Below are positions 1 through 64,000 of a DNA stretch of 64,000 nucleotides, one piece after another. This DNA comes from Microbacterium sp. Marseille-Q6648 (lineage in GTDB: Bacteria > Actinomycetota > Actinomycetes > Actinomycetales > Microbacteriaceae): contig NZ_CALPBZ010000002.1 of assembly GCF_943181415.1 (NCBI RefSeq), forward strand, positions 496,001-560,000, written 5' to 3'. Under the pieces are notes generated by a model, which saw only the letters and a program-made list of their open reading frames with translations, did no database searches and had not been told where the DNA came from. The stretch's first letter is position 1. Each line of letters opens with the position of its first letter. A program made the position numbers and the translations under genes.

Positions 1-414
1 CTCCTCGGGCGGCGTGTCGGGTCCGAGACCGCGAATCCAGTCGAGGATGCTCCACCGCTCGACGACCGCGTCCTGCTGCGCAGGCTCCACCCACTCGGCG
101 GTCCAGTCCTCGGGGTCGAGCAGGGCCGTGTCGAACGCGGCGGACGCCCACGGCGTCCACCCGCCCGGCGTGCGACTGCGCACCCGCCACGTGTAGGCGG
201 TGTTCGAGGCGAGCTCTTCGCCGCCGTAGGCGACGAGGGAGATCTGGGCGCTCTCGACGACGCCGGTCGCCCAGACGGTGCCACCCGCGGTCGCCACCTC
301 AAGCTCGTACCCCTCCTGACGGTGGTCGACGATCCACGAGAAGCGCGGATGCCGCGTGCCGACGCCGATCGGCGCACGCAGGTACTCCACCCGAAGCTCG
401 CGGCAGGTGCTCAT
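1..414 (-). CDS. alpha-L-rhamnosidase (GH78), N-terminal part, cut by window edge
   Basis: The first 138 codons read on the minus strand. The N-terminus runs LRVEYLRAPIGV followed by PRFSW, the typical opening of large GH78 alpha-L-rhamnosidases, with an Ig-like beta-sandwich repeat (TAYTWRVR, then WTAEW) before the catalytic part, which lies off the window. The ATG at 414 is preceded by GGGAG eight bases upstream. It begins 22 bp after the upstream FAH gene stops, so it is probably the next gene of that operon. Expected role: releasing terminal L-rhamnose from plant glycosides. The second GH78 gene at 6246 lacks this N-terminal domain, so the two are not simple duplicates. Confidence 0.85.
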   Translation of the reverse strand, partial: MSTCRELRVEYLRAPIGVGTRHPRFSWIVDHRQEGYELEVATAGGTVWATGVVESAQISLVAYGGEELASNTAYTWRVRSRTPGGWTPWASAAFDTALLDPEDWTAEWVEPAQQDAVVERWSILDWIRGLGPDTPPEE

Positions 415-436
415 CCGACCGTCTCCCGTCGCCGGC

Positions 437-1309
437 TCACCGTGCGGCGGTGAACCGCGTGGTCAGGGCGCCGATGCCTTCGATCTCGCTGACGAGGACG
501 TCGTCCGGCCCGATGAACCGCGGCGGGGTGCGGCGGTTGCCGATCCCCGACGGGGTGCCCGAGAAGATGAGGTCGCCAGGCAGGAGGGGGCAGACCGCCG
601 AGAGGCGCACGATCAGCTCGGGCACGTCATAGAGCATCATCGACGTCCGCGAGGACTGCATGCCCTCGCCCGAGAGCGAGCAACCGATCGCCAGGTCGTC
701 CTTGTCGGCGAACTCGTCGGGCGTGACCAGCCACGGCCCGGTCGGACCGAAGCCGGGGAATGACTTGCCGAGGCTGAACTGGGGTGCCGAGCCCTGCAGT
801 TGGGTGATCCGCTCCGAGAGGTCCTGGCCGATGGTGAGACCGGCGACGTGATCCCACGCCCGTTCGCGGTCGACGCGGTGGGCCTCGGGCCCGATGACGA
901 CGACGAGCTCGACCTCCCAGTCGACGTTGCCCTCGGGGAGTTCGACCACGGCATCCGGACCGACGATCGATGTCGGGAACTTCGTGAACGTCACCGGCAT
1001 GGAATCCGGCGGGTATCCGGCCTCGGCCGCGTGCTCGGCGTAGTTCAGGCCGATGGCGAACACCTGGCGCGGGCGCGGGACCGGGGCTCCCAGCCGAGCG
1101 ATGTCGAAGTCTTGGCGCGCGGCATCGCCGGCACCCGACGACCGGGCCGGGTCCTCACGGACGGCCGAAGCCCACGCGACGAACCCCTCCCACTCGTCGA
1201 ACAGCGATTGCGGGTCGGGACCGAAGCGGCCGTCCGAGGCGTCGTGGACGTCGACCGCGCCGGCCTCGAGGACGAGGACGGCGCGGCCGGCGAGATTGGC
1301 GAGCTTCAC
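437..1309 (-). CDS. fumarylacetoacetate hydrolase (FAH) family protein 1
   Basis: About 290 residues. The FAH C-terminal fold is clear: WEVELVVVIG near residue 131 supplies the metal-binding Glu pair E132/E134, and GQD near 161 supplies the Asp. These enzymes split C-C bonds of diketo acids or decarboxylate them using Mg2+ or Mn2+. The GTG at 1309 is chosen because it overlaps the upstream FAH stop as GTGA, a translational coupling layout; a longer frame upstream exists but would run deep into that gene. With the neighbouring rhamnosidase and two SDRs, a role as 2,4-diketo-3-deoxy-L-rhamnonate hydrolase is inferred. Cleavage of an aromatic ring-fission product is the alternative. Confidence 0.8.
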   Translation of the reverse strand: MKLANLAGRAVLVLEAGAVDVHDASDGRFGPDPQSLFDEWEGFVAWASAVREDPARSSGAGDAARQDFDIARLGAPVPRPRQVFAIGLNYAEHAAEAGYPPDSMPVTFTKFPTSIVGPDAVVELPEGNVDWEVELVVVIGPEAHRVDRERAWDHVAGLTIGQDLSERITQLQGSAPQFSLGKSFPGFGPTGPWLVTPDEFADKDDLAIGCSLSGEGMQSSRTSMMLYDVPELIVRLSAVCPLLPGDLIFSGTPSGIGNRRTPPRFIGPDDVLVSEIEGIGALTTRFTAAR

Positions 1310-2181
1310 CAGTCGACCCGCTGCGGGGCGGGCTCGCCGTAGCGGTCCTCCCACGAGATCACGGTGTTGCGGAGGGTCCCGATGCCGGTGATCTCGGCCT
1401 CGATCTCGTCGCCGGGCTTGAGGTAGAAGTCGAAGGGGTTCGGCTGCACCGCGGCCACGCCCGAGATCGTGCCGGTGGTGATGATGTCACCCGCGCTGTA
1501 GATCTGCGGCGAGTGGTAGGCCACCAGGTGAGGGAATTTGATGCGGGTCTGGTTCGTGTTGCCCTGCTGGCGCACCTCGCCGTTGACGCGCAGCTGCATC
1601 GGCAGTTCGTGCATGTCGGGAACTTCGTCTCGCGTGACGATCCACGGGCCGATCGGGCAGAACGTGTCGATGCCCTTCGAGAAGGAGAAGACACCCGATT
1701 CCATCTCTTTGCGCTGGATGTCGCGCGCGGTGATGTCGTTGAACACCGTGAACCCGGCGATGTAGTCGTCCGCCTCGTCGGGGCCGAAGAACTTGCCCGG
1801 CTTGCCGATGATGATGCCGAGCTCGAGCTCGTAGTCGAGTTCTTTCGTGAGGCCCTCGGGGTAGACGATGTCGTCGTCCGGTCCGATGATCGCGTCGACG
1901 TTCTGGAAGAACACGATCCCCTTGTGCACCGGGTGGGACCAGTCGACGGCGGTGAGCTCGTTGTGGTGGTCGGCGAAGTTGCCGGCTGTGTGGAAGAACT
2001 TCTTGGGGCGGATGGGCGCCTCGAGCTTCACGTCGGCGTAGGCGAGCCGCTCGCCGGTCTCGCGGACGTCGCCGCCGCGCTCGAAGTACTCGCGGGTCGA
2101 GGGCACGTCCAGTTCGAGGACCACGCCCTCTTCGAGCTCGAGACGACCCACGCGGCCGCCGTCGAAGGTGATGAGTTTCAT
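1306..2181 (-). CDS. fumarylacetoacetate hydrolase (FAH) family protein 2
   Basis: 291 residues, an FAH-superfamily hydrolase with metal ligands visible as DYELELG (E118/E120) and NDITARD (D149). The ATG at 2181 has AGGAG six bases upstream. It is only distantly similar to the downstream FAH protein (different N-terminal half), so the pair is more likely to act on different substrates or form a hetero-complex than to be a recent duplication. It lies between an SDR gene (26 bp upstream) and FAH 1 (4-base overlap). In known L-rhamnose and L-fucose pathways an FAH enzyme cleaves the 2,4-diketo acid to pyruvate and lactate; that assignment here is inference from context. Confidence 0.82.
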   Translation of the reverse strand: MKLITFDGGRVGRLELEEGVVLELDVPSTREYFERGGDVRETGERLAYADVKLEAPIRPKKFFHTAGNFADHHNELTAVDWSHPVHKGIVFFQNVDAIIGPDDDIVYPEGLTKELDYELELGIIIGKPGKFFGPDEADDYIAGFTVFNDITARDIQRKEMESGVFSFSKGIDTFCPIGPWIVTRDEVPDMHELPMQLRVNGEVRQQGNTNQTRIKFPHLVAYHSPQIYSAGDIITTGTISGVAAVQPNPFDFYLKPGDEIEAEITGIGTLRNTVISWEDRYGEPAPQRVDW

Positions 2182-2207
2182 GTTTCTCCTTGGTTCGGCG
2201 TCGGCGC

Positions 2208-2999
2208 TCAGGCGCCGACCATGTTGAAGCCGCCGTCGGCGAGCAGGTACCCGCCGGTGAGGTGGGCGGACTCGTCGGTGGCGAGCCACAGGCACGTTCC
2301 GGCGACGAACTCGGGTGGCGGGATGACGCCCATCGGCGTCTGCGAGATGAGGACTTCGCGCCGGCCGCTCTTCCAGTCCTCGCGTTCGAGCAGCCGCTCG
2401 GTCTCCATGAAGCCGGGCGCGAAGGTGTTGACGCGCACCGCGGGGGCCAGCACCTTGGCGTAGGACTTGGTGATCCCGAGGATTGCGTATTTCGCCGCGG
2501 CGTACTGCGGGGCGCGGGGCGACCCGCGCACGATCACCGTCGAGCCGACGTTGATGATGTTGCCGTGGCCCTGCTCGAGCATGCGCTCGCCGAACTCGTG
2601 CGTCATCAGCAGCGTGCCCTTGACGTCGACGTCGACGACCGCGTCGAGCGCCTCCTGCGTCAGATCGCGCCACGACATCTGCTCGCTCGAGACGTCGCCG
2701 ACGTTGTTGACGAGCACGTCCAGCACCCCGAACGCGGCGAAGACCTCGTCGGCCATGCGCTTGATCTCGGCCCACGAGCCGATGTCACCCTGCACGAGGA
2801 TGCCGTCGCTGCCGGCTTCGCGAATGCGTTCGAGGGTCTTCTCGGCGCCCGCCTTCGACGAGCGGTAGTGCACGGCGACGCGCCCGCCCTCCTGGGCGGC
2901 GCGCACGGCGATCTCGGCACCGAAGCCGGTGCCGGCACCCGTGACGAGCACGGTCTTGCCCGCGAAGCGCGGGTAGATCTGCGGTGTGGAGTCGGTCAT
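2208..2999 (-). CDS. SDR family NAD(P)-dependent oxidoreductase 1
   Basis: 263 residues, a classical short-chain dehydrogenase. The TGAGTGFG dinucleotide-binding loop is at residues 20-27, NNVG at 98-101, catalytic Ser at about 153 and the YAAAK motif at 166-170. HYRSSKAG after the second strand suggests NADP preference, since a basic or Ser residue replaces the NAD-selective Asp. It is the second gene of the operon reading toward the rhamnosidase. A sugar-acid or sugar dehydrogenase (L-rhamnose 1-dehydrogenase or 2-keto-3-deoxy-L-rhamnonate 4-dehydrogenase) is the best guess from the FAH and rhamnosidase neighbours; the sequence alone does not fix the substrate. Confidence 0.85.
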   Translation of the reverse strand: MTDSTPQIYPRFAGKTVLVTGAGTGFGAEIAVRAAQEGGRVAVHYRSSKAGAEKTLERIREAGSDGILVQGDIGSWAEIKRMADEVFAAFGVLDVLVNNVGDVSSEQMSWRDLTQEALDAVVDVDVKGTLLMTHEFGERMLEQGHGNIINVGSTVIVRGSPRAPQYAAAKYAILGITKSYAKVLAPAVRVNTFAPGFMETERLLEREDWKSGRREVLISQTPMGVIPPPEFVAGTCLWLATDESAHLTGGYLLADGGFNMVGA

Positions 3000-3026
3000 A
3001 TGTCTCTCCTATCGTCCTTCGTCGTC

Positions 3027-3830
3027 TCAGACCAGCGTCCGGCCGCCGTCGATGTACATCACGTGGCCGGTGATGAACCCGGCGTGACGCGAAGACAGGA
3101 ACAGCGCGGGCCCGGTCAGCTCGTCGGGGGTGCCCAGGCGGCCGGCGGGCACGAGGCTTTCGAGGTCGGCGCGCTTGCCGGGCTTGGCCAGTTCACCCGC
3201 CGTGAGCGGGGTCTCGATGTATCCGGGGGCGAGCGCGTTGACCGTCACACCGGACGACGCCCACTCCCGCGCCATGACGCGCAGCAGCTGATTGATGCCG
3301 CCCTTCGACGCGGCGTACGGGCCGTGCGAGTGGTGGGCCAGCAGCCCCGAGACGCTCGACAAAGCCAGCACGCGGCCGTAGCCCTGGGCGACCATGTGTC
3401 GTCCTGCCGCCTGGGCGAGGCCGAAGACCGACGAGAGGTTCACGCGAAGGATGTGGTCCCATTCGTCCTCGGTGAACTCCAGGATCGGGCGACGGTCGTT
3501 GATGCCGACCGCGTGCAGCATGACGTCGAGCCCGCCGAGACGCCGGACGACCTCCGCGACGACGCGGTCGCCTGCGCCGTGCTCGGTGAGGTCTGCCTGG
3601 ATCAGCTGGTACGCCGCGCCGGCGGCCGCGAGCTCGCCACCGAGTGCGTCGAGCGTGCGCTGATCGCGGTCGACGACGGCCACCCGTGCGCCGGCTCCGG
3701 CGTAGGCGCGAGCACAGGCACCCCCGATGCCGCCGGCGCCGGCGATGAGAACGCGCGCGCCGTTCAGGCCCAGCCAGTCCGCGGCGGAGCTCGGGTCGTG
3801 CGTGGTCAACGCTTCGGACGTGGTCGACAT
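3027..3830 (-). CDS. SDR family NAD(P)-dependent oxidoreductase 2
   Basis: 267 residues. GAGGIGG (31-37) is the cofactor loop, VVDRD (52-56) has the acidic residue typical of NAD(H) preference, Ser is at about 159 and YAASK at 172-176. It is the first gene of the minus-strand operon, with 27 bp to SDR 1. The two SDRs differ in predicted cofactor preference, which would fit two separate oxidation steps of one sugar pathway. A 25-bp operator-like motif lies 34 bp upstream of the start, between this gene and the divergent CMD gene. Confidence 0.85.
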   Translation of the reverse strand: MSTTSEALTTHDPSSAADWLGLNGARVLIAGAGGIGGACARAYAGAGARVAVVDRDQRTLDALGGELAAAGAAYQLIQADLTEHGAGDRVVAEVVRRLGGLDVMLHAVGINDRRPILEFTEDEWDHILRVNLSSVFGLAQAAGRHMVAQGYGRVLALSSVSGLLAHHSHGPYAASKGGINQLLRVMAREWASSGVTVNALAPGYIETPLTAGELAKPGKRADLESLVPAGRLGTPDELTGPALFLSSRHAGFITGHVMYIDGGRTLV

Positions 3831-3863
3831 GCGGCTTCCCTGCCTCTTCGCGATTTACAGAGC

Positions 3864-3888
3864 GAAAGTTGGTTTCGCTGAATGAACA
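3864..3888. promoter_or_regulatory. predicted operator, site 1 of a shared 25-bp motif
   Basis: Pattern GAAA-N5-TTTC-N4-AATGAACA. Around the first half there is a perfect inverted repeat GCGAAA-N5-TTTCGC at 3862-3878. It lies in the divergent region between SDR 2 and the CMD gene. The same pattern with identical spacing recurs at 16646-16670. The nearby IclR regulator (4542) is the obvious candidate to bind it; that is inference. Confidence 0.6.
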
Positions 3889-3947
3889 TAACCGCTAGAG
3901 TGGGGCGTGTCAATCGCGGCGGTTCGCGTCGCAGAAGTGAGGTCAGC

Positions 3948-4502
3948 ATGCCGCCGCGCGTCCGAGGCCTCGCGCCCGCCGAACTGACGACGGAGCAGAG
4001 CGCCCTGTACACCGCGATCACGTCGGGGCCCCGATCTCGCGGGCCCCAGCACTTCGCCCTCAGCGCGCCCGACGGGTCGCTGCGCGGTCCGTTCGATCTG
4101 ATGCTCCGCTCCCCCGCCGTCGGCGCCGCGCAGCAGGAGCTGGGCGCCGCGATCCGCTACCGCACCGCCCTCACCGACCGCCAGCGCGAGCTCGCGATCC
4201 TCCTCGTGGCAGCCCGCTGGGACAGCGCCTTCGAGCGCGAGTCGCACGAGCCGGTCGCCCTCGCCGCAGGTTTCAGCGACGACGACCTCCGCGCGATCCG
4301 CGCCCAGGACGTCTCGGTCTTCGGCGACGACGAGCACATCGTCGGCGTCACCGTGTCGGCACTCCTGGACGGCGATTTGTCCGACGACGAGTGGGGTGCG
4401 GCATCCGCAGCCCTCGGCCCCGAGGGGGTCTACGAGCTCACGGCGCTCGTCGGCTACTACGGAACCCTTGCGCTGCAGCTGCGGGTGTTCCGGGTCGGGT
4501 GA
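3948..4502 (+). CDS. carboxymuconolactone decarboxylase-like (CMD/AhpD fold) protein
   Basis: About 184 residues. The RQRELAILLVAARW stretch followed by E-x-SHEPVALAAG is the CMD-family signature; the CxxC of peroxidase-type AhpD proteins is absent. The ATG at 3948 (GTGAGG upstream) is preferred over 3882, whose codons would cover the operator motif. It diverges from the SDR/FAH/rhamnosidase operon and precedes the IclR gene by 39 bp, so it is probably co-regulated with sugar or flavonoid use. Members of this family are often orphan lyases or decarboxylases in aromatic clusters; the substrate is not known. It is not PcaC, which is encoded at 18150. Confidence 0.7.
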   Translation: MPPRVRGLAPAELTTEQSALYTAITSGPRSRGPQHFALSAPDGSLRGPFDLMLRSPAVGAAQQELGAAIRYRTALTDRQRELAILLVAARWDSAFERESHEPVALAAGFSDDDLRAIRAQDVSVFGDDEHIVGVTVSALLDGDLSDDEWGAASAALGPEGVYELTALVGYYGTLALQLRVFRVG

Positions 4503-4541
4503 GATTGCCCCGCCCCGTCGCAAGAGATACGGTTTCACACC

Positions 4542-5357
4542 ATGAAAGCCGACGAGTCCGCTGAGGTGGGCGGAGAAGCAGCCAAGACCGGCAGCCGCTA
4601 TCGCATCGAGGCCCTCGCGAAGGGGCTCGATGTGCTGCGGCTCTTCGACGAGACGGTCACGACACTCAAGCTCCGCGAGATCTGCGACCGCACCGGCATC
4701 CCGATGCCCACCGCGTTCCGGGTGGTGGCGACCCTCGAAGAGGGCGGCTATCTCGAACGCCTGCCCGACGGCAGCATCCGTCCCGGCGTCTCCGTGCTGC
4801 TGCTCGGCTCGGCCGCGCTGCGCGGATCGAGCCTGGTCCAGCTGAGCGAGCAGCCGCTGCGGCACCTCGCCGAGGAGTCCGGCGAGACCGTCAACCTCGG
4901 CGTACTCGTCGGCGACCAGGTGCTCTACCTCGCGCGGCTGCGCAACTCCGACCTGGTGACCGCGAACATCCAGGTCGGCTCCACCCTGCCGGCCGCCTAC
5001 ACCTCGATGGGCAAGCTGCTGCTCGCCTACCTCAGCGAGGCCGAGCTGAAGTCGACGCTCGCGACCCACGATTTCGGGGCGGATGCCGGCCCCAACGCCG
5101 CACGATCGCTGAAAGAGCTGCGTGAACGGCTCGCATCGATTCGCGAGCAGGGCTACTCGCTGCAGGATCAGGAGGTGGCGGCCGGACTTCGATCGGTGTC
5201 GGTGCCGGTCTTCGGCCGCGATGCGGCCAAGCCCGCGGCGGCGATCAATATCGCGGTCGCCTCGTCGCGTCATGACGTCGCGTCGCTCCGAGGCCCGCTG
5301 CTGACCCGGCTGCGAACCACGGCCGACGAGATCTCGCGACTGCTGCGCGCGACCTGA
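4542..5357 (+). CDS. IclR-family transcriptional regulator (glycoside/rhamnose locus)
   Basis: 271 residues with an N-terminal winged helix-turn-helix (LREICDRTGIPMPTAFRVVATLEEGGYLE, about residues 44-72) and a C-terminal IclR effector-binding domain (GDQVLYLARL, then SMGKLLLAYL). A possible -10 TACGGT lies 8 bases before the ATG, so the mRNA may have almost no leader. It ends 4 bp from the convergent esterase gene. Its position between operons A and B and beside operator site 1 makes it the likely regulator of rhamnoside uptake and breakdown, sensing a sugar acid or phenolic product. Confidence 0.88.
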   Translation: MKADESAEVGGEAAKTGSRYRIEALAKGLDVLRLFDETVTTLKLREICDRTGIPMPTAFRVVATLEEGGYLERLPDGSIRPGVSVLLLGSAALRGSSLVQLSEQPLRHLAEESGETVNLGVLVGDQVLYLARLRNSDLVTANIQVGSTLPAAYTSMGKLLLAYLSEAELKSTLATHDFGADAGPNAARSLKELRERLASIREQGYSLQDQEVAAGLRSVSVPVFGRDAAKPAAAINIAVASSRHDVASLRGPLLTRLRTTADEISRLLRAT

Positions 5358-5361
5358 GTCG

Positions 5362-6249
5362 TCACCGTGCCCGGACGGCATGCTCGAGCAGCTGCAGGGT
5401 GTGCTCCGCCGCCGGGTGGCCGATCTCATTGAGATAGCCGTGCATCGCGCCGCGCTCGCGCACGACCCGGACGTCGACGCTCGCCGCCGCCAGCTCGGCC
5501 GCGAACGCCTCGCCCGAGGGCCGTAGGCTGTCGAGCTCGGCGTTGACGATCAGCACCTCCGGCAGGCCGACGAGGTCGTGTCCGCCCGGGAACGCGTAAC
5601 CGTCGGGGTCGTGACCGTCGGGCAGATAGTTGCGGTTTATCGCCGCCCGGCTCTCGGGCGTGAACAGGCGCGCCGGCGGAACGCCCTCGAGAAGCTCGGC
5701 GGTCTCGTCGTTCGGGTCGAGGATGCCGTCGTGAAGCGACGGGTAGACGAGCGCGAGCACGCGTGGCGCCGTCGTACCGCGGTCGCGCAGCCGCATCGCG
5801 GCACCCGCAGACAGGTTCGCGCCGGCGCTCGCACCGCCGAGCGAGACGCGCTCGGGGTCCGCACCGTAGGTGCGCGCGTTCTCCACCGCCCAGTCGAAGG
5901 CGGCGACGATCTGCAGGTTTGCGACCGGGAAGCGCGCCCGGGGGCCCGCCGCCTCCATCTCGGCGCGGATCTCTTCGGGAGAGGGGATGTCCGCGTCGGG
6001 GTCGGGCGGGCCGAGCACCTCGAGCGCGTCGAGGGGCGCCAGCGTGTAGTCGACCGAGACCACCGTGATGCCGGCGGCGCTGAGACGCCGGCCGACCTGA
6101 TCGGCTTCGGGCATCTCGAGCGTCCCGAACATGAACGCGCCGCCGTGCAGCCAGACGAGCATCGCGCCGTTCGGCTCGGAAGCGGGATAGACCCGCACCC
6201 GGAAGTCGTGACCGCCACCCTGCAACGCCACGTCGTGTGTCTCTGTCAT
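5362..6249 (-). CDS. alpha/beta-hydrolase, HSL-type esterase
   Basis: 295 residues of the hormone-sensitive-lipase esterase group: oxyanion motif HGGAF (35-39) and nucleophile elbow GASAG with Ser at 141; the Asp/His pair lies near NAELDSLRPS and the HGYLNE segment. No signal peptide, so cytoplasmic. Its ATG overlaps the stop of the GH78 gene (ATGA, 6246-6249), giving last position in operon B. Such esterases take small acyl or aryl esters. In this setting it could deacylate decorated flavonoid glycosides or hydrolyse the quercetinase depside product, a role that the other esterase at 8534 could equally fill. Confidence 0.85.
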   Translation of the reverse strand: MTETHDVALQGGGHDFRVRVYPASEPNGAMLVWLHGGAFMFGTLEMPEADQVGRRLSAAGITVVSVDYTLAPLDALEVLGPPDPDADIPSPEEIRAEMEAAGPRARFPVANLQIVAAFDWAVENARTYGADPERVSLGGASAGANLSAGAAMRLRDRGTTAPRVLALVYPSLHDGILDPNDETAELLEGVPPARLFTPESRAAINRNYLPDGHDPDGYAFPGGHDLVGLPEVLIVNAELDSLRPSGEAFAAELAAASVDVRVVRERGAMHGYLNEIGHPAAEHTLQLLEHAVRAR

Positions 6250-8498
6250 GCCATCACTCCTTCACTCGAGGCGCGGACGTGGGTGCCCGCACCGAGGACT
6301 TCTTCCTTCCGCCCCGGAAGTCGCAGCACGGCCTCGGCCCCCGCGGGCACGGTGACCTCGACGCGCATTCCGGCATCCCCGAGATCCCACCGCACCGCCG
6401 CGCGTCCGTAGGGGGTCTGCAGACCCGTCTCGGCCCACGTGATCCCGCCGCCGGGCTGCGGCGCGATCAGGATGCGACGGTAGCCGGGTTCGAGCGGCGC
6501 GAGTCCGCCGACCGTGCGGTGCATCCAGTCCGCGACAGCGCCGAACGCGTAGTGGTTGAAGGAGGTCATCTCGCCGGGGTTGATCGAGCCGTCCGGCAGC
6601 ATCGAGTCCCAGCGCTCCCAGATGGTGGTCGCACCCATCGTGACGGCGTACAGCCATGACGGCGCTTCGCGCTGCAGCAGCAGGGCATAGGCGTCGTCGA
6701 GGTGCCCCGTCGTGGTGAGCGCGTCGCACACGAACGGGGTTCCGGCGAAGCCGGTGCTGATGCGATGGTCCGCCGCACGCACGAGTTCGGCGAGGCGGTC
6801 GCCTGCTCTCCGGCGGTCGGCGTCGTCGAGGAGTCCGAAGGCGATCGCGAGCGCGTACGCGGTGGCGCTGTCGCTCTCGACGCGGCCGTCCCGCACGTAC
6901 CGGGCGCGGAACCCCTCGCCGATGCGGTCCCGCAAGGCGGCGAACTCCGCCGCGTCCGCGGACTCACCGAGGATCTCGGCGGCTTCCGCCACCATCGTCG
7001 CCGTCCGGAACGCACTGGCCGTGGCCACCACTTCGGCCGGGGCTTTGGACTTGCCCGGGTCGTCGGCGGGGGCGTCCGGGTCGAGCCAGTCACCGAATTG
7101 GAAGCCGGTGTCCCAGACGGCGTCGGGAGCCAGCGCGGCGGCCACGCTGCGGGTGTGCGCGGTCATGAGCGGGTAGGCCTCGCGCAGCGTCCGCTCATTC
7201 CCGTAGGCCTGCCACAGCGCCCACGGCACCCACACCGCAGCGTCGCCCCATACGGCGGTCGCGCCGGGCTCGGGAAAGCCGGTGTCGAGATACTTCATGA
7301 CATTCGGCACGACGACGGGCACGGAGCGCTCCGGGGTCGCCCGCCGCTCGAGCTCGACGTCGACGAGCCAGTCGGCCAGGAACGACTCGACGTCGCCGAG
7401 GAACGCGGCGGTCGGGGCGAACACGGCCAGATCGCCGGTCCAGCCCAGGCGCTCGTCGCGCTGGGGGCAGTCTGTGGGGACGCTCAGGAAGTTGCCCTTC
7501 ATGCCCCAGGCGACATTCTCATGCAGTCGGTCGAGCTCGGGATTCGAGCAGGCGAACGATCCGATGGGCTCGATATCGGTGCCCACCACGACGGCGGTGA
7601 GCGCCGACGGGTCGAGGTCGCCCGGCCAGCCGGTGACCTCGGCGTACCGGAAGCCGTGGAAGGTCAACGTCGGCTCGAACACGTCGTCGCCGCCCGACAG
7701 GATGAAGCGATCGGTCGCCTCGGCGCGCCGCAGGGGGCGCGTGCCGAGTTCGCCGTGCTCGAGCACCTCGGCATGACGCAGCACGATCTCGGTGCCGACC
7801 GGTCCCGAGACCTGCACCCGCACGAAGCCGACGAGGTTCTGGCCGAAGTCGACGAGCGTCTTCCCGGCGGGCGACGTCCAGATGCGCTCGACGGCGCGCT
7901 CGCCCAGCCGCCGCACCGCGGGCGAGGTGCGGGGGACGAGCCGCTGCGGGTCGACCTCGACCGTCGCGACGGCATCCCAGCCGGAATCGTCGAACCCGGG
8001 ATGCTGCCAGCCCGAGTCCCCGAGCCGCGCGTCGATGGTCTCGCCGTTGTAGAGATCGTCGGCGAGAACCTCGCCCGTCGACGCCCGCCACGAGCCATCG
8101 GTTCCGACCGTCTGCACGTGGCCGTCTGCGAACTGCACTTCCAGCTCGGCATAGCCGGCGCGTTCGTCGCCGTACACCGCGCGCTGGCCGGTGAACCCGA
8201 GCCACCCGCGATACCAACCGTTGCCGAGCCGCAGGGCGATGACCGTGCGTTCGGTGACGGCATCCGTCACGTCGTGCTCGATGACCCGCACGCGCCATTC
8301 GTAGCTCGTCCATCCGGGCGCGAGCAGCTCGTCCGAGGTCGGGATGCCGTTCACCCACGACTCGACGACACCGAGAGCGCTCGTACGCAGCGTCGCCCGG
8401 GCGACCGCGCCGTGGCCTTCGTCGAGCGCGAACTCGCGGCGCAGCAACGGCGCAGCGTCGGTCGGATGCAAGGGGGCGATCATCGTCGCGTGAGTCAT
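6246..8498 (-). CDS. alpha-L-rhamnosidase (GH78)
   Basis: About 750 residues. The hallmark GH78 motif DCPQRDERLGWTGDL is at residues 343-357 with the catalytic acid Glu inside it, preceded by HGFRYAEV (281-288), and the (alpha/alpha)6 barrel follows. It starts at the rhamnosidase N domain (WVNG at 48) and lacks the additional N-terminal Ig-like module seen in the partial GH78 at 1-414. No signal peptide, so intracellular, which fits import of intact glycoside by the ABC system. The ATG at 8498 has GAGAGGACC upstream; a longer frame upstream overlaps another gene and is rejected. Likely substrates are rutin, quercitrin or similar rhamnosides. Confidence 0.92.
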   Translation of the reverse strand: MTHATMIAPLHPTDAAPLLRREFALDEGHGAVARATLRTSALGVVESWVNGIPTSDELLAPGWTSYEWRVRVIEHDVTDAVTERTVIALRLGNGWYRGWLGFTGQRAVYGDERAGYAELEVQFADGHVQTVGTDGSWRASTGEVLADDLYNGETIDARLGDSGWQHPGFDDSGWDAVATVEVDPQRLVPRTSPAVRRLGERAVERIWTSPAGKTLVDFGQNLVGFVRVQVSGPVGTEIVLRHAEVLEHGELGTRPLRRAEATDRFILSGGDDVFEPTLTFHGFRYAEVTGWPGDLDPSALTAVVVGTDIEPIGSFACSNPELDRLHENVAWGMKGNFLSVPTDCPQRDERLGWTGDLAVFAPTAAFLGDVESFLADWLVDVELERRATPERSVPVVVPNVMKYLDTGFPEPGATAVWGDAAVWVPWALWQAYGNERTLREAYPLMTAHTRSVAAALAPDAVWDTGFQFGDWLDPDAPADDPGKSKAPAEVVATASAFRTATMVAEAAEILGESADAAEFAALRDRIGEGFRARYVRDGRVESDSATAYALAIAFGLLDDADRRRAGDRLAELVRAADHRISTGFAGTPFVCDALTTTGHLDDAYALLLQREAPSWLYAVTMGATTIWERWDSMLPDGSINPGEMTSFNHYAFGAVADWMHRTVGGLAPLEPGYRRILIAPQPGGGITWAETGLQTPYGRAAVRWDLGDAGMRVEVTVPAGAEAVLRLPGRKEEVLGAGTHVRASSEGVMA

Positions 8499-8533
8499 GG
8501 TGGTCCTCTCGAGGTCGTGCGCGCGGTTCGGGT

Positions 8534-9322
8534 TCAGCCGGCGGTGACGCGGCGGGCGAAGGCGAGGGCACGGTCGAACAGCGCGTCGGTGTCCCCCAGT
8601 CCCTGCCAGAAGTGACGGCCGTCCGGCACCGGGTGGAAATCGACCGGCACGGCCGCAGCGCGCAGTGCCTCGGCCAGGGCCTCGCTCTGCGCGATCGGCA
8701 CGTGCTCGTCGGCCGTGCCGTGCGAGATGTGGAAAGGGGGCGCGCCAGGGTGCACCTGCAGGACCGGCGAGGCTCGCCGCGCGGCATCCGGCAGCTGCGA
8801 GGCGGGCGCGCCGAGCCACCGCGCTTCGCGCGTGTCTTCGAGCGCATCGCCGCCACCCGGACGGGCGCTGTCGTGCGCAGCCATCGCGAAAAGGTCGGTG
8901 GGCCCGAACCAGTCCACGACGCCGGCGATGTCGTCGCGGTCGAGTGCGGTCAGCGCGGCGAGGGTGGCTCCCGCCGACACTCCCCACAGGACGACGCGGG
9001 ATGCGTCGACCCCGTACTGCGCCCCGTTCGCGCTCAGCCATGCGAGTGCGGCGTCCACGTCCTCCAGCTGCGCGGGGAAGCGCGCCTCGCCACTCAGCCG
9101 GTACTCGCACGATGCGACGGCGAACCCGGCGTCGACGATCCGGTCGAACGAGCGCGCGTCGCTGATGCCGGGCGTGAAGACCTTGCGGCTGCCGCGCAGC
9201 CACCCCCCGCCGTGCAGGAACACGACGAGGGGGGCGGCGGCGGTGCCGGGCGTACGCAGGTCGAGCGAAAGCGGCCGGAACCCTTCCGGCTGCGCGAAGT
9301 CGACGTCGAGGATCGCGGGCAC
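8534..9322 (-). CDS. alpha/beta-hydrolase (BD-FAE/carboxylesterase type), candidate depside esterase
   Basis: About 262 residues. HGGGW (37-41) is the oxyanion hole, GVSAG (114-118) carries the nucleophile Ser116, and DGRHFW near the end carries the catalytic His. The GTG at 9322 lies 4 bp after the quercetinase stop, so the two are probably translated from one message; a longer frame would overlap quercetinase fully. Quercetinase makes a depside ester, 2-(3,4-dihydroxybenzoyloxy)-4,6-dihydroxybenzoate, and the immediate pairing suggests this esterase splits it to protocatechuate and 2,4,6-trihydroxybenzoate. That assignment is inference from gene order; an acyl esterase for plant glycosides is the alternative. 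Confidence 0.78.
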   Translation of the reverse strand: MPAILDVDFAQPEGFRPLSLDLRTPGTAAAPLVVFLHGGGWLRGSRKVFTPGISDARSFDRIVDAGFAVASCEYRLSGEARFPAQLEDVDAALAWLSANGAQYGVDASRVVLWGVSAGATLAALTALDRDDIAGVVDWFGPTDLFAMAAHDSARPGGGDALEDTREARWLGAPASQLPDAARRASPVLQVHPGAPPFHISHGTADEHVPIAQSEALAEALRAAAVPVDFHPVPDGRHFWQGLGDTDALFDRALAFARRVTAG

Positions 9323-9326
9323 GGCC

Positions 9327-9872
9327 TCAGTCGCGGAACTGGAACTCGGGCATGAACTGCGTCCAGTACTTCTCACCCGCGGCACGCATGACGGCGAAGT
9401 CCGGCACGAACACTCCCTGCGGCTCGGTCGCGTCGGTCTTCTGTCCGATGGCGTGGAAGAAGCGCTCGAAGCCGGCGCTGCCCGCACCGAAGACCGTGGT
9501 GGTGTTCTCGATCTTGAAGGCGTGCACGATGCCGATGGGCACGAACGCGAAGTCGCCGGTGACGAGGGTCGTCTTGCTGTGGTAGTCGGCCTGGTCGTCC
9601 ATCCACACGGTGATCTCGCCGTCGACGACGTAGAAGAACTCGTGCGTGCGGTGGTGGATGTGCGCCGGGATCCGGTCGCCACGAGGGGCCTTCATGGTCC
9701 ACGCACCGTACTGGTCGTCGGTCTCATCACCCGAGGCGAGGATCTCGAAGAGCTGGTCGAAGACCATCGACTTCTCACCCTGACCGTTGCCGAGCACGTA
9801 GGGCTTGGGTGCGGCCGGGAGGATGCCGGCGAAAGGCACCTTGTCGGGGTCGGCGGCAGGAAAAGTGGTCAT
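9327..9872 (-). CDS. quercetin 2,3-dioxygenase-like monocupin
   Basis: 181 residues with one cupin domain. Motif 1 is HIHHRTHE with H71, H73 and E78; motif 2, in GDFAFVPIGIVHAF, has H117. This 3-His/1-Glu set and length match the small bacterial monocupin quercetinases described in Streptomyces rather than the bicupin Bacillus enzymes. The reaction would be dioxygenation of the flavonol C ring with release of CO. It is first in operon B with an excellent ribosome site (AAGGAGG), and diverges from a LysR regulator. Flavonol specificity cannot be proven from sequence, but rhamnosidase, esterase and protocatechuate genes nearby all fit it. Confidence 0.78.
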   Translation of the reverse strand: MTTFPAADPDKVPFAGILPAAPKPYVLGNGQGEKSMVFDQLFEILASGDETDDQYGAWTMKAPRGDRIPAHIHHRTHEFFYVVDGEITVWMDDQADYHSKTTLVTGDFAFVPIGIVHAFKIENTTTVFGAGSAGFERFFHAIGQKTDATEPQGVFVPDFAVMRAAGEKYWTQFMPEFQFRD

Positions 9873-9873
9873 G

Positions 9874-9889
9874 CTTACCTCCTTGTAAG
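9874..9889 (-). promoter_or_regulatory. quercetinase ribosome-binding site inside a short hairpin
   Basis: On the minus strand CTTAC and GTAAG (5 bp) flank AAGGAG, so the Shine-Dalgarno core would sit in a hexaloop directly before the ATG at 9872. The stem is short and may be chance. If it forms, it would present rather than hide the ribosome site. Confidence 0.35.
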
Positions 9890-10003
9890 TTCACGGATGC
9901 CGTTAGGCAGAGGGGCGCTCGGATCATTCCGGTTCGGCGCTCCAGACTCGTCAAGTCTCGCGGGAGGACGGGTGGACAGGAAGTTCGAGCTTCCTACCCG
10001 GCG

Positions 10004-10021
10004 TTAGCCTCAGGCTAAGAT
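10004..10021 (+). promoter_or_regulatory. LysR promoter: perfect 15-bp palindrome overlapping a TAAGAT -10 box
   Basis: TTAGCCT-C-AGGCTAA (10004-10018) is a perfect palindrome that also satisfies the LysR T-N11-A rule. Its right arm runs into TAAGAT (10016-10021), which lies 6 bases before the ATG at 10028. This predicts a leaderless message and autorepression by the LysR protein, with the same site able to act on the divergent quercetinase promoter. Confidence 0.6.
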
Positions 10022-10027
10022 CTGGCC

Positions 10028-10939
10028 ATGGACGTACCCATCCATGTGATCCGTTACTTCTGCGTGCTCGCCGAAGAGCTGCACTTCGGTCGCGCGGCGG
10101 AGCGTTTGAGCATCACCCCGCCCTCGCTGAGCCAGCAGATCAGTCGCCTCGAGCATCAGCTGGACGTCAAGCTCTTCGATCGCAACCCCCGCAAGGTGGA
10201 GCTCACGGCTCGGGGCCGCGAGCTGCTCCCGCTGGCTCGCAGGGTGCAGGACGACCACGATCAGCTGCTGAGCTGGGGCCGTTCGATCCGTCGTGACCGT
10301 GACGCGCCCGTCCTGCGGGTGGGCGTCGTGGCCGCCGGCGCGGGGACGCTCACGACGGCGGCGATCGCGGCCACGATGCAGTCGGTGCCGCAGGCGCGCA
10401 TCGAGATGCGTCGGCTCGGATTCTTCGACGTCGCCGAGGAGCTCGAGACGGGTCAGGTGGACGTGGTGTTCGCCCCGTGGCCGATGCGGCTGCCACCTCG
10501 CGTGCGCGCGGAGCCGCTGTGGCGCGAACCTCGTGTGCTGGTCGTCCGCGCCGACCACCGCTTCGCCGGGCGCGCGGGCATCTCGATCCTCGACACCGGC
10601 GACGAGAAGTTCGTCTCCGTCGCCAACGGCCCGTCCGACGTCGTCGACTGGTGGCTCGTCGATCCGCGTCCGGACGGTTCGCGGCCCCAGCGCGGCCCGA
10701 CGGCCGACAGCGTCGAGGGGCTCCTCGAACTGGTGGCCGCGGGGGCGGGCGTGAACATCGCCGGCCAGTCGGCGAGCCAGCACTACCGCCGCGAGGAGCT
10801 GTCGTTCATCCCGATCACCGATATCGAACCGGCGACCATCGTGCTGTGCAGCCTGAACGACAGCCCCAACCCGATGGTCACGGCATTCCGCGAGACCGCC
10901 ATGGAGCTGTCGCCTCTGGTCGACGCGACATTCCACTGA
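10028..10939 (+). CDS. LysR-family transcriptional regulator (quercetinase operon)
   Basis: 303 residues: N-terminal LysR helix-turn-helix (FGRAAERLSITPPSLSQQI, about residues 20-38) with linker helix, then a periplasmic-binding-like effector domain. The start is at the ATG 6 bases after a -10 box, so translation is probably leaderless. It diverges from quercetinase across 155 bp and converges with the ABC ATPase gene (33 bp apart). By LysR precedent it most likely senses an aromatic intermediate (flavonol, depside or protocatechuate) and activates operon B while repressing itself. Confidence 0.9.
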   Translation: MDVPIHVIRYFCVLAEELHFGRAAERLSITPPSLSQQISRLEHQLDVKLFDRNPRKVELTARGRELLPLARRVQDDHDQLLSWGRSIRRDRDAPVLRVGVVAAGAGTLTTAAIAATMQSVPQARIEMRRLGFFDVAEELETGQVDVVFAPWPMRLPPRVRAEPLWREPRVLVVRADHRFAGRAGISILDTGDEKFVSVANGPSDVVDWWLVDPRPDGSRPQRGPTADSVEGLLELVAAGAGVNIAGQSASQHYRREELSFIPITDIEPATIVLCSLNDSPNPMVTAFRETAMELSPLVDATFH

Positions 10940-10972
10940 CGTCGCGGCGCCAGGGCGGCCGCGGCGGGGGGC

Positions 10973-11836
10973 TCAGGCTGCGGGGGCAGACGCTTTCAGC
11001 TCGCGCCATGCCTCGCGCCGACGGGCCTGCTCGTCGGGGTCGGGAACGGGGGAGGCGGCCATGAGGACCCGGGTGTAGTGATGCTGGGGGTCCCGCATGA
11101 CTTCGAGGGTGTCGCCCTGCTCGACGATGCGGCCGCGGTTGAGCACCACGACCCGTTGGGCGAGGAACTCCACGACGGCCATGTCGTGGGCGATGAACAG
11201 GTAGCCGAGGTCGGCGCCTGCTCGCAGGTCCGACAGGAGGTTCAGCACCTGCGCCTGGGTGGACAGGTCCAGTGCGCTGACGGCCTCGTCGCAGACGACC
11301 AGGCGGGGGTCGGTGACCAGGGCGCGGGCGATCGCGATGCGCTGACGCTGGCCGCCCGAGAACTGGCGCGGATAGCGTTCCTCGGAGCCGGGCGCGAGGC
11401 CGACCGAGTCCAGCGCCGCCTGCACGCGTGCGGAGCGTTCGCGCGCGGGAACGCCGGCCACGCGCAGCGGGGCCGTGAGCGCGTCGCCGATCGGGCGCCG
11501 GGGGTCCAGCGACGAGAACGGGTCCTGGAACACCGCCCGCAGGTCGCCCTGCAGCGTGCGGCGCTGCGCGGCGCTGAGGTGGGTGATGTCGCGGCCCTCG
11601 AAGACGATGCGGCCGCTGGTGACCGGGACCAGCCCGAGGATCGCGCGGCCGATGGTGGTCTTCCCCGACCCGGACTCGCCGATCAGGCCGAGGGTCTCGC
11701 CTCGTCCGATCGTGAACGAGACGTCCTCGACGGCGAGGTGTCCTTTTCGTCCGTAGCGGATGGACAGGTTCTCGACCTGCAGCAGCGGTGCGGTCGCGGC
11801 ATCCGGGGTCGCGCGTGCGGGCGTTGCGGTGTTCAT
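10973..11836 (-). CDS. ABC transporter ATP-binding protein, DppF/OppF type
   Basis: About 287 residues. Walker [10 protein letters not shown] (53-61), signature FSGGQRQR and Walker B LVVCDEA are all present, as is the H-loop (IAHDMAVV). It is the second ATPase of the importer. The ATG at 11836 overlaps the stop of the fused permease-ATPase gene as ATGA; the longer frame to 12013 lies inside that gene. It is the last gene of a four-gene importer operon that starts with a family-5 binding lipoprotein. Peptide, opine, nickel and oligosaccharide or glycoside importers all share this architecture, so the substrate is inferred only from context. Confidence 0.9.
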
Positions 11837-13908
11837 AGCTCTCCTCCGACGGGAACGGGCCTGCGCCATTCCTCCTGCCGTCCCCGCACCTCGTCGCGGC
11901 GGACGCATCGCACCCCGCCCTCGCCCTGCGCGCGCGGGAGCAGGGGGATCTCGGTGCGACACTCGTCCGTGGCGAATCTGCAGCGGGCCGCGAAGCGGCA
12001 CCCCGTCGTCCACGAGCCCGGCAACGGCACCTGCCCGGGGATGGAGGCCAGACGGGTGGTGCCCTCCAGGTCGATGATCGCGTGGGGGTCAGCGGCCAGC
12101 AGCGCCATCGTGTACGGATGCTCGGGACGCATCAGCACGTCGCGGACCGCGCCGGACTCGACGATCTGGCCCGCGTACATCACGGCCACGTCGTCGCACA
12201 GATCCGCGACGACACCCAGGTCGTGGGTGACCAGGATCACCGACATGTCGCGCTCGGCGACGAGCCCCCGCAGCAGTGCGAGGATCTCGGCCTGCACCGT
12301 GACATCCAGCGCCGTGGTGGGCTCATCGGCGATGAGCAGCTTCGGCTTGCCCGACAGGGCCAGCGCGATCGCCACGCGCTGCGCCATGCCGCCTGAGATC
12401 TGATGCGGGTAGCTGCGCAGCACGCGGGGCGGGTCGACGATGCCGACATCGGTGAGCAGCTGCAGTGCGATGCGCTTGGCCTCGCCGCCGCCCACACCCC
12501 GCAGCCGCTTGACCGAAGCGCTCAGCTGCCAGCCCACGGTGAACATGGGGTCCAGCGCGCGAGTGGGCTCCTGCGAGATGAACGCGATCTCGTGCCCGCG
12601 TACGCGCTGCAGCGCCTTCTCGTCCGCGCGGACCAGGTCGGCGCCGTTCCACCGGATGCGCCCGGACCGCACCGACAGGCCCGGGGCGAGCAGCCCGAGC
12701 ATGGCGTACGAGGTGACGCTCTTGCCGCAGCCCGACTCGCCCACCAGGCCGAGTACCTTTCCGCGGCCCACTCGCAGTGAGACGCCCGAGACCAGCACCG
12801 GGCCGTCGTCCACCCCGATGACCAGGTCCTGCACGACCAGCGATGCGTCGGCGTCCACGGACGCAGCGGCGGGCGCCGTGTGGTCGGCGGGCGCCGAGTG
12901 GTCGGCGGGCGCCGTCTGGTCGGCGGGCGCCGAGTGGTCGGCGGGCGCCGAGTGGTCGGCGGGCGCCGAGTGGTCGGCGGGCGCCGTGGCGGCGGCGTGC
13001 GGGGTGTCGTCGGCGGGCAGCTTCTTGCGTCGCAGCGACACGAGCGACGGCGGCATCGCCGTGCCGCCGGCGAGGATGTCGGCGAGAGAATTCGCGGCGA
13101 TGATGGTCAGCGCCAGGACCCCACCGGTGGGGATCATCATCCACGGCTGCTGGAAGATGAACTGCGACGCGGTCTGCACCATCCCGCCCCACGTGGGCTC
13201 GGGCGGCTGCGGGCCGAGGCCGATGAAGGCCAGCCCCGCCTGCAGCCCGATGGCCGCGCCGAACAGAAGCACGAACTGCACGATGACGGTGGTCGACATG
13301 TTCGGCAGGACGTGGCGCAGGCTCGCGGTCATCGGCCTCACCCCATCCACCGCCGCCGCCTCGACATACAGCTGCTGATGCAGCGACTTCGCCTGACCGA
13401 AGAACACCCGGTACAGCGCTCCGAACAGCAGCAGACCGAACGCGACCATCACCAGCGGCATGTTCGTGCCGACCGCGGCGATGAACGCCAGGATGATCAC
13501 CGTGCCCGGCAGCGACAGCACGATCTCGCTGATCCGGTTGACCACGCCCTCGGCTCGCGCATACCGCGCCGCCCACAGTGTCACCGGGACCGTCACCAGC
13601 ACCGCGACGATCGGAGTGATCACCGCGATCAGCAGCGTCGGAGCCGCAGCGGTGACGATCCGCGACAGCAGATCACGGCCGAGCTCGTCGGTGCCGAGCG
13701 GGTGCGCCCACGACGGGCCCTGCAGCACCGCCGAGAGATCCTGCTCGAGCGGACCGTACGGAAGCCACCACGGCGACGTGAGCGAGGCGAGGATCAGCCC
13801 CACCAGCCAGACGATGGACAGCACGGCCGCCGGCGAGCGCAGCACGCGCCCGCCGATGCGGCGCTGAGGACGCCGCAGGCGCAGGATCGAAGTGGTGTCG
13901 ACGGTCAT
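11833..13908 (-). CDS. fused ABC permease (DppC type) and ATP-binding protein (DppD type)
   Basis: 691 residues combining two subunits that are usually separate. Residues 1 to about 310 form a DppC-like permease (N-terminal oligopeptide permease segment, six membrane spans, the EAA-like loop [10 protein letters not shown]). A linker of about 40 residues made of hexapeptide repeats APADHS follows. Then comes an ATPase with Walker [18 protein letters not shown] signature and LLIADEP Walker B, ending in the Cys-rich OppD tail ([14 protein letters not shown]). The ATG at 13908 overlaps the upstream permease stop (ATGA). The fusion removes a subunit-assembly step and places one ATPase on one permease. 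Confidence 0.9.
12868..12986 (-). repeat. 18-bp tandem repeat encoding the fusion linker
   Basis: Six full copies of GGCGGGCGCCG-NN-TGGTC plus a partial seventh on the plus strand, in phase with the gene. On the coding strand each copy gives one APADHS-like hexapeptide (two copies vary to DQT or DHT). The near-identity of copies points to recent slippage expansion. Confidence 0.9.
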
Positions 13909-14846
13909 GATGCACGCAGTTTCGGATCGAGGGCGCGGTTGAGGAACTCCAGAGCCAGGTTGACCACGACCACGACGAGGGTGGCCACGAGCACGAGCGC
14001 CTGCACGAAGGGAAGGTCGGCGGAGCCCACCGCGGCCTGCATGGCCTGCCCGATGCCGGGCAGGGCGAACAGCACCTCGATGATGACCGAGCCGCCGAAC
14101 AGGATGATGAACTGGATCGCGACGCTGGCCAGGATCGGCAGGCTCGCGCTGCGGAGGGCGTGGACGTACACGATCCGCCACGTCGGAGTGCCCACCGCCC
14201 GCAGCGTGCGCATGTGCTCCTGCGCGAGGGCCTCGCCCATCGACGCGCGCGTCTGCCGGGCCAGGCCCGCCGCCGAGGTTATGGCGATGGTCAGCACCGG
14301 CAGCACCAGCGACCGCGCCCACGCCTCGGGGTTCGTCGCCAGCGGCACGAAGCCCGTCGCCGGCAGCAGTCGCATCTGCACCGCGAACATGAAGACCAGC
14401 AGCACACCCACCCAGAAGGCCGGGAGCGAGAGCAGGATGCCGGAGAGCGCGGTGATCGCGCGATCCACCGCGCCACCGCGGACAGCGGCGACGACACCCA
14501 TCGTGATGCCGATCACCGCGCTGAAGAGCGTGCCCAACACCGCCAGCGCCGCGGTCACCGGCAGCCGCTTGGCGATATCGTCCCCGATGTCACGACCGTC
14601 GATCAGCGATACGCCCAGGTCGCCCTGGAGCACCTGCCCGACCCAGCCGAGGTACTGCACGACCCACGGGTCGTACCACCCCACCTCGATGTTGTAGGCC
14701 TCCACCTGCTCCGGGGTGCCCGCCATACCGAGGGCGACGCCGCCGGGGGTCGAGCCCGAAAGGTGGACGAGCACGAACGCGAGCACGGTCGCGACGACGA
14801 GGGTGAGGATCGCGAAGGCGATCCGTTTGAGTGCGAAGGTGAGCAT
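13905..14846 (-). CDS. ABC transporter permease, DppB type
   Basis: About 313 residues. It begins with the DppB-type N-terminal membrane anchor (LTFALKRIAFAILTLVVATVLAF truncated here as LTFALKRIAFAIL), then a periplasmic loop with GWYDPW and six spans with the EAA loop near QEHMRTLRAVGTP. Two adjacent ATGs exist (14849 and 14846); the second is chosen because GGGAG sits five bases before it. The stop overlaps the fused permease-ATPase start. It is the partner permease of the importer, 55 bp after the binding-protein gene. Confidence 0.9.
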   Translation of the reverse strand: MLTFALKRIAFAILTLVVATVLAFVLVHLSGSTPGGVALGMAGTPEQVEAYNIEVGWYDPWVVQYLGWVGQVLQGDLGVSLIDGRDIGDDIAKRLPVTAALAVLGTLFSAVIGITMGVVAAVRGGAVDRAITALSGILLSLPAFWVGVLLVFMFAVQMRLLPATGFVPLATNPEAWARSLVLPVLTIAITSAAGLARQTRASMGEALAQEHMRTLRAVGTPTWRIVYVHALRSASLPILASVAIQFIILFGGSVIIEVLFALPGIGQAMQAAVGSADLPFVQALVLVATLVVVVVNLALEFLNRALDPKLRAS

Positions 14847-14901
14847 CATCACTCCCTGGTGTCCGGTGCGGCGACCCGGAGGCCGCCGCACCGGAGGCGG
14901 G

Positions 14902-16476
14902 TCAGGACGCCGGCTGGAGCGTCGAGAGGATCGGGAACGAGTCCGTTCCGGGGAAGGACGGCTCCTGCACGGCCGACTCGTTGTAGGCCCACGGCGACAG
15001 CTGCTCGAACAGGGGGATCAGCCATCCCGACTCGACGATAGCGGTGTTGAGGTCGATCAGCGCAGCCTCCTGCGCGTCGGTGTCGCCCGTGCCGGCTGCC
15101 TGACCGTACGCTCCGGCTGCAGCCTGGATCGCGGGGTTCTCGGCCTTGTGGAAGTTGGCGAAGCCGAACATCACGCCGAAGACGTTGCCCGGAGGGTTCG
15201 TCCAGGTGAGGGCGATCGGACCGCCGAGGGGGGTGGTCTGCACCGCCGCGAAGATCTCCTCGGTCGAGGACGCGTTCTTCAGCGTGACATCGACGCCGAT
15301 CTCGGCCCAGTACGGCTGGATGGCCTCGAGATCGCGCTGACTCTGCTGGCTGATCGTGAAGTCGAACGAGAAGCCGTCTCCGTAGCCCGCCTCCTCCAGC
15401 AGCGCCTTGGCGGCCTCGGGGTCGTACGCGTACTCGTCCTCGAACTCCTCGACGTAGCCGGGGCTGTCGGAGGGGAGGGCGTTGGCCGTGGGGATGTCGC
15501 CGGGGTGGACGGCGTTGACGTACGCTTCGCGGTCGATCGCGATCGACAGCGCCTTCCATACCCGCGGGTCCTCCCACTGCGGCGCGAGCGAGCCGTTCTT
15601 GTCGAACGGCAGGAGGTTCTGAACGACCCCGCCGTTCGCGACGAGTCCGATGCCTGCCGATTCGACCTGCTGCTGCGTCGCGCTGGTGATGAAGGCGAGG
15701 TCGACCTCGCCCGAGATGGCGGCGTTCACCCGCGCCTGCGGGTCCAGGATCGGCCGGAATTCGTACGACTCGAACGGGTAGTCGCCGGCGTCGGGGTGGT
15801 CGTCCTTCTTGACCAGCAGGTACGAGTTGCCCTTGATGGAGGCCTCGCCGTCGACCTCTAGCGGGCCGGAGCCGTCGGCGGTCGCATCCAGGCTGCCGCG
15901 GTCGGCGACGCCCGCGGGGCCGACGATGGCGCCGGCGGGCAGGACGAGGTTCGCCTCGAAGCCGGGCTGGGGAGCGCCGAACGCCAGGGTCACGGTGTCC
16001 TCGTCGACGACCGTCACCTCGGAGATCTCCTGCTCGCCGCCTTCTGCGAAGCCGCTGTAGGCCGAGAGGTCGGGGTCGCCGCGGAAGTCGAGGTTCTGCT
16101 TGACCAGATCGGCGGTGACCGTCGATCCGTCGGCGAACGTGGCGGCGGTGTCGAGGTCGAGGGTGAGTTCGGTCTGGTCCTCGTTGTACTCGAAGTTCGT
16201 CACCAGGTCGGGGACGACCTGGCCTTCCGCGTCGAGCAGGAAGAGGGAGTCGTACACCCCCTCGAAGAACATGCGCTGGCCCGAGCCGTAGCGCAGCGGG
16301 TCGTAGCCGAGCGCGGCCTGGTCGGAATCGACGCCGACGACGAGGACCGAGGTGTCGGCGGCCTCGCCGGTGCTGCCGCCTTCGCCGGCGGATCCGGTGC
16401 ATGCGCTGAGAGCGAGCGCCGATGCGGCGACCGCCGCCACGGCGGCGGCGCTTCGTGCTGTGGTTGTACGAGACAT
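14902..16476 (-). CDS. ABC transporter substrate-binding lipoprotein, family 5
   Basis: 524 residues. The N-terminus has a lipoprotein signal ending in LSAC (Cys about residue 26), followed by a Gly/Ser/Glu-rich tether and an SBP family 5 fold (GYDPLRYGSG, FFEGVYDSLFLLD). The ATG at 16476 is preceded by AGGAGATCAGG. It is the first gene of the importer operon and diverges from GH1. An operator motif shared with the rhamnose operon lies 170 bp upstream. Family 5 proteins mostly bind peptides, but several bind oligosaccharides or glycosides; the flanking GH1 and GH78 genes favour a plant glycoside. No ligand residues can be read off. Confidence 0.88.
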   Translation of the reverse strand: MSRTTTARSAAAVAAVAASALALSACTGSAGEGGSTGEAADTSVLVVGVDSDQAALGYDPLRYGSGQRMFFEGVYDSLFLLDAEGQVVPDLVTNFEYNEDQTELTLDLDTAATFADGSTVTADLVKQNLDFRGDPDLSAYSGFAEGGEQEISEVTVVDEDTVTLAFGAPQPGFEANLVLPAGAIVGPAGVADRGSLDATADGSGPLEVDGEASIKGNSYLLVKKDDHPDAGDYPFESYEFRPILDPQARVNAAISGEVDLAFITSATQQQVESAGIGLVANGGVVQNLLPFDKNGSLAPQWEDPRVWKALSIAIDREAYVNAVHPGDIPTANALPSDSPGYVEEFEDEYAYDPEAAKALLEEAGYGDGFSFDFTISQQSQRDLEAIQPYWAEIGVDVTLKNASSTEEIFAAVQTTPLGGPIALTWTNPPGNVFGVMFGFANFHKAENPAIQAAAGAYGQAAGTGDTDAQEAALIDLNTAIVESGWLIPLFEQLSPWAYNESAVQEPSFPGTDSFPILSTLQPAS

Positions 16477-16645
16477 CCTGATCTCCTGTGATCGGTGTGC
16501 TGTGCGGACTGCGGTGTCGCGGATCGTCGTCGGGAGCGATCCTCCGGTCCAGAGTGACCCGCAGCGGCCGGTTTGGCCATTCGGATTCACGGGGCCCATC
16601 GTTAACGAACGCCTAACGGACAAGCCCGTGCGGACTTTTCCTAGT

Positions 16646-16670
16646 GAAACAGACTTTCATTTAATGAACA
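16646..16670. promoter_or_regulatory. predicted operator, site 2 of the shared 25-bp motif
   Basis: GAAA-N5-TTTC-N4-AATGAACA with exactly the spacing of site 1 at 3864. Here the right half also makes a perfect palindrome TTCATT-T-AATGAA (16656-16668). It lies in the 244-bp region between the importer and GH1 genes, 51 bp before the GH1 start. The rest of that spacer holds no gene. Confidence 0.6.
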
Positions 16671-16720
16671 AGTAGGTCAGGATGTAATGGTCTCGACGCC
16701 GAGAACCAGAGAGGACCGTC

Positions 16721-17965
16721 ATGACCGCTTCCCCCGATTTCCCCGCCGACTTCCTGTGGGGTGTGGCCACCGCCGGGCACCAGAACGAGGGCGACAACGT
16801 CGACAGCGACACCTGGTTCCTCGAGAACGTCACGCCGACCGTCTTCCAGGAGCGCTCGGGGAGGGCCGCCAACGGCTGGGAGCTGTGGGAGTCCGACCTC
16901 GACCTCGTGGCCGGCATGAACCTCACCGCCTACCGCTTCTCGGTCGAGTGGGCGCGCATCGAGCCGTCGGAAGGCGAGTTCTCGGACGAGGCGCTCGCGC
17001 ACTACGAAGCCGTGGTCGACGGATGCCTCGCGCGCGGGCTCGCGCCGATCGTGACCTTCAACCACTTCACCTCTCCCCACTGGTTCGCGGCCAAGGGCGC
17101 ATGGCTGAACGACGCCGCCCCCGAGTTGTTCGCCCGCTACTGCGGCGCGGTCATGGATCGCGTCGGCGACCGCATCCGACTCGCGGTCACCTTCAACGAG
17201 CCCGACCTTCCCGAGATGCTCACGTGGGCCCACCTGCCCGAGTTCGTCGTGGAGCTGGAGCGTCGCACGCTGCAGGCCGCGAGCGAGGCGGCGGGGGTCG
17301 AGCGGTACCGCGCCGGCAACGTCATGCTGCGCGAGGACTTCGCCGGCATGCGGGCGGGCATGACCGCGGCGCACGTGGCAGGGAAGGCCGCGATCAAGCA
17401 ACGCCGCCCCGAGCTGCCCGTCGGACTGTCGCTGGCGATGTGCGATGACGTCGCGATCGACGGCGGCGAGGAGCTCCGCGATCGCAAGCGCGCCGAGGTC
17501 TACGACTACTGGCTCCGCCTCGCCGCCGACGACGACTTCGTCGGCGTCCAGAACTACGAGCGCCTCACCTACGGCCCCGACGGCCTGGTCGACGCTCCCG
17601 CGGGCGCGGTCCTCAACGGCATGGGCACGCCCGTCGACCCGGATTCACTGCGCGGCGCCGTCGTGTACGCCCACCAGGTCAGCGGGGTTCCGATCCTCGT
17701 GAGCGAGCACGGGGTCAGCACGCCGGACGACAGCATCCGCGCCGCCTTCATCGAACCGTCCCTGGACGCCTTGGCCGAGGCGATCGCCGCCGGGGTCCCC
17801 GTGATCGGGTACTGCCACTGGACGCTGATGGACAACTTCGAGTGGATCTTCGGCTACGGGCCGAAGCTCGGGCTGCACGAGGTCGACCGCGAGACCTTCG
17901 CGCGCACGCCGAAGCCGAGCGCGGGGGTGTACGCCGAGTACGTGCGCCGCGCCCGCCGGATCTGA
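16721..17965 (+). CDS. GH1 beta-glucosidase-like glycoside hydrolase
   Basis: 414 residues, a (beta/alpha)8 GH1 enzyme on the short side. The N-terminal FLWGVATAGHQ motif, acid/base TFNEP (Glu160) and nucleophile SEHG (Glu329; most family members have TENG) are all present, as is the C-terminal HWTLMDNFEW. No signal peptide, so it acts on imported glycosides. RBS AGAGAGGACC precedes the ATG. After rhamnose removal from rutin-type glycosides, the remaining beta-glucoside (for example isoquercitrin) would be its substrate; direct release of the disaccharide by a diglycosidase is also conceivable. It diverges from the importer operon and shares its operator. Confidence 0.9.
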   Translation: MTASPDFPADFLWGVATAGHQNEGDNVDSDTWFLENVTPTVFQERSGRAANGWELWESDLDLVAGMNLTAYRFSVEWARIEPSEGEFSDEALAHYEAVVDGCLARGLAPIVTFNHFTSPHWFAAKGAWLNDAAPELFARYCGAVMDRVGDRIRLAVTFNEPDLPEMLTWAHLPEFVVELERRTLQAASEAAGVERYRAGNVMLREDFAGMRAGMTAAHVAGKAAIKQRRPELPVGLSLAMCDDVAIDGGEELRDRKRAEVYDYWLRLAADDDFVGVQNYERLTYGPDGLVDAPAGAVLNGMGTPVDPDSLRGAVVYAHQVSGVPILVSEHGVSTPDDSIRAAFIEPSLDALAEAIAAGVPVIGYCHWTLMDNFEWIFGYGPKLGLHEVDRETFARTPKPSAGVYAEYVRRARRI

Positions 17966-18034
17966 GCCGCGACCGCCGATCTGAGCCGCGCCGGCGGGAT
18001 CGGAGCCGCGCCGGCCAACTCACCCACTCGCCCC

Positions 18035-18107
18035 GGGGCCGCGTGCGCACGTGCCCCTCGCGTGCGGGGGATTCACGCACGCGAGGGGCGCGTGCGCACG
18101 GGGCCCC
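18035..18107. repeat. paired CGTGCGCACG element 1 (long inverted repeat)
   Basis: Palindromes CGTGCGCACG at 18042-18051 and 18091-18100, starts 49 bp apart. Here the whole unit is one hairpin: 32-nt arms (18035-18066 and 18076-18107, two mismatches) around a 9-nt loop, with the inner 13 bp perfect. It lies between the convergent GH1 and pcaC genes, so it could end transcription from both sides, though no T-run follows. Confidence 0.85.
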
Positions 18108-18149
18108 TCTACGCTCGCGGGGTTGACCGCCCCGCTCGGCGGGTGCGGG

Positions 18150-18560
18150 TCAGGCCTCGCCGTAGACGTCGTTCGCGATGCGGAAGGCGGTGTTGGCCGC
18201 GGGCACGCCGCAGTAGACCGCGGACTGCAGGATGACCTCGCGCACCTCGTCGACGGTGAGGCCGTTGCGCAGGGCCGCGCGCAGGTGCATCGCCAGCTCC
18301 TCATGGTGGCCCAGGGCGATGAGCGCCGTCAGCACGGCGACCGAGCGCTCGCGCCGGGCGAGCCCGGGACGCGACCAGATGTCGCCCCACGCATAGCGCG
18401 TGATCAGGTCCTGGAAGTCGGCCGTGAGCTCGGTCGTCCCGGCGCCGGCGCGGTCGACGTGCGCGTCGCCCAGCACCTCGCGACGCACGCCCATCCCCTG
18501 CGTGTAGCGCTCCCCGTCGGTGAGGCCCTCGCCGTGCGGGCGGGCGGTGGATTCCGGCAT
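18150..18560 (-). CDS. pcaC: 4-carboxymuconolactone decarboxylase
   Basis: 136 residues, matching the usual stand-alone PcaC length. The family sequence is plain: GMGVRREVLGDAHVDRA near the start, DLITRYAWGDIWSRPGL in the middle, and the CMD core RSVAVLTALIALGHHEELAMH. It converts 4-carboxymuconolactone to 3-oxoadipate enol-lactone. It is the last gene of the pcaHGBDC operon, 2 bp after pcaD. In many actinobacteria PcaD and PcaC are fused as PcaL; here they are separate. Confidence 0.95.
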   Translation of the reverse strand: MPESTARPHGEGLTDGERYTQGMGVRREVLGDAHVDRAGAGTTELTADFQDLITRYAWGDIWSRPGLARRERSVAVLTALIALGHHEELAMHLRAALRNGLTVDEVREVILQSAVYCGVPAANTAFRIANDVYGEA

Positions 18561-18562
18561 CG

Positions 18563-19336
18563 TCAGTCCTCCAGGTCATCCAGAAAGCGCCGGACCGCGG
18601 CGGCGGTCGCAGCGGGGCCCTCGGCCGGCGGGAGATGCGCGACTCCCGCGAGCATCTCGGAGCGGCCGTCCGCGACGCCCGCGGCGATCTCGTCGGCCTT
18701 GGCCTGCGGCGCGACGGCGTCGTGCTCGCCCCACAGCGCCAGGAGCGGCATCCGGATCTCGCCCAGTCGCGCGCGCACGTCGTAGTCCGCGAGCGCTTCG
18801 CAGCAGCGGGCGTAGCTCTCGGCGTCGGCGTCGCGCAGGGCATGAAGCAGACGCCCCGACAGCTCGGGCTCGCGCTCGATCGACCCGGGTGCGAACCACC
18901 GCGTCGCCGACGGCACGATGAGCGCCGACGTCGACTGCTCGCGCACGAGCGTCGCGCGGTCATTCCAGGCCGACGGCTCGCCCAGCTGAGCGCCGGAGGC
19001 GACGATGACGACCGCGCGGACGAGGTCCGGATGCCGCAGCGCGAGCTCGAGGCCGGTGGCGCCGCCGAGCGACACACCCGCGTAGAGCACGGACGTCTCG
19101 CCGAGGTCGCGCACCGCGAGGGCGACGGCGTCGGCGAGGTCGGCGACACCGAAGGGCTCGGATGCCGGTGCTGACGCGCCGTGCCCGGGCAGGTCCCACG
19201 CGGTCACACGGCAGCGCTCGGCGAGCAGCGGCATGGCGTTCTGCCACAGGATCGTCGACGTGCCGAGGGACGGCCCGAGGACGAGGAGCGGCGCACCGTC
19301 GGGTCCGACCGGATCGGTGAGGGTGAGGCGGATCAT
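18563..19336 (-). CDS. pcaD: 3-oxoadipate enol-lactonase
   Basis: 257 residues, an alpha/beta hydrolase. The oxyanion region is GPSLGTS (21-27), the nucleophile elbow GVSLGG carries Ser89, the acid is in LWGEHDAV and the His in GVAHLPP. It hydrolyses 3-oxoadipate enol-lactone to 3-oxoadipate, the last ring-derived step before the thiolase pathway. The ATG overlaps the pcaB stop as ATGA. No 3-oxoadipate CoA-transferase or thiolase genes (pcaIJF) are in the window. Confidence 0.95.
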   Translation of the reverse strand: MIRLTLTDPVGPDGAPLLVLGPSLGTSTILWQNAMPLLAERCRVTAWDLPGHGASAPASEPFGVADLADAVALAVRDLGETSVLYAGVSLGGATGLELALRHPDLVRAVVIVASGAQLGEPSAWNDRATLVREQSTSALIVPSATRWFAPGSIEREPELSGRLLHALRDADAESYARCCEALADYDVRARLGEIRMPLLALWGEHDAVAPQAKADEIAAGVADGRSEMLAGVAHLPPAEGPAATAAAVRRFLDDLED

Positions 19337-20997
19337 GCCGTCTGCTCCGGCGCGGGCGGCGCCGCGTCGGGCGAGGGCGGCGCGTCGGACGAGAGGGCCC
19401 CTGCGTCGGGCGAGGGCGGCGCGGCGTCGGGCGAGAGGGCCCCGGCGTCCGGCGCCGGACGGCCGGTGTCCGGCACAAGGGCGTCGGCGGGCGGCGCGGG
19501 AGGGCCGGTGTCCGGCACGATGCGGTCGACGAGCACGCCGGCGAGCCCCGTGTACGAGGCGGGATCGAGCAGGTCGGCCTGGTCGAGGTCATCCAGCCCC
19601 GGCTCGGCGCGAAGCAGATCGGCGAGGCTCCCGCCATCGGCGGCTTCGCCCAGGATCGCTGCGAGCCGGTCGCCGCCGATCCGCGGGGCGAGCACGGCCG
19701 CCAGCCGCTCGGCGACGATGAGCCCGCCGGTGGCGGCGAGGTTCCGTGCGACGGCATTCGTGTCGATACGCAGGCCCGCCGCGATCCGCGCGGCGGTGGC
19801 GGACGCCCCGAGCGCGAGTCGAAGCAGCTCCCGCAGCGCCGGCCACTCGGCGTGCCAGGCGCCGTCGGGCCTTTCGTCGACGGCGAGCGCGGCGGCGGTG
19901 TGCAGGGTGGCACCCAGATGGGGTGCGCGGATCGCGGCGGAGCGGACGAGCACGGATGCCGCGGGGTTCTGCTTCTGCGGCATCGCCGACGACCCGCCGG
20001 CGAACCCCTCGGCGAGTTCGCCGATCTCGGTGCGCGAGAGGGTGGCGACGTCGGCAGCGAGGACGCCGAGCACGTCGGTCGCCTGCACGAGCGCGTCGCC
20101 CAGCTCGGTGACCGGCCATCTCGTGGTGTGCCACGGCGCCTCGGGCGCGGCGAGCCCGAGTTCGGCGGCGAACAGACCCGGAAGTCGCGTCGCGACCTGT
20201 CCGGCCACCGCGGCACCGAGCTCGTGCTCGGCGGTGTGGACGAAGGCGGCCAGCGTTCCCGCGGCTCCGCCGAGCTGTGCGGGAAGACCTGCGACGGCGC
20301 CGGCGAGGCGATGGCGAGCACGACGGATGCCGGCGACCCACGTCGCCGCGCGGAGTCCGACTGTCGTCGGCACGGCGTGCTGCCCGAGGGTGCGGGCGGC
20401 GGCCACCGTGTCGCGCTGGGCGCGCGCGAGCGCGGCGAGATGACTCTCGGCCTCGCTCAGCGATGCCGCGATGCGCGCGCCGGCCTCGCGTGCGACCAGC
20501 ATGAGGGCGGAGTCGAGGATGTCCTGGCTCGTCGCTCCCCGGTGCACCCACGCACGGGCGCGAGTGTCGACGAGGGCGCGCAGCCTCGGGACGAGCGGGA
20601 TCACGGGGTTCCCGCCCGCGACCGCGGCGGCGGCGAGCTCAGCGGGGTCGATGCCGTGCGCACGGCATGCCTCGGTCACCGCGACGGCCGCCTCGGCGGG
20701 CGCGGCGCCGGTCTCGGCCCACGCGCGGACCAGCGCGACCTCCGCCGTCACGAGCGCGTCGAGGACGGCGGTGTCGCTCACGGCGTCGTCGTGTCCCACC
20801 GTGACCGGCGTCAGCAGGCCGACGTCTCGCCTCGTCTCGGAGCTTCCTTGCGCAGCGGCCGCCACGCCACCGGGCGCCGGGTCCGGCATCCGGGCGCCAC
20901 CGGGCGCTGCGTTCGCGACGGCACCGGCCGCCGCGTCCGGCATCCGGGCGCCACCGGGCGCTGAGCCGGCGGAGCGGGACGAAGCGTCAGAAGGCAA
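19333..20997 (-). CDS. pcaB: 3-carboxy-cis,cis-muconate cycloisomerase, with unusual low-complexity tails
   Basis: The frame gives 554 residues. The core begins at VGLLTPVT and contains the fumarase/lyase signature GGSSAMPQKQNP, giving a PcaB of about 440 residues. Both ends are extended. The N-terminus has repeated APGGARMPD units, and the C-terminus has about 55 residues of Pro/Asp/Ala repeats (SPDAGAL, SPDAAPP). The frame opens with TTG at 20997, overlapping pcaG by 11 bp with no good ribosome site, so a GTG nearer the core (before AAAAQGSSETRR) may be the true start. The tails come from DNA repeats and are unlikely to be catalytic. Confidence 0.9.
   Translation of the reverse strand: MPSDASSRSAGSAPGGARMPDAAAGAVANAAPGGARMPDPAPGGVAAAAQGSSETRRDVGLLTPVTVGHDDAVSDTAVLDALVTAEVALVRAWAETGAAPAEAAVAVTEACRAHGIDPAELAAAAVAGGNPVIPLVPRLRALVDTRARAWVHRGATSQDILDSALMLVAREAGARIAASLSEAESHLAALARAQRDTVAAARTLGQHAVPTTVGLRAATWVAGIRRARHRLAGAVAGLPAQLGGAAGTLAAFVHTAEHELGAAVAGQVATRLPGLFAAELGLAAPEAPWHTTRWPVTELGDALVQATDVLGVLAADVATLSRTEIGELAEGFAGGSSAMPQKQNPAASVLVRSAAIRAPHLGATLHTAAALAVDERPDGAWHAEWPALRELLRLALGASATAARIAAGLRIDTNAVARNLAATGGLIVAERLAAVLAPRIGGDRLAAILGEAADGGSLADLLRAEPGLDDLDQADLLDPASYTGLAGVLVDRIVPDTGPPAPPADALVPDTGRPAPDAGALSPDAAPPSPDAGALSSDAPPSPDAAPPAPEQTA
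20881..20963. repeat. 29-bp direct repeat in the 5' part of pcaB
   Basis: A 29-bp sequence beginning GTCCGGCATCCGGGCGCCA occurs at 20881-20909 and 20935-20963, 54 bp apart and so in the same codon phase. On the pcaB strand it encodes the duplicated APGGARMPD segment. Confidence 0.85.
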
Positions 20998-21547
20998 GGA
21001 ACACGGTCTCCTTCTCGCCTTGCAGTCGGATGTCGAAGCGGAGTCCGCCGTCAGGCGTGCGCGATGCGATGAGGCTATCGCGCTCGTCGGGGGTCAGCGA
21101 CGAGAGGAACGGGTCGGCGGCGAGCGCCGCGGCGTCGTCGGGGAGGTAGATGCGGGTGTGCAGCTTGTTCGGGAGTCCGCGCGCGTAGACGATGGCGGCG
21201 ATGAAGGGAGCAGACCCCGGGTGCGCGCCGGGGTTGCGCGTCCAGAACTCCCAGTGCCCCTCGTCGTTCGTGAAGGCGCGGCCGAAGCCGGTGAAGGTGT
21301 GGTCGTCGCGGCGGAACGATCCGCGTCCGCGCGGCACCGAGCCGTCGGCGTCCGGCGTCCAGATCTCGATGAACGCGTCGGGGATCGGGTGCCCGTTGCC
21401 GTCGAAGACGCGGCCCTCCAGGATGATCGCGCCCGGCGAGTGCGGGAAGGCGACCTCGTGCATCTTCGGGTACTCGACCCCGTAGGCGAAGAACGGACCC
21501 ACGGTCTGGCCCGGGGTGGGTGCGTGGGTCTTGGGGGGAACGCTCAT
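20987..21547 (-). CDS. pcaG: protocatechuate 3,4-dioxygenase alpha subunit
   Basis: 186 residues. It opens with TPGQTVGPFFAYG, the standard PcaG start, and has the intradiol-dioxygenase fold (GRVFDGNGHPIPDAFIEIW, then IYVAR-type strands) but not the Fe-binding Tyr/His set, which belongs to the beta subunit. The ATG at 21547 overlaps the pcaH stop; longer frames upstream run through pcaH and are rejected. With PcaH it cleaves protocatechuate to 3-carboxy-cis,cis-muconate. Confidence 0.95.
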   Translation of the reverse strand: MSVPPKTHAPTPGQTVGPFFAYGVEYPKMHEVAFPHSPGAIILEGRVFDGNGHPIPDAFIEIWTPDADGSVPRGRGSFRRDDHTFTGFGRAFTNDEGHWEFWTRNPGAHPGSAPFIAAIVYARGLPNKLHTRIYLPDDAAALAADPFLSSLTPDERDSLIASRTPDGGLRFDIRLQGEKETVFLAF

Positions 21548-22359
21548 GCGTGGTCGTCCTCCTGCTCGAACCAGGTCGCGTCGGGTCCGTCGACCACGAT
21601 GTCGAACCGGTAGCCCATCGAGAACTCGGGCACGGTCAGATCGTGGTCGTAGACGCCGATGAGGCGGTCGCGGTCTTTCTGGCTGCGGATGGTGTTGTAG
21701 ATGGGATCGAGGGGGAACAGTGGGTCGCCGGGGAAGTACATCTGGGTGACGAGTCGCTGGGTGAAGGACGAGCCGAAGACCGAGAAGTGGATGTGGGCGG
21801 GGCGCCACGCGTTGACGTGGTTCTTCCACGGGTAGGCGCCGGGCTTGATCGTGGTGAACGAGTAGTGCCCCCGGTCGTCGGTGATGGCGCGGCCGGCGCC
21901 GGTGAAGTTGGGGTCGAGCGGGGCCGGATGCTGGTCGCGCTGGTGGATGTACCGGCCGGCGGCGTTTGCCTGCCACAGCTCGATGAGCTGGTTGCGAAGG
22001 GGGCGGCCCCAGGAGTCGCGCAGGGTGCCGCTGACCGTGATGCGCTCGCCCTGCGGCTCGCCGGAGTGCTGCAGAGTGAGGTCGGACTCGATCGCGGCCA
22101 CGTCCCGCTGCCCGAACGCGGGCGAGAACAGCTCGATCGTCTCGGGGTCGACGAGTTTGGGGTTCTTCGTGGGGTGGCGAAGGATGCTGGAGCGGTACGG
22201 CGGGAAGTCGTACAGCGTCGCCGGCACCGGCTCGCCGGCGGCGAGGCGGCGCTCGGCGTCGGCGTGCACCGCGATGATCTCGGCGGTGATCTCGTCCTGC
22301 GAAAGCTGGTCGGGTGAGGCGAGCAGGGTTTCGGGCGCCGCCGCAGTCGGCATGTCCAT
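21544..22359 (-). CDS. pcaH: protocatechuate 3,4-dioxygenase beta subunit
   Basis: About 271 residues, the Fe(III)-binding subunit. Ligands are recognisable as the Tyr in GRYIHQRD, the Tyr in PGAYPWKNH and the HIH pair in WRPAHIHFS. The N-terminal part has FPPYRSSILRHPTK, the usual beta-subunit segment. The ATG at 22359 has GGAG six bases upstream; the longer frame to 22437 would read through repeat element 2. It is the first gene of pcaHGBDC and diverges from the IclR regulator. Confidence 0.95.
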   Translation of the reverse strand: MDMPTAAAPETLLASPDQLSQDEITAEIIAVHADAERRLAAGEPVPATLYDFPPYRSSILRHPTKNPKLVDPETIELFSPAFGQRDVAAIESDLTLQHSGEPQGERITVSGTLRDSWGRPLRNQLIELWQANAAGRYIHQRDQHPAPLDPNFTGAGRAITDDRGHYSFTTIKPGAYPWKNHVNAWRPAHIHFSVFGSSFTQRLVTQMYFPGDPLFPLDPIYNTIRSQKDRDRLIGVYDHDLTVPEFSMGYRFDIVVDGPDATWFEQEDDHA

Positions 22360-22402
22360 ATCGGTCTCCTTCGACGCGGTGTCGTGAACCACTTCCGGGC
22401 CG

Positions 22403-22461
22403 CGTGCGCACGTCGCCCCCGCGTGCGTGGTTTCCACGCACGGCGGGGGTGCGTGCGCACG
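22403..22461. repeat. paired CGTGCGCACG element 2
   Basis: Palindromes at 22403-22412 and 22452-22461, starts 49 bp apart. Between them is a G/C-rich inverted repeat around GTGCGTGG-TTT-CCACGCAC. It lies between the divergent pcaH and IclR genes, so it cannot simply be a terminator. Confidence 0.85.
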
Positions 22462-22519
22462 CGCCCCGGCACAGGTGTGGGTATCGTCTCGCGTGAGGGC
22501 GGCGGGTGGCGGGGGCCAT

Positions 22520-22537
22520 CCCGCTCAATGGGAATCC
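22520..22537. promoter_or_regulatory. predicted PcaR/PobR-type operator A
   Basis: CCCGCTCAATGGGAATCC. It matches 15 of 18 bases of the motif before pobA (23323). It overlaps the -35 position of a promoter whose -10 (CAGGAT, 22552-22557) is 6 bases before the GTG at 22564, which would suit autorepression of the regulator. Confidence 0.55.
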
Positions 22538-22563
22538 GACTCGCGTCGTGCCAGGATGCTGTC

Positions 22564-23316
22564 GTGGCGAACTCCCCCTCCGGCGACTCGGTGACCGAGC
22601 GGTTCGTGCGCGTCCTCGAGACCTTCACCCCGACGCGCACGGCGCAGACCGCCGCCGAGATCGGCCGCCGGGCCGGGCTCCCGTCGTCCTCGGCCCACCG
22701 GATCGTAGGCGAACTCATTGACTCCGGTCTCCTGGAGCGCGACGACGATCGCCGCATCCGCATCGGCATGCGCCTGTGGGAGCTGGCGACCCGCTCGTCC
22801 CACGCCCTCCGTCTCCGCCAGGCCGCATTGCCGTTCATGGAGCGCGTGCAGGCCCGCGTGCGCGAGCACACGCAGCTGGCGATCCTCGAGCAGGATGAAG
22901 CGCTCTTCCTCGAGAGGCTCAGCGGACCGGCATCCGGATCGAACGTCACCCGCGTCGCCGGGCGGCTCCCGCTGCACGCGTCGTCGTCGGGGCTCGTGCT
23001 GCTCGCCTTCGCCGACCGCGCGCTGCAGGAGCGGGTCCTCGCCGCACCCCTGCGCGCCCTCACGCGTTCGACGCCCACCGATCCGGCCGGCCTTCGCCGC
23101 AAAATCGACGAGGTCCGCACCCTCGGCCACGCCATCGCTCCCGGGTACATCGAAGAGGTGTCGACCGGCATCGCCGTGCCCGTGCACGACGAGACCGGCG
23201 CGACCGTGGCGGCGCTGTCGGTCGTTCTCCCGCGCGACGCGCAGACCGACTACGCCCTCGTCGAGCTGTACCGCGCGGCGCGGGACATCGAGCGCGCGAT
23301 GGGCTACCGCCGCTGA
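22564..23316 (+). CDS. IclR-family regulator of the pca/pob genes
   Basis: About 250 residues: winged HTH (TAAEIGRRAGLPSSSAHRIV, about residues 25-44) and IclR effector domain (LPLHASSSGLVLLAF; IAVPVHDETGATVAALSV). GTG at 22564 is chosen over the in-frame ATG at 22528 because the latter would place the operator inside the gene, and CAGGAT sits 6 bases before the GTG. It lies between the divergent pcaH operon and pobA, as PcaR, PcaU and PobR regulators do. It probably binds the AATGRGAATCC motif in both flanking promoters in response to protocatechuate or 4-hydroxybenzoate. Confidence 0.88.
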   Translation: MANSPSGDSVTERFVRVLETFTPTRTAQTAAEIGRRAGLPSSSAHRIVGELIDSGLLERDDDRRIRIGMRLWELATRSSHALRLRQAALPFMERVQARVREHTQLAILEQDEALFLERLSGPASGSNVTRVAGRLPLHASSSGLVLLAFADRALQERVLAAPLRALTRSTPTDPAGLRRKIDEVRTLGHAIAPGYIEEVSTGIAVPVHDETGATVAALSVVLPRDAQTDYALVELYRAARDIERAMGYRR

Positions 23317-23322
23317 CGACAG

Positions 23323-23340
23323 CCCGTTGAATGAGAATCC
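23323..23340. promoter_or_regulatory. predicted PcaR/PobR-type operator B (pobA)
   Basis: CCCGTTGAATGAGAATCC, 76-59 bp before the pobA ATG. A -10-like CAGGAT lies at 23367-23372, so this site is upstream of the expected -35 and fits activation. Confidence 0.55.
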
Positions 23341-23398
23341 TTCGACGGATGCCGTGTCCGCCGGTCCAGGATGAGACGCCCCCGTCGAAGGAGACGTC

Positions 23399-24577
23399 AT
23401 GACCACCACCGTCCGCACCCGCGTCGCGATCGTCGGCGCCGGTCCCGCCGGCCTGCTGCTGTCGCACCTGCTCGCCGAAGCCGGCATCGAGTCGATCGTC
23501 GTCGATCAGCGCACGCGCGACGAGATCGAGAGCACCATCCGCGCCGGCATCCTGGAGCAGGGGACCGTGGATCTTCTCGCGCAGATCCCGGGCTCGCGCG
23601 TGCACACGGTGGGCACCCGGCACGACGGCATCGAGCTGCGCTTCGACGGGCACGGGCACCGCATCGACTTCCCCGGGCTGGTCGGCAGGAGCGTGTGGCT
23701 GTACCCGCAGCACGAGGCGCTGAAGGACCTCATCGCCGCTCGCCTCGCCGCCGGTCAGGATCTGCGCTTCGGGGTCACGGTCGACCGGGTCGAAGGGGCC
23801 GAGACCGACCGGCCCTCGGTGTTCGCGACAACCGCCGAGGGCGAGGACCTGCAGCTCGAGGCCGACTTCGTCGTGGGTGCCGACGGGTCCCGCTCGAACG
23901 CGCGCGTCGCCGTGGCGGGTTCGCACACCGGCGGGTACTTCCGCGAGTACCCGTTCGCGTGGTTCGGCATCCTGTGCGAGGCGCCCGCGAGCTCGGAGGA
24001 GCTCATCTATTCGAACTCGCCCGACGGGTTCGCCCTCATCAGCCAGCGCTCGGCGACCGTGCAGCGGATGTACTTCCAGTGCGACCCCGACGCCGACCCG
24101 CATGCGCTCAGCGAGGCGGAGATCTGGGACACCCTGCAGAAGCGCGTGCCGGGCACGACGCTGACCGAGGGGCCGATCTTCCAGCGCGACGTGCTGCGGT
24201 TCCGCAGTTTCGTCGCCCACGAGCTGCGCCGCGGACGCGTGGCGATCGTCGGGGATGCCGCGCACACCGTGCCGCCGACCGGCGCCAAGGGCATGAACCT
24301 CGCGGTCGCCGACGTGATCCTCCTGGCGCAGGCTCTCGAGAGCCTGCTCAGTGGCGGAGACGAGCGGCTCATCGAGGGGTGGGCCGAGAAGGCGCTGCGG
24401 CGCATCTGGAAGGCCCAGCACTTCTCGTGGTGGATGACCTCGATGCTGCACGTTGCGCCGGACGCGTCCGACTTCGACCGTCTTCGCCAACTCGGCGAGC
24501 TGCGCTCGGTGGTCGAGTCCGAGGCGGGCCGCACCTACCTCGCCGAGGCGTACACCGGCTGGCCGCTCGAGCCCTGA
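23399..24577 (+). CDS. pobA: 4-hydroxybenzoate 3-monooxygenase
   Basis: 392 residues, the usual PobA length. The FAD-binding GAGPAGLLLSHLL is at 13-25, RAGILEQGTVDLL (44-56) is diagnostic of PobA, the DG motif is GADGSRSNAR, and GDAAHTVPPTGAKGMNLA is the second FAD motif. It makes protocatechuate from 4-hydroxybenzoate with NAD(P)H and O2. The ATG has GAAGGAGACGTC upstream. It feeds the divergent-side pcaHGBDC operon and is probably activated by the adjacent IclR regulator. Confidence 0.97.
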   Translation: MTTTVRTRVAIVGAGPAGLLLSHLLAEAGIESIVVDQRTRDEIESTIRAGILEQGTVDLLAQIPGSRVHTVGTRHDGIELRFDGHGHRIDFPGLVGRSVWLYPQHEALKDLIAARLAAGQDLRFGVTVDRVEGAETDRPSVFATTAEGEDLQLEADFVVGADGSRSNARVAVAGSHTGGYFREYPFAWFGILCEAPASSEELIYSNSPDGFALISQRSATVQRMYFQCDPDADPHALSEAEIWDTLQKRVPGTTLTEGPIFQRDVLRFRSFVAHELRRGRVAIVGDAAHTVPPTGAKGMNLAVADVILLAQALESLLSGGDERLIEGWAEKALRRIWKAQHFSWWMTSMLHVAPDASDFDRLRQLGELRSVVESEAGRTYLAEAYTGWPLEP

Positions 24578-24592
24578 ACCCTCCCGGGGACG

Positions 24593-24651
24593 CGTGCGCA
24601 CGCGGCCCCGGCGTGCGTGATGATCCCGCACGCGGGTGAAACGTGCGCACG
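24593..24651. repeat. paired CGTGCGCACG element 3
   Basis: Palindromes at 24593-24602 and 24642-24651, 49 bp apart, each followed by CGGCCCC. The centre has GCGTGCG and CGCACGC arms. It lies 15 bp after pobA. Confidence 0.85.
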
Positions 24652-24713
24652 CGGCCCCGTCTTACACGGTTCTTAGCCGTGAGGCGTAACGTCAGCCCCG
24701 AAGTGAACGGGGA

Positions 24714-25433
24714 ATGCACGTGGGGTTACGAACCGGCGATGTCGCCGAACGACTGGGGACCCGGCGGGGGCCGGCGGCGGGCCTTGTGGTCATGCTGCTG
24801 TCCATCGACGCCGCACTGATCCTCTTCCATCTGTCGATGAAGTATCTGGGGCATCCCGAGGAGTACGTCTTCGACCTCGGCGCCGATCGCAGCTACAGCG
24901 AGTTCTTCCAGTACGCCAAGAACACGTGGGCGATCATGCTCCTCGGCCTGCTCTTCTTCCGCCGACGAACCGCCGTCTACGGCGCGTGGGCACTCGTGTG
25001 CGGCTACTTCCTGTTCGACGACGCCTTCCAGCTGCACGAACGCGCCGGCATGGCGATGGTGGCCGCCGTGCCCGAATGGGGCGCCGCTGCGCAGCACATC
25101 GGCGAACTCGTCCTGATGGAATCGGTGGGCATCGTCCTGGTGGCGGCGGTCTTCCTCACCCACCGACGCGCGTCCGCTGAGGACCGCGCCGTGTCGCGGC
25201 TGCTCATGGTCTTGTTCGCGGTGCTCATCCTCGTCGGCGTCGGTCTCGACGCCGCGCACCACCTCCTGCTGCCGCAGCCCGTCTTCGACGCCCCGTTCAC
25301 AACTCTCGAGGACGGCGGCGAGCTGATCGTGCTGAGCCTCGTGGTCGCGTTCGTCTTCGCCGTCGCCATCTGCGGGCACCGCGCGAGCGCCTCGACGGCG
25401 CGCATCGCCGACGTCGACCCCGCGCGGGTCTGA
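24714..25433 (+). CDS. integral membrane protein of unknown function
   Basis: About 239 residues with roughly six hydrophobic segments (for example LVVMLLSIDAALILF, TWAIMLLGLLFF, ALVCGYFLF, VGIVLVAAVFL, LLMVLFAVLILVGV, LIVLSLVVAFVFAVAIC). A conserved-looking loop FDLGADRSYSEFFQYAKN lies between spans 1 and 2, and FDDAFQLHE follows span 3. No family is recognised with confidence. The start is either ATG 24714 or GTG 24720; GGGGA fits the second slightly better. It stands alone between two CGTGCGCACG elements, so it is probably not part of the aromatic operons. Confidence 0.7.
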   Translation: MHVGLRTGDVAERLGTRRGPAAGLVVMLLSIDAALILFHLSMKYLGHPEEYVFDLGADRSYSEFFQYAKNTWAIMLLGLLFFRRRTAVYGAWALVCGYFLFDDAFQLHERAGMAMVAAVPEWGAAAQHIGELVLMESVGIVLVAAVFLTHRRASAEDRAVSRLLMVLFAVLILVGVGLDAAHHLLLPQPVFDAPFTTLEDGGELIVLSLVVAFVFAVAICGHRASASTARIADVDPARV

Positions 25434-25463
25434 ACCCCTAGGGTGTCGCGACCGACGGGGCCG

Positions 25464-25522
25464 CGTGCGCACGCGGCCCCGGCGTGCGTGAGAATCCCGC
25501 ACGGGTGTGAAGCGTGCGCACG
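25464..25522. repeat. paired CGTGCGCACG element 4
   Basis: Palindromes at 25464-25473 and 25513-25522, 49 bp apart, very similar to element 3. It lies between the membrane protein gene and purU. Confidence 0.85.
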
Positions 25523-25626
25523 CGGCACGTCCGGCGAGCCGCGCCCCCAGCCGGCGAGCCGCGGCACGACGCGACGAGCGGATGCCGCGACCGGCGGCAT
25601 CCGTCGGGACACGGCAGAATCGATGC

Positions 25627-26505
25627 ATGCCCGCTACCCCGCACCTGCTCGCCGACCACGCCTGCCTCATCGTGCACGGCAAGGACCAGCCGGGGATCGT
25701 CGCCGCGGTGTCGGCGCTGATCACCCGTCACCGGGCGAACATCGTCGCCTTCGACCAGTACTCGGATGACCCGACGGGCGGCGCGTACTTCCAGCGCGTG
25801 GTCTTTCACCGCCCCGAGCTGGCGGCCGCCCTGCCGGAGATCGAAGCGGACCTGGCGACCACCCTCGGCGACGGGTTCGACCTGGAGTGGACCATCACCG
25901 ACCAGTCGGTGCCCAAGCGCATGGCGATCCTCGCGTCGAAGCAGGACCACTGCCTGCTCGATCTGCTCTGGCGCCACCGCCGCGGCGACCTGCCGGTCAG
26001 CATCCCGATGGTCGTGTCGAACCACACCACCTCGGCTGAGGATGTGCGCTCGTTCGGCGTGCCCTTCTTCCACGTCCCCTCGGTGACCGGGCCCGACAAG
26101 TCCGCGTCCGAGGCGAAGATCCTCGATCTGCTGCGCGGCAACGTCGACTTCGTGGTGCTGGCCCGATACATGCAGATCCTGTCCCCGGACTTCCTCGCGC
26201 AGCTGGGCGTGCCGGTGATCAACATCCACCACTCGTTCCTGCCCGCCTTCATCGGCGCCGAGCCGTACAAGAAGGCCAAGGAGCGCGGCGTGAAGCTCAT
26301 CGGCGCGACGTCGCACTACGTCACCGGCGACCTCGACGAGGGCCCGATCATCGAGCAGGACACGGTGCGGGTCACGCACGCCGACACGACCACCGAACTC
26401 GCCCGCCGCGGCGCCGACGTGGAGCGTCAGGTGCTCTCGCGCGCCGTGCTGTGGCACGCGCAGGATCGTGTCATCCGCCACGGCAACCACACGATCGTGT
26501 TCTGA
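25627..26505 (+). CDS. purU: formyltetrahydrofolate deformylase
   Basis: 292 residues. An N-terminal ACT domain (CLIVHGKDQPGIVAAVSAL) is followed by a formyltransferase-like hydrolase domain with the catalytic NIHHSFLPAF and HYVTGDLDEGPIIEQD. It hydrolyses 10-formyl-THF to formate and THF. CAGAAT lies 6 bases before this ATG, a weak leaderless promoter. Its presence between pobA and vanAB may not be accidental: vanillate demethylation releases one-carbon units (formaldehyde) that load the folate pool, and PurU would help drain it. That link is inference. Confidence 0.93.
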   Translation: MPATPHLLADHACLIVHGKDQPGIVAAVSALITRHRANIVAFDQYSDDPTGGAYFQRVVFHRPELAAALPEIEADLATTLGDGFDLEWTITDQSVPKRMAILASKQDHCLLDLLWRHRRGDLPVSIPMVVSNHTTSAEDVRSFGVPFFHVPSVTGPDKSASEAKILDLLRGNVDFVVLARYMQILSPDFLAQLGVPVINIHHSFLPAFIGAEPYKKAKERGVKLIGATSHYVTGDLDEGPIIEQDTVRVTHADTTTELARRGADVERQVLSRAVLWHAQDRVIRHGNHTIVF

Positions 26506-26547
26506 GTCACACCTGGAGAACGGCCGCCGGCGGAGGGAGGTGATCGA

Positions 26548-27132
26548 GTGAGTCTGCGATACGCGCTGCTGGCGATCCTGCGGGTGGGGCCTCTCTCGGG
26601 CTATGACCTGCAGAAGCAGTTCCACCAGTCCGTCGGCCATGTCTGGCATGCGCCCGACTCCCAGATCTATCCCGAGCTGCGCAAGATGGAGCAGCTCGGG
26701 CTCGTCGAAGCCGAGGAGCAGCCCCGGGGCGAGCGCGGCACCCGCCGGATGTACCACGTGACCGAGGCCGGCGACCGCGCGTTCCTGGACTGGATGGCCG
26801 AGCCCCTGGACTATCAGCGGGTGCGCGAACCCGCCCATCTGCGCGCGGCCTACCTCGAGGCGACGACCACCGAGGCGGCACGTCAGTTCCTGCAGGCGCA
26901 CATCGCCCAGTGGCAGAGCGAGCTGGCCCAGTGGCAGGGTGAGCTCGAGCGCGTCGAGTCCGTCACGAACCCGATGCTGGTCCGCCGCCTCGCGGCGACT
27001 CCCGAGGCAGAGCGCGAACGGACGATCGCCTTCAAGCGCTTCGCCTACGAGGGCCTCGTCGCACGTGCGGAGGGCGAGATCGCGTGGGCACGCCGCGGGC
27101 TCGCGCTCGTGGACAGCCTCGAAGGCACCTGA
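26548..27132 (+). CDS. PadR-family transcriptional regulator (probable VanR)
   Basis: 194 residues: PadR winged helix (LAILRVGPLSGYDLQKQFHQSVGHVW, then SQIYPELRKMEQLGLV), and a C-terminal Vir-like helical dimerisation part. GTG start with GGAGGTGATC upstream. It converges on vanB with only 9 bp between. PadR proteins bind short palindromes and release on phenolic acids; the Corynebacterium vanABK operon is run by a PadR-type VanR. The perfect 24-bp palindrome before vanA (29241) is the expected target. Confidence 0.88.
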   Translation: MSLRYALLAILRVGPLSGYDLQKQFHQSVGHVWHAPDSQIYPELRKMEQLGLVEAEEQPRGERGTRRMYHVTEAGDRAFLDWMAEPLDYQRVREPAHLRAAYLEATTTEAARQFLQAHIAQWQSELAQWQGELERVESVTNPMLVRRLAATPEAERERTIAFKRFAYEGLVARAEGEIAWARRGLALVDSLEGT

Positions 27133-27147
27133 CCCGGGCGCTCAGGT
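27127..27147. terminator. short inverted repeat spanning two convergent stop codons
   Basis: ACCTGA (27127-27132) and TCAGGT (27142-27147) form a 6-bp stem with a 9-nt G/C loop. The stops of the PadR gene and vanB are themselves the stem bases. It may act as a weak two-way terminator; no T-run is seen. Confidence 0.35.
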
Positions 27148-28128
27148 CAACTGAAGGTCGATGCGCGGCGGGGTGCCGCCGCCCTCGGCCGAAACGCGCG
27201 ACACGCACACGCACACTTTCGTCATCGCGTGTCGCTGACGCTCGCTGTAGAAGACGTCACGGTGGTCGATGGTCCCCTGCAGTGAGAGCACCCGCGCCTC
27301 GCAGAGGCCGCACTCGCCCTTCCGGCAGTCCGAGAGGGCGTCGACGCCCGCGGCCTCCAGAGCCTCCAGGATCGACTGGCCGGGCCCGACCCGACACTCC
27401 ACTCCGATGGCGGGGATGCCGACGACGAACGGCTCGGGAGCGAACCAGCCGCTGTTGCCGAACGTCTCGAACCGCAGCGACGTGACCGGGCGCCCCGCCT
27501 CGGCCCACGCACGGCGCACGGCGTCCATGAGGCGGATCGGGCCGCACAGATAAAGCTCGGTACCCGCCGGCAGATTCTCGACATAGGCCTTGACGTCGAG
27601 CGGCGTCGCCTCGTCACGGACGTGCACGTCGAGCCGGTCGCCGTGCTCGGCGGCCAGGTCCTCGAGGTAGGCCATCGCATCGCGACGGCGTCCGGTGTAC
27701 GCGACCCGGTAGTCGGCGTGCCGCTGACGGGCGGCGCGCGCCATCCCGAGGATCGCGGTGATGCCGACCCCGCCCGCGAGAAAGGCGTAGCGTGGTGCCC
27801 CCGGGCGGAAGGGGAAGTCCTGCCGCGGATCGGTGACATCGATGACGTCCCCGGCCCTGAGCGCATGCATGACGCGCGCGCCACCGCGAGAGGTCTCGCT
27901 GTCGAACACGCTCAGCGCGTAGTCGCCGTCGTCGCCCACCGGCTCGACCACGGAGTACGACCGCTCGAGAACCTCACCCCCGCCCGTCACACGGACGTCG
28001 ACGTGCATGCCCGGCTCGATCCGGCGCGGCGCCTCGGGCGAGAGCACGATGCGGCGGATCCGTTCCGCGACCGGCCGGGAGTCGACGACCTCGGCTCGCT
28101 GCCACGACACGGTGTGAGACGCGGCCAC
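27142..28128 (-). CDS. vanB: vanillate O-demethylase reductase subunit
   Basis: About 328 residues. The N-terminal FMN/NAD ferredoxin-reductase part has RSYSVV and GGVGITAILGMA; the C-terminal plant-type 2Fe-2S domain has DCRKGECGLCEA plus a later Cys. It passes electrons from NADH to the Rieske oxygenase. The GTG at 28128 lies 1 base after the vanA stop, so the two are coupled. Reductases of this class serve several Rieske demethylases; vanillate is the best guess given the PadR gene and pca operon. Confidence 0.85.
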   Translation of the reverse strand: MAASHTVSWQRAEVVDSRPVAERIRRIVLSPEAPRRIEPGMHVDVRVTGGGEVLERSYSVVEPVGDDGDYALSVFDSETSRGGARVMHALRAGDVIDVTDPRQDFPFRPGAPRYAFLAGGVGITAILGMARAARQRHADYRVAYTGRRRDAMAYLEDLAAEHGDRLDVHVRDEATPLDVKAYVENLPAGTELYLCGPIRLMDAVRRAWAEAGRPVTSLRFETFGNSGWFAPEPFVVGIPAIGVECRVGPGQSILEALEAAGVDALSDCRKGECGLCEARVLSLQGTIDHRDVFYSERQRHAMTKVCVCVSRVSAEGGGTPPRIDLQLT

Positions 28129-28129
28129 C

Positions 28130-29218
28130 TCAGCGCTCCACGGCGTGAGCGACCGAGGAACGGCCCTCGGCGGCGAGCATGCGATCGAGGATGCGGCGCA
28201 CCCACATTCCGCCGGCATCGATGTTCAGGCTGTAGAACTCGTAGTCGGGGTTGGCATCGATCGCGGACTGCTGCGCCGCCAGCATCCGCTCATCCTCCCC
28301 GAAGACACCGTGCACGCCCTTGCGCAGCTGCGTGGTGATCAGCTGGCTGTCGAGCCGGTAGTTCCGCTGGAACGACCAGAAGTACAGACTCGTGCGGTCG
28401 GTCTCGGGCGTGATCGTGTTCATGACGTAGCCGTTCACGCCCTGACTCCGGTCCCCCTCGGGCGCCCCGGTGCCCGCCTTGGCGACACCTACGTCGATGC
28501 AGATGGTCGACGGGGCCTCGAAGTGGATGATCTGCCACCGGTCCACCCGCCCGTCGTAGTCGGGGAACTTGTCGCGCATGTTCTTGAGCCAGAACGGCGG
28601 AGGTTCGATATCGCGCATCCACCGCTCCACCGTCACGGTGGTCTCGGTATGGCTGGTGATGAACTCGGCCTCGCTCAGTTCGCGCTGCCCGATGCTCGAG
28701 GAGTGCACGAACTCCTCATGCGTGAGATCCATCAGGTTGTCGAGCACGAGCTGGTAGTTGCAGGGGGCGTGGATCAGCTCGCCGTCCCCCGTCCAGGCCG
28801 GGTCGGTCATCTGATGCATGTCGGGAATGGCGTCGGGGTCGGCGGCCGAAGGGTCGCCCACCCACACCCACACGTACCGATACCGGTCGACCGTCGGAAA
28901 CGAGGGGACCGTCGCGCTCGGGTTGATGGTCTCCTGCGCCGGCATGTGGGTGCAGCGGCCCGCCGGGTCGTACCTCAGCCCGTGGTACGGGCATTGGATC
29001 TCATCGCGGATGACCTTGCCCATCGACAGCGGGGCGAGGCGATGCCAGCACGCGTCGGCCAGCGCCACGGCCCGGCCGTCCTCGGTGCGGTACAGCGCGA
29101 GAGGTCGTCCGGCGACCGTCCGCGCCAGCGGTGTGCGGGTCACTTCGTGATCCCACGCCGCGACGTACCAGGCGTTCCGCGGGTAATCGAAGATCTTCGC
29201 GATCGTGGTGGCCGCCAT
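28130..29218 (-). CDS. vanA: vanillate O-demethylase oxygenase subunit-like Rieske protein
   Basis: 362 residues. Rieske centre CWH (C57, H59) with CPYH (C76, H79); catalytic iron motif NLMDLTHEEFVH. The ATG at 29218 is chosen (GGGAG five bases upstream); a start at 29242 would fall on the operator palindrome. It would demethylate vanillate to protocatechuate and formaldehyde, feeding pcaHG. Related Rieske demethylases accept veratrate or guaiacol-type substrates, so exact substrate is inferred. Confidence 0.85.
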   Translation of the reverse strand: MAATTIAKIFDYPRNAWYVAAWDHEVTRTPLARTVAGRPLALYRTEDGRAVALADACWHRLAPLSMGKVIRDEIQCPYHGLRYDPAGRCTHMPAQETINPSATVPSFPTVDRYRYVWVWVGDPSAADPDAIPDMHQMTDPAWTGDGELIHAPCNYQLVLDNLMDLTHEEFVHSSSIGQRELSEAEFITSHTETTVTVERWMRDIEPPPFWLKNMRDKFPDYDGRVDRWQIIHFEAPSTICIDVGVAKAGTGAPEGDRSQGVNGYVMNTITPETDRTSLYFWSFQRNYRLDSQLITTQLRKGVHGVFGEDERMLAAQQSAIDANPDYEFYSLNIDAGGMWVRRILDRMLAAEGRSSVAHAVER

Positions 29219-29240
29219 CGTCACTCCCTCGTGCGAAGTC

Positions 29241-29264
29241 ATTTACCTATGTTCATAGGTAAAT
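29241..29264. promoter_or_regulatory. perfect 24-bp palindrome, probable PadR/VanR operator
   Basis: ATTTACCTATG, two bases TT, then the exact reverse complement CATAGGTAAAT. It is AT-rich in a GC-rich setting and lies 23 bp before the vanA start. It is the only such palindrome near vanAB. Confidence 0.75.
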
Positions 29265-29297
29265 ATGCCGTATGAGCGCCACCCCGTCAACGACGGC

Positions 29298-30218
29298 TCA
29301 GAAGACGTACTCCATGAGCTCGGTCCCGAGCGTCCGGAACGCCTCGTGCGCGCGGACGCGGTGGAGGATCGAGAGGTCGTCGAAGCACACGATGAGCGCG
29401 TAGGCGACGCCCGCACGGGGGCCCGCCAGCACGCCCGCCTCGACCCGGATGCCGGCGTCACGACCGGTCTTGTTGACGAACAGCAGACCGTGCTCGTCGT
29501 TCTCGTGGCGGAACGGGTCTAGGCCGGTCGCGGCCGCCGCGAGCGAGAGGTCGTGGTTGAGGCTCAGCCACTCTGCGACCTGGGCGCTGACGCCGGCAGA
29601 GACAGCCTGCGAGTTCACGAGCGCGGCGAACAATTGCGAGAGCTCTCGTGCCGAGCCGAGCGCGACGTGCGGGGCGTCGTCGGGCCCGCGGACATCGCGG
29701 AACCCGTCGAGCAGAGCCGTACTGGTGCACCCGAGCGATTCCAGGCGCGCCCGCACCGCCGGAAGACCGACGCGCGAGAGCAGGGCGTTCGCCGCCAGTT
29801 CGTCGCCCGCCGCCGCCGTCAGCACGGCGAGGTCCGTCAGCGGCAGCGCCGGCGCTCGCAGGTGCTGCCACACGCCGCCGCCTGAGACCTGCCCGACGAT
29901 CGTCCGGTCGATGATCTCGAGCGGGTCCAGCGTGCCCTCTTCGAACCCGGCCGCCACCTCGATCAGCAGCGGCACGACCCCCAGTCCCGCCACCGGCAGG
30001 GTGACGTAGTCGTCGCCGGCGAGCACCGTGGTCCCCCGGTCGAGGTCGGTGACGCGGACCGAGACCTTCGCGCCCGACGCGGCGAGATCGTCGAGCGCTT
30101 TCAGCGTGGCGGTGAAGGTGCGCCGCCCCGCCGCCGCCCGCCGTGGAGGGCGGCGGCCGCTGCGTCGCGATCCCCGGTGCGACGCGGCATCGTTCCGGGG
30201 CTCGGGTGGCAGGGCCAC
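29298..30218 (-). CDS. class A beta-lactamase-fold protein lacking catalytic residues
   Basis: About 306 residues. The fold is recognisable: LAGDD-x6-P before the active-site helix, VPLLIEVA, a long helical domain, and VNKTGRDAG near the end (KTG box). But the SxxK motif reads GLGV (residues 78-81), so both nucleophile Ser and Lys are missing, and the SDN loop reads GDE (138-140). It is therefore unlikely to hydrolyse beta-lactams. No signal peptide is visible; the N-terminus is Arg/Pro-rich. GTG 30218 has AAGGA upstream. A binding or regulatory role, or a decaying gene, are possibilities. Confidence 0.7.
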   Translation of the reverse strand: MALPPEPRNDAASHRGSRRSGRRPPRRAAAGRRTFTATLKALDDLAASGAKVSVRVTDLDRGTTVLAGDDYVTLPVAGLGVVPLLIEVAAGFEEGTLDPLEIIDRTIVGQVSGGGVWQHLRAPALPLTDLAVLTAAAGDELAANALLSRVGLPAVRARLESLGCTSTALLDGFRDVRGPDDAPHVALGSARELSQLFAALVNSQAVSAGVSAQVAEWLSLNHDLSLAAAATGLDPFRHENDEHGLLFVNKTGRDAGIRVEAGVLAGPRAGVAYALIVCFDDLSILHRVRAHEAFRTLGTELMEYVF

Positions 30219-30262
30219 GGGCTTCCTTCCGCTGTTCGGGTCGTCGGATGGGAGCCCCTCAC

Positions 30263-30298
30263 GGCGCGGGCGGCGCGGGCGGCGCGGGCGGCGCGGAC
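30263..30298. repeat. 9-bp tandem repeat GGCGCGGGC
   Basis: Three perfect copies and one variant (GGCGCGGAC) between the beta-lactamase-fold gene and the M13 peptidase gene. The rest of the 92-bp spacer shows nothing else. Confidence 0.8.
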
Positions 30299-30310
30299 GG
30301 ACCCGCGCGG

Positions 30311-32287
30311 TCACCAGATGGTGACGCGCTCATCCTCCTCCAGCCACAGCTCATCCTGGGGCTTCACGTCGAATGCGTCGTAGAACGCGTCGACGTTGCG
30401 GACGATCTGGTTGCAGCGGAACTCGTTCGGCGAGTGCGGGTCGATCGTCAGCAGGCGGATGGTCTCGGCATCCCGGCCCTTCTGCTGCCAGATCTGCCCC
30501 CAGCTGATCAGCAGGCGCTGGATGCCGGTGAGGCCGTCGACTTCGGGGCCTTCCGCGGGCTGGCCGGCGACCTCGAGGGCGAGGCGGTAGGCCTTGATGG
30601 CGATCCCCAGTCCGCCGAGGTCTCCGATGTTCTCGCCGATGGTCAGGGCGCCGTTGACGTGGTGCTCGTCGGCGAGTCCGCGCGGAACGAGCGCGTCGAA
30701 CTGCGCGATGAGCGACGCGGTGCGCTCCTCGAACGCCGACCTGTCGGCATCCGTCCACCAGTCGCGCAGCGAACCGTCCCCGTCGAAGCGGCTGCCCTGG
30801 TCGTCGAAGCCGTGACCGATCTCGTGCCCGATCACGGCACCGATGCCGCCGTAATTGGCGGCGGCGTCGCGCGTCTCGTCGAAGAACGGGTACTGGAGGA
30901 TGGCCGCCGGGAAGACGATCTCGTTCATGAGCGGGTTGTAGTAGGCGTTGACGGTCTGCGGCGTCATGTACCACTCATCGCGGTCGATGGGCTGGCCGAC
31001 CTTGCCCAGCTGCCGGTCGTGCTCCCAGACGTGGGCGCGCCGGACGTTGCCGACGAGATCCGTCGGATCCACCTCGAGGGTGGCGTAGTCCTTCCACTTC
31101 ACGGGGTAGCCGATCTTCGGCGTGAAGGCGTCGAGCTTGGCCAGCGCACGCTGACGGGTCTCGGGGCTCATCCACTCCAGATCGGTGATCGACCGGCGGT
31201 ACGCCTCGATCAGGTTCGCCACGAGCTCGTCCATCGCCACCTTGGCCGAAGGCGGGAAGTGCCGGTCGACGTACACCTTTCCGATCGCCTCGCCCAGCGC
31301 GGCCTCGGCGAGGCTCACGCCGCGCTTCCACCGCTCGCGGTTGACCGGCACGCCGGTCAGCTGCGTGCCGTAGAACGAGAAGTTCTCGTCGACGAAGGCC
31401 TCGGACAGGAACGCGGCGGACGCGTGCACGATCGCGAAGCGCAGCCACGCCTTCCAGTTCTCCAGGCGCTCTTCGGTCAGAAGCGCGCCGAGTCCTTCGA
31501 GAAAGCTCGGCTGGTACACGTTGACCTCGGCGAAGGCATCCGGATGCTGGGGTGCGACCGCCTGTGCCCACGGCGTGAGATCGACTCCGAGGAGCTTCTG
31601 CGCGTCGTCCCACGACATGAGGTTGTAGGTGGCGACGGCGTCACGGCTGCGCACGTTGTCCCAATGGTGGGAGGCGATCTCGGTCTCGAGCGCGAACACG
31701 CGGTCGGCGGTCTCGGCGGCGTCGGGCACTCCGGCGAGCGCGAGGATCCGCTCGGCGTGGCCGCGGAACGCGGTGCGGGTGGCCTCGAAGTTGTCGAGCC
31801 GGTAGTAGCTCTCGTCCGGAAGGGACAGACCGCCCTGGATGAAGAAGGGCACGTAGCGCTGGGGGTTGCCCGGATCGGGCTCGATGTAGAGGTGGATGAG
31901 GCCCGCCACGCCGTCGCGCTCGAGGGCTCCGACGGTGCGCAGGAACGAGGGGATGTCGTCCACCGCGTCCACCAGCGCCAGCTGCGGCGCCAGGGGCTCG
32001 GCGCCGAGCGCCTCGATGCGCCCGGTGTCCATGAAGCTCGTGTACAGGTCGCCGATCTTGCGGGACTCGGTTCCGGGCTCGGCATCCCGGGTCTCTTCCA
32101 CGATCGCGCGGACGTCCTTCTCGGCCTGCTCTGCGATGAGGTGGAACGAGCCCCAGCGAGCCTTGTCGTCGGGGATGTCGGTGCGTTCGATCCACGCGCC
32201 GTTGACGTGGCGGAACAGGTCGTCCTGGGGGCGGATGTCGGCGCTGAGCTCCTCGAGCGCGAGACCCGAACGGGGGGTGTCGGTCAT
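30311..32287 (-). CDS. M13 (neprilysin-type) zinc metallopeptidase
   Basis: 658 residues, typical for actinobacterial M13 peptidases. The zinc site is VIGHEIGHGFDD with the third ligand in TIGENIGDLGG; NAYYNPLMNEIVFPA is the substrate-binding segment. It starts MTDTPRSG at 32287 with TATCCT 7 bases before the ATG, a leaderless layout; the frame continuing upstream crosses other genes and is rejected. No signal peptide or anchor, so a cytoplasmic or non-classically located oligopeptidase. It precedes the degenerate beta-lactamase-fold gene by 92 bp on the same strand. Confidence 0.94.
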   Translation of the reverse strand: MTDTPRSGLALEELSADIRPQDDLFRHVNGAWIERTDIPDDKARWGSFHLIAEQAEKDVRAIVEETRDAEPGTESRKIGDLYTSFMDTGRIEALGAEPLAPQLALVDAVDDIPSFLRTVGALERDGVAGLIHLYIEPDPGNPQRYVPFFIQGGLSLPDESYYRLDNFEATRTAFRGHAERILALAGVPDAAETADRVFALETEIASHHWDNVRSRDAVATYNLMSWDDAQKLLGVDLTPWAQAVAPQHPDAFAEVNVYQPSFLEGLGALLTEERLENWKAWLRFAIVHASAAFLSEAFVDENFSFYGTQLTGVPVNRERWKRGVSLAEAALGEAIGKVYVDRHFPPSAKVAMDELVANLIEAYRRSITDLEWMSPETRQRALAKLDAFTPKIGYPVKWKDYATLEVDPTDLVGNVRRAHVWEHDRQLGKVGQPIDRDEWYMTPQTVNAYYNPLMNEIVFPAAILQYPFFDETRDAAANYGGIGAVIGHEIGHGFDDQGSRFDGDGSLRDWWTDADRSAFEERTASLIAQFDALVPRGLADEHHVNGALTIGENIGDLGGLGIAIKAYRLALEVAGQPAEGPEVDGLTGIQRLLISWGQIWQQKGRDAETIRLLTIDPHSPNEFRCNQIVRNVDAFYDAFDVKPQDELWLEEDERVTIW

Positions 32288-32357
32288 GCGAACAAGGATA
32301 TGCGCCTGCGATGTCGACGGTCGGGAGTAGCCTCGTGACCCGACGGAAGGATCCTCC

Positions 32358-32515
32358 ATGACGACGCTCACCGATCGCGACGGCACCGCACTGCTGGTGG
32401 TGGATGTCCCGAAGGATGTGTCGACGGCGCGTGGGACCGCGACGGCGTGGTGCGCCGCATCGCGCCCGGCAAGACGGCCGCGGTCGCGAACGCCGCCGAC
32501 GTCGATCTCGACTGA
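32358..32515 (+). pseudogene. remnant of an isochorismatase-family cysteine hydrolase
   Basis: Two surviving ends of a protein. Codons from 32358 give TALLVVDV-PKDV, matching the family start ALLVIDVQNDV. One base is lost near 32420, after which the next frame reads DGAWDRDGVVRRIA, the normal continuation. About 150 residues are then missing, and the text resumes at PGKTAAVANAADVDLD with a stop at 32513, which looks like the family C-terminus. So both a frameshift and a large internal deletion occurred. A good promoter (TAGCCT near 32328) and AAGGA remain upstream. Confidence 0.65.
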
Positions 32516-32521
32516 ACCGGC

Positions 32522-33874
32522 GTGGCCGCGCGCGACACCGAGGTGAGAGCGGGATCCTCCCGTGGCTCGCTGAACCGCGACATCCTGCGACTGGCGGTAC
32601 CGGCGCTCGGAGCGCTCGTGGCCGAGCCGCTGTTCCTCATCGTCGACTCGGCACTCGTCGGGCACCTCGGGGTGGCCCCGCTCGCCGGCCTCGGCATCGC
32701 CTCGGCCGTCCTCCAGACGATCGTCGGTCTCATGGTGTTCCTGGCGTACTCGACGACACCCGCCGTCGCCCGCCGGTTCGGCGCGGGCGACTCCTCTAAG
32801 GCCGTGTCGGTGGGCATCGACGGGATGTGGCTCGCGCTCGGAGTCGGCGGCATCCTGGCCCTCGTCGGGTATCTGACCACGCCGTTCCTCGTCGGACTGT
32901 TCGGCGCCCCGCCCGAGGTCTCCGCCCAGGCGGTGACGTATCTGGGCATCTCGATGTGGGGCCTGCCCGCCATGCTGATCGTCTTCGCCGCGACCGGACT
33001 CCTGCGCGGGCTGCAGGACACCGTGACGCCGCTGTGGATCGCCGGGCTCGGCTTCGGCTCGAACGCCCTGCTCAACTGGCTGTTCATCTACGGCTTCGGC
33101 TGGGGGATCGCCGGGTCGGCGGTCGGCACCGTGGTCGCGCAGTGGGCCATGGTCGCCGCCTTCGCGGTGGTCGTGGGTCGGCTCGCGCGCACCCACGACG
33201 CCTCGGTGCGCCCGCAGCGCGACGGCGTGAGCGGGTCCGCGCGGTCGGGCGGCTGGCTGTTCCTGCGCACGGTGTCGCTGCGCGTCGCCCTCCTCGCCAC
33301 CGTCGCCGTCGCCACGGGGCTCGGCACCGACGAGCTGGCGGGATGGCAGGTGGCATTCACGATCTTCTCCACGGCCGCGTTCGCGCTGGATGCTCTGGCG
33401 ATCGCAGCTCAGGCGCTCATCGGCAAGGGTCTCGGCGCGGGCGATGTGTCGCTGGTCGGACGAGTCCTCGCCCGCACCCTCGCGTGGGGGGCGTGGTTCG
33501 GGGTCGTCGTCGGCGCGCTGGTCGCCGCCCTCTCGGGTGTCATCGGCCTGGCCTTCACCGGAGACCCCGCCGTGGCGGCCCTCGTGCAGCCCGCGCTCAT
33601 CGTGCTGGCGATCGCCCAGCCGGTCTGCGGCGTGGTGTTCGTGCTGGACGGCGTGCTCATCGGCGCGGGCGACGCGAAGTATCTCGCCGTCGCGGGCGTG
33701 CTGAACCTGGTGCCGTTCGCTCCGGCTCTCGTGCTCGTGGGGGTGCTCGCGCCGGCCGGCGCCGCGGGCCTGGCATGGTTGGCGGCGGCGTTCTTCGGCG
33801 TCTACATGCTCGCGCGACTGGCCACGCTCGGATGGCGGGTGCGGGGGCCCGCGTGGATGACCGCCGGCGCCTGA
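32522..33874 (+). CDS. MATE-family efflux protein (DinF type)
   Basis: 450 residues with about twelve membrane segments in two similar halves. The N-terminal LNRDILRLAVPALGALVAEPLFLIVDSALVGHLG is the classic MATE opening (Asp and Glu available for cation coupling). GTG 32522 has no clear ribosome site, 6 bp after the remnant gene; a GTG at 32543 is an alternative. It would export drugs or metabolites against Na+ or H+. It converges on the methyltransferase gene. Confidence 0.9.
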   Translation: MAARDTEVRAGSSRGSLNRDILRLAVPALGALVAEPLFLIVDSALVGHLGVAPLAGLGIASAVLQTIVGLMVFLAYSTTPAVARRFGAGDSSKAVSVGIDGMWLALGVGGILALVGYLTTPFLVGLFGAPPEVSAQAVTYLGISMWGLPAMLIVFAATGLLRGLQDTVTPLWIAGLGFGSNALLNWLFIYGFGWGIAGSAVGTVVAQWAMVAAFAVVVGRLARTHDASVRPQRDGVSGSARSGGWLFLRTVSLRVALLATVAVATGLGTDELAGWQVAFTIFSTAAFALDALAIAAQALIGKGLGAGDVSLVGRVLARTLAWGAWFGVVVGALVAALSGVIGLAFTGDPAVAALVQPALIVLAIAQPVCGVVFVLDGVLIGAGDAKYLAVAGVLNLVPFAPALVLVGVLAPAGAAGLAWLAAAFFGVYMLARLATLGWRVRGPAWMTAGA

Positions 33875-33962
33875 CCGGGCGGCATCCGTCCTCGCGAAGC
33901 GCGTCGGATCGCCGGTGTCACGCGCGCCCCGTATGCGAGCGGGCTCGGGCGGTGCGGGGGCG

Positions 33963-34613
33963 TCACGCCCAGCGGCGGCACCACTCGTACATGACCACCG
34001 CGCCGGCCGCTCCGGCGTTGATCGAGCGGGTCGATCCGTACTGGGTGATCTCGACGACGGCGGATGCCGCGGCGAGCGCCTCCGGCGACAGCCCCGGTCC
34101 CTCCTGTCCGAACAGCAGCACGCACCGCTCGGGAAGATCCGCGTCGGGCAGCGCGACCGATCCGTCGACGTTGTCGATGGCGATCACCGGGAGTCCCTCA
34201 GCGTCCGCCCACGCGGCGAAGGCCGCCACATCCTCGTGGTGTCGCACGTGCTGGTAGCGGTCGGTGACCATCGCGCCGCGGCGGTTCCACCGGCGGCGTC
34301 CCACGATGTGCACTTCGGCGGCGAGGAAGGCATTGGCGCTGCGCACGATCGAGCCGATGTTCATGTCGTGCTGCCAGTTCTCGATCGCGACGTGGAAGCC
34401 GTGACGGCGCTCGTCGAGGTCGGCGACGATCGCGGCCATCGTCCAGTACCGATACCCGTCGGCGACGTTGCGGGTGTCGCCGTGGGCGAGCAGCTCGGGG
34501 TCGTAGCGGGGGTCGTCCGGCCAGTCCTCGGGCCCGTCCGGCCAGGGACCGACGCCGTGCGCGGGCGCGGAGTCGGCGGCCGGGTCCGTCGAGTCGCGGG
34601 CAGGGCTGGTCAC
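33963..34613 (-). CDS. TrmH-family (SpoU) RNA 2'-O-ribose methyltransferase
   Basis: About 216 residues. The SPOUT knot motifs are present: NIGSIVRSANAF (motif 1), LLFGQEGPGLS (motif 2) and ITQYGSTRSINAGAAGAVVMYEW (motif 3, with the Asn and Ser expected). The GTG at 34613 is supported by TACCCT 6 bases upstream, a leaderless layout. The target RNA position cannot be told; related proteins modify tRNA or 23S rRNA. It diverges from the SpoIIE phosphatase gene. Confidence 0.9.
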   Translation of the reverse strand: MTSPARDSTDPAADSAPAHGVGPWPDGPEDWPDDPRYDPELLAHGDTRNVADGYRYWTMAAIVADLDERRHGFHVAIENWQHDMNIGSIVRSANAFLAAEVHIVGRRRWNRRGAMVTDRYQHVRHHEDVAAFAAWADAEGLPVIAIDNVDGSVALPDADLPERCVLLFGQEGPGLSPEALAAASAVVEITQYGSTRSINAGAAGAVVMYEWCRRWA

Positions 34614-34691
34614 CGCCTCAGGGTAGCCGCGTCCTGGGTGCGCCCGCCGCACTCGTAGGATGAAGGCCGGGGAGTTCATCACCGGGGGGTC

Positions 34692-35843
34692 GTGCACGTG
34701 TCAGCCGAAGAACACCGTCAGCGCGCCATCGAAGCGCTCGGCATCCTCGACACTCCTCCCGACGAACGCGTCGACCGCATCACGCGGATCGCCCAGCAGG
34801 CCTTCGGCGTGCCGATGGTCAGCGTCACCCTGATCGATCGCGACCGGCAATGGCGAAAGTCCCAGATCGGCCTCGGCGGCAACGAGGCCCCGCGCGAGGG
34901 CGCGTTCTGCGATGTCACCGTGCGCCAGGGCGACACGCTCATCGTCGAGGATGCCGCGCTCGACAGCGTCTTCTCGACCAACCCGTTCGTCACCGGAGAC
35001 CCCAACCTGCGCTTCTATGCCGGCCACCCGATCCAGGCGCCGTCCGGCGAGCACGTCGGCACGCTGTGCATCCTCGATACGACGCCCCGGCATCTCGACG
35101 ACGCGCAGGTCGCGCTGCTGCGCGACCTCGCCGAGTGGGTGCAGGCCGAGATCGCGCAGGTCGACCAGATCGACCAGGCCTCGCTGGTGCAGCGTGCCCT
35201 CCTCCCCGCCGAGATGCCGGAGACTCCGGGGTACACGCTGGCCGCCGCCACGGTCGCCGCGGGCCAGATCGGCGGCGACATCTACGACTGGTACCGGCTG
35301 GGCGACCGGCTGCGCGTGACGCTCGCCGACGTCATGGGCAAGGGCATCGGGCCGGCGATCATCGCCTCGGCCGTGCGGGCGTCGCTGCGCACCGCACCGG
35401 ATCGCCCGCTCGCGGCCGCCGTGAGCGAGGTCGACCGGCTTCTCGAGGACGACATCGGCGGCACCGGCGTCTTCGTCACCGCCTTCCACGCCGACGTCGA
35501 GCTCGCGTCGGGCGAGATCAGCTTCGTCGACGCCGGTCATAGCCTCGGGTTCATCCTGCGCGCCGACGACACGTGGGATTACCTGCGCTCCACGGGGCTT
35601 CCCCTGGGTATGGGGTTCGACGACGGCCGCGAGTCCGCACTCGCCGTGCTCCACCCCGGGGACGCCCTGCTGTGCTGCTCGGACGGCCTGCTCGATGTGC
35701 TCGACGGAGACCCGTTCGAGCATGTTCGCCGGGTGCTGCGGGCAGAGGGACCGCAGGGCGCGGTCGACGAGGCCGCGCGCCTGGCCCGCTCGCACCGCGG
35801 TGTCGACGACCTGACGGTGCTCGTGGTGCAGCGGGACCGCTGA
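34692..35843 (+). CDS. GAF-domain PP2C-type (SpoIIE/RsbU) serine phosphatase
   Basis: About 383 residues. Residues 10-160 form a GAF sensor (VTLIDRDRQWRKSQIGLG, FYAGHPIQAPSGEHVGTLCILD). The rest is a SpoIIE-type phosphatase with metal Asp residues in GGDIYDW, LADVMGKGIGPA and CCSDGLLDV. Such proteins dephosphorylate anti-anti-sigma factors in stress signalling. GTG 34692 or GTG 34698 may start it; the GGGGGG tract suits the second. No partner kinase or antagonist is next to it, so its target is unknown. Confidence 0.9.
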   Translation: MHVSAEEHRQRAIEALGILDTPPDERVDRITRIAQQAFGVPMVSVTLIDRDRQWRKSQIGLGGNEAPREGAFCDVTVRQGDTLIVEDAALDSVFSTNPFVTGDPNLRFYAGHPIQAPSGEHVGTLCILDTTPRHLDDAQVALLRDLAEWVQAEIAQVDQIDQASLVQRALLPAEMPETPGYTLAAATVAAGQIGGDIYDWYRLGDRLRVTLADVMGKGIGPAIIASAVRASLRTAPDRPLAAAVSEVDRLLEDDIGGTGVFVTAFHADVELASGEISFVDAGHSLGFILRADDTWDYLRSTGLPLGMGFDDGRESALAVLHPGDALLCCSDGLLDVLDGDPFEHVRRVLRAEGPQGAVDEAARLARSHRGVDDLTVLVVQRDR

Positions 35844-35864
35844 CCCCGCACCCGCGAGCGCATC

Positions 35865-35908
35865 TTTCGGCCGGCCGAAAAGTGCTCTAGCATTTCGGCG
35901 TGCCGAAA
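35865..35908 (+). promoter_or_regulatory. mntH promoter with two MntR-type operators
   Basis: Two 16-bp perfect palindromes of form TTTCGGC-NN-GCCGAAA: TTTCGGCCGGCCGAAA at 35865-35880 covers the -35 position, and TTTCGGCGTGCCGAAA at 35893-35908 covers the start. Between them TAGCAT (35888-35893) is a -10 box with a 17-bp spacer to 35865-35870, and it lies 6 bases before the GTG at 35900. The message would be leaderless, with the second operator containing the start codon. Confidence 0.75.
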
Positions 35909-37219
35909 AATTGCCTCGCGTCTCCCCCCGCCCCGCTCGCGGGCCGCGCCCCGTCGGCCCCGAGGCTGGCCTGGCTGATCGGCCCGGCGCTGGTCGCGGG
36001 CGTGGCCTACCTCGACCCCGGCAACGTGGCCAGCAACATGACCGCCGGAGCCCGCTACGGCTACCTCCTGGTGTGGGTGGTCGTGATCGGCAACGTCATG
36101 GCCTGGCTCATCCAGTACCTGTCGGCCAAGCTCGGCATCGTCACCGGCCAGAGCCTGCCCGAGACGCTGGGGCACCGCATCCGCAACCCGTGGGCGCGAC
36201 GCGCGTACTGGCTCCAGGCCGAACTCGTGGCGATGGCCACCGATGTCGCCGAGGTCATCGGCGGCGCGGTCGCGCTGTGGCTGCTCTTCGACATCCCCCT
36301 GCTGTGGGGCGGAGTGATCACCGGCGCGGTGTCGATCGTGCTGCTGCTCGTGCAGTCCCGGCGAGGTCCGCGCACGTTCGAATTCGTCGTCATCGGCCTG
36401 GTCGCCATCATCGCGCTCGGGTTCACGTTCGGGGTCTTCCTCGCCCCGCCGGATGCCGCGGGTGTCGCCGGCGGCCTGATCCCACGATTCGAGGGGACCG
36501 ACTCGGTGCTGCTCGCCGCGTCGATCCTGGGCGCGACGATCATGCCCCACGCCATCTACGCCCACAGCGCGCTGAGCCGCGACCGCTTCGCTCCCCCGGC
36601 CCGCGCCGAGGACCCCGGACCAGGCCCGCGGATCCCGGTGTCGCTCGAGAAGCTCCGCGGCATCTCGACCGATCGCCTGCTCACCGCCACGCGCTGGGAT
36701 GTCACGATCGCGATGGCGATCGCGGGCACGGTGAACCTGTGCATCCTGCTGCTGGCCGCCGCCAACCTCGCAGGCGTGCCGGGCACCGACTCGCTCGAAG
36801 GTGCCTATGCCGCCCTGGATGCCGGGCTCGGCCCGCTCGTGGCGACGCTGTTCGCGGTGGGACTGCTCGCCAGCGGTTTGGCGTCGACGTCGGTGGGGGC
36901 GTACGCCGGGGCCGAGATCATGCACGGCCTCCTGAAGGTGCGGGTGCCGCTGCTGGCTCGGCGGCTCGTGACCCTCGTCCCCGCGCTCGTGATCCTCGCC
37001 GCGGGGGTCGATCCGACCCTCGCGCTCGTGCTCAGCCAGGTCGTGCTGTCGTTCGGCATCCCCTTCGCCCTGGTGCCCCTGGTGGCCCTCACCGCCAAGG
37101 CGGACGTGCTCGGTCGGCACCGCAACAGGGTCATCACGACGGCGGCGGGGGTGGCGGCATCCGTCTTCCTCATCACCCTCAACGCGATCCTGCTGTGGCT
37201 CCTTCTCACCGGAGCGTGA
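35900..37219 (+). CDS. mntH: Nramp-family Mn2+/Fe2+ transporter
   Basis: 439 residues with eleven membrane spans. The metal-binding DPGN is in span 1 (VAYLDPGNVASN) and the MPH motif in span 6 (TIMPHAIYAHSA). It takes up Mn2+ with protons. The GTG at 35900 sits inside an operator palindrome and 6 bases from the -10, so translation is leaderless. The mntR gene follows 32 bp later, giving a simple metal feedback pair. Confidence 0.95.
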   Translation: MPKNCLASPPAPLAGRAPSAPRLAWLIGPALVAGVAYLDPGNVASNMTAGARYGYLLVWVVVIGNVMAWLIQYLSAKLGIVTGQSLPETLGHRIRNPWARRAYWLQAELVAMATDVAEVIGGAVALWLLFDIPLLWGGVITGAVSIVLLLVQSRRGPRTFEFVVIGLVAIIALGFTFGVFLAPPDAAGVAGGLIPRFEGTDSVLLAASILGATIMPHAIYAHSALSRDRFAPPARAEDPGPGPRIPVSLEKLRGISTDRLLTATRWDVTIAMAIAGTVNLCILLLAAANLAGVPGTDSLEGAYAALDAGLGPLVATLFAVGLLASGLASTSVGAYAGAEIMHGLLKVRVPLLARRLVTLVPALVILAAGVDPTLALVLSQVVLSFGIPFALVPLVALTAKADVLGRHRNRVITTAAGVAASVFLITLNAILLWLLLTGA

Positions 37220-37251
37220 GCGGGCGTCGCAGCGCCCGGTAGCCTGGGGCC

Positions 37252-37887
37252 GTGGCTTCTCCCGCCTACGACGACTACCTCAAGACGATCTACCACCACA
37301 CCGAGTGGCAGGGCGATCCGATCACCCCGTCGCAGCTGGCCGCCACGCTCGGCCTTGCGCCGTCGAGCGTGACCGAGATGGTGCGCAAGCTCGCCGCGCA
37401 GGGGCTGGTGTCGCACCGCCCGTACGGACCGATCTCGCTCACGGCCGCCGGTGAGCGGCGCGCCGCCGCCACCATCCGGCGCCACCGCCTGATCGAGACG
37501 TGGCTGGTGCGCGAGTTCGGGTACGCGTGGGACGAGGTGCACGACGAGGCGGAAGTGCTCGAGCACGCCGTCAGCGACCGGCTGCTCGAGGGCATCGACG
37601 AACGGCTCGGCCGGCCCCGGTTCGACCCGCACGGCGACGCGATCCCCGACGCCGAGGGCCGCGTGCAGCGGGTGCCGTTCGTGCTCCTCGCCGACGCGCG
37701 GCCCGGCCACACCGGCACCGTGCTGCGGGTGAGCGACCGCGACCCCGAGTTGCTGCGCGCGGTCGAGTCCGCCGGCGTCGAAGTGGGCGCGGAGGTCACC
37801 GTGACGGATGCCGGCGCCCTGCGCCTGGGCGACGCCGACATCCCGCTCCCGCCCGGGGCACCCGACGCGGTGTGGCTCACCGTCTGA
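37252..37887 (+). CDS. mntR: DtxR/MntR-family manganese-dependent repressor
   Basis: 211 residues: N-terminal winged helix (YDDYLKTIYHH; TPSQLAATLGLAPSSVTEMVRKLAAQGLVSH), dimerisation and metal domain (HDEAEVLEHAVSDRLLEGID with metal-ligand Glu/His), and a C-terminal SH3-like FeoA domain. TAGCCT lies 6 bases before the GTG, a second leaderless start in this pair. It likely closes the two palindromes at the mntH promoter when Mn2+ is plentiful. It could respond to iron instead, but the MntH partner favours manganese. Confidence 0.92.
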   Translation: MASPAYDDYLKTIYHHTEWQGDPITPSQLAATLGLAPSSVTEMVRKLAAQGLVSHRPYGPISLTAAGERRAAATIRRHRLIETWLVREFGYAWDEVHDEAEVLEHAVSDRLLEGIDERLGRPRFDPHGDAIPDAEGRVQRVPFVLLADARPGHTGTVLRVSDRDPELLRAVESAGVEVGAEVTVTDAGALRLGDADIPLPPGAPDAVWLTV

Positions 37888-37962
37888 CGCGGGCACCCGC
37901 CCGGCGGACCTCAGCGTCTGACACGTCTCGACGCCCTTCCGCCCGGCTCACCGCCTGACGCG
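37876..37962. repeat. three degenerate 16-bp direct repeats at the mntR/SDR convergence
   Basis: CTCACCGTCTGACGCG (37876), CTCAGCGTCTGACACG (37910) and CTCACCGCCTGACGCG (37947). The first contains the mntR stop and the last contains the SDR stop. Probably small local duplications of the mntR 3' end. Confidence 0.6.
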
Positions 37963-38907
37963 CGCCGCCTTCGCAAGCGGCCAGCGGACGCCGGTGGCGT
38001 CTTCGGCGGCGTGCCACAGTCGTTCGGCGACCTCGTCGTCCCGGGTGATCGCGGCGGCGGTCTGCCGTCGCGGCTCGCCGTGGGTGACCCACCGGGGCCC
38101 CCAGTACTCGCCGCCCTCGATCGCGGGATCGACGAGCGCGCGCACCAGGGGCCACGCACCGTGCTCCTTCGACTGCGCGATCGGGCTCTGCAGGTTGTCG
38201 ACGAATCGCTTGCCCCGGCTCGGCTCGTTCACCCCGAGGATGCCGGGGGTCCGCCCCCGGATCGCATAGCCCGGGTGTGCGACGACACTCGAGACGCCCA
38301 CGCCCGCCTCGCGCAGATGCCGGTCGGCGGCGAAGCCGAGGGCGGTCGTGGCGACCTTCGACTGCACGTACGCGCGCCACGCGGTGTACCCCTCGGCGAG
38401 CTGCGGGTCGATCGGGTCGTAGCGCCACAGTGACGTCGACACGCTCCCGACCCACACCATGCGGCCCCCGCCCGCGGCCAGGGTGGTCAGCAGAGCCCCG
38501 GCGAGCGCGAAGTGCCCCAGGACGTTCGTGGCGAGGACGAGCTCGTTGCCGTCGGCGGTGGTGCGGCGCTCACGCGGAGGGTGCACGATCCCGGCGTTGA
38601 GGAGCAGTCCGTCCAGACGCCGGCGCATCCCGGCCGTCGCCGCAGCCGCACGGACCGATCCGAGGTTGCTGGTGTCGAGCAGCAGGGTCTCGATCTGCCA
38701 CGGTTCGGCGTCGGGAACGCGGCGGTGCAGGGCCGCGCGCGCCGTCGCGAGGCGGTTCGGGCTGCGCCCGGTCATGACGACCCCGGCTCCGGCGCGCACG
38801 AGCTGCTCGGTGGCGAAGTAGCCGAGGCCGGCGTTGGCCCCGGTGACGAGGTACGAGCGCCCGGACAGGTCGGGGAGCAGCTCGGGGTCCCATCGCTCGC
38901 GCGCCAC
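37948..38907 (-). CDS. SDR-family oxidoreductase (retinol dehydrogenase-like)
   Basis: 319 residues, longer than classical SDRs. The cofactor loop is TGANAGLGYFA (18-28), the NAG motif LLLNAGIVHPP, and catalytic YVQSK. TGRSPNR after strand 2 suggests NADP. TAGGGT lies 6 bases before the GTG at 38907, a leaderless layout. It faces the HAD gene divergently. No pathway link is visible; members of this group reduce a broad range of carbonyls. Confidence 0.88.
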   Translation of the reverse strand: MARERWDPELLPDLSGRSYLVTGANAGLGYFATEQLVRAGAGVVMTGRSPNRLATARAALHRRVPDAEPWQIETLLLDTSNLGSVRAAAATAGMRRRLDGLLLNAGIVHPPRERRTTADGNELVLATNVLGHFALAGALLTTLAAGGGRMVWVGSVSTSLWRYDPIDPQLAEGYTAWRAYVQSKVATTALGFAADRHLREAGVGVSSVVAHPGYAIRGRTPGILGVNEPSRGKRFVDNLQSPIAQSKEHGAWPLVRALVDPAIEGGEYWGPRWVTHGEPRRQTAAAITRDDEVAERLWHAAEDATGVRWPLAKAARVRR

Positions 38908-39007
38908 GGTCCGACCCTACGCCCGCACCGGCGCACGACGGCGGCACCGCGCCCGGTCGGCGGTTCCGCAACGGCGGACCACCGGCATCCGGGCCTAGTC
39001 TGGTCGC

Positions 39008-39817
39008 ATGCCGACGCGCGCCGAGATCGAATGCTGGCTCACCGACATGGACGGCGTCCTGGTGCACGAGAACACGCCGATCCCCGGAGCGAGCGAGCTG
39101 CTCGAGCACTGGCGCAGCACCGGCACACCGTTCCTGGTGCTCACGAACAACTCGATCTTCACCCCACGCGACCTCAGCGCCCGTCTGCGCGCCTCGGGTC
39201 TGGTCGTGCCCGAGGAGTCCATCTGGACCTCGGCGCTGGCGACCGCCGACTTCCTGCGGACGCAGCTGCCGGGCGGCACCGCGTTCGTCATCGGCGAGGC
39301 GGGGCTGACCACCGCGCTGCACGAGGCCGGGTTCATCATGACCGAGACCGACCCCGACTACGTCGTCGTGGGCGAGACCCGCAACTACTCGTTCGAGGCG
39401 ATCACCAAGGCGATCCGCTTCATCGGCCGCGGAGCCCGCTTCATCGCGACCAATCCCGACGCGACCGGCCCGTCGACCGAAGGCGTGCTGCCCGCCACGG
39501 GCGCCATCTCGGCCCTCATCACCAAGGCCACGGGCAAAGAGCCCTACGTCGTGGGCAAGCCCAACCCGATGATGTTCCGCTCGGCCCTCAACCGGATCGG
39601 CGCGCACTCCGAGAACACCGGGATGATCGGCGACCGCATGGACACCGACATCGTCGCCGGCATCGAAGCGGGCCTTCACACCGTGCTCGTCCTCACGGGC
39701 ATCAGCGACCCGGCCGAGATCGAGCGCTACCCGTTCCGGCCCAGCGAGGTGCTGGACTCGGTCGCCGATCTGCTGCCCGACGAGCCGGTCGAATCCGAGA
39801 TGCCCGAGGGCATCTGA
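39008..39817 (+). CDS. HAD-IIA family hydrolase (NagD/PGP-like)
   Basis: 269 residues. Motif I is [11 protein letters not shown] (nucleophile Asp with Asp+2), motif II LTNNS, Lys in [11 protein letters not shown] and motif [12 protein letters not shown]. The C2a cap between motifs II and III marks the NagD group, which dephosphorylates small phosphates such as UMP or phosphoglycolate. TAGTCT lies 6 bases before the ATG. A small membrane protein gene follows 49 bp later. Confidence 0.92.
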
Positions 39818-39866
39818 CTTCTACCGTCGAGGACATCGTCGCCGAGGCGGCGGAGGGGAGACGCCC

Positions 39867-39977
39867 ATGATCAGTGAGGTCGAGCAGAATCTGCTCTTCG
39901 GGGTCGCGTTCATCACCATCCTCGGCACGCTCAGCGTGTTCGTGTGGCAGTGGTGGCGCAACCGGGGACGCGACTGA
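39867..39977 (+). CDS. small single-span membrane protein (36 residues)
   Basis: Thirty-six codons with a strong ribosome site (CGGAGGGGAGA) 6-7 bases before the ATG. The product starts MISEVEQNLLFGVAFITIL, giving a short acidic head, one hydrophobic span, then WQWWRNRGRD, a Trp/Arg-rich cytoplasmic end. It is too short for ordinary gene callers. The head-span-basic-tail layout is that of a regulatory membrane microprotein; function unknown. It lies between the HAD gene and the convergent pyrE. Confidence 0.6.
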   Translation: MISEVEQNLLFGVAFITILGTLSVFVWQWWRNRGRD

Positions 39978-40019
39978 ATCGTCCGTCGTCCCCGAGATCG
40001 ACCGGGTGCGACGAGGGGG

Positions 40020-40598
40020 CTACTGCGGCTCGAGTCCGAGGTCGTCGAGGTCGATGGCGGCGAGCCACTGCAGGCCCTCGGCCTCGACCGCGGCCTGCGC
40101 ACCGGTCTTACGGTCGACGATGACGGCGACGGCGACCGGCTCCGCGCCTTCGCGCCGCAGTGCCTCGACCGCCTTGAGGGCCGACTGCCCCGTGGTCGAG
40201 GTGTCTTCGACGACGACCACGCGCTTGCCCGCGACATCGGCGCCCTCGACCTGGCGGCCGCGGCCATGGTCCTTGGGCTCCTTGCGCACCACGAAGGCGT
40301 CGAGCGGCTTGTGGGTGCGCGCCGACTCGTGCATGACCGCGTTGGCGATGGGGTCGGCGCCGAGCGTGAGACCGCCGACGGCGACGATGCCGTCCACGTC
40401 GCGGATGAGGTCGAGCATGATGCGGCCGATCGAGGGCGCCGCGCGATGGTCGAGGGTCAGCTTGCGCATGTCGACGTAGTACGTCGCCTGCGCACCGCTC
40501 GACAGGGTGAAGTCGCCGTGGAACACCGCTTCGTCCTGGATCAGGGCGATCAGATACTGGCGGTCGGCTTCGAGTTCGGGAGTGGACGCGACGGTCAT
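40020..40598 (-). CDS. pyrE: orotate phosphoribosyltransferase
   Basis: 192 residues. The PRPP-binding signature VVVVEDTSTTGQSALKAV is complete, and YYVDMRKLTLDH and VRKEPKDHG match the type I OPRTase flexible loop. It makes orotidine 5'-phosphate in pyrimidine synthesis. TAGACT lies 7 bases before the ATG at 40598, so the mRNA is probably leaderless; the long frame further upstream is antisense to pntA. It is a stand-alone gene. Confidence 0.95.
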   Translation of the reverse strand: MTVASTPELEADRQYLIALIQDEAVFHGDFTLSSGAQATYYVDMRKLTLDHRAAPSIGRIMLDLIRDVDGIVAVGGLTLGADPIANAVMHESARTHKPLDAFVVRKEPKDHGRGRQVEGADVAGKRVVVVEDTSTTGQSALKAVEALRREGAEPVAVAVIVDRKTGAQAAVEAEGLQWLAAIDLDDLGLEPQ

Positions 40599-40742
40599 GG
40601 TCCCGAGTCTATAAATCCCCGCTTCGTCCCGCGCCACCGGTCGATACCGCCCCGACGCGGCCGAGCCGGCCCGCGTCGCCCCTAGAGTCGTGTCGAGACC
40701 CGCGCGCGAGCGGTGCAGCACGCGCGCAGCATTGGAGCAGCC

Positions 40743-42287
40743 ATGACGCGCATCGGCATCGTCGCCGAACCGCCCGGCGAGAACCGCGTCGCCGCCACCC
40801 CGCTCACCGTGCAGAAGATCGTCGCGCTGGGCTACGAGGTCGTGCTGGCCGCGGGGGCGGGTGCGGCATCCGCCTTCCCCGATCAGGCGTACGCGGATGC
40901 CGGCGCGACCGTCGTCGACGAGGCGACCGCGTGGGCGGCGGACGTGGTCCTCACCATCGCGCCGCCGCAGCCCGCCGACATCGCCCGTCTGTCGGATGAC
41001 GCGACACTCATCGGGATGCTCTCGCCCGCGCTGCGTCCGGATCTCGTCGAGGCACTGTCCACTCGCGGGATCACCGCGCTGGCGATGGACGCCGTGCCGC
41101 GCATCTCCCGCGCGCAGTCGATGGACGTGCTCAGCTCGATGGCGAACATCTCGGGTTACCGTGCCGTGGTCGAGGCCGCCCACGAGTTCGGCCGCTTCTT
41201 CACCGGTCAGGTGACCGCCGCCGGCAAGGTGCCGCCGGCGAAGGTGCTCGTCGCGGGCGCGGGTGTCGCGGGGCTCGCCGCCATCGGCACGGCGTCGAGC
41301 CTGGGCGCCGTCGTCCGCGCCACCGACCCGCGACCCGAGGTCGCCGATCAGGTGCGGTCGATCGGCGGCGAGTACCTCGCGGTCGAGGTGGCGGAGCAGA
41401 TGGTCTCGAGCGACGGCTATGCCAAAGCCACGAGCGAGGCGTACGACCGCCGCGCCGCCGAGATCTACAGCGAGCAGGCGGCCGACGTCGACATCATCAT
41501 CACCACGGCGCTCATCCCCGGCCGGCCCGCGCCGCGCCTCATCACCGCCGACGACGTCGCACGTATGAAGCCGGGCAGCGTGATCGTCGACATGGCGGCC
41601 GCGCAGGGCGGGAACGTCGCGGGCTCGGTGGCCGGCGAGCGGGTGGTCACCGACAACGGCGTCGTGATCCTCGGCTACACCGATCTCGCCGGGCGGCTCC
41701 CCGCTCAGGCGTCGCAGCTGTACGGCACCAACGTGCTCAACCTGCTGAAACTGCTCACCCCGGGCAAGGACGGCCGCATGGTCCTCGACTTCGACGACGT
41801 CGTGCAGCGCGGTGTGACCGTGGTGCGCGACGGCCGGTCGACGTGGCCTCCCCCTCCCGTGCAGGTCTCGGCCGCCCCGCCGGCCAGGACGACGGATGCC
41901 GCAGCCGCCGCCCCGCCGGCGAAGACCGGCCTCTCCCGGACGGCCAGGACCGCGCTCGCCGTCGCCGGCGCCGCGGTCCTCTTCGGCCTCAGCGCCATCG
42001 CGCCCGAGCCGCTGCCGCAGCACCTCACGGTCCTGACGCTGTCCGTGGTGGTGGGCTTCTACGTCATCAGCAAGGTCACGCACGCCCTGCACACGCCGCT
42101 CATGAGCGTGACGAACGCGATCTCGGGCATCATCATCGTCGGCGCGATCGTGCAGCTGGCCGCGCCCGGGCTCGTCGTGCAGATCCTCGCGGCGGTCGCC
42201 GTGCTGCTGGCCAGCATCAACATCTTCGGCGGGTTCGCCGTCACCCGGCGCATGCTCGGCATGTTCTCGAAGGGCGACGCCCGATGA
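40743..42287 (+). CDS. pntA: NAD(P) transhydrogenase subunit alpha
   Basis: 514 residues. The dI domain begins [20 protein letters not shown] and contains [22 protein letters not shown] (NAD loop, shortened here to GAGVAG). A Pro/Ala linker near 385 leads to a dII part with about three to four spans. Domains dI and dII-alpha are joined, as in E. coli. With PntB it exchanges hydride between NADH and NADP using the proton gradient, giving NADPH for the many reductases and monooxygenases in the cell. TAGAGT at 40683 is a possible -10, with GGAGCAGCC as ribosome site. Confidence 0.95.
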
Positions 42288-43684
42288 CCGCCGCGTCGGT
42301 CGCGACCGCGGCGTACCTCATCGCCGCGCTGCTGTTCATCCTGAGCCTGGCCGGGCTCAGCCGCCACGACACCGCGCGCCGCGGCGTGACGTTCGGCCTC
42401 GTCGGCATGGCGATCGCCCTGATCGCCACGATCTGGCTCACCGCGTCGTCGGCGTGGGGGTCGCCGCAGGCGGCGCTCGGGCTGGGGCTGCTGATCGCGG
42501 CGATGCTCGTCGGCGGCGCCATCGGCCTGTGGCGGGCCCGCAAGGTCGAGATGACCGGCATGCCCGAGCTCATCGCCCTCCTGCACTCCTTCGTCGGCGC
42601 AGCCGCCGTGCTGGTCGGCTGGAACGGGGCGCTGTACGACACCGGCCTCGAGGGAGCGCTCGCCGACATCCATGACGCCGAGGTCTTCATCGGCGTCTTC
42701 ATCGGCGCCGTGACCTTCACCGGGTCGATCGTGGCGTTCCTGAAGCTCTCGGGCCGCATGTCGTCGAAGCCGCTGGTCCTGCCGGGCAAGAACGCGCTCA
42801 ACCTCGGCGCCCTCGTCGCGTTCGTCGGGCTGACCGTCTGGTACGTCATCACGCCCGAGCTGTGGCTGCTCATCGCCGTGACCCTGCTCGCCCTCGCCCT
42901 CGGGTGGCACCTGGTGGCCTCGATCGGCGGCGGCGACATGCCGGTCGTCGTCTCGATGCTCAACAGCTACTCGGGCTGGGCCGCCGCCGCGGCCGGCTTC
43001 CTGCTGGACAACGACCTGCTGATCGTCACCGGCGCCCTCGTGGGCTCGTCGGGTGCGTACCTCTCGTACATCATGTGCAAGGCGATGAATCGGTCGTTCC
43101 TGTCGGTGATCGCCGGCGGTTTCGGCATCGAGGCGCCGCGGGGCGACGACGCCGACCACGGCGAGCATCGCGAGGTGGACGCCGAGACCGTGGCCGACAT
43201 GCTCACGGGCGCCTCCCGCGTCGTCATCACCCCCGGCTACGGCATGGCGGTCGCGCAGGCGCAGTACCCCGTTGCGGAGTTGACCGAGAAGCTGCGCGAA
43301 CGCGGCGTGGACGTGAGGTTCGGCATCCACCCCGTCGCCGGTCGCCTGCCCGGGCACATGAACGTGCTGCTGGCCGAGGCGAAGGTGCCGTACGACATCG
43401 TGCTCGAGATGGACGAGATCAACGACGACCTCGCCGCCACCACGGTGGTGCTCGTGATCGGCGCGAACGACACCGTCAATCCGGCGGCGGCCGAGGATCC
43501 CACGAGCCCCATCGCCGGGATGCCGGTGCTGCGGGTGTGGGAGGCCGAGAACGTCATCGTGTTCAAACGGTCCATGGCCTCGGGCTATGCCGGTGTGCAG
43601 AATCCGCTGTTCTTCCGCGAGAACACCGCGATGCTCTTCGGCGACGCCAAGGACCGCGTCGAGGACATCCTCCGCGCACTGTGA
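42284..43684 (+). CDS. pntB: NAD(P) transhydrogenase subunit beta
   Basis: 466 residues. About nine N-terminal spans form dII-beta (including [19 protein letters not shown]), followed by the NADP-binding dIII domain ([46 protein letters not shown]). The ATG overlaps the pntA stop as ATGA. The last residues ([20 protein letters not shown]) are the usual dIII end. Complete and intact. Confidence 0.95.
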
Positions 43685-43714
43685 GCCCGGCATCCGGGAA
43701 ATATGCTGGGGTCT

Positions 43715-44554
43715 ATGCGTCTTGCGACCTGGAACGTCAACTCCATCCGCGCCCGCGTCGACCGGATCGTCGACTTCACGGTGCGCGAGAGCATCGACGT
43801 CCTCGCCATGCAGGAGATCAAGTGCAAGGCCGAGCAGTTCCCGTTCGAGAAGTTCGAGGAGGCCGGGTACCACGTCGAGGCCCACGGCTTCTCGCAGTGG
43901 AACGGCGTCGCGATCGCCAGCCGCGAACCGATCGAGGACGTCGAGACCGCTTTTCCGGGGATGCCGGGCTTCGCCAAAGGCCATGAGGGGCCCGACGCGC
44001 CGCAGGAGGCCCGGGCGATCGGCGCCACCGTCGGCGGGGTGCGGGTGTGGAGCCTGTACGTGCCGAACGGCCGCGCGCTCGGCGACCCTCACTACGACTA
44101 CAAGCTGCACTGGCTGAAGGCGCTCGAAGAGCACACCCGAGCGACCCTGCAGGCGAACCCCGATCTTCCGCTCGCGCTCGTCGGCGACTTCAACATCGCA
44201 CCCACGGACGCCGACAACGGCGACCCCGCGGTCGTTCCGGGGTTCTCCACCCACGTCTCGCCGCTCGAACGCGACGCCTTCGCGGCGCTGGAGTCCGCCG
44301 GTCTGCAGGACGTCGTCCGCCCGCTCGTGCCCGCGGGCTTCACCTACTGGGACTACAAGCAGCTCCGCTTCCCCCGCAACCAGGGCATGCGCATCGACTT
44401 CATCCTCGGATCGCGCGCGCTCGCCGACGCCGTCGCCGGCGCGGCCATCCACCGTGAGGAGCGCAAGGGCGACGGCCCGAGCGACCACGTGCCGGTGGTC
44501 GTCGACCTCGACCTCGACGGCGGGGACGACGACGATCGCCCGATGATCTTCTAG
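43715..44554 (+). CDS. xthA: exodeoxyribonuclease III
   Basis: 279 residues of the EEP nuclease fold: MRLATWNVNSIRAR, LAMQEIKC with the metal Glu, VGDFNIAPTDAD and the final SDHVPVVVDLD. It cuts at abasic sites and removes 3' blocks. The start at 43715 is chosen because TATGCT sits 7 bases upstream (leaderless) and MRLATWNVN is the standard family start; 43703 would add four residues and overlap the -10 box. Confidence 0.95.
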   Translation: MRLATWNVNSIRARVDRIVDFTVRESIDVLAMQEIKCKAEQFPFEKFEEAGYHVEAHGFSQWNGVAIASREPIEDVETAFPGMPGFAKGHEGPDAPQEARAIGATVGGVRVWSLYVPNGRALGDPHYDYKLHWLKALEEHTRATLQANPDLPLALVGDFNIAPTDADNGDPAVVPGFSTHVSPLERDAFAALESAGLQDVVRPLVPAGFTYWDYKQLRFPRNQGMRIDFILGSRALADAVAGAAIHREERKGDGPSDHVPVVVDLDLDGGDDDDRPMIF

Positions 44555-44555
44555 T

Positions 44556-44598
44556 CCCCCGTGAGGGGGATGCCGGGCGCCGGCCTCCCCCGTAGCGT
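44556..44598 (+). promoter_or_regulatory. histidine kinase promoter with CCGTGAGGGG motif
   Basis: CCCCC-GTGA-GGGGG (44556-44569) contains CCGTGAGGGG, which recurs before the ABC gene at 46559. TAGCGT (44593-44598) is a -10 box 6 bases before the ATG. The motif is a candidate target of the response regulator encoded at 45867. Confidence 0.5.
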
Positions 44599-44604
44599 GG
44601 AGGG

Positions 44605-45870
44605 ATGCCTCGCCCGCCCGAGCCCGCGCTGCGCCGCGCCCGTCCCACCCCCCGCGATCTGCGTGCCGACGTCTGGCTCGCCGGCGGCCTCCTCGTCGCG
44701 GCGGTGCTGAGCACCGCCCTCGGATCCGTGTCAGGCGTCTTCGGCGACGAGACGGCGGGCGTCGAGTGGGCGCTGCTGTACGCCGTCGCCCTCACGGCAC
44801 CCCTGGCCGTGCGGCGCCGGTTCCCCGAGATCGTCGCCGTCATCGTCTCGGCGGCGTTCTTCGTGGCCGTCTCGGCCCGCATCCCCGAGATCTACGTGGG
44901 CAACGTGGCGATCTTCATCGCGATGTACACCGTCGGCGCGTGGGTCGAGGACCGCCGCCGGGCGGCGATCGTCCGCATCGCGATCATCGTCGGCATGTTC
45001 ATCTGGCTGCTGGCGACGACCTTCCAGGCCGCGACCGCGCCCACCGAGGAGGGCCTGTCGCGGGTCGGCCTCTTCTCGCCCTTCGTGGCGTTCATGCTCA
45101 TCCAGTTCCTCGTCAACGCCGCGTTCTTCGGCGGCGCGTACTACATGGGCGACCGGGCCTGGGCGGCCGCCCTCGAGCGCGCCGACCTCGAGCGGCGCAC
45201 CGACGAGCTCGAGCGCGAACGCGAGGTGACCGCGGCGCAGGCCGTCGCCCTCGACCGCGTGCGCATCGCCCGCGAGCTGCACGACGTCGTCGCCCACCAC
45301 GTCTCGGCGATGGGGGTGCAGGCCGGCGCCGCACGGGCGGTGATGGACCGCGACCCCGACGCCGCGCGCGACGCGCTCCGCGGTGTGGAAGGCTCGGCCC
45401 GCTCGGCCCTGGACGAACTGCGCCATCTGCTCGAGACGCTCCGGACCACCGACGCCGAGTCGGGTGATCCCTCGACCATCGGGCTCGAGAACATCGGCGA
45501 GCTCGTCGCCCACGCCTCGGCGACCGGGCTTCCGACGACGTTCCAGGTCGTCGGCGACCCCGTCGACGTGCCCGCCGTGGTGCAGGTCAACGCGTTCCGC
45601 ATCGCCCAGGAGTCGCTCACCAATGCCCGCCGCCACGGCGGCCCCGGCACGACCGCCGACGTGCGCCTGCGATACACCCCCGACGCGCTCGAACTCGAGG
45701 TGACCGACACCGGTCGCGGTCGCGGGGAGTTCCGCCCGGGGCTCGGCATCGTCGGCATGCGCGAGCGCGCGGCCGCGTCGGGCGGCGAACTCGAGGTCGG
45801 CCCTCGCGAGCGCGGCGGCTTCCTCGTCCGCCTGCGCGCGCCCCTCCGCGCGGGGGCGGTCGCACCGTGA
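44605..45870 (+). CDS. sensor histidine kinase, NarL/DesK type (HisKA_3)
   Basis: 421 residues. Four or five N-terminal membrane segments without a large extracellular loop, a coiled-coil (RADLERRTDELEREREV), then DHp with phospho-acceptor His226 in RELHDVVAHH and an HATPase_c domain (NARRHGGPG; TGRGRGEFRPGLGIVGMRERAA). It senses through its membrane part. The stop overlaps the response regulator start as GTGA. An ABC exporter gene pair follows, the usual arrangement of envelope-stress or antimicrobial-response systems. Confidence 0.93.
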   Translation: MPRPPEPALRRARPTPRDLRADVWLAGGLLVAAVLSTALGSVSGVFGDETAGVEWALLYAVALTAPLAVRRRFPEIVAVIVSAAFFVAVSARIPEIYVGNVAIFIAMYTVGAWVEDRRRAAIVRIAIIVGMFIWLLATTFQAATAPTEEGLSRVGLFSPFVAFMLIQFLVNAAFFGGAYYMGDRAWAAALERADLERRTDELEREREVTAAQAVALDRVRIARELHDVVAHHVSAMGVQAGAARAVMDRDPDAARDALRGVEGSARSALDELRHLLETLRTTDAESGDPSTIGLENIGELVAHASATGLPTTFQVVGDPVDVPAVVQVNAFRIAQESLTNARRHGGPGTTADVRLRYTPDALELEVTDTGRGRGEFRPGLGIVGMRERAAASGGELEVGPRERGGFLVRLRAPLRAGAVAP

Positions 45871-46526
45871 CCATCCGGGTGCTCCTCGTGGACGACCACG
45901 CCGTCATGCGGGCCGGCTTCCGCATGATCCTCGAGAGCGAGCCCGACATCGCCGTCGTGGGCGAGGCGGCGACGGGAAGCACGGCGGTGGCCGCGGCATC
46001 CGCTCTTCGTCCGGACGTCGTGTGCATGGACGTGCAGATGCCCGACATGGACGGGATCCAGGCCACGCGCCTGCTCGCCGCCGACGCCGCCGTCGATGCC
46101 GCGATCGTGATCGTCACCACCTTCGACCGCGACGATTACCTGTTCGAGGCGCTGTCGGCCGGGGCGAGCGGGTTCCTGCTGAAGAACGCCGGGCCCGAGG
46201 AGCTGGTCTCCGCCGTGCGCGTGGCGGCGGCGGGCGACGCGCTGCTGGCCCCCGAGGTGACCCGGCGGGTCATCGCGCGGCTCGCACCCGCGTCCCCGAG
46301 TCCGGCGCCCGTCACCACGCCGCCTGCCGCGACCCCCGAGCTGACCGACCGCGAGACCGACGTGCTGCGCCTCGTCGCGCAGGCCATGAGCAACGCCGAG
46401 ATCGCGAGTGCGCTCTACATCGGCGAGGCGACCGTCAAGACGCACGTGTCGAACGTGCTGCAGAAGCTCGGCGTTCGCGACCGCGTGGCCGCGGTCGTGT
46501 GGGCGCACCGGCACGGTCTGGCCTGA
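45867..46526 (+). CDS. NarL/LuxR-family response regulator
   Basis: 219 residues. Receiver domain with acidic DD (9-10), phospho-acceptor Asp55 (CMDVQMPDMDG), Thr in VTTF and Lys in LLKNAGPEE. A Pro/Ala linker leads to a LuxR HTH (LTDRETDVLRLVAQAMSNAEIASALYIGEATVKTHV). GTG start overlapping the kinase stop. It probably controls its own operon and the ABC genes 66 bp downstream through the CCGTGAGGGG motif. Confidence 0.94.
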   Translation: MTIRVLLVDDHAVMRAGFRMILESEPDIAVVGEAATGSTAVAAASALRPDVVCMDVQMPDMDGIQATRLLAADAAVDAAIVIVTTFDRDDYLFEALSAGASGFLLKNAGPEELVSAVRVAAAGDALLAPEVTRRVIARLAPASPSPAPVTTPPAATPELTDRETDVLRLVAQAMSNAEIASALYIGEATVKTHVSNVLQKLGVRDRVAAVVWAHRHGLA

Positions 46527-46544
46527 CGTCAGCTGCGATCTCCG

Positions 46545-46585
46545 CCTCACGGGGGATGCCGTGAGGGGACCCTCGTCCGTAGCGT
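46545..46585 (+). promoter_or_regulatory. ABC exporter promoter with CCGTGAGGGG motif
   Basis: CCTCACGG-N6-CCGTGAGG (46545-46566) is a perfect inverted repeat that contains the motif shared with the kinase promoter. TAGCGT (46580-46585), identical to the kinase -10, sits 7 bases before the ATG at 46593. Confidence 0.55.
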
Positions 46586-46592
46586 GGGAACC

Positions 46593-47477
46593 ATGCTCGA
46601 ACTTCAGGGGATCACCAAGCACTACGGCGAGCGCCGGGCGCTTGACGGCGTGTCGTTCACCGTCCGCCCCGGCCGCCTCACCGGCTTCGTCGGGGGGAAC
46701 GGCGCCGGCAAGACGACCGCGATGCGGATCGTCCTGGGCGTCCTCGGTCGTGACGCCGGCACCGTCACCCTCGACGGCGTGGAGGTGACGGCATCCGATC
46801 GTCGTCGCTTCGGCTACATGCCCGAGGAGCGCGGGCTGTACCCGAAGATGAAGGTGCACGAGCACATCACCTACCTCGCCCGCCTGCACGGATTCGGCAA
46901 GACGGATGCCGCGACCCGCGCCCGCGAGCTGCTCGAGCAGCTCGGGCTCGGCGAACGCCTGAACGACAACGTCGAAGCGCTCTCGCTCGGCAACCAGCAG
47001 CGCGCGCAGATCGCCGCCGCCCTCGTCCACGACCCCGAGGTGCTGATCCTCGACGAGCCGTTCTCGGGCCTGGACCCGCTGGCCGTCGACGTGGTCGCCT
47101 CGGTGCTGCAGCGCCGCGCCGAGGCCGGCGCGGCCGTGCTGTTCTCGTCCCACCAGCTCGACGTCGTCGAGCGGCTCTGCGACGACCTCGTGATCATCTC
47201 CGGCGGCACCATCCGCGCCGCCGGCACCCGCGACGACCTTCGCCGGCAGCACTCCGCACGCCGATTCGAGCTGGTGTCGGCGGGCGACGCCGGGTGGCTG
47301 CGCTCCGAGCCGGGAGTCGAGGTCGTCGAGTTCGACGGCGGCTACGCCGTGTTCGACGTCGACTCCGACCAGACCGCCCAGCGCGTGCTGCGTCGCGCCG
47401 TCGACCAGGGCGACGTCGCGAGCTTCGCACCCCGGCATCCGTCTCTCGCCCAGATCTTCAAGGAGGTCATCCGATGA
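46593..47477 (+). CDS. ABC transporter ATP-binding protein (NatA type)
   Basis: 294 residues: Walker A GGNGAGKTT (near residue 35), Q-loop replaced by the GYMPEERGLYPKM segment typical of NatA/DUF4162 exporters, signature LSLGNQQRAQ, Walker B VLILDEPF, H-loop SSHQLDVVE, and a C-terminal DUF4162-like domain. LSLGN in place of LSGGQ is seen in this subgroup. It pairs with the permease through an ATGA overlap. Confidence 0.93.
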   Translation: MLELQGITKHYGERRALDGVSFTVRPGRLTGFVGGNGAGKTTAMRIVLGVLGRDAGTVTLDGVEVTASDRRRFGYMPEERGLYPKMKVHEHITYLARLHGFGKTDAATRARELLEQLGLGERLNDNVEALSLGNQQRAQIAAALVHDPEVLILDEPFSGLDPLAVDVVASVLQRRAEAGAAVLFSSHQLDVVERLCDDLVIISGGTIRAAGTRDDLRRQHSARRFELVSAGDAGWLRSEPGVEVVEFDGGYAVFDVDSDQTAQRVLRRAVDQGDVASFAPRHPSLAQIFKEVIR

Positions 47478-48577
47478 GCGCCGTCCGCACCCCCGCGCCC
47501 GCACCCAGCGCCGCCTCGAGCACGTGGCTCGTCGCCGAGCGCGAGATCGGCTCGAAGCTGCGCAGCAAGGCGTTCGTCATCTCCACCGCGATCCTTCTCC
47601 TGGGCGCCCTCGCGCTCGTGCTGTGGGGCGGGTTCGCGGCCGCTTCCGAGAGCGGCACCCCCGTCGCGGTGACGACCGACGCGCAGCGCTTCGTCGAGGA
47701 CGTGCCGGGGCTCGAAGTGACCGAGGTGGACGCTCGCAGCGACGCCGAGGCCCTCGTCACCGGCGGCGACGTGGACGCGGCGATCGTGGACGACCCCGCC
47801 TCGCCGACCGGGTTCGCCGTGCTCGTGGAATCCACCCCGCCGTCGCAGCTGCTGCTGTCTCTCGCGCAGGTGCCGCCGGTCGAGATCCTCGATCCGCAGG
47901 GCGCGACCGCCGTGCTCGGGTACGTCGCCGCGGTCGGGTTCGGTGTGGTGTTCCTCATGGCCGCCTCGCTGTTCGGCGGCACCATCGCGCAGAGCGTCGT
48001 CGAAGAGAAGCAGACGCGCGTGGTCGAGCTGCTCATCTCGGCGATCCCGGTGCGCACGCTGCTCGCCGGCAAGGTCATCGGCAACACCGTGCTGGCGATG
48101 GGTCAGATCCTCATCCTCGCCTCGATCGCCGTCGTCGGGCTCACCGTCACCGGACAGACCGAACTGCTGCAGGGACTCGGGGGGCCGATCGCGTGGTTCG
48201 CCGTGTTCTTCCTGTTCGGGTTCGTGCTGCTGGCCTCGCTGTTCGCCGCCGCGGCCTCGATGGTCTCGCGCCAGGAGGACATCGGGTCGACCACGACGCC
48301 GCTGACGATGCTCGTGATGGCGCCGTACTTCCTCGTCATCTTCTTCTTCGACAACCCGCTGGTGCTCGGCATCATGTCGTACGTGCCGTTTTCGGCGCCG
48401 GTGGGCATGCCGATGCGCCTCTTCCTCGGTGAGGCGCAGTGGTGGGAGCCGCTGCTGTCGCTGGTGATCCTCGTGGTCACGTGCGTGGCCGCGATCGGGA
48501 TCGGCGCGAAGATCTACCGCAACTCGCTGCTGCGGATGGGCGGTCGCGTCAAGCTGCGCGAGGCGCTCACCGGCTGA
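47474..48577 (+). CDS. ABC-2 type permease (NatB type)
   Basis: 367 residues: an N-terminal span, a large extracytoplasmic domain (about residues 55-145), and five further spans at the end. EIGSKLRSKAFVISTAILLL and VVEEKQTRVVELLISAIPVRTLLAGKVIGN are characteristic of the NatB/YhaP sodium- or drug-export permeases. Together with the upstream ATPase and the two-component system it looks like an inducible efflux unit. Confidence 0.92.
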   Translation: MSAVRTPAPAPSAASSTWLVAEREIGSKLRSKAFVISTAILLLGALALVLWGGFAAASESGTPVAVTTDAQRFVEDVPGLEVTEVDARSDAEALVTGGDVDAAIVDDPASPTGFAVLVESTPPSQLLLSLAQVPPVEILDPQGATAVLGYVAAVGFGVVFLMAASLFGGTIAQSVVEEKQTRVVELLISAIPVRTLLAGKVIGNTVLAMGQILILASIAVVGLTVTGQTELLQGLGGPIAWFAVFFLFGFVLLASLFAAAASMVSRQEDIGSTTTPLTMLVMAPYFLVIFFFDNPLVLGIMSYVPFSAPVGMPMRLFLGEAQWWEPLLSLVILVVTCVAAIGIGAKIYRNSLLRMGGRVKLREALTG

Positions 48578-48593
48578 GCGCCTCGCCCGCGGC

Positions 48594-49001
48594 TCACTCG
48601 GGAACCATCCCGGGGACCATCTGGCCGACGGCGACGACGTTCCCGGCGGGGTCGCGGAACCACGCGATGTCGGGACCGTCCTCGAAGCCGCGCGAGATGC
48701 CCTTCTCGTCGGTGCCGTAGTCGGGGTCGGTGTAGATCTTGGTCGTGATCCCCCGGCCGTTGAGATCGTCGACGGCCGCTTCGACGTCGTCGACGCCGAA
48801 GTTCAGCACCGTGAACGACGCCGGCTCGTGGTTCTCCTTCTCGTAGACGAAGACGTGGCCCCCCGGCGCCAGCGAGATCGTCATGCCGCGCATCTCGGCG
48901 TTGACGTGGACCGGAAGGCCCAGCGTCTCGCCGTAGAAGCGCGCTGCTTCGTCGATGTCGTCCACCGAGAAGCTGCTGAAGGGATTGTCGGTTGTGAACA
49001 T
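48594..49001 (-). CDS. VOC-superfamily (glyoxalase/bleomycin-resistance fold) protein
   Basis: 135 residues. The two beta-alpha-beta-beta-beta modules are seen in FSSFSVDDIDEAARFYGETLGL and FGVDDVEAAVDDLNGRGI, with WFRDPAGNVVAVGQ at the end. A metal-ligand-like Glu occurs near the C-terminus but the His expected in glyoxalase I is not evident. The ATG at 49001 follows GAGGAGGC. It sits 32 bp after the ArsR-like gene on the same strand. Function unknown; resistance, dioxygenase and epimerase roles exist in the family. Confidence 0.85.
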   Translation of the reverse strand: MFTTDNPFSSFSVDDIDEAARFYGETLGLPVHVNAEMRGMTISLAPGGHVFVYEKENHEPASFTVLNFGVDDVEAAVDDLNGRGITTKIYTDPDYGTDEKGISRGFEDGPDIAWFRDPAGNVVAVGQMVPGMVPE

Positions 49002-49033
49002 GTCCGCCTCCTCAGGCTTCATCCCCCTCGGCG

Positions 49034-49615
49034 TCAACGATCCTCCCGCGCCGTGGCGTTGTCCATAGGGTCGGCTCGGCCGCCGGCATCGGCCGCGTCG
49101 TCGGCGTCGGCGGACGGCGGGTTGAGGTCGGGATGGGTCATCACGACGAGCGAATACGGGTCTCCGCCGGGGTCGGGGCCGCGCTCCTTGAACTCCGTCA
49201 GGAGGTCGTAGAGGCGCTGGTCGAGCTCCGCCTTGTGCTCGGCGTTCAGGCGCAGTCCGAGCCACGACACGTCGACCTGTTCGGGGTCGACGCCCTCCAG
49301 CTGCTGCCGCACGGTCTCGATGATCACGACGGACTGGTTGGGGATGCGCGAGCGCCACGACAGGCCGGTCGCCCGGTACGGCACTTCCCGCGCGCCGCGG
49401 GCGCCGGTGCGCTCGGGCTGCGGGGCGAGCATCCCCGCTTCGACGAGCGTGCGGACGTGATGCAGGAGCGTGCCGGGGTTGACCGCGAGCAGCTCGGCGA
49501 GCTCCTTGTTGGTGCGGGCGTCGAAGGCGCACAGCCGCAGGATTCTCAGCCGCAGCGGCGAGCTGAGCGCGCGGGCGACGAACTCGGCGTGCTCGGGATC
49601 GTCGCGGTGGGTCAT
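49034..49615 (-). CDS. ArsR-like winged-helix regulator
   Basis: 193 residues. N-terminal helix-turn-helix: ALSSPLRLRILRLCAFDARTNKELAELLAVNPGTLLHHVRTL, the ArsR/HTH_20 pattern. The C-terminal half (SLVVMTHPDLNPP) is family-specific with no metal Cys motif. TTGAGA-N17-TAGCAT-N7-ATG is an almost ideal leaderless promoter. It diverges from an MFS exporter and probably represses it and itself through the GATTGA-N6-TCAATC site. Confidence 0.88.
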   Translation of the reverse strand: MTHRDDPEHAEFVARALSSPLRLRILRLCAFDARTNKELAELLAVNPGTLLHHVRTLVEAGMLAPQPERTGARGAREVPYRATGLSWRSRIPNQSVVIIETVRQQLEGVDPEQVDVSWLGLRLNAEHKAELDQRLYDLLTEFKERGPDPGGDPYSLVVMTHPDLNPPSADADDAADAGGRADPMDNATAREDR

Positions 49616-49622
49616 GCGCCCG

Positions 49623-49654
49623 ATGCTACGGGAAGCGATTGACTTCTCTCAATC
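49623..49654 (-). promoter_or_regulatory. ArsR promoter with GATTGA-N6-TCAATC operator
   Basis: On the minus strand TTGAGA (49651-49646) and TAGCAT (49628-49623) have a 17-bp spacer, and the -10 is 7 bases from the ATG. The inverted repeat GATTGA-N6-TCAATC (49637-49654) covers the -35 box. An overlapping AATCA-C-TGATT occurs at 49651-49661 toward the MFS gene. Confidence 0.7.
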
Positions 49655-49674
49655 ACTGATTCACACTGATCGAC

Positions 49675-50973
49675 ATGTCTCAATCGGTCGAGCCGCAGGT
49701 GGAGCGGCGTGCGGGATCGCGTGCGGGATCGCTGTGGCGGGACGGCAATTTCCTCACCATGTGGAGCGGGCAGGCGTTCAGCCAGTTCGGTGCGCAGATC
49801 ACCGAGCTCGCCGTGCCGGTTCTCGCGGTGCTGCTGCTCGATGCCTCCGAGTTCGAGGTCGGCGTCCTCACCGCGGCGAACGTCGCGGCGTTCCTCCTCA
49901 TCGGCCTGCCGGCCGGCGCCTGGATCGACCGCGTGCGCAAACGGCACGTGATGATCGCCGCCGACGCCGTGCGCGCGGTCGCCTTGGCGAGCCTGCCGCT
50001 GCTGTGGTGGGCCGGAGTGCTGCAGATCTGGCACATGATCGCCGTCGCGTTCGTGCTCGGCATCGCGACGGTGTTCTTCGACGTGTCGTACCAGTCGATC
50101 GTGCCGTCGCTGGTGCGGTCGTCGCAGATCGCCGAGGCCAACGGCAAGCTCGAGTCGACGTCGCAGCTCGCCGGCATCGCCGGCCCTGCGGCGGGCGGCT
50201 GGCTGGTCGCCGCATTGACCGCTCCCGTGGCGATCCTGGCCACCGTCGGCACCTACGTCGCGTCGATGATCGCGCTGCTGTTCACCCGCGACGACGAGAC
50301 GGTCGCCCCCGCCGACGAGCACCCGCCGCTGTTCCGGTCGATCGGCGAGGGGCTGCGGTGGGTGTTCGGCAACCCGCTGCTGCGGCGCATCGTGGGCACG
50401 ACGTCGGTGTCGAACTTCTTCAGCACGCTGACCTTCACCCTGCTGCCGATCTTCCTGCTGCGGGAGCTGGGATTGACGCCCGCCGCGATGGGCGTCATCT
50501 TCTCGCTCAGCGCGATCGGCGGCCTCTGCGGAGCCGTTGCCACCCCGCACATCGTGCGCTGGATCGGCGAGGCGCGCGCGATCCCGATCAGCTCGATCGG
50601 GTTCTCGGTGGTGGGGCTCGCCCTGCCCGCCGCCGCCTGGGTCCCCGACCTCGCCTTCCCCCTGCTCGTCGCGCAGGGATTCCTGGGGATGTTCACCGTC
50701 CTGCTCTACAACATCACCCAGGTGACCTTCCGCCAGCGCATCACGCCTCGCCGGCTGCTCGGCCGCATGAACGCCTCGATCCGCTTCGTCGTCTGGGGGG
50801 TCATGCCGATCTCGGCGCTCCTGGCCGGCGCCTTGGGGACGTGGCTCGGCACGGTGCCGACGATGTGGATCGGCGCGCTCGGCGGTGTGCTGTCGGCCCT
50901 CTTCGTGGTGATCGGCCCGTTCTGGGGGATGAGGGAGCTTCCGGATGCCGCACCCGCCGACGAGCGCGGGTGA
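49675..50973 (+). CDS. MFS transporter (MFS_3 type exporter)
   Basis: 432 residues with twelve membrane spans: LWRDGNFLTMWSGQAFSQFGAQITELAVPVLA at the start, the MFS loop DRVRKRHVMIAAD between spans 2 and 3, and RMNASIRFVVWGVMPISALLAG in the second half. This is the subgroup of enterobactin and macrolide exporters. Regulated by the divergent ArsR protein, it is a probable drug or metabolite efflux pump. Confidence 0.92.
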   Translation: MSQSVEPQVERRAGSRAGSLWRDGNFLTMWSGQAFSQFGAQITELAVPVLAVLLLDASEFEVGVLTAANVAAFLLIGLPAGAWIDRVRKRHVMIAADAVRAVALASLPLLWWAGVLQIWHMIAVAFVLGIATVFFDVSYQSIVPSLVRSSQIAEANGKLESTSQLAGIAGPAAGGWLVAALTAPVAILATVGTYVASMIALLFTRDDETVAPADEHPPLFRSIGEGLRWVFGNPLLRRIVGTTSVSNFFSTLTFTLLPIFLLRELGLTPAAMGVIFSLSAIGGLCGAVATPHIVRWIGEARAIPISSIGFSVVGLALPAAAWVPDLAFPLLVAQGFLGMFTVLLYNITQVTFRQRITPRRLLGRMNASIRFVVWGVMPISALLAGALGTWLGTVPTMWIGALGGVLSALFVVIGPFWGMRELPDAAPADERG

Positions 50974-51001
50974 CGGCATCCGCGGTACCTGACATCATTC
51001 G

Positions 51002-51023
51002 GGAATGAACGGCACTCCATTCC
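51002..51023. promoter_or_regulatory. inverted repeat before the nitroreductase gene
   Basis: GGAATG-N10-CATTCC, 60 bp before the ATG, with GCATAGAT just downstream as a possible -10. A candidate operator for an unidentified redox- or stress-responsive regulator. Confidence 0.4.
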
Positions 51024-51082
51024 GTTGCATAGATCGGGCCGACGGCGTCCCGACCGAACCGCAACATCTCAGGGAGTCAGTC

Positions 51083-51664
51083 ATGACCACTGCCATCGAT
51101 CGCACCGCCGACACCGACGCACCGATCCTCGACGTCCTCGCCGAGCGCTGGAGCACCCGGATCTTCGACGCGCACGCGCCCATCGACGAGAGCGCCCTCG
51201 CGAGCGCCCTCGAAGCCGCCCGCTGGACGCCCACCGCGGCGAACCTGCAGCCGTGGCGCCTCATCGTCGCCCGCCGCGGCACGGACCAGCACGCGCGCAT
51301 CGTCGAGACCCTCGCCGGCTTCAACAGCGCGTGGGCCGGTGACGCCGCCGTGCTCGTGGTCTTCATCGCCGAGACCGAGCGCGACGGCCAGACGCTGGAC
51401 TGGGCCGTGTACGACACCGGCCAGGTCGCCGCGCACTTCACGATCCAGGCGCACGCGAACGGACTGTCGACGCACCAGATGGGCGGCTTCGACCGTGCCG
51501 CTCTGTCCCAGGCGTTCGAGCTGGCGCCCGAGCTCACGCCGGTGACCATCGCCGCGGTCGGCGAGCTGGGCGACATCCGCGCGGCCTCGGACGAGCTGCA
51601 GGCGCGCGAGAACGCCCCTCGCACCCGCCGCTCCCTCGACGAGTCGGTGCTCGTCGACGCGTGA
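51083..51664 (+). CDS. nitroreductase family protein
   Basis: 193 residues. FMN-binding segments RWSTRIFDAHAPI (residues about 23-35) and AARWTPTAANLQPWRLIV are standard for the family, as is the QVAAHFTIQAHANGLSTHQMGGFD helix that forms the dimer FMN site. The ATG at 51083 has AGGGAGTCAG upstream; the frame from 51005 would include the operator repeat. It reduces nitro or quinone compounds with NAD(P)H; physiological substrate unknown. Confidence 0.92.
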   Translation: MTTAIDRTADTDAPILDVLAERWSTRIFDAHAPIDESALASALEAARWTPTAANLQPWRLIVARRGTDQHARIVETLAGFNSAWAGDAAVLVVFIAETERDGQTLDWAVYDTGQVAAHFTIQAHANGLSTHQMGGFDRAALSQAFELAPELTPVTIAAVGELGDIRAASDELQARENAPRTRRSLDESVLVDA

Positions 51665-51742
51665 TCTCGAGCCGGCGGCGGGGCCGAGCGCGCCGCCGCC
51701 GGCCGTCTGGCGGTGCGTCCCCGACCGTCAGGCCCAGTGACG

Positions 51743-51802
51743 CGTGCGCACGCGTCACGCTTTGCCCCGCGACACGCCGTCTCCCGGGGGCGCGTGCGCA
51801 CG
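51743..51802. repeat. paired CGTGCGCACG element 5
   Basis: Palindromes at 51743-51752 and 51793-51802, starts 50 bp apart. Each is extended toward TGACGCGTGCGCACGCGTCA or GCGCGTGCGCACGCGTCA. The centre is not self-complementary, unlike elements 1 and 2. It fills much of the 224-bp spacer before the polyketide synthase gene. Confidence 0.8.
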
Positions 51803-51888
51803 CGTCACCGCTCGCTCGGGAGTAGCGTGCGCGGGCGGATCCCGCAACCGCGACCCGCACGGACCCGGCGGCGTGCTTAGGTGAGTGC

Positions 51889-53010
51889 ATGACCGCGCGC
51901 ATCCTGTCGATCGGCACCGCCGTTCCCGCCACGATCGTGTCGCAGGAGCGCGTGCGGGACTTCTTCGCCGGGCAGCCGGGCGTCGATCGGCTGACGCAGC
52001 GCCTGGTCCACGCGGCGTTCGACGCCGCGGCCATCGACCGCCGCCACACGGTGCTGACCCAGCTCGCCGACCCTGCGGCGACCCCCGCTCCCCTGCGCGA
52101 CGGGGCAACCGGCCCGTCCTTCGTCGACGGCACAGCCCTGCTCGAGCCCACCACCGGCGCACGTAACGACCTGTACACCGCGCTCGCCCCGGGTCTGACG
52201 GCCGAGGCCGCGCGCGCAGCGCTGCGAGACGCGGGCGTCGCGGCATCCGAAGTGACGCATGTCGTCACCGTCTCGTGCACCGGGTTCTTCGCCCCGGGCC
52301 CCGACTACCGACTGGTTCGCGACCTCGACCTGCCCCCCACCGTGGAGCGTTACCACCTGGGATTCATCGGCTGCGCCGCGGCGATGCCGGGGCTGCGTCT
52401 GGCCGCCCGCCTCACAGACGCGCAGCCCGACGCCGTCGTGCTCGTCGCCTGCACCGAGCTGTGCACGTTGCACGTGTGCGGATCCAGCGACCCGCAGCAG
52501 ATCGTCGCGTCGTCGGTCTTCGCCGACGGCGCCGCCGCCGCGGTGGTCACCGCGCGCTCCGATCGCCCCGGCCTCGACCTCGAACGGTTCGCCACGGCTG
52601 TGACCGGCGAGGGCGAGGAGGACATGGTGTGGACGATCGGCGACCACGGCTTCGAGATGACCCTCTCGGCCGAAGTGCCGCGCATCGTCGGACGGGAGAT
52701 CCGCGGCGCCGTCGACGCCTTCCTCGCCGCAGAGGACGCGCCCGACGTCTGGGCGGTGCATCCCGGCGGCCGCAGCGTCCTCGACCGCGTCGAGGCGGGA
52801 CTCGGACTCGACCCGGCGGCGTTGGCGGCCTCGCGCGCCGTGCTGCGCGACTACGGCAACATGTCGAGCGCCACGATCCTGTTCATCCTGCAGGCGATGC
52901 TCCACGACGACGCGATCGCGGACGGCAGCCGCATCGCGGGTCTCGCGTTCGGGCCGGGACTGACGGTGGAGTCGGCGCTGATGACGAAGCGCGCGGCGGT
53001 CGCGGGGTGA
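51889..53010 (+). CDS. type III polyketide synthase
   Basis: 373 residues. The chalcone-synthase-fold triad is complete: Cys162 in GFIGCAAAMPGLR, His291 in WAVHPGGRSVLD and Asn324 in DYGNMSSATI. The VSCTGFFAPGPDY segment matches bacterial phenolic-lipid synthases more than plant-like or THN synthases. It would extend a starter acyl group with malonyl units to a resorcinol or pyrone. TTAGGT lies 6 bases before the ATG. First of three overlapping genes; UbiA is convergent beyond them. Confidence 0.93.
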   Translation: MTARILSIGTAVPATIVSQERVRDFFAGQPGVDRLTQRLVHAAFDAAAIDRRHTVLTQLADPAATPAPLRDGATGPSFVDGTALLEPTTGARNDLYTALAPGLTAEAARAALRDAGVAASEVTHVVTVSCTGFFAPGPDYRLVRDLDLPPTVERYHLGFIGCAAAMPGLRLAARLTDAQPDAVVLVACTELCTLHVCGSSDPQQIVASSVFADGAAAAVVTARSDRPGLDLERFATAVTGEGEEDMVWTIGDHGFEMTLSAEVPRIVGREIRGAVDAFLAAEDAPDVWAVHPGGRSVLDRVEAGLGLDPAALAASRAVLRDYGNMSSATILFILQAMLHDDAIADGSRIAGLAFGPGLTVESALMTKRAAVAG

Positions 53011-53840
53011 ACGGCACCGGCGTCGGCGACCCCCGGCGACCGGGCTCCGGCCCGCGCCCGGCTACCGGCCCGCGCTCGAGCCTCGGTACCCGCCCCGGCA
53101 TCAGCCCGCGCCCGGGTACCGAGGCACGAGCGGGCACCGGGCGGCGCGCCGGGCTCTCCGCCCGGGACGAGGGCCTGCGCGAGCTCATGGACGACCCGGA
53201 CTGCGATCCCGAACGGCTGCGCGCCACGCTGGAGCGCTTCGACCTCGTCAACCGCCTCGTCGCAGGGTGGGGCACGGTCTACCGAAGGCGGCTGCGACCG
53301 TTCCTCACCGGCCTCGGACGCCCCGCCAGGGTGCTCGACATCGGTGCGGGAGGCGGCGACCTGGTCGCGCGGCTGGCCGGCTGGAGCGCCGCCGACGGCC
53401 TCTCGGTGCAGTGGACGGGAGCGGAGCCGGATCCCCGCGCGCTCCAGGTCGCCGCGGCCCGGGATGTCCCGCCGAACGTGGAGTTCGTGCGCGCCGACGC
53501 GCGCACGCTCGTCGACGCCGGGGAGCACTTCGACGTCGTCCTGTCGAACCACGTGCTGCACCACCTCACGGACGACGAACTGGCCGACTTCGCCGAGACC
53601 ACCGCGCTGGCGGCGACCGGTCTCGTGCTGCACGGCGACATCGCCCGCGGCCGGCTCGCGTACGGCCTCTACGCCGTCGGGATCACGCCCTTCGCCCCCG
53701 GCACGTTCCTGCGTACGGACGGACTGCGCTCGATCCGGCGAAGCTACCGGCCCGACGAGCTGTCTCGCGCGCTCGGTGCCGGGTGGCGGGTCGAGACTCC
53801 GGCGCCGTTCCGTCTTCTGGCCGTGAGATCCCGTGCCTGA
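53007..53840 (+). CDS. SAM-dependent methyltransferase of the polyketide locus
   Basis: About 277 residues. The Rossmann motif VLDIGAGGGDLVARL and post-motif VLSNHVLHHLTDDEL define a class I methyltransferase. GTG at 53007 overlaps the synthase stop (GTGA). The first 45 residues are a Gly/Pro/Arg-rich low-complexity stretch, so the true start could be the Met at 53187. In the Streptomyces srsABC phenolic-lipid operon a type III synthase, a methyltransferase and a flavin hydroxylase occur in the same order, so O- or C-methylation of the polyketide ring is likely. Confidence 0.85.
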   Translation: MNGTGVGDPRRPGSGPRPATGPRSSLGTRPGISPRPGTEARAGTGRRAGLSARDEGLRELMDDPDCDPERLRATLERFDLVNRLVAGWGTVYRRRLRPFLTGLGRPARVLDIGAGGGDLVARLAGWSAADGLSVQWTGAEPDPRALQVAAARDVPPNVEFVRADARTLVDAGEHFDVVLSNHVLHHLTDDELADFAETTALAATGLVLHGDIARGRLAYGLYAVGITPFAPGTFLRTDGLRSIRRSYRPDELSRALGAGWRVETPAPFRLLAVRSRA

Positions 53841-55143
53841 CGTCATCGTCGTGGGGGCGGGTCCGGTGGGCCTGCTGCTGGCCGGCGAGCTGGCCCGTCG
53901 AGGTGTGCACGTCGAGGTGTTCGAGCGCCGGCCCGCCGCCGGTGCCGGGAGTCGCGCGATCGGCATCCATTCGGCCACCCTCGCCGCGCTGGAGGGCGCC
54001 GGGCTGACCGACGAACTGCTCGACGGCGCCGTGCGGGTGGATCGAGGGATCGCCCGCGCGCGCGGCCGTACCCTCGGTGTGGTCCGCTTCGACCGGCTCG
54101 GCAGCCGCTTCCCGTTCGTCGCGACACGTCCGCAGGCCGACACCGAGCGCATCCTCGCCACTCGTGCCCCCGTCCCGCTCCGCGGAGCGCAGGTCTCGGC
54201 ACTGCTGCCCCGGCGGGATCGCGTGCGCGTGCGCTACGCGGTCGGCGGGCGACCGGTCGAGACCGAGGCGGCGCTCGTCGTCGTGGCCACGGGCGGCGGC
54301 GGGCGCGACCTCGTCTACCGGCCCGGCGCGCTGCGGCGCACGATCTACCCCGATCGGTACGTGATGACGGATGCCGCGGCCACGCCCGACGCCGACCCGA
54401 CCGTCGCGGTGGTCGACCTCGATCCGTCAGGGGTGCTCGAGTCGTTCCCCCTGCCGGGCGGTCTGCGACGCTTCGTCGCGTGGGACGGGTTCGCCGGAGC
54501 GGACGCGGCCGGCGCGAAGACCGGGTGGAATCCGGGCGGCAGCGACGTGGCCGAGGCGGACCGCGGGATGACCGGGGCGGGCGCCGGCACGGCTGAGGCG
54601 GACCGCGGGATGCCCGACGCCGGCAGCGGCATGTCCGGCGCGGGCGGATGGGCAGCCGGTGCTGCGACAGAGGGGGGCGGGCCGACGCCGGCCGAGCGGC
54701 TGCGGTCGGCCGTCGCCGCGCGGGGGGATGCCGCGGCGGACGGCATCGTGGACGCGACCACGTTCGGGGTGCGCCGCATCGTGGCCCCGCGGATGCGGCG
54801 GGGCCGAGTCGCCGTCGTCGGCGACGCCGCGCACGAGGTGAGCCCGATCGGCGGCCAAGGGATGAACCTCGGCCTGCTCGACGCCGTGACGCTCGCCCCC
54901 TTGCTGGCGCAGTGGGTCCACAGCGGGGTCGAGCCGACCGCGGCGCTCGATCACTGGGAGTATCGCCGCGTGACGTCGGCGCGCACCGCAGCCGGCATGG
55001 CCGCGTTCAACACCCGGCTCGGTCGACCTTTTCCAGGAGCGTCCGCCGGCGCGCGAGAGGCGCTGGTCCGCGCGATGCTCGGCCCCCTGACCGGACCGCT
55101 GTTCGCGCGCGCCTACGCGATGGGTTTCGACCGCGACGCCTGA
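53833..55143 (+). CDS. FAD-dependent monooxygenase of the polyketide locus
   Basis: 436 residues. FAD loop VVGAGPVGLLLAGELARRG (residues 6-24), and GDAAHEVSPIGGQGMNLGLLDA near 335, the GD motif of aromatic hydroxylases. A middle segment of about 55 residues (after GAKTGWNPGG) is low-complexity with two AEADRGM copies and is absent from most relatives. GTG start, overlapping the methyltransferase by 8 bp. Expected role: ring hydroxylation toward a hydroquinone or quinone. A geranylgeranyl-reductase-like activity is a less likely alternative. Confidence 0.88.
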   Translation: MPDVIVVGAGPVGLLLAGELARRGVHVEVFERRPAAGAGSRAIGIHSATLAALEGAGLTDELLDGAVRVDRGIARARGRTLGVVRFDRLGSRFPFVATRPQADTERILATRAPVPLRGAQVSALLPRRDRVRVRYAVGGRPVETEAALVVVATGGGGRDLVYRPGALRRTIYPDRYVMTDAAATPDADPTVAVVDLDPSGVLESFPLPGGLRRFVAWDGFAGADAAGAKTGWNPGGSDVAEADRGMTGAGAGTAEADRGMPDAGSGMSGAGGWAAGAATEGGGPTPAERLRSAVAARGDAAADGIVDATTFGVRRIVAPRMRRGRVAVVGDAAHEVSPIGGQGMNLGLLDAVTLAPLLAQWVHSGVEPTAALDHWEYRRVTSARTAAGMAAFNTRLGRPFPGASAGAREALVRAMLGPLTGPLFARAYAMGFDRDA

Positions 55144-55186
55144 TCGCCGTCGGCGCGCTGCCACGCCGGCATCCGCCCGCTCGACC

Positions 55187-55248
55187 GCCGTCCAGATCAC
55201 GTGACGTGGCCGGCGCGCTCCCGGGCCAGCCGTCCAGATCACGTGATC
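55187..55248. repeat. 18-bp direct repeat with GATCACGTGATC palindrome
   Basis: GCCGTCCAGATCACGTGA occurs at 55187-55204 and 55229-55246, 42 bp apart, in the convergent FMO/ubiA spacer. The second copy contains the ubiA stop and extends to the 12-bp palindrome GATCACGTGATC (55237-55248). Confidence 0.75.
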
Positions 55249-56084
55249 CGGGCGGAGGTGAGCACCAGCTGCGTAGCGAGCAGCAGCGCAGCGAGCATCG
55301 CCAGACGGAACAGCGCGCGCGAGGGTGGCCGCACGAGCGCGAGCACCAGCGCCGCCGCCGCCACGGCAGCGACGGCGACGAAGAAGACCCAAGCGACGGC
55401 GGAGGGTGCGCCCGGATCCGGGCCGACGAGCACCGCGACGGCGCCGGTCATGATCGCGACGACGGCCACCGCAGCCGACACGCGGGCTCCGAGCCGATGG
55501 GGCAGACCCCGGATGCCGGTGCGGGCGTCGTCGGCAAGATCCGGCAGCACGTTGGTGAGATGAACCGCGGCGCCCAGCGCCGCCCCTGCGGCGCTCGCCC
55601 ACAGCGGAGCCATCGCGGGCGACGGGGCCGACAGCGTGGCGAGCGGCGGCAGGAGCCCGAAGCTCACGAGGAACGGCACGACCGACCACACCGTGGCCTT
55701 GAGCCCCGCGTTGTAGGCCCAGGCGGACGCCAGCGCGAGGGCGTGCGCGAGAAGCATCCCGACCCCGAGCAGCGCAGACAGCAGCAGCGCGACGCCCGCC
55801 GCCGCGCCCGCCGCCACCCAGGCGGAACGGACCGAGGCGTCGCCTCGGGCGAGGGGCTTGTCGGTTCGACCGACAGCCCGGTCCCGGGCCACATCGATCG
55901 CGTCGTTCGAGATGCCGACCGACACCTGCCCGGCGAAGACGGCGAGCGCGAGCACGGCCAAACGCCACGGCTCGAGACCCACCGCGATTCCGAGCGTGAA
56001 CGAGAGTCCCGTCACCACGAGCGTGGGCCCGGGGTGCGTCGACGCCCACAGGGCGCCCGCCACCCGGGCCCAGGTCCTGTTCAT
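55239..56084 (-). CDS. UbiA-family prenyltransferase
   Basis: 281 residues with eight to nine membrane spans. The first Asp-rich motif is SNDAIDVARDRAVGRTDKPLA (residues 59-79, written here in parts: NDAID, then D at 68 and the RTDKPL loop), and the second is LPDLADDARTG. These bind the prenyl diphosphate through Mg2+. It converges on the polyketide genes and also lies only 26 bp behind clpB, so it could be transcribed as the clpB downstream gene. Prenylation of the polyketide phenol is the natural inference; a role in menaquinone or lipid synthesis is possible but less well supported here. Confidence 0.88.
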   Translation of the reverse strand: MNRTWARVAGALWASTHPGPTLVVTGLSFTLGIAVGLEPWRLAVLALAVFAGQVSVGISNDAIDVARDRAVGRTDKPLARGDASVRSAWVAAGAAAGVALLLSALLGVGMLLAHALALASAWAYNAGLKATVWSVVPFLVSFGLLPPLATLSAPSPAMAPLWASAAGAALGAAVHLTNVLPDLADDARTGIRGLPHRLGARVSAAVAVVAIMTGAVAVLVGPDPGAPSAVAWVFFVAVAAVAAAALVLALVRPPSRALFRLAMLAALLLATQLVLTSARIT

Positions 56085-56110
56085 CACGCTCGATCGTCGC
56101 ACACGGCGAT

Positions 56111-58321
<2,211 letters not shown>

Positions 58322-58352
58322 TCTTCTCCCCGTGGTCGTTCGCCCGTTCAAA

Positions 58353-58377
58353 CTTGAGTCGAGCAGGCTCAACTTTA
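58353..58377 (-). promoter_or_regulatory. HAIR-like HspR operator at the clpB promoter
   Basis: CTTGAGT-N7-GCTCAAC (58353-58373) matches the HAIR consensus CTTGAGT-N7-ACTCAAG at all but two bases. TAAAGT on the minus strand (58377-58372) adjoins it as a -10, so the operator covers the start of transcription. No hspR gene is in the window. Confidence 0.75.
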
Positions 58378-58444
58378 CCACCGCTGCGCAGGAGCGACAA
58401 CAGGGCCCACGGACCCGAGGCCGTGCGGAGCGAGCGCGGGGCCG

Positions 58445-59464
58445 TCAGGCGACGGGTTCGAGCACCTGGGCCGCCGGAGTCGACGGGGTGGACGCCGCGG
58501 CATCCGTCATCTCGACCGTGCAGCAGAACCGGGTGCGGTACGCGGTGGGCGTGATGCCGAGTACGCGGGCGAAGTTCTGGCGCAGGACGGCGGCCGACCC
58601 GAAGCCCGCCTCGTAGGCGATGCGATCAAGTCCGAGGTCGGTGGATTCGAGCAGTCGCTGGGCGTGGAGGATCCGCTGGCGTGCGAGCCACGCGGCAGGC
58701 GTGGTGCCGAAGTCGGCTTTGAACCGGCGGGCGAACGTGCGGGGCGACATATGCGCCTTCGCCGCGAGCTGGTCGACCGTGAGGTCTTCACGCAGATGGG
58801 CGACCATCCAGTCGGTCACCGGTGCGAGCGAGTGGGACGCCGACACCGGCAGGGGGCTGTCGATGAACTGGGCCTGCCCGCCGTCGCGTTGCGGGGCGAC
58901 CACCATGCGGCGGGCGATGCGATTGGCCGCCTCGGCGCCGAGCTCCTGACGGAGCAGGTGCAGGCACGCGTCGAGTCCGGCCGCCGTGCCGGCGCTGGTG
59001 ATGATGCGGCCGTCCTGGACGTACAGCACATCGGGATCGACCTCGATCTGCGGGTACATCTGCTGCATCGTCTCGGCGTACATCCAGTGAGTCGTCGCCC
59101 GACGGCCGTCCAGCACCCCCGCCGCCGCCACGACGAATGCTCCGCTGCACACCGTCAGCACCCAGGCGCCCCGGTCGACCGCGCGACGCACGACGTCGGC
59201 GACCCGCCGGTCGACGCTGGTCCAGCTCGAACGCGGAACGGGCGTGACGACGACCAGGTCCGCCTCGTCGGCGAAGGCGAGGTCGTCGTCGACGTTGATC
59301 GAGAACGAGATGTTGCTCGCGACCGCGCCCGGCTCGGGCGTCACGATGCGGAAGTCGAAGTTCTGGATGCCGTCGCTGGAGCGATCGAGGCCGAACGCCT
59401 CGCACGCGAGGCCGAACTCGAACGGAGCGAAACCGGGCTGGACGATGACGGCGACGGTCTTCAT
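58445..59464 (-). CDS. GlxA-family AraC-type regulator with DJ-1/PfpI domain
   Basis: 339 residues. Residues 1-185 form a DJ-1/PfpI-like domain (VQPGFAPFEFGLACEAFGL; VLTVCSGAFVVAAAG with the elbow Cys; TTHWMYAETMQQMYP). The rest holds two AraC helix-turn-helix units (MSPRTFARRFKADFGTTPAAWL; GLDRIAYEAGFGSAAVLRQNF). GAGGAGGC precedes the ATG. Its upstream region carries several TGGCA/TGCCA half-sites, so autoregulation is likely. GlxA relatives often govern arginine, glycine-betaine or transport genes; the ligand here is unknown. Confidence 0.92.
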   Translation of the reverse strand: MKTVAVIVQPGFAPFEFGLACEAFGLDRSSDGIQNFDFRIVTPEPGAVASNISFSINVDDDLAFADEADLVVVTPVPRSSWTSVDRRVADVVRRAVDRGAWVLTVCSGAFVVAAAGVLDGRRATTHWMYAETMQQMYPQIEVDPDVLYVQDGRIITSAGTAAGLDACLHLLRQELGAEAANRIARRMVVAPQRDGGQAQFIDSPLPVSASHSLAPVTDWMVAHLREDLTVDQLAAKAHMSPRTFARRFKADFGTTPAAWLARQRILHAQRLLESTDLGLDRIAYEAGFGSAAVLRQNFARVLGITPTAYRTRFCCTVEMTDAAASTPSTPAAQVLEPVA

Positions 59465-59481
59465 GGGAGCCTCCTCGCGAC

Positions 59482-59555
59482 TGGCAGGAATCTGCCGAAC
59501 CGTGACCATCCTGCCACTCGTGGCAGTCGGAGCGCAAGCGTAGCGTTCCTGCCAT
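59482..59555. promoter_or_regulatory. cluster of TGGCAG/CTGCCA half-sites
   Basis: Half-sites at 59482-59487, 59492-59496 (CTGCC), 59511-59516, 59521-59526 and 59550-59555. The central pair makes a perfect palindrome CTGCCAC-TC-GTGGCAG (59511-59526). The cluster covers the region between the GlxA-type regulator and a small membrane protein gene. Confidence 0.6.
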
Positions 59556-59661
59556 GTTGACGCTCATCCTCTTCGCCGCCCTCGGCGTCGCCGGCCTCAT
59601 CGGCGCGCTCGTCACCGTCGCCCGCGACGGCTACCGCCAGACCCCCACCCGCCACCCGTGA
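59554..59661 (+). CDS. small membrane protein (35 residues)
   Basis: Thirty-five codons: a hydrophobic span beginning MLTLILFAALGVAGLIGAL followed by a polar tail VARDGYRQTPTRHP. TAGCGT sits 7 bases before the ATG, the same leaderless layout as in larger genes nearby. The length, clean span and promoter support a real gene. It diverges from the GlxA-type regulator and may be under its control. Function unknown. Confidence 0.6.
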   Translation: MLTLILFAALGVAGLIGALVTVARDGYRQTPTRHP

Positions 59662-59679
59662 CGACGCCCGCCCGTCGGG

Positions 59680-59900
59680 GGATCACAACTCCTGCACCTC
59701 TGCCGTCGGCTGAGGGGTGACCGGATCACAACTCCTGCACCTCTGGTCGACGAACCGAGCCGCAGCCCCGGAAAACCGCGGAATCGCGGCACCCCAGGAC
59801 CTCGAACCGCAGAAAGCTGCAGGAGTTGTGATCCTCAACGCCGGGTCAGCTGCAGGAGTTGTGATCCTCAACGCCGGGTCAGCTGCAGGAGTTGTGATCC
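59680..59900. repeat. repeat array of GGATCACAACTCCTGCA in both orientations
   Basis: The 17-mer GGATCACAACTCCTGCA is found forward at 59680-59696 and 59723-59739 (each followed by CCTCTG) and reversed at 59818-59834, 59851-59867 and 59884-59900. The three reversed copies belong to a 33-bp tandem repeat. The array fills most of the 250-bp spacer between the small membrane gene and the glycosyltransferase stop. Opposed copies could pair into a long stem. Confidence 0.9.
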
Positions 59901-59911
59901 TCCACGCCGGG

Positions 59912-61282
59912 TCAGAGCACGCGGCGGTACACCTCGAGCATCGCCGCGGTCCGCGACGACTGCCGGAACCGCGTGCGCAGCGTCGGGTCGGGGGTCGGCG
60001 CGGTCCCCTCCGCCACGCGCGACGCCACGCACCGCAGCGCCGCCGCGAGCGCATCGACCGAGGCGTCTTCGACGCGCCACACCCCCGCGCCGAGCTCCTC
60101 GGCGATGTCGGGGTCCGAGACGACCGACGGGGTTCCCAGGGCGCCGGCCTCGAACACCGTCATCCCCTGCGTCTCGAAGCCGATCGAGGTCTGCACCAGC
60201 GCGTCGGCGGCGGCGATCCGCCGCAGCGTCTCGGGGTACGGGAGGCGCCCCGCGAACGTCACCGTGGCGGCCGCGCGGTGCCGGCCGAGCAGCCGTCGCG
60301 CCGCACCGAGCTGCGCACCGCCGCCGATGACCTCGACGTCTGCCACCACGCCCGAGACAGCCAGCGCCTCGAGGAAGGGCAGCAGCCGCTTCTCGGGACT
60401 CATCCGTCCGCTCCAGACCAGGCGCGGCGGGCCGGGCGGTCGCACCTCGGGAGCCGAGGCGAGCGCCGCGTCGAGCAGGTCGTCGTCGATGCCGTTCCAC
60501 ACCACGTCGATCCGGGGCTCGGCCTCGGCAGCCCCTGCAGCAGAGCGGATGCCGCGACCGCCGCGACCGGGCACCACGCCGTGGTCCTCCAGGCGACGCG
60601 CGAAGTGGCTCGAGGGCGCGGTGACCGCATCCGAGCGCGCGGCGAAGCCGCGGAGGAAGCCCCACCCGTCGCGCGGACTGCCGGCGCCCCGGCCGGCAAC
60701 CGCGGCGTCAGCCCCGACACCCGCGGCCGAATCCCCACCGCGCCCGGCACCTGGAGCGCGGCCGCCGTCCACCGGTGCCCCGGCCCCGGCAACCACCCGG
60801 CCCGCCGCCAGCGCTCGGCGCTGCCACAGGTTCAGCGCGCGCAGCACCAGCCCCGGCAGAGGCGTCGTCGCCTCGATGCCCACATCGACGCGGTTGTGCA
60901 TCGTGTGCACCACCGGCAGCCCGCGACGGGCGGCGAAGCGATGCCCGATGAATCCGCCCCAGAAGTCCGCCTGCACGTGCACGAGGTCGACCGGCGGTCG
61001 CGAGGCGAGAGCCTCGTCGACCCGGCGGTCGGCGGCGGCACCCGGCCATGTGAAGGAGTACTCCCGGTCGAAAGTGATGGGCACCGACGGCAGGTCCACG
61101 TACGCGGGTCCCGCGGCGGCGCGAGCGGGAACGGCCGCGCGTGCCCGCTGCCCGTGCAGTGCGGGCGCCACGATCGTGACGGTGTGCCCGGCGCGCTCGA
61201 GGTACCGGCGCTGCAGCCTCATCGACACCTGCGCCCCGCCCAGCGACTCCACGTGCTGGTCGGCGAACATCACGATGTGCAC
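59912..61282 (-). CDS. glycosyltransferase family 4 protein
   Basis: 456 residues. The N-terminal GT-B domain starts MHIVMFADQHVESLGGAQVS, with VDLVHVQADFWGGFIGHRFA, and the C-terminal domain has LVWSGRMSPEKRLLPFLEAL and TQGMTVFEAGALGTPSVVSD, including the EX7E-type nucleotide-sugar site. A low-complexity insertion of about 35 Gly/Ala residues (AGAGAPVDGG onward) lies near residue 160. It starts 5 bp after the second GT4 gene. Probably transfers a hexose to a lipid or cell-wall glycan; donor and acceptor unknown. Confidence 0.9.
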   Translation of the reverse strand: MHIVMFADQHVESLGGAQVSMRLQRRYLERAGHTVTIVAPALHGQRARAAVPARAAAGPAYVDLPSVPITFDREYSFTWPGAAADRRVDEALASRPPVDLVHVQADFWGGFIGHRFAARRGLPVVHTMHNRVDVGIEATTPLPGLVLRALNLWQRRALAAGRVVAGAGAPVDGGRAPGAGRGGDSAAGVGADAAVAGRGAGSPRDGWGFLRGFAARSDAVTAPSSHFARRLEDHGVVPGRGGRGIRSAAGAAEAEPRIDVVWNGIDDDLLDAALASAPEVRPPGPPRLVWSGRMSPEKRLLPFLEALAVSGVVADVEVIGGGAQLGAARRLLGRHRAAATVTFAGRLPYPETLRRIAAADALVQTSIGFETQGMTVFEAGALGTPSVVSDPDIAEELGAGVWRVEDASVDALAAALRCVASRVAEGTAPTPDPTLRTRFRQSSRTAAMLEVYRRVL

Positions 61283-61287
61283 GCGGG

Positions 61288-62562
61288 CTACTCCGGAACC
61301 GGCTCGCCGCGGTAGAGCGCCTCGAAGGTCTCGAGGGTCCGGGTCATGTCGTGCACCTTCACGCCCTCCAGGGAGGCCTCCTGCATCCGACGCCGCTCGT
61401 CGGGCGTCTGGCGCAGCACGCGGTTGATCTTCGCGGCGAGGTCGTCCGCGTCACCGGGCCGGAACAGGTAGCCGTTCTCGCCATCGTGGACGAGGTGCGG
61501 CAGCGCGACGGCGTCCGCGGCGACGATCGGCAGGCCCGAGGCCATCGCCTCCATGGTCGCGATGGACTGCAGTTCGGCGATCGAGGCGATCACGAACACA
61601 CTCGCGCGGGTGAGGAAGCCCCTCAGCTCCTCGTCGGTGGTGTGGCCGTGGAAGCGCACCCGGTCGGCGAGTCCGAGCTGACCGGCCAGCTCCTCGAGGT
61701 TGCGTCGCTGGTCGCCGTTGCCGACGACATCGAACTGCACGTCGAGCGCCGGGTCGAGCTTGGTGAGTGCCCGCAGGATGACATCGATCTGCTTCTCGGT
61801 GGTCAGCCGCCCCACGAACACGAGGCGATGGGCGTCGCGCGGGGTGAGATCGGGGGTGTAGTTCTTGGCCTCGAGTCCGCAGCTGACGGGCATCACACCG
61901 CGGATGTCGATCGTGTTCTCGAGGAAGTCGGCGGCCTTGCGCGTCGGGGTCGTGACGGCGCGCGTGAGGGCGAAGGTGCGCTTGGCGTCGTCCCACGCCA
62001 GCTTGACGACGAACTTGTCGAGCACCGGCGGGAGCGTGGTGAAGTCGACGACGTTCTCGGCCATCACGTGGTTGGTGGCCACGATCGGGATTCCGCGCTT
62101 GTGCGCCTCGCGAGAGAGTCCCCGGCCGATCACGATGTGCGACTGGATGTGCACCACGTCGGGGCGCACGCGGTCGAGGACTCTGCGCGCATAGTGCTTC
62201 GACATCCACGGCAGCACGAAGGTGAGCCAGTCGTGCGGCAGCCAGCGCCACGACGGCAGCCGGTGCATCGTCATGGACTCGCCCTCGATCACCTCGGTGA
62301 ACGTGCCGTGCTCGCGATGGGTGCGACTGGGTGCCATGACGTGCACCTCGTGCCCGCGCGCGACGAGGCCCGCGGCCAGCCGCTCCGCGAAGCGGGCGGC
62401 GCCGTTCACATGAGGCAGGAACGTGTCGGCGCCGATCAGCACCGTGAGGGGTCGCTGGCTCACGGCGTCGGCGGCGGATTCGTCGGGCGTCGCGGGTTCA
62501 GTCACGGGATGCGGTGGACCTGTCTGTGCGGCGAAGTGCGCGGTTCGATGGTCGTCGGGCAC
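61288..62562 (-). CDS. glycosyltransferase family 4 protein (MgtA/PimB-like)
   Basis: About 424 residues. LIGADTFLPHVNGAARFAERLAAGL and HRLPSWRWLPHDW match actinobacterial mannosyltransferases of the MgtA group; the C-terminal site is FVGRLTTEKQIDVILRAL and IATMEAMASGLPIVAADAVALPHLV. The N-terminal 35 residues are variable; GTG 62562 is the likely start, with TACAGT 9 bases upstream. It reads toward the other GT4 gene, suggesting a two-step glycolipid or glycan pathway, for example glucuronosyl or mannosyl diacylglycerol. Confidence 0.9.
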   Translation of the reverse strand: MPDDHRTAHFAAQTGPPHPVTEPATPDESAADAVSQRPLTVLIGADTFLPHVNGAARFAERLAAGLVARGHEVHVMAPSRTHREHGTFTEVIEGESMTMHRLPSWRWLPHDWLTFVLPWMSKHYARRVLDRVRPDVVHIQSHIVIGRGLSREAHKRGIPIVATNHVMAENVVDFTTLPPVLDKFVVKLAWDDAKRTFALTRAVTTPTRKAADFLENTIDIRGVMPVSCGLEAKNYTPDLTPRDAHRLVFVGRLTTEKQIDVILRALTKLDPALDVQFDVVGNGDQRRNLEELAGQLGLADRVRFHGHTTDEELRGFLTRASVFVIASIAELQSIATMEAMASGLPIVAADAVALPHLVHDGENGYLFRPGDADDLAAKINRVLRQTPDERRRMQEASLEGVKVHDMTRTLETFEALYRGEPVPE

Positions 62563-62656
62563 GCGGCATCCACTGTACCCGAGCGCCGCCGCGCGACCGG
62601 GAGCCCTCGCCGCACCCTCAGAGGCGCCGTGTCGCCTGCCCACGTACCCTGGAGTC

Positions 62657-63259
62657 ATGCCGAGACTTCAGGCCGATGCCGCCCCCGATCGCTGGGTGCC
62701 GGTGACCGATTCGCTGGGCTGGCGCGGGCGTCGGCACCGCAAGGCCGCGATCCGGATGCTGCTCACGCAGGCCGGCCGCGCTGTCGGCCCGACCGGTCAG
62801 ACTCCCCGGCCCGGCAGCGGCGTCGCCGCGTGGGCGATGAGCCAGGCCGCACCCCTGCTCATGAAGCGGGCCGCCGGACGCGTACTCGCGTGGGTGTGGA
62901 AGGCGGACCCGGACCTGCTCGTGGTGATGGCGCAGGTGCAGCGCGCCACGAACGAGCTGCGCGCGGCGCGCGCCATGATGCCGATGGAGTACGACGACAC
63001 CGAGTCGTTCCGCAACCCCCACCTGGGCGAGGGCGAGAAGCTCGCCATGCCGCTCCCCCGCGACGAGCGCACACCGCCGTTCGCCTCGTACACGTGGGAC
63101 ACCGGAACGCACTTCGTCACCGTCACGGCGGTGTGCTCCGACCGTGAGCGCTTCGGCACCGTCATCGGCGCCGTGGACGACCTGGCCCGCAGCCTGCGGG
63201 TGGTCGACGACCTCCCCGTGGGCGAGACGCCCGGGGTGCTGCGGATCGACCCGGCATGA
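62657..63259 (+). CDS. conserved-looking hypothetical protein
   Basis: 200 residues. It opens MPRLQADAAPDRWVPVTDSLGWRGRRHRKAA, basic and partly helical, and ends in a well-ordered part (MEYDDTESFRNPHL; TPPFASYTWDTGTHFVTVTAVCSDRERFGTVI). No signal peptide or clear membrane span, and no family recognised. TACCCT lies 6 bases before the ATG, a leaderless layout, and supports this start over a long upstream frame. First of three tightly linked genes. Confidence 0.75.
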   Translation: MPRLQADAAPDRWVPVTDSLGWRGRRHRKAAIRMLLTQAGRAVGPTGQTPRPGSGVAAWAMSQAAPLLMKRAAGRVLAWVWKADPDLLVVMAQVQRATNELRAARAMMPMEYDDTESFRNPHLGEGEKLAMPLPRDERTPPFASYTWDTGTHFVTVTAVCSDRERFGTVIGAVDDLARSLRVVDDLPVGETPGVLRIDPA

Positions 63260-63792
63260 GCGAGACGTCTCCACGCCACGCCGACCGGCGCACGCACGGG
63301 CTGCATCGGGTGCTCGTGCGCACGGGATTCACCACCGAGCAGGCCGTCTACGGTGTGCTGCTCGTGGCCGGCCTCATCGTCGTCGCGAGCCTGCACTCCA
63401 CGTCGTCGCTGCAGGTGCTCGTGACCGTGGTGTTCACCGTGGTCGTGTTCTGGCTCGCGCACGTCTACGCGGGGACCGTCGCCCATCACGGTCTCGACGA
63501 GGGCCGCGACACCGGGTTGCGGGCGTCCTTCCGCCAGGCGCTGCGCGCGTCGTGGGGCCTGCTGCTGTCGGCGCTCATCCCCTGCGCGATCCTGCTCCTG
63601 GGGACGACCCAGGTCGTGCCCGATCCCGTGGCGGAATGGGCGGCGCTGTGGTCGTGCGTGATCCTCCTCGGAATCCTCGGCTACGTCGCGTTCGCGCGGC
63701 GCGGCGCCGCGATGCCGGTCCGCCTCCTGGGGGCGGTCAGCACGGCCGGCTTCGGCGCGTTGATGGCGCTGCTGAAAGCGATCGTGCACTGA
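63256..63792 (+). CDS. small integral membrane protein of unknown function
   Basis: 178 residues with about four hydrophobic spans (AVYGVLLVAGLIVVASL; VLVTVVFTVVVFWLAHVYAG; LLLSALIPCAILLLG; AALWSCVILLGILGYVAFA) and a short final one. ATGA overlap with the preceding gene and TGATG overlap with the next imply one operon. No family recognised. Confidence 0.8.
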   Translation: MSETSPRHADRRTHGLHRVLVRTGFTTEQAVYGVLLVAGLIVVASLHSTSSLQVLVTVVFTVVVFWLAHVYAGTVAHHGLDEGRDTGLRASFRQALRASWGLLLSALIPCAILLLGTTQVVPDPVAEWAALWSCVILLGILGYVAFARRGAAMPVRLLGAVSTAGFGALMALLKAIVH

Positions 63793-64000
63793 TGCCGTCA
63801 CCCCGTTCCCCGCAGGCGCAGCGTCTGCGGCGCAAGCGTCTGCTGTCGTGGGTGCCGACGACCATCGTGGCCCTGCTGTGCATCGGCGTCGTGATCGCGG
63901 CGATCGCCGTGGGCGATTCGTGGTGGAGCGAGCCCGAGCCCGAGGCAGCCGTGGATCAGCAGGCCGCCGACGGTGCGTCGCTGTTCACGCAGGCGGGTGT
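63792..64000 (+). CDS. membrane-anchored protein, partial (cut by window edge)
   Basis: The first 69 codons. A basic head (QAQRLRRKRLL) is followed by a single span VPTTIVALLCIGVVIAAIAV, then an acidic, extracytoplasmic stretch WWSEPEPEAAVDQQAADGASLF. The start overlaps the previous stop (TGATG). It continues beyond the window; too little to name. Confidence 0.75.
   Translation, partial: MPSPRSPQAQRLRRKRLLSWVPTTIVALLCIGVVIAAIAVGDSWWSEPEPEAAVDQQAADGASLFTQAG

Follow-up and report, generated by a model that had tools for sequence, protein, structure and literature searches.

A Microbacterium gene island proposed to serve flavonol-glycoside use, with a candidate SDR-FAH route for the 2,4,6-trihydroxybenzoate half

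Introduction

Microbacterium sp. Marseille-Q6648 is described as a soil actinobacterium, and flavonol-glycoside-type genes are linked in one stretch of the window analyzed here (64,000 nucleotides of its genome). This arrangement raises the questions of which genes form a unit and what becomes of the 2,4,6-trihydroxybenzoate half of an opened flavonol, a fate that an earlier sequence-only reading of the window left open. Bacterial quercetinases are well studied, and a literature search found no gene-level paper on aerobic bacterial use of the phloroglucinol-type half. All the island genes listed in that reading (GH78s, GH1, importer, cupin, esterases, pca, pobA, and van-like) were located in the window; two SDR and two FAH genes are indeed present, although they extend over 437 to 3830 and not over 1306 to 3830 as claimed. 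We propose, with a probability of roughly 0.55, that the island is a flavonol-glycoside regulon that includes the breakdown of the 2,4,6-trihydroxybenzoate half by the SDR-SDR-FAH-FAH-CMD genes. The scheme builds on the gene content, synteny, co-occurrence, and operator-like sites reported below, while its substrates and step order are inferred.

Results and Discussion

Import, trimming, and ring-opening genes

Synteny was assessed in a sample of 29 related 40-kb regions. The genes for uptake and opening are as follows.

1 to 414, minus strand: N terminus of GH78a, a 904-amino-acid protein that extends past the left window edge; orthologue in 19 of 29 related regions
5362 to 6249, minus strand: estB, Abhydrolase_3 esterase (Pfam); 20 of 29 related regions
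6246 to 8531, minus strand: GH78 alpha-L-rhamnosidase (GH78b); six-hairpin domain PF17389 at 381.9 bits versus a Pfam cutoff of 24.5
8534 to 9331, minus strand: estA, BD-FAE-type esterase (Pfam), candidate depside hydrolase
9327 to 9872, minus strand: predicted monocupin quercetinase, QueD-like (PDB matches, ligand residues)
10973 to 11833, minus strand: ABC importer ATPase, DppF/GsiA type (profile matches)
11833 to 13986, minus strand: fused permease-ATPase, DppC-DppD type, with an 18-bp tandem-repeat linker at 12867 to 13018
13905 to 14849, minus strand: importer permease, DppB type (profile matches)
14902 to 16476, minus strand: family-5 solute-binding protein (SBP); PF00496 at 165.4 bits
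16721 to 17965, plus strand: GH1 glycosidase, probably a beta-glucosidase; PF00232 at 181.4 bits

The strong PDB matches of the cupin are all quercetinases (E values of 2.5e-37 for QdoI/YxaG, 1.5e-28 for QueD, and 2.1e-13 for another quercetin dioxygenase), and the next class of match reaches only 0.012, which places the protein nearer the quercetinases than other cupins of known structure. Its ligand residues H71, H73, E78, and H117 (three His and one Glu) are invariant in 38 of 38 loci, its own included. The family and the 3-His-1-Glu ligand positions are shared with QueD (PDB 5flh and 5fli; the Streptomyces monocupin quercetinase), a protein of similar length, and with Bacillus QdoI/YxaG (1y3t and 2h0v). 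These features point to a quercetinase-like cupin, for which flavonol 2,4-dioxygenolysis with release of CO is predicted. Unlike QueD and QdoI/YxaG, it sits in a proposed regulon with an importer, glycosidases, an esterase, and the SDR/FAH module. The estA gene lies on the same strand as the cupin gene and at most 160 bp from it in all 38 loci, the own locus and distant cupins included, with 34 to 77% identity in relatives.

An esterase, the LysR regulator, GH1, and some GH78 (the last within 20 kb) were each found in 28 of the 29 related regions, and a GH78b orthologue was found in 15; the whole genome carries seven GH78 genes. A signal peptide was not evident in the glycosidases when their sequences were read by eye, and both GH78 and GH1 are predicted to be cytoplasmic. 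Glycosides would thus enter the cell through the family-5 ABC importer (10973 to 16476), in which one permease is joined to one ATPase; once in the cytoplasm, they would lose their sugars to GH78 and GH1. The flavonol C-ring would be opened by the metal-dependent cupin to yield a depside and CO, and EstA would split the depside into protocatechuate and 2,4,6-trihydroxybenzoate. Characterized QueD is nickel dependent, and the best-matching permease models are of the nickel and Opp types, so the importer might supply the cupin with nickel or chelated nickel and not bring in glycosides. We consider this improbable, since the nickel/Opp models all score far below their cutoffs, the importer and GH1 have a promoter region in common, and glycosidases in which no signal peptide is evident would depend on glycosides being imported.

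Operator-like sites and regulators

Two kinds of operator-like site, together with two regulator genes, suggest how the operons may be connected.

3854 to 3886, no strand: IclR-type site at SDR1, TTCATT-N4-GAAAG-N3-CTTTC-N4-AATGAA, 18 of 22 fixed positions
4542 to 5357, plus strand: IclR1 regulator (Pfam), proposed owner of the 33-bp palindrome
10004 to 10018, no strand: LysR-type box TTAG-N7-CTAA between cupin and LysR, exact match
10028 to 10939, plus strand: LysR-family regulator (Pfam HTH_1, LysR_substrate), divergent from the cupin operon
16602 to 16616, no strand: LysR-type box in the importer/GH1 promoter, one mismatch
16636 to 16668, no strand: IclR-type site in the importer/GH1 promoter, 17 of 22

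The IclR-type site at SDR1 overlaps the end of a TTGACA-17-TATGTT promoter-like sequence of that gene, and the maximum for the pattern in 20 shuffles of the window was 14 of 22. Sites of this type lie 5' of SDR1 in 27 of 28 genomes and 5' of the SBP gene in 16 of 25, and at a threshold of 15 of 22 none was found at the importer in the other 9; shuffled sequences reached up to 14 for the SDR1, SBP, and GH1 sets and 15 to 16 for the cupin, estA, and LysR sets. An exact LysR-type box precedes the cupin gene in 24 of 28 genomes, the SBP gene in 22 of 25, and SDR1 in 0 of 28. Two LysR-type boxes are not rare in the window alone (as many were present in 10 of 100 shuffles). The distribution suggests that operator-like sites link the operons, with the IclR type at the SDR operon, the LysR type at the cupin operon, and both at the importer/GH1 promoter. 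By this assignment, LysR would govern the cupin operon and IclR1 the SDR/FAH operon, and both would act at the importer/GH1 promoter.

A conserved unit narrower than first proposed

Import, trimming, opening by the cupin, and the esterase had been proposed as one group, and this grouping is borne out by synteny in relatives and by operator-like sites common to the promoters. The same reading had extended the unit to the following genes, here treated as neighbors.

18150 to 22437, minus strand: pcaC, pcaD, pcaB, pcaG, and pcaH, protocatechuate genes outside the conserved unit; pcaHG within 20 kb in 6 of 29 related regions
22501 to 24577, plus strand: IclR2 and pobA; pobA in 6 of 29 related regions
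27142 to 29242, minus strand: vanB-like reductase and vanA-like oxygenase; 0 of 29 related regions

These counts speak against membership, and neither type of operator-like site was found near pca, pob, or van in the window or near pcaIJF in locus L008. The conserved unit is therefore narrower than the sequence-only reading proposed. PcaH (338 versus 296.4), PcaG (175.3 versus 126.25), and PcaC (175.2 versus 155.7) exceed their NCBIfam equivalog cutoffs; PcaD (212.1 versus 255.85), PcaB (327.1 versus 355.75), and PcaF (419.8 versus 597) fall below theirs and were named by position and next-best evidence. PcaB is matched better by a nitrosuccinate lyase model (386.7), which stays far below its own cutoff of 650. 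PobA passes the subfamily cutoff (485.5 versus 351) and not the equivalog cutoff (370.5 versus 538.7). VanA_C and Rieske domains exceed Pfam cutoffs at 28130, and the reductase at 27142 shows general reductase/ferredoxin domains only.

To the left of the window lie PcaI and PcaJ, over subfamily cutoffs of models common to ScoAB, a PcaF-like thiolase, and a PcaR-type regulator (330.1 versus the TIGR02431 cutoff of 284.75); this PcaR/PcaU/PobR-class cutoff is not reached by IclR1 (172.8) or IclR2 (122.5). Protocatechuate would pass to PcaHGBDC and IJF. The same flank holds a GMC oxidase and two fused CGDB+TIM-barrel proteins (C-glycoside deglycosidases), one of which aligns with PDB 8qrz along its entire length (E value of 1e-242). 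They resemble enzymes described from soil Actinobacteria, namely C-glycoside deglycosidases and glycoside 3-oxidases (PMC8563793, PMC10807413), but their counterparts here are not part of any of the 29 related regions. Orthologues are found close to the module in L176 (Naasia lichenicola, where the cupin is also present) and in L196 (Microbacterium elymi), there as two separate pieces.

The SDR/FAH/CMD module and its candidate substrate

The genes that may answer the fate of the 2,4,6-trihydroxybenzoate half are as follows.

437 to 1354, minus strand: FAH2, proposed triacetate (beta-diketone) hydrolase
1306 to 2211, minus strand: FAH1, proposed dihydrophloroglucinol ring hydrolase; median identity of 93%
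2208 to 2999, minus strand: SDR2, motif HY[RN]xS, proposed phloroglucinol reductase; median identity of 89%
3027 to 3830, minus strand: SDR1, NAD-type motif VVDR, proposed 3-hydroxy-5-oxohexanoate dehydrogenase
3942 to 4502, plus strand: CMD-family protein (PF02627 at 29.7 bits), candidate 2,4,6-trihydroxybenzoate decarboxylase

FAH1, FAH2, SDR1, SDR2, CMD, and IclR1 were each present in all 29 related regions with a quercetinase-like cupin, with FAH1 having the highest median identity. Among 366 genomes of the same genus, the 24 with an FAH1 orthologue are precisely the 24 with a close cupin (identity of 43% or more), the own genome included. In a family sample of 299 genomes, again including the own genome, FAH1 is present in 8 of 8 close-cupin genomes and a close cupin in 8 of 9 FAH1 genomes. 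Transfer or inheritance of the genes as one linked block may account for part of this co-occurrence. At 50% identity, SDR1 was not detected in 6 of 25 cupin loci, all from Demequina.

The module also occurs without the cupin or GH78 in other Actinobacteria. The cupin is absent from 55 of the 80 best FAH1 loci, and the substrate of the module therefore need not derive from flavonols. In these 55 loci, the module stands with different transporters and esterases, is joined by an amidohydrolase of uncertain role in 25, and is accompanied by the IclR-type site in 37 (0 of 470 shuffled SDR1 upstream regions score as high). This wide occurrence would fit a module that degrades another cyclic or linear beta-diketone fed by flavonol breakdown, with phloroglucinol not being an intermediate. 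The exact co-occurrence with the cupin in the genus, the operator-like site common to module and importer, and the match of the enzyme types to the four post-decarboxylation steps argue against this alternative, which we regard as rather unlikely.

The SDR and FAH families are also those of the L-rhamnose diketo-hydrolase pathway (Lra1 to Lra6), and the operon could act on GH78-released L-rhamnose or a related deoxysugar by that oxidative route. Among NCBIfam models, both FAHs match 2,4-didehydro-3-deoxy-L-rhamnonate hydrolase best, the SDR matches include Lra1, and the GH78 genes in nearly all related regions would supply the sugar. However, scores are far below the cutoffs (176.1 and 163.9 versus 500 for the FAHs; 134.8 and 153.8 versus 400 for the SDRs), and unlike that pathway, the operon has no dehydratase or lactonase among its Pfam-scanned genes. 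A rhamnose isomerase exceeds its cutoff elsewhere in the genome, and orthologues of GH78a and GH78b occur in only 3 and 0 of the 55 cupin-less loci. Since the module occurs elsewhere without the cupin or GH78 and the isomerase is separate, a role in rhamnose use is improbable, and the SDR/FAH genes lend no support to the earlier suggestion that released rhamnose is used in parallel. Six enolase-superfamily proteins over the cutoff are encoded elsewhere in the genome.

For breakdown via phloroglucinol, 2,4,6-trihydroxybenzoate would first be decarboxylated, by CMD or spontaneously; CMD as a decarboxylase is the weakest candidate assignment. SDR2 would reduce phloroglucinol to dihydrophloroglucinol with NADPH, FAH1 would open the ring by retro-Claisen cleavage, SDR1 would oxidize the product with NAD+ to triacetate, and FAH2 would cleave this beta-diketone to acetoacetate and acetate. 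The NADP-type character of SDR2, taken from the sequence motif alone, and the NAD-type motif of SDR1 would fit roles as reductase and dehydrogenase like those in the clostridial pathway. No phloroglucinol enzyme name appears among the SDR matches listed (best 60 of 87 and of 216) or among the FAH matches, all of which are generic.

The anaerobic phloroglucinol pathway of Clostridium scatologenes (PMC10470551) uses the ring hydrolase DPGC of the cyclase family, the BKACE-type TAL, and the 3-hydroxyacyl-CoA-dehydrogenase-like TfD. The proposed order (reductase, ring hydrolase, dehydrogenase, and C-C cleavage) and the NADPH-type SDR in first place are the same, whereas here the hosts are actinobacterial, FAH-type hydrolases would replace DPGC and TAL, and an SDR would replace TfD. 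The genome encodes no BKACE enzyme and no intradiol dioxygenase other than PcaHG; thus, the clostridial lyase and a hydroxyquinol dioxygenase both went undetected. The island has no clostridial-type cyclase, the sole cyclase of the genome lying about 42 kb from FAH1. That cyclase belongs to the family of the clostridial ring hydrolase, and its cluster (VOC, FAH, flavin monooxygenase, cyclase, FAH, and VOC; C2:450-458 kb) might handle the A-ring half, with the SDR/FAH module otherwise employed. The cyclase is found in 18 of the 24 close-cupin genomes, 15 to 20 kb from the cupin in 7 of these, but it is missing from the other 6, 80 of the 342 genomes that lack a close cupin also have it, and no IclR-type site scoring at least 14 was found in L242. 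We consider such a division of labor very improbable.

Implications

Phloroglucinol breakdown by the SDR/FAH module would have a wider meaning, which we put forward tentatively and at somewhat less than even odds. Actinobacteria may possess an aerobic reductive phloroglucinol pathway whose genes form a recurrent SDR-SDR-FAH-FAH-CMD-IclR module and whose two retro-Claisen cleavages would both fall to FAH-fold enzymes. In Microbacteriaceae, a shared IclR operator at the importer would tie this module to a quercetinase regulon, so that flavonol glycosides would be used completely. The occurrence of the module with its own operator-like site in several actinobacterial groups makes the fate of the phloroglucinol-type half directly testable. 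The module also points to a new function of FAH-family proteins as C-C hydrolases and can serve as a genomic marker of bacteria in which flavonol use may be complete.

Gene content of the island and its left flank

The genome of Microbacterium sp. Marseille-Q6648 (3.49 Mb, 8 contigs), from which the window covers C2:496001-560000, contains seven GH78 genes. All of the genes named in the sequence-only reading are present in the island, and the span that it assigned to the FAH and SDR genes is corrected here, with the FAH pair and the SDR pair occupying positions 437 to 3830. These four genes, CMD, and the regulator gene IclR1 are referred to as the module. GH78b encodes a protein of approximately 761 aa, and in the ABC importer, one permease is fused to an ATPase through a repeat-encoded linker. 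Compared with PDB entries, the cupin (9327 to 9872) is far closer to quercetinases than to other cupins. Its four ligand residues do not vary across the 38 loci. Past the left edge of the window (locus L008), the minus-strand run goes on with GH78a, pcaI, pcaJ, a pcaF-like thiolase, a PcaR-type regulator that scores above its cut-off, and two deglycosidase fusions, one of which matches PDB 8qrz (435 aa) over its full length (E value of 1e-242). Still further left are a GMC oxidase of the glycoside 3-oxidase/pyranose oxidase type and a second GMC protein, identified by Pfam alone.

Features in the window and in L008
Window 12867-13018: 18-bp tandem repeat, 8.4 copies, encoding the linker that joins the fused permease and ATPase
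L008:7262-10058, minus strand: two proteins, each with a C-glycoside deglycosidase beta domain fused to an alpha-type TIM barrel
L008:10195-13560 (minus strand) and window 18150-22437: the two halves of a split pca operon

Conservation of the unit in relatives

The cupin was searched in 299 family genomes and 366 genus genomes, the present genome being included in each set, and matches were found in 9 and 30 of them, respectively. Regions were retrieved around the 37 other cupins, and the counts below refer to the 29 with a close cupin (at least 43% identity), excluding seven distant cupins and G528, with a gene scored as present at 40% identity and half coverage (35% identity for any GH78). 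FAH1, FAH2, SDR1, SDR2, CMD, IclR1, and the cupin are present in all 29 regions; estA, LysR, and GH1 are present in 28; and the importer genes are present in 24 to 26. The genes estB, GH78a, and GH78b were found in 20, 19, and 15 regions, respectively, and some GH78 gene lies within 20 kb of the cupin in 28. An estA homolog lies on the same strand as the cupin and within 160 bp of it at 38 of 38 loci (own included), even at distant-cupin loci that have no SDR/FAH genes, and estA is therefore the best candidate for the depside esterase.

FAH1 and the cupin also co-occur in raw genome counts that ignore kinship. FAH1 (E value of ≤1e-100) was detected in 24 of the 366 genus genomes. This set is identical to that of the 24 genomes carrying a close cupin, and FAH1 is absent from the six genus genomes whose sole cupin is distant. 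In the family sample, FAH1 occurs in 9 of 299 genomes: the eight that have a close cupin, the present genome among them, and G066, where the cupin search found none. Among gene clusters built with a simple script at the seven distant-cupin loci (36 to 41% identity), no recurrent substitute module for the A-ring was found.

The sequence-only reading had placed the glycosidase, importer, cupin, esterase, SDR, and FAH genes, together with the aromatic genes on the right, in a single island. Membership of pca, pob, and van in the unit was rejected for want of conservation, with pcaIJF found in 7 of the 29 regions, pcaHGBD and pobA in 6, and vanAB in none; the right-hand aromatic genes are neighbors. 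A formyltransferase with an ACT domain (PurU-like; 25627 to 26505) lies between pobA and the van genes, and 1 of the 29 regions has an ortholog of it close to the cupin. Neither deglycosidase has an ortholog in any of the 29 regions; orthologs are found near the module at the loci of Naasia lichenicola (L176) and Microbacterium elymi (L196), in the latter as two separate pieces.

Operator-like sites

A 33-bp inverted repeat, TTCATT-N4-GAAAG-N3-CTTTC-N4-AATGAA, lies in the SDR1 promoter. In the window, it overlaps the end of the promoter-like sequence TTGACA-17-TATGTT, a position that would suit a repressor site. Promoters were counted in 28 of the 31 close-cupin genomes, with G658 and G528 (short contigs) and G292 (no recorded reason) omitted, and both this pattern and the LysR pattern were drawn up after reading both promoter sets, so that the counts are not blind. 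At a threshold of at least 15 of 22 positions, the 33-bp site precedes SDR1 in 27 of 28 genomes, CMD in 25 of 28 (a region that in the window is that of SDR1), the solute-binding protein gene in 16 of 25, and GH1 in 17 of 28 (largely the intergenic region of the solute-binding protein gene). It was found upstream of IclR1 in 3 of 28, the cupin in 2 of 28, and estA in 1 of 27, and it was not found upstream of FAH1 (0/28) or LysR (0/27). The shuffle maxima were 14 for the SDR1, solute-binding protein, GH1, and CMD sets and 15 to 16 for the cupin, estA, and LysR sets. In the window, the threshold is reached at 3854 and 16636 only, and 20 shuffles peak at 12 to 14.

An exact LysR-type box, TTAG-N7-CTAA, precedes the cupin in 24 of 28 genomes, the solute-binding protein gene in 22 of 25, and SDR1 in 0 of 28, the shuffled controls for these counts preserving base composition only. 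The window holds two such boxes at up to one mismatch, at 10004 and 16602, a number matched in 10 of 100 shuffles, and the weight of the box therefore rests on its conservation. The promoter of the importer and GH1 thus bears both kinds of sites. Searches around the pca, pob, and van genes of the window and around pcaIJF in L008 turned up neither site type. The island is real, and the results support a single regulon for its core.

A split pca operon

The order pcaH-G-B-D-I-J-F is contiguous in G199, G525, G016, and G292, and pcaH to pcaJ are contiguous up to the end of the region in G438; in G042, the pca genes are adjacent, with pcaI and pcaJ in the opposite orientation. In the present genome, the same order is broken between pcaI and pcaC by approximately 20.6 kb that contain the island, and the simplest reading is that the island was inserted or rearranged into a pca operon. 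Read-through from GH78a into pcaIJF is not claimed, because a GC-rich hairpin and a separate inverted repeat lie in the 139-bp gap between them. No copy of this repeat was found in the window, and a terminator scan gave one site, on the opposite strand only.

The module outside the cupin context

Scanning named genomes with a FAH1 alignment gave 255 relatives, and the analysis covers the best 80. These 80 loci are from Microbacterium and other Micrococcales, Demequina, Actinomadura, Actinoplanes, Streptomyces, Nocardioides, and Acidimicrobiia. Within the flanks covered, a cupin (at least 40% identity) is present at 25 loci; at the 55 others, SDR2 was found in 50, FAH2 in 51, SDR1 in 44, CMD in 40, IclR1 in 33, an estA homolog in 22, a GH78a ortholog in 3, and a GH78b ortholog in none, all counts being lower bounds because flanks were at most 10 kb and some ended at contig ends. 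The module accordingly stands on its own and is not linked to rhamnosides. The 33-bp site accompanies the module at all 25 cupin loci and at 37 of the 55 cupin-less loci, which had not been read when the pattern was fixed. None of 470 shuffles, which preserve base composition only, reached 15, with up to five upstream regions scored per locus and one per shuffle. Two findings argue against a simple picture: at 50% identity, no SDR1 was detected in 6 of the 25 cupin loci, all six from Demequina, and an amidohydrolase (PF01979) was called by a simple script near the module at 25 loci, all cupin-less (e.g., L184, L192, L208, L218, and L231). Contigs labeled Stenotrophomonas maltophilia P13 (L159) and an Acidobacteria MAG (L171) carry FAH1 98% and 93% identical to that of the window, and they probably represent contamination or mis-binning.

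Fate of the A-ring half

Once the flavonol has passed through the cupin and an esterase, protocatechuate would have a route, and 2,4,6-trihydroxybenzoate would be left without one. Decarboxylation of 2,4,6-trihydroxybenzoate gives phloroglucinol. In Clostridium scatologenes (PMC10470551), phloroglucinol breakdown relies on an SDR that uses NADPH, a hydrolase that acts on the ring, a dehydrogenase, and an enzyme that cleaves a C-C bond. Set beside this route, the regular genes of the module are an SDR with an NADP-type motif, a FAH, an SDR with an NAD-type motif, and a FAH. Asp54 of the SDR with the NAD-type motif is invariant (11/11). FAH enzymes cleave beta-diketones, and this chemistry fits both C-C steps. 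Among the matches listed for the SDR and FAH proteins, none names a phloroglucinol enzyme.

Three alternatives were weighed. A route through a BKACE enzyme and a cyclase could draw on the following cluster, which lies left of the window:

L242:6465-13900 (C2:450465-457900): VOC-FAH-flavin monooxygenase-cyclase-FAH-VOC cluster

The cyclase of this cluster occurs in 18 of the 24 genus genomes with a close cupin and lies 15 to 20 kb from the cupin in 7 of these 18. This route was rejected because no BKACE enzyme was found in the genome and the cyclase, found in 98 of 366 genus genomes, also occurs in 80 of the 342 that lack a close cupin. A hydroxyquinol route was rejected because PcaH and PcaG were the only intradiol dioxygenases for which genes were found in the genome. 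Assignment of the SDR and FAH genes to rhamnose catabolism was rejected on cut-offs, missing enzymes, the distribution of the module, and a separate rhamnose isomerase, which scores over its cut-off and lies approximately 148 kb from the island. Elsewhere, at L246:4279-11231 (C5:244-251 kb), a sugar-acid type cluster reads as encoding kinase-like and SDR-like proteins, together with an enolase-superfamily dehydratase and an SMP30-like lactonase.

Among the matches listed in the open-access literature, no paper was found on this cluster or on a FAH-based phloroglucinol route, and the cluster is absent from the available part of a paper on a Streptomyces rhamnosidase (PMC8749437). The sequence-only reading had found no gene for the A-ring half. 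By analogy with the clostridial route, the SDR/FAH module is a candidate for its degradation, and the missing step may well lie in these genes.
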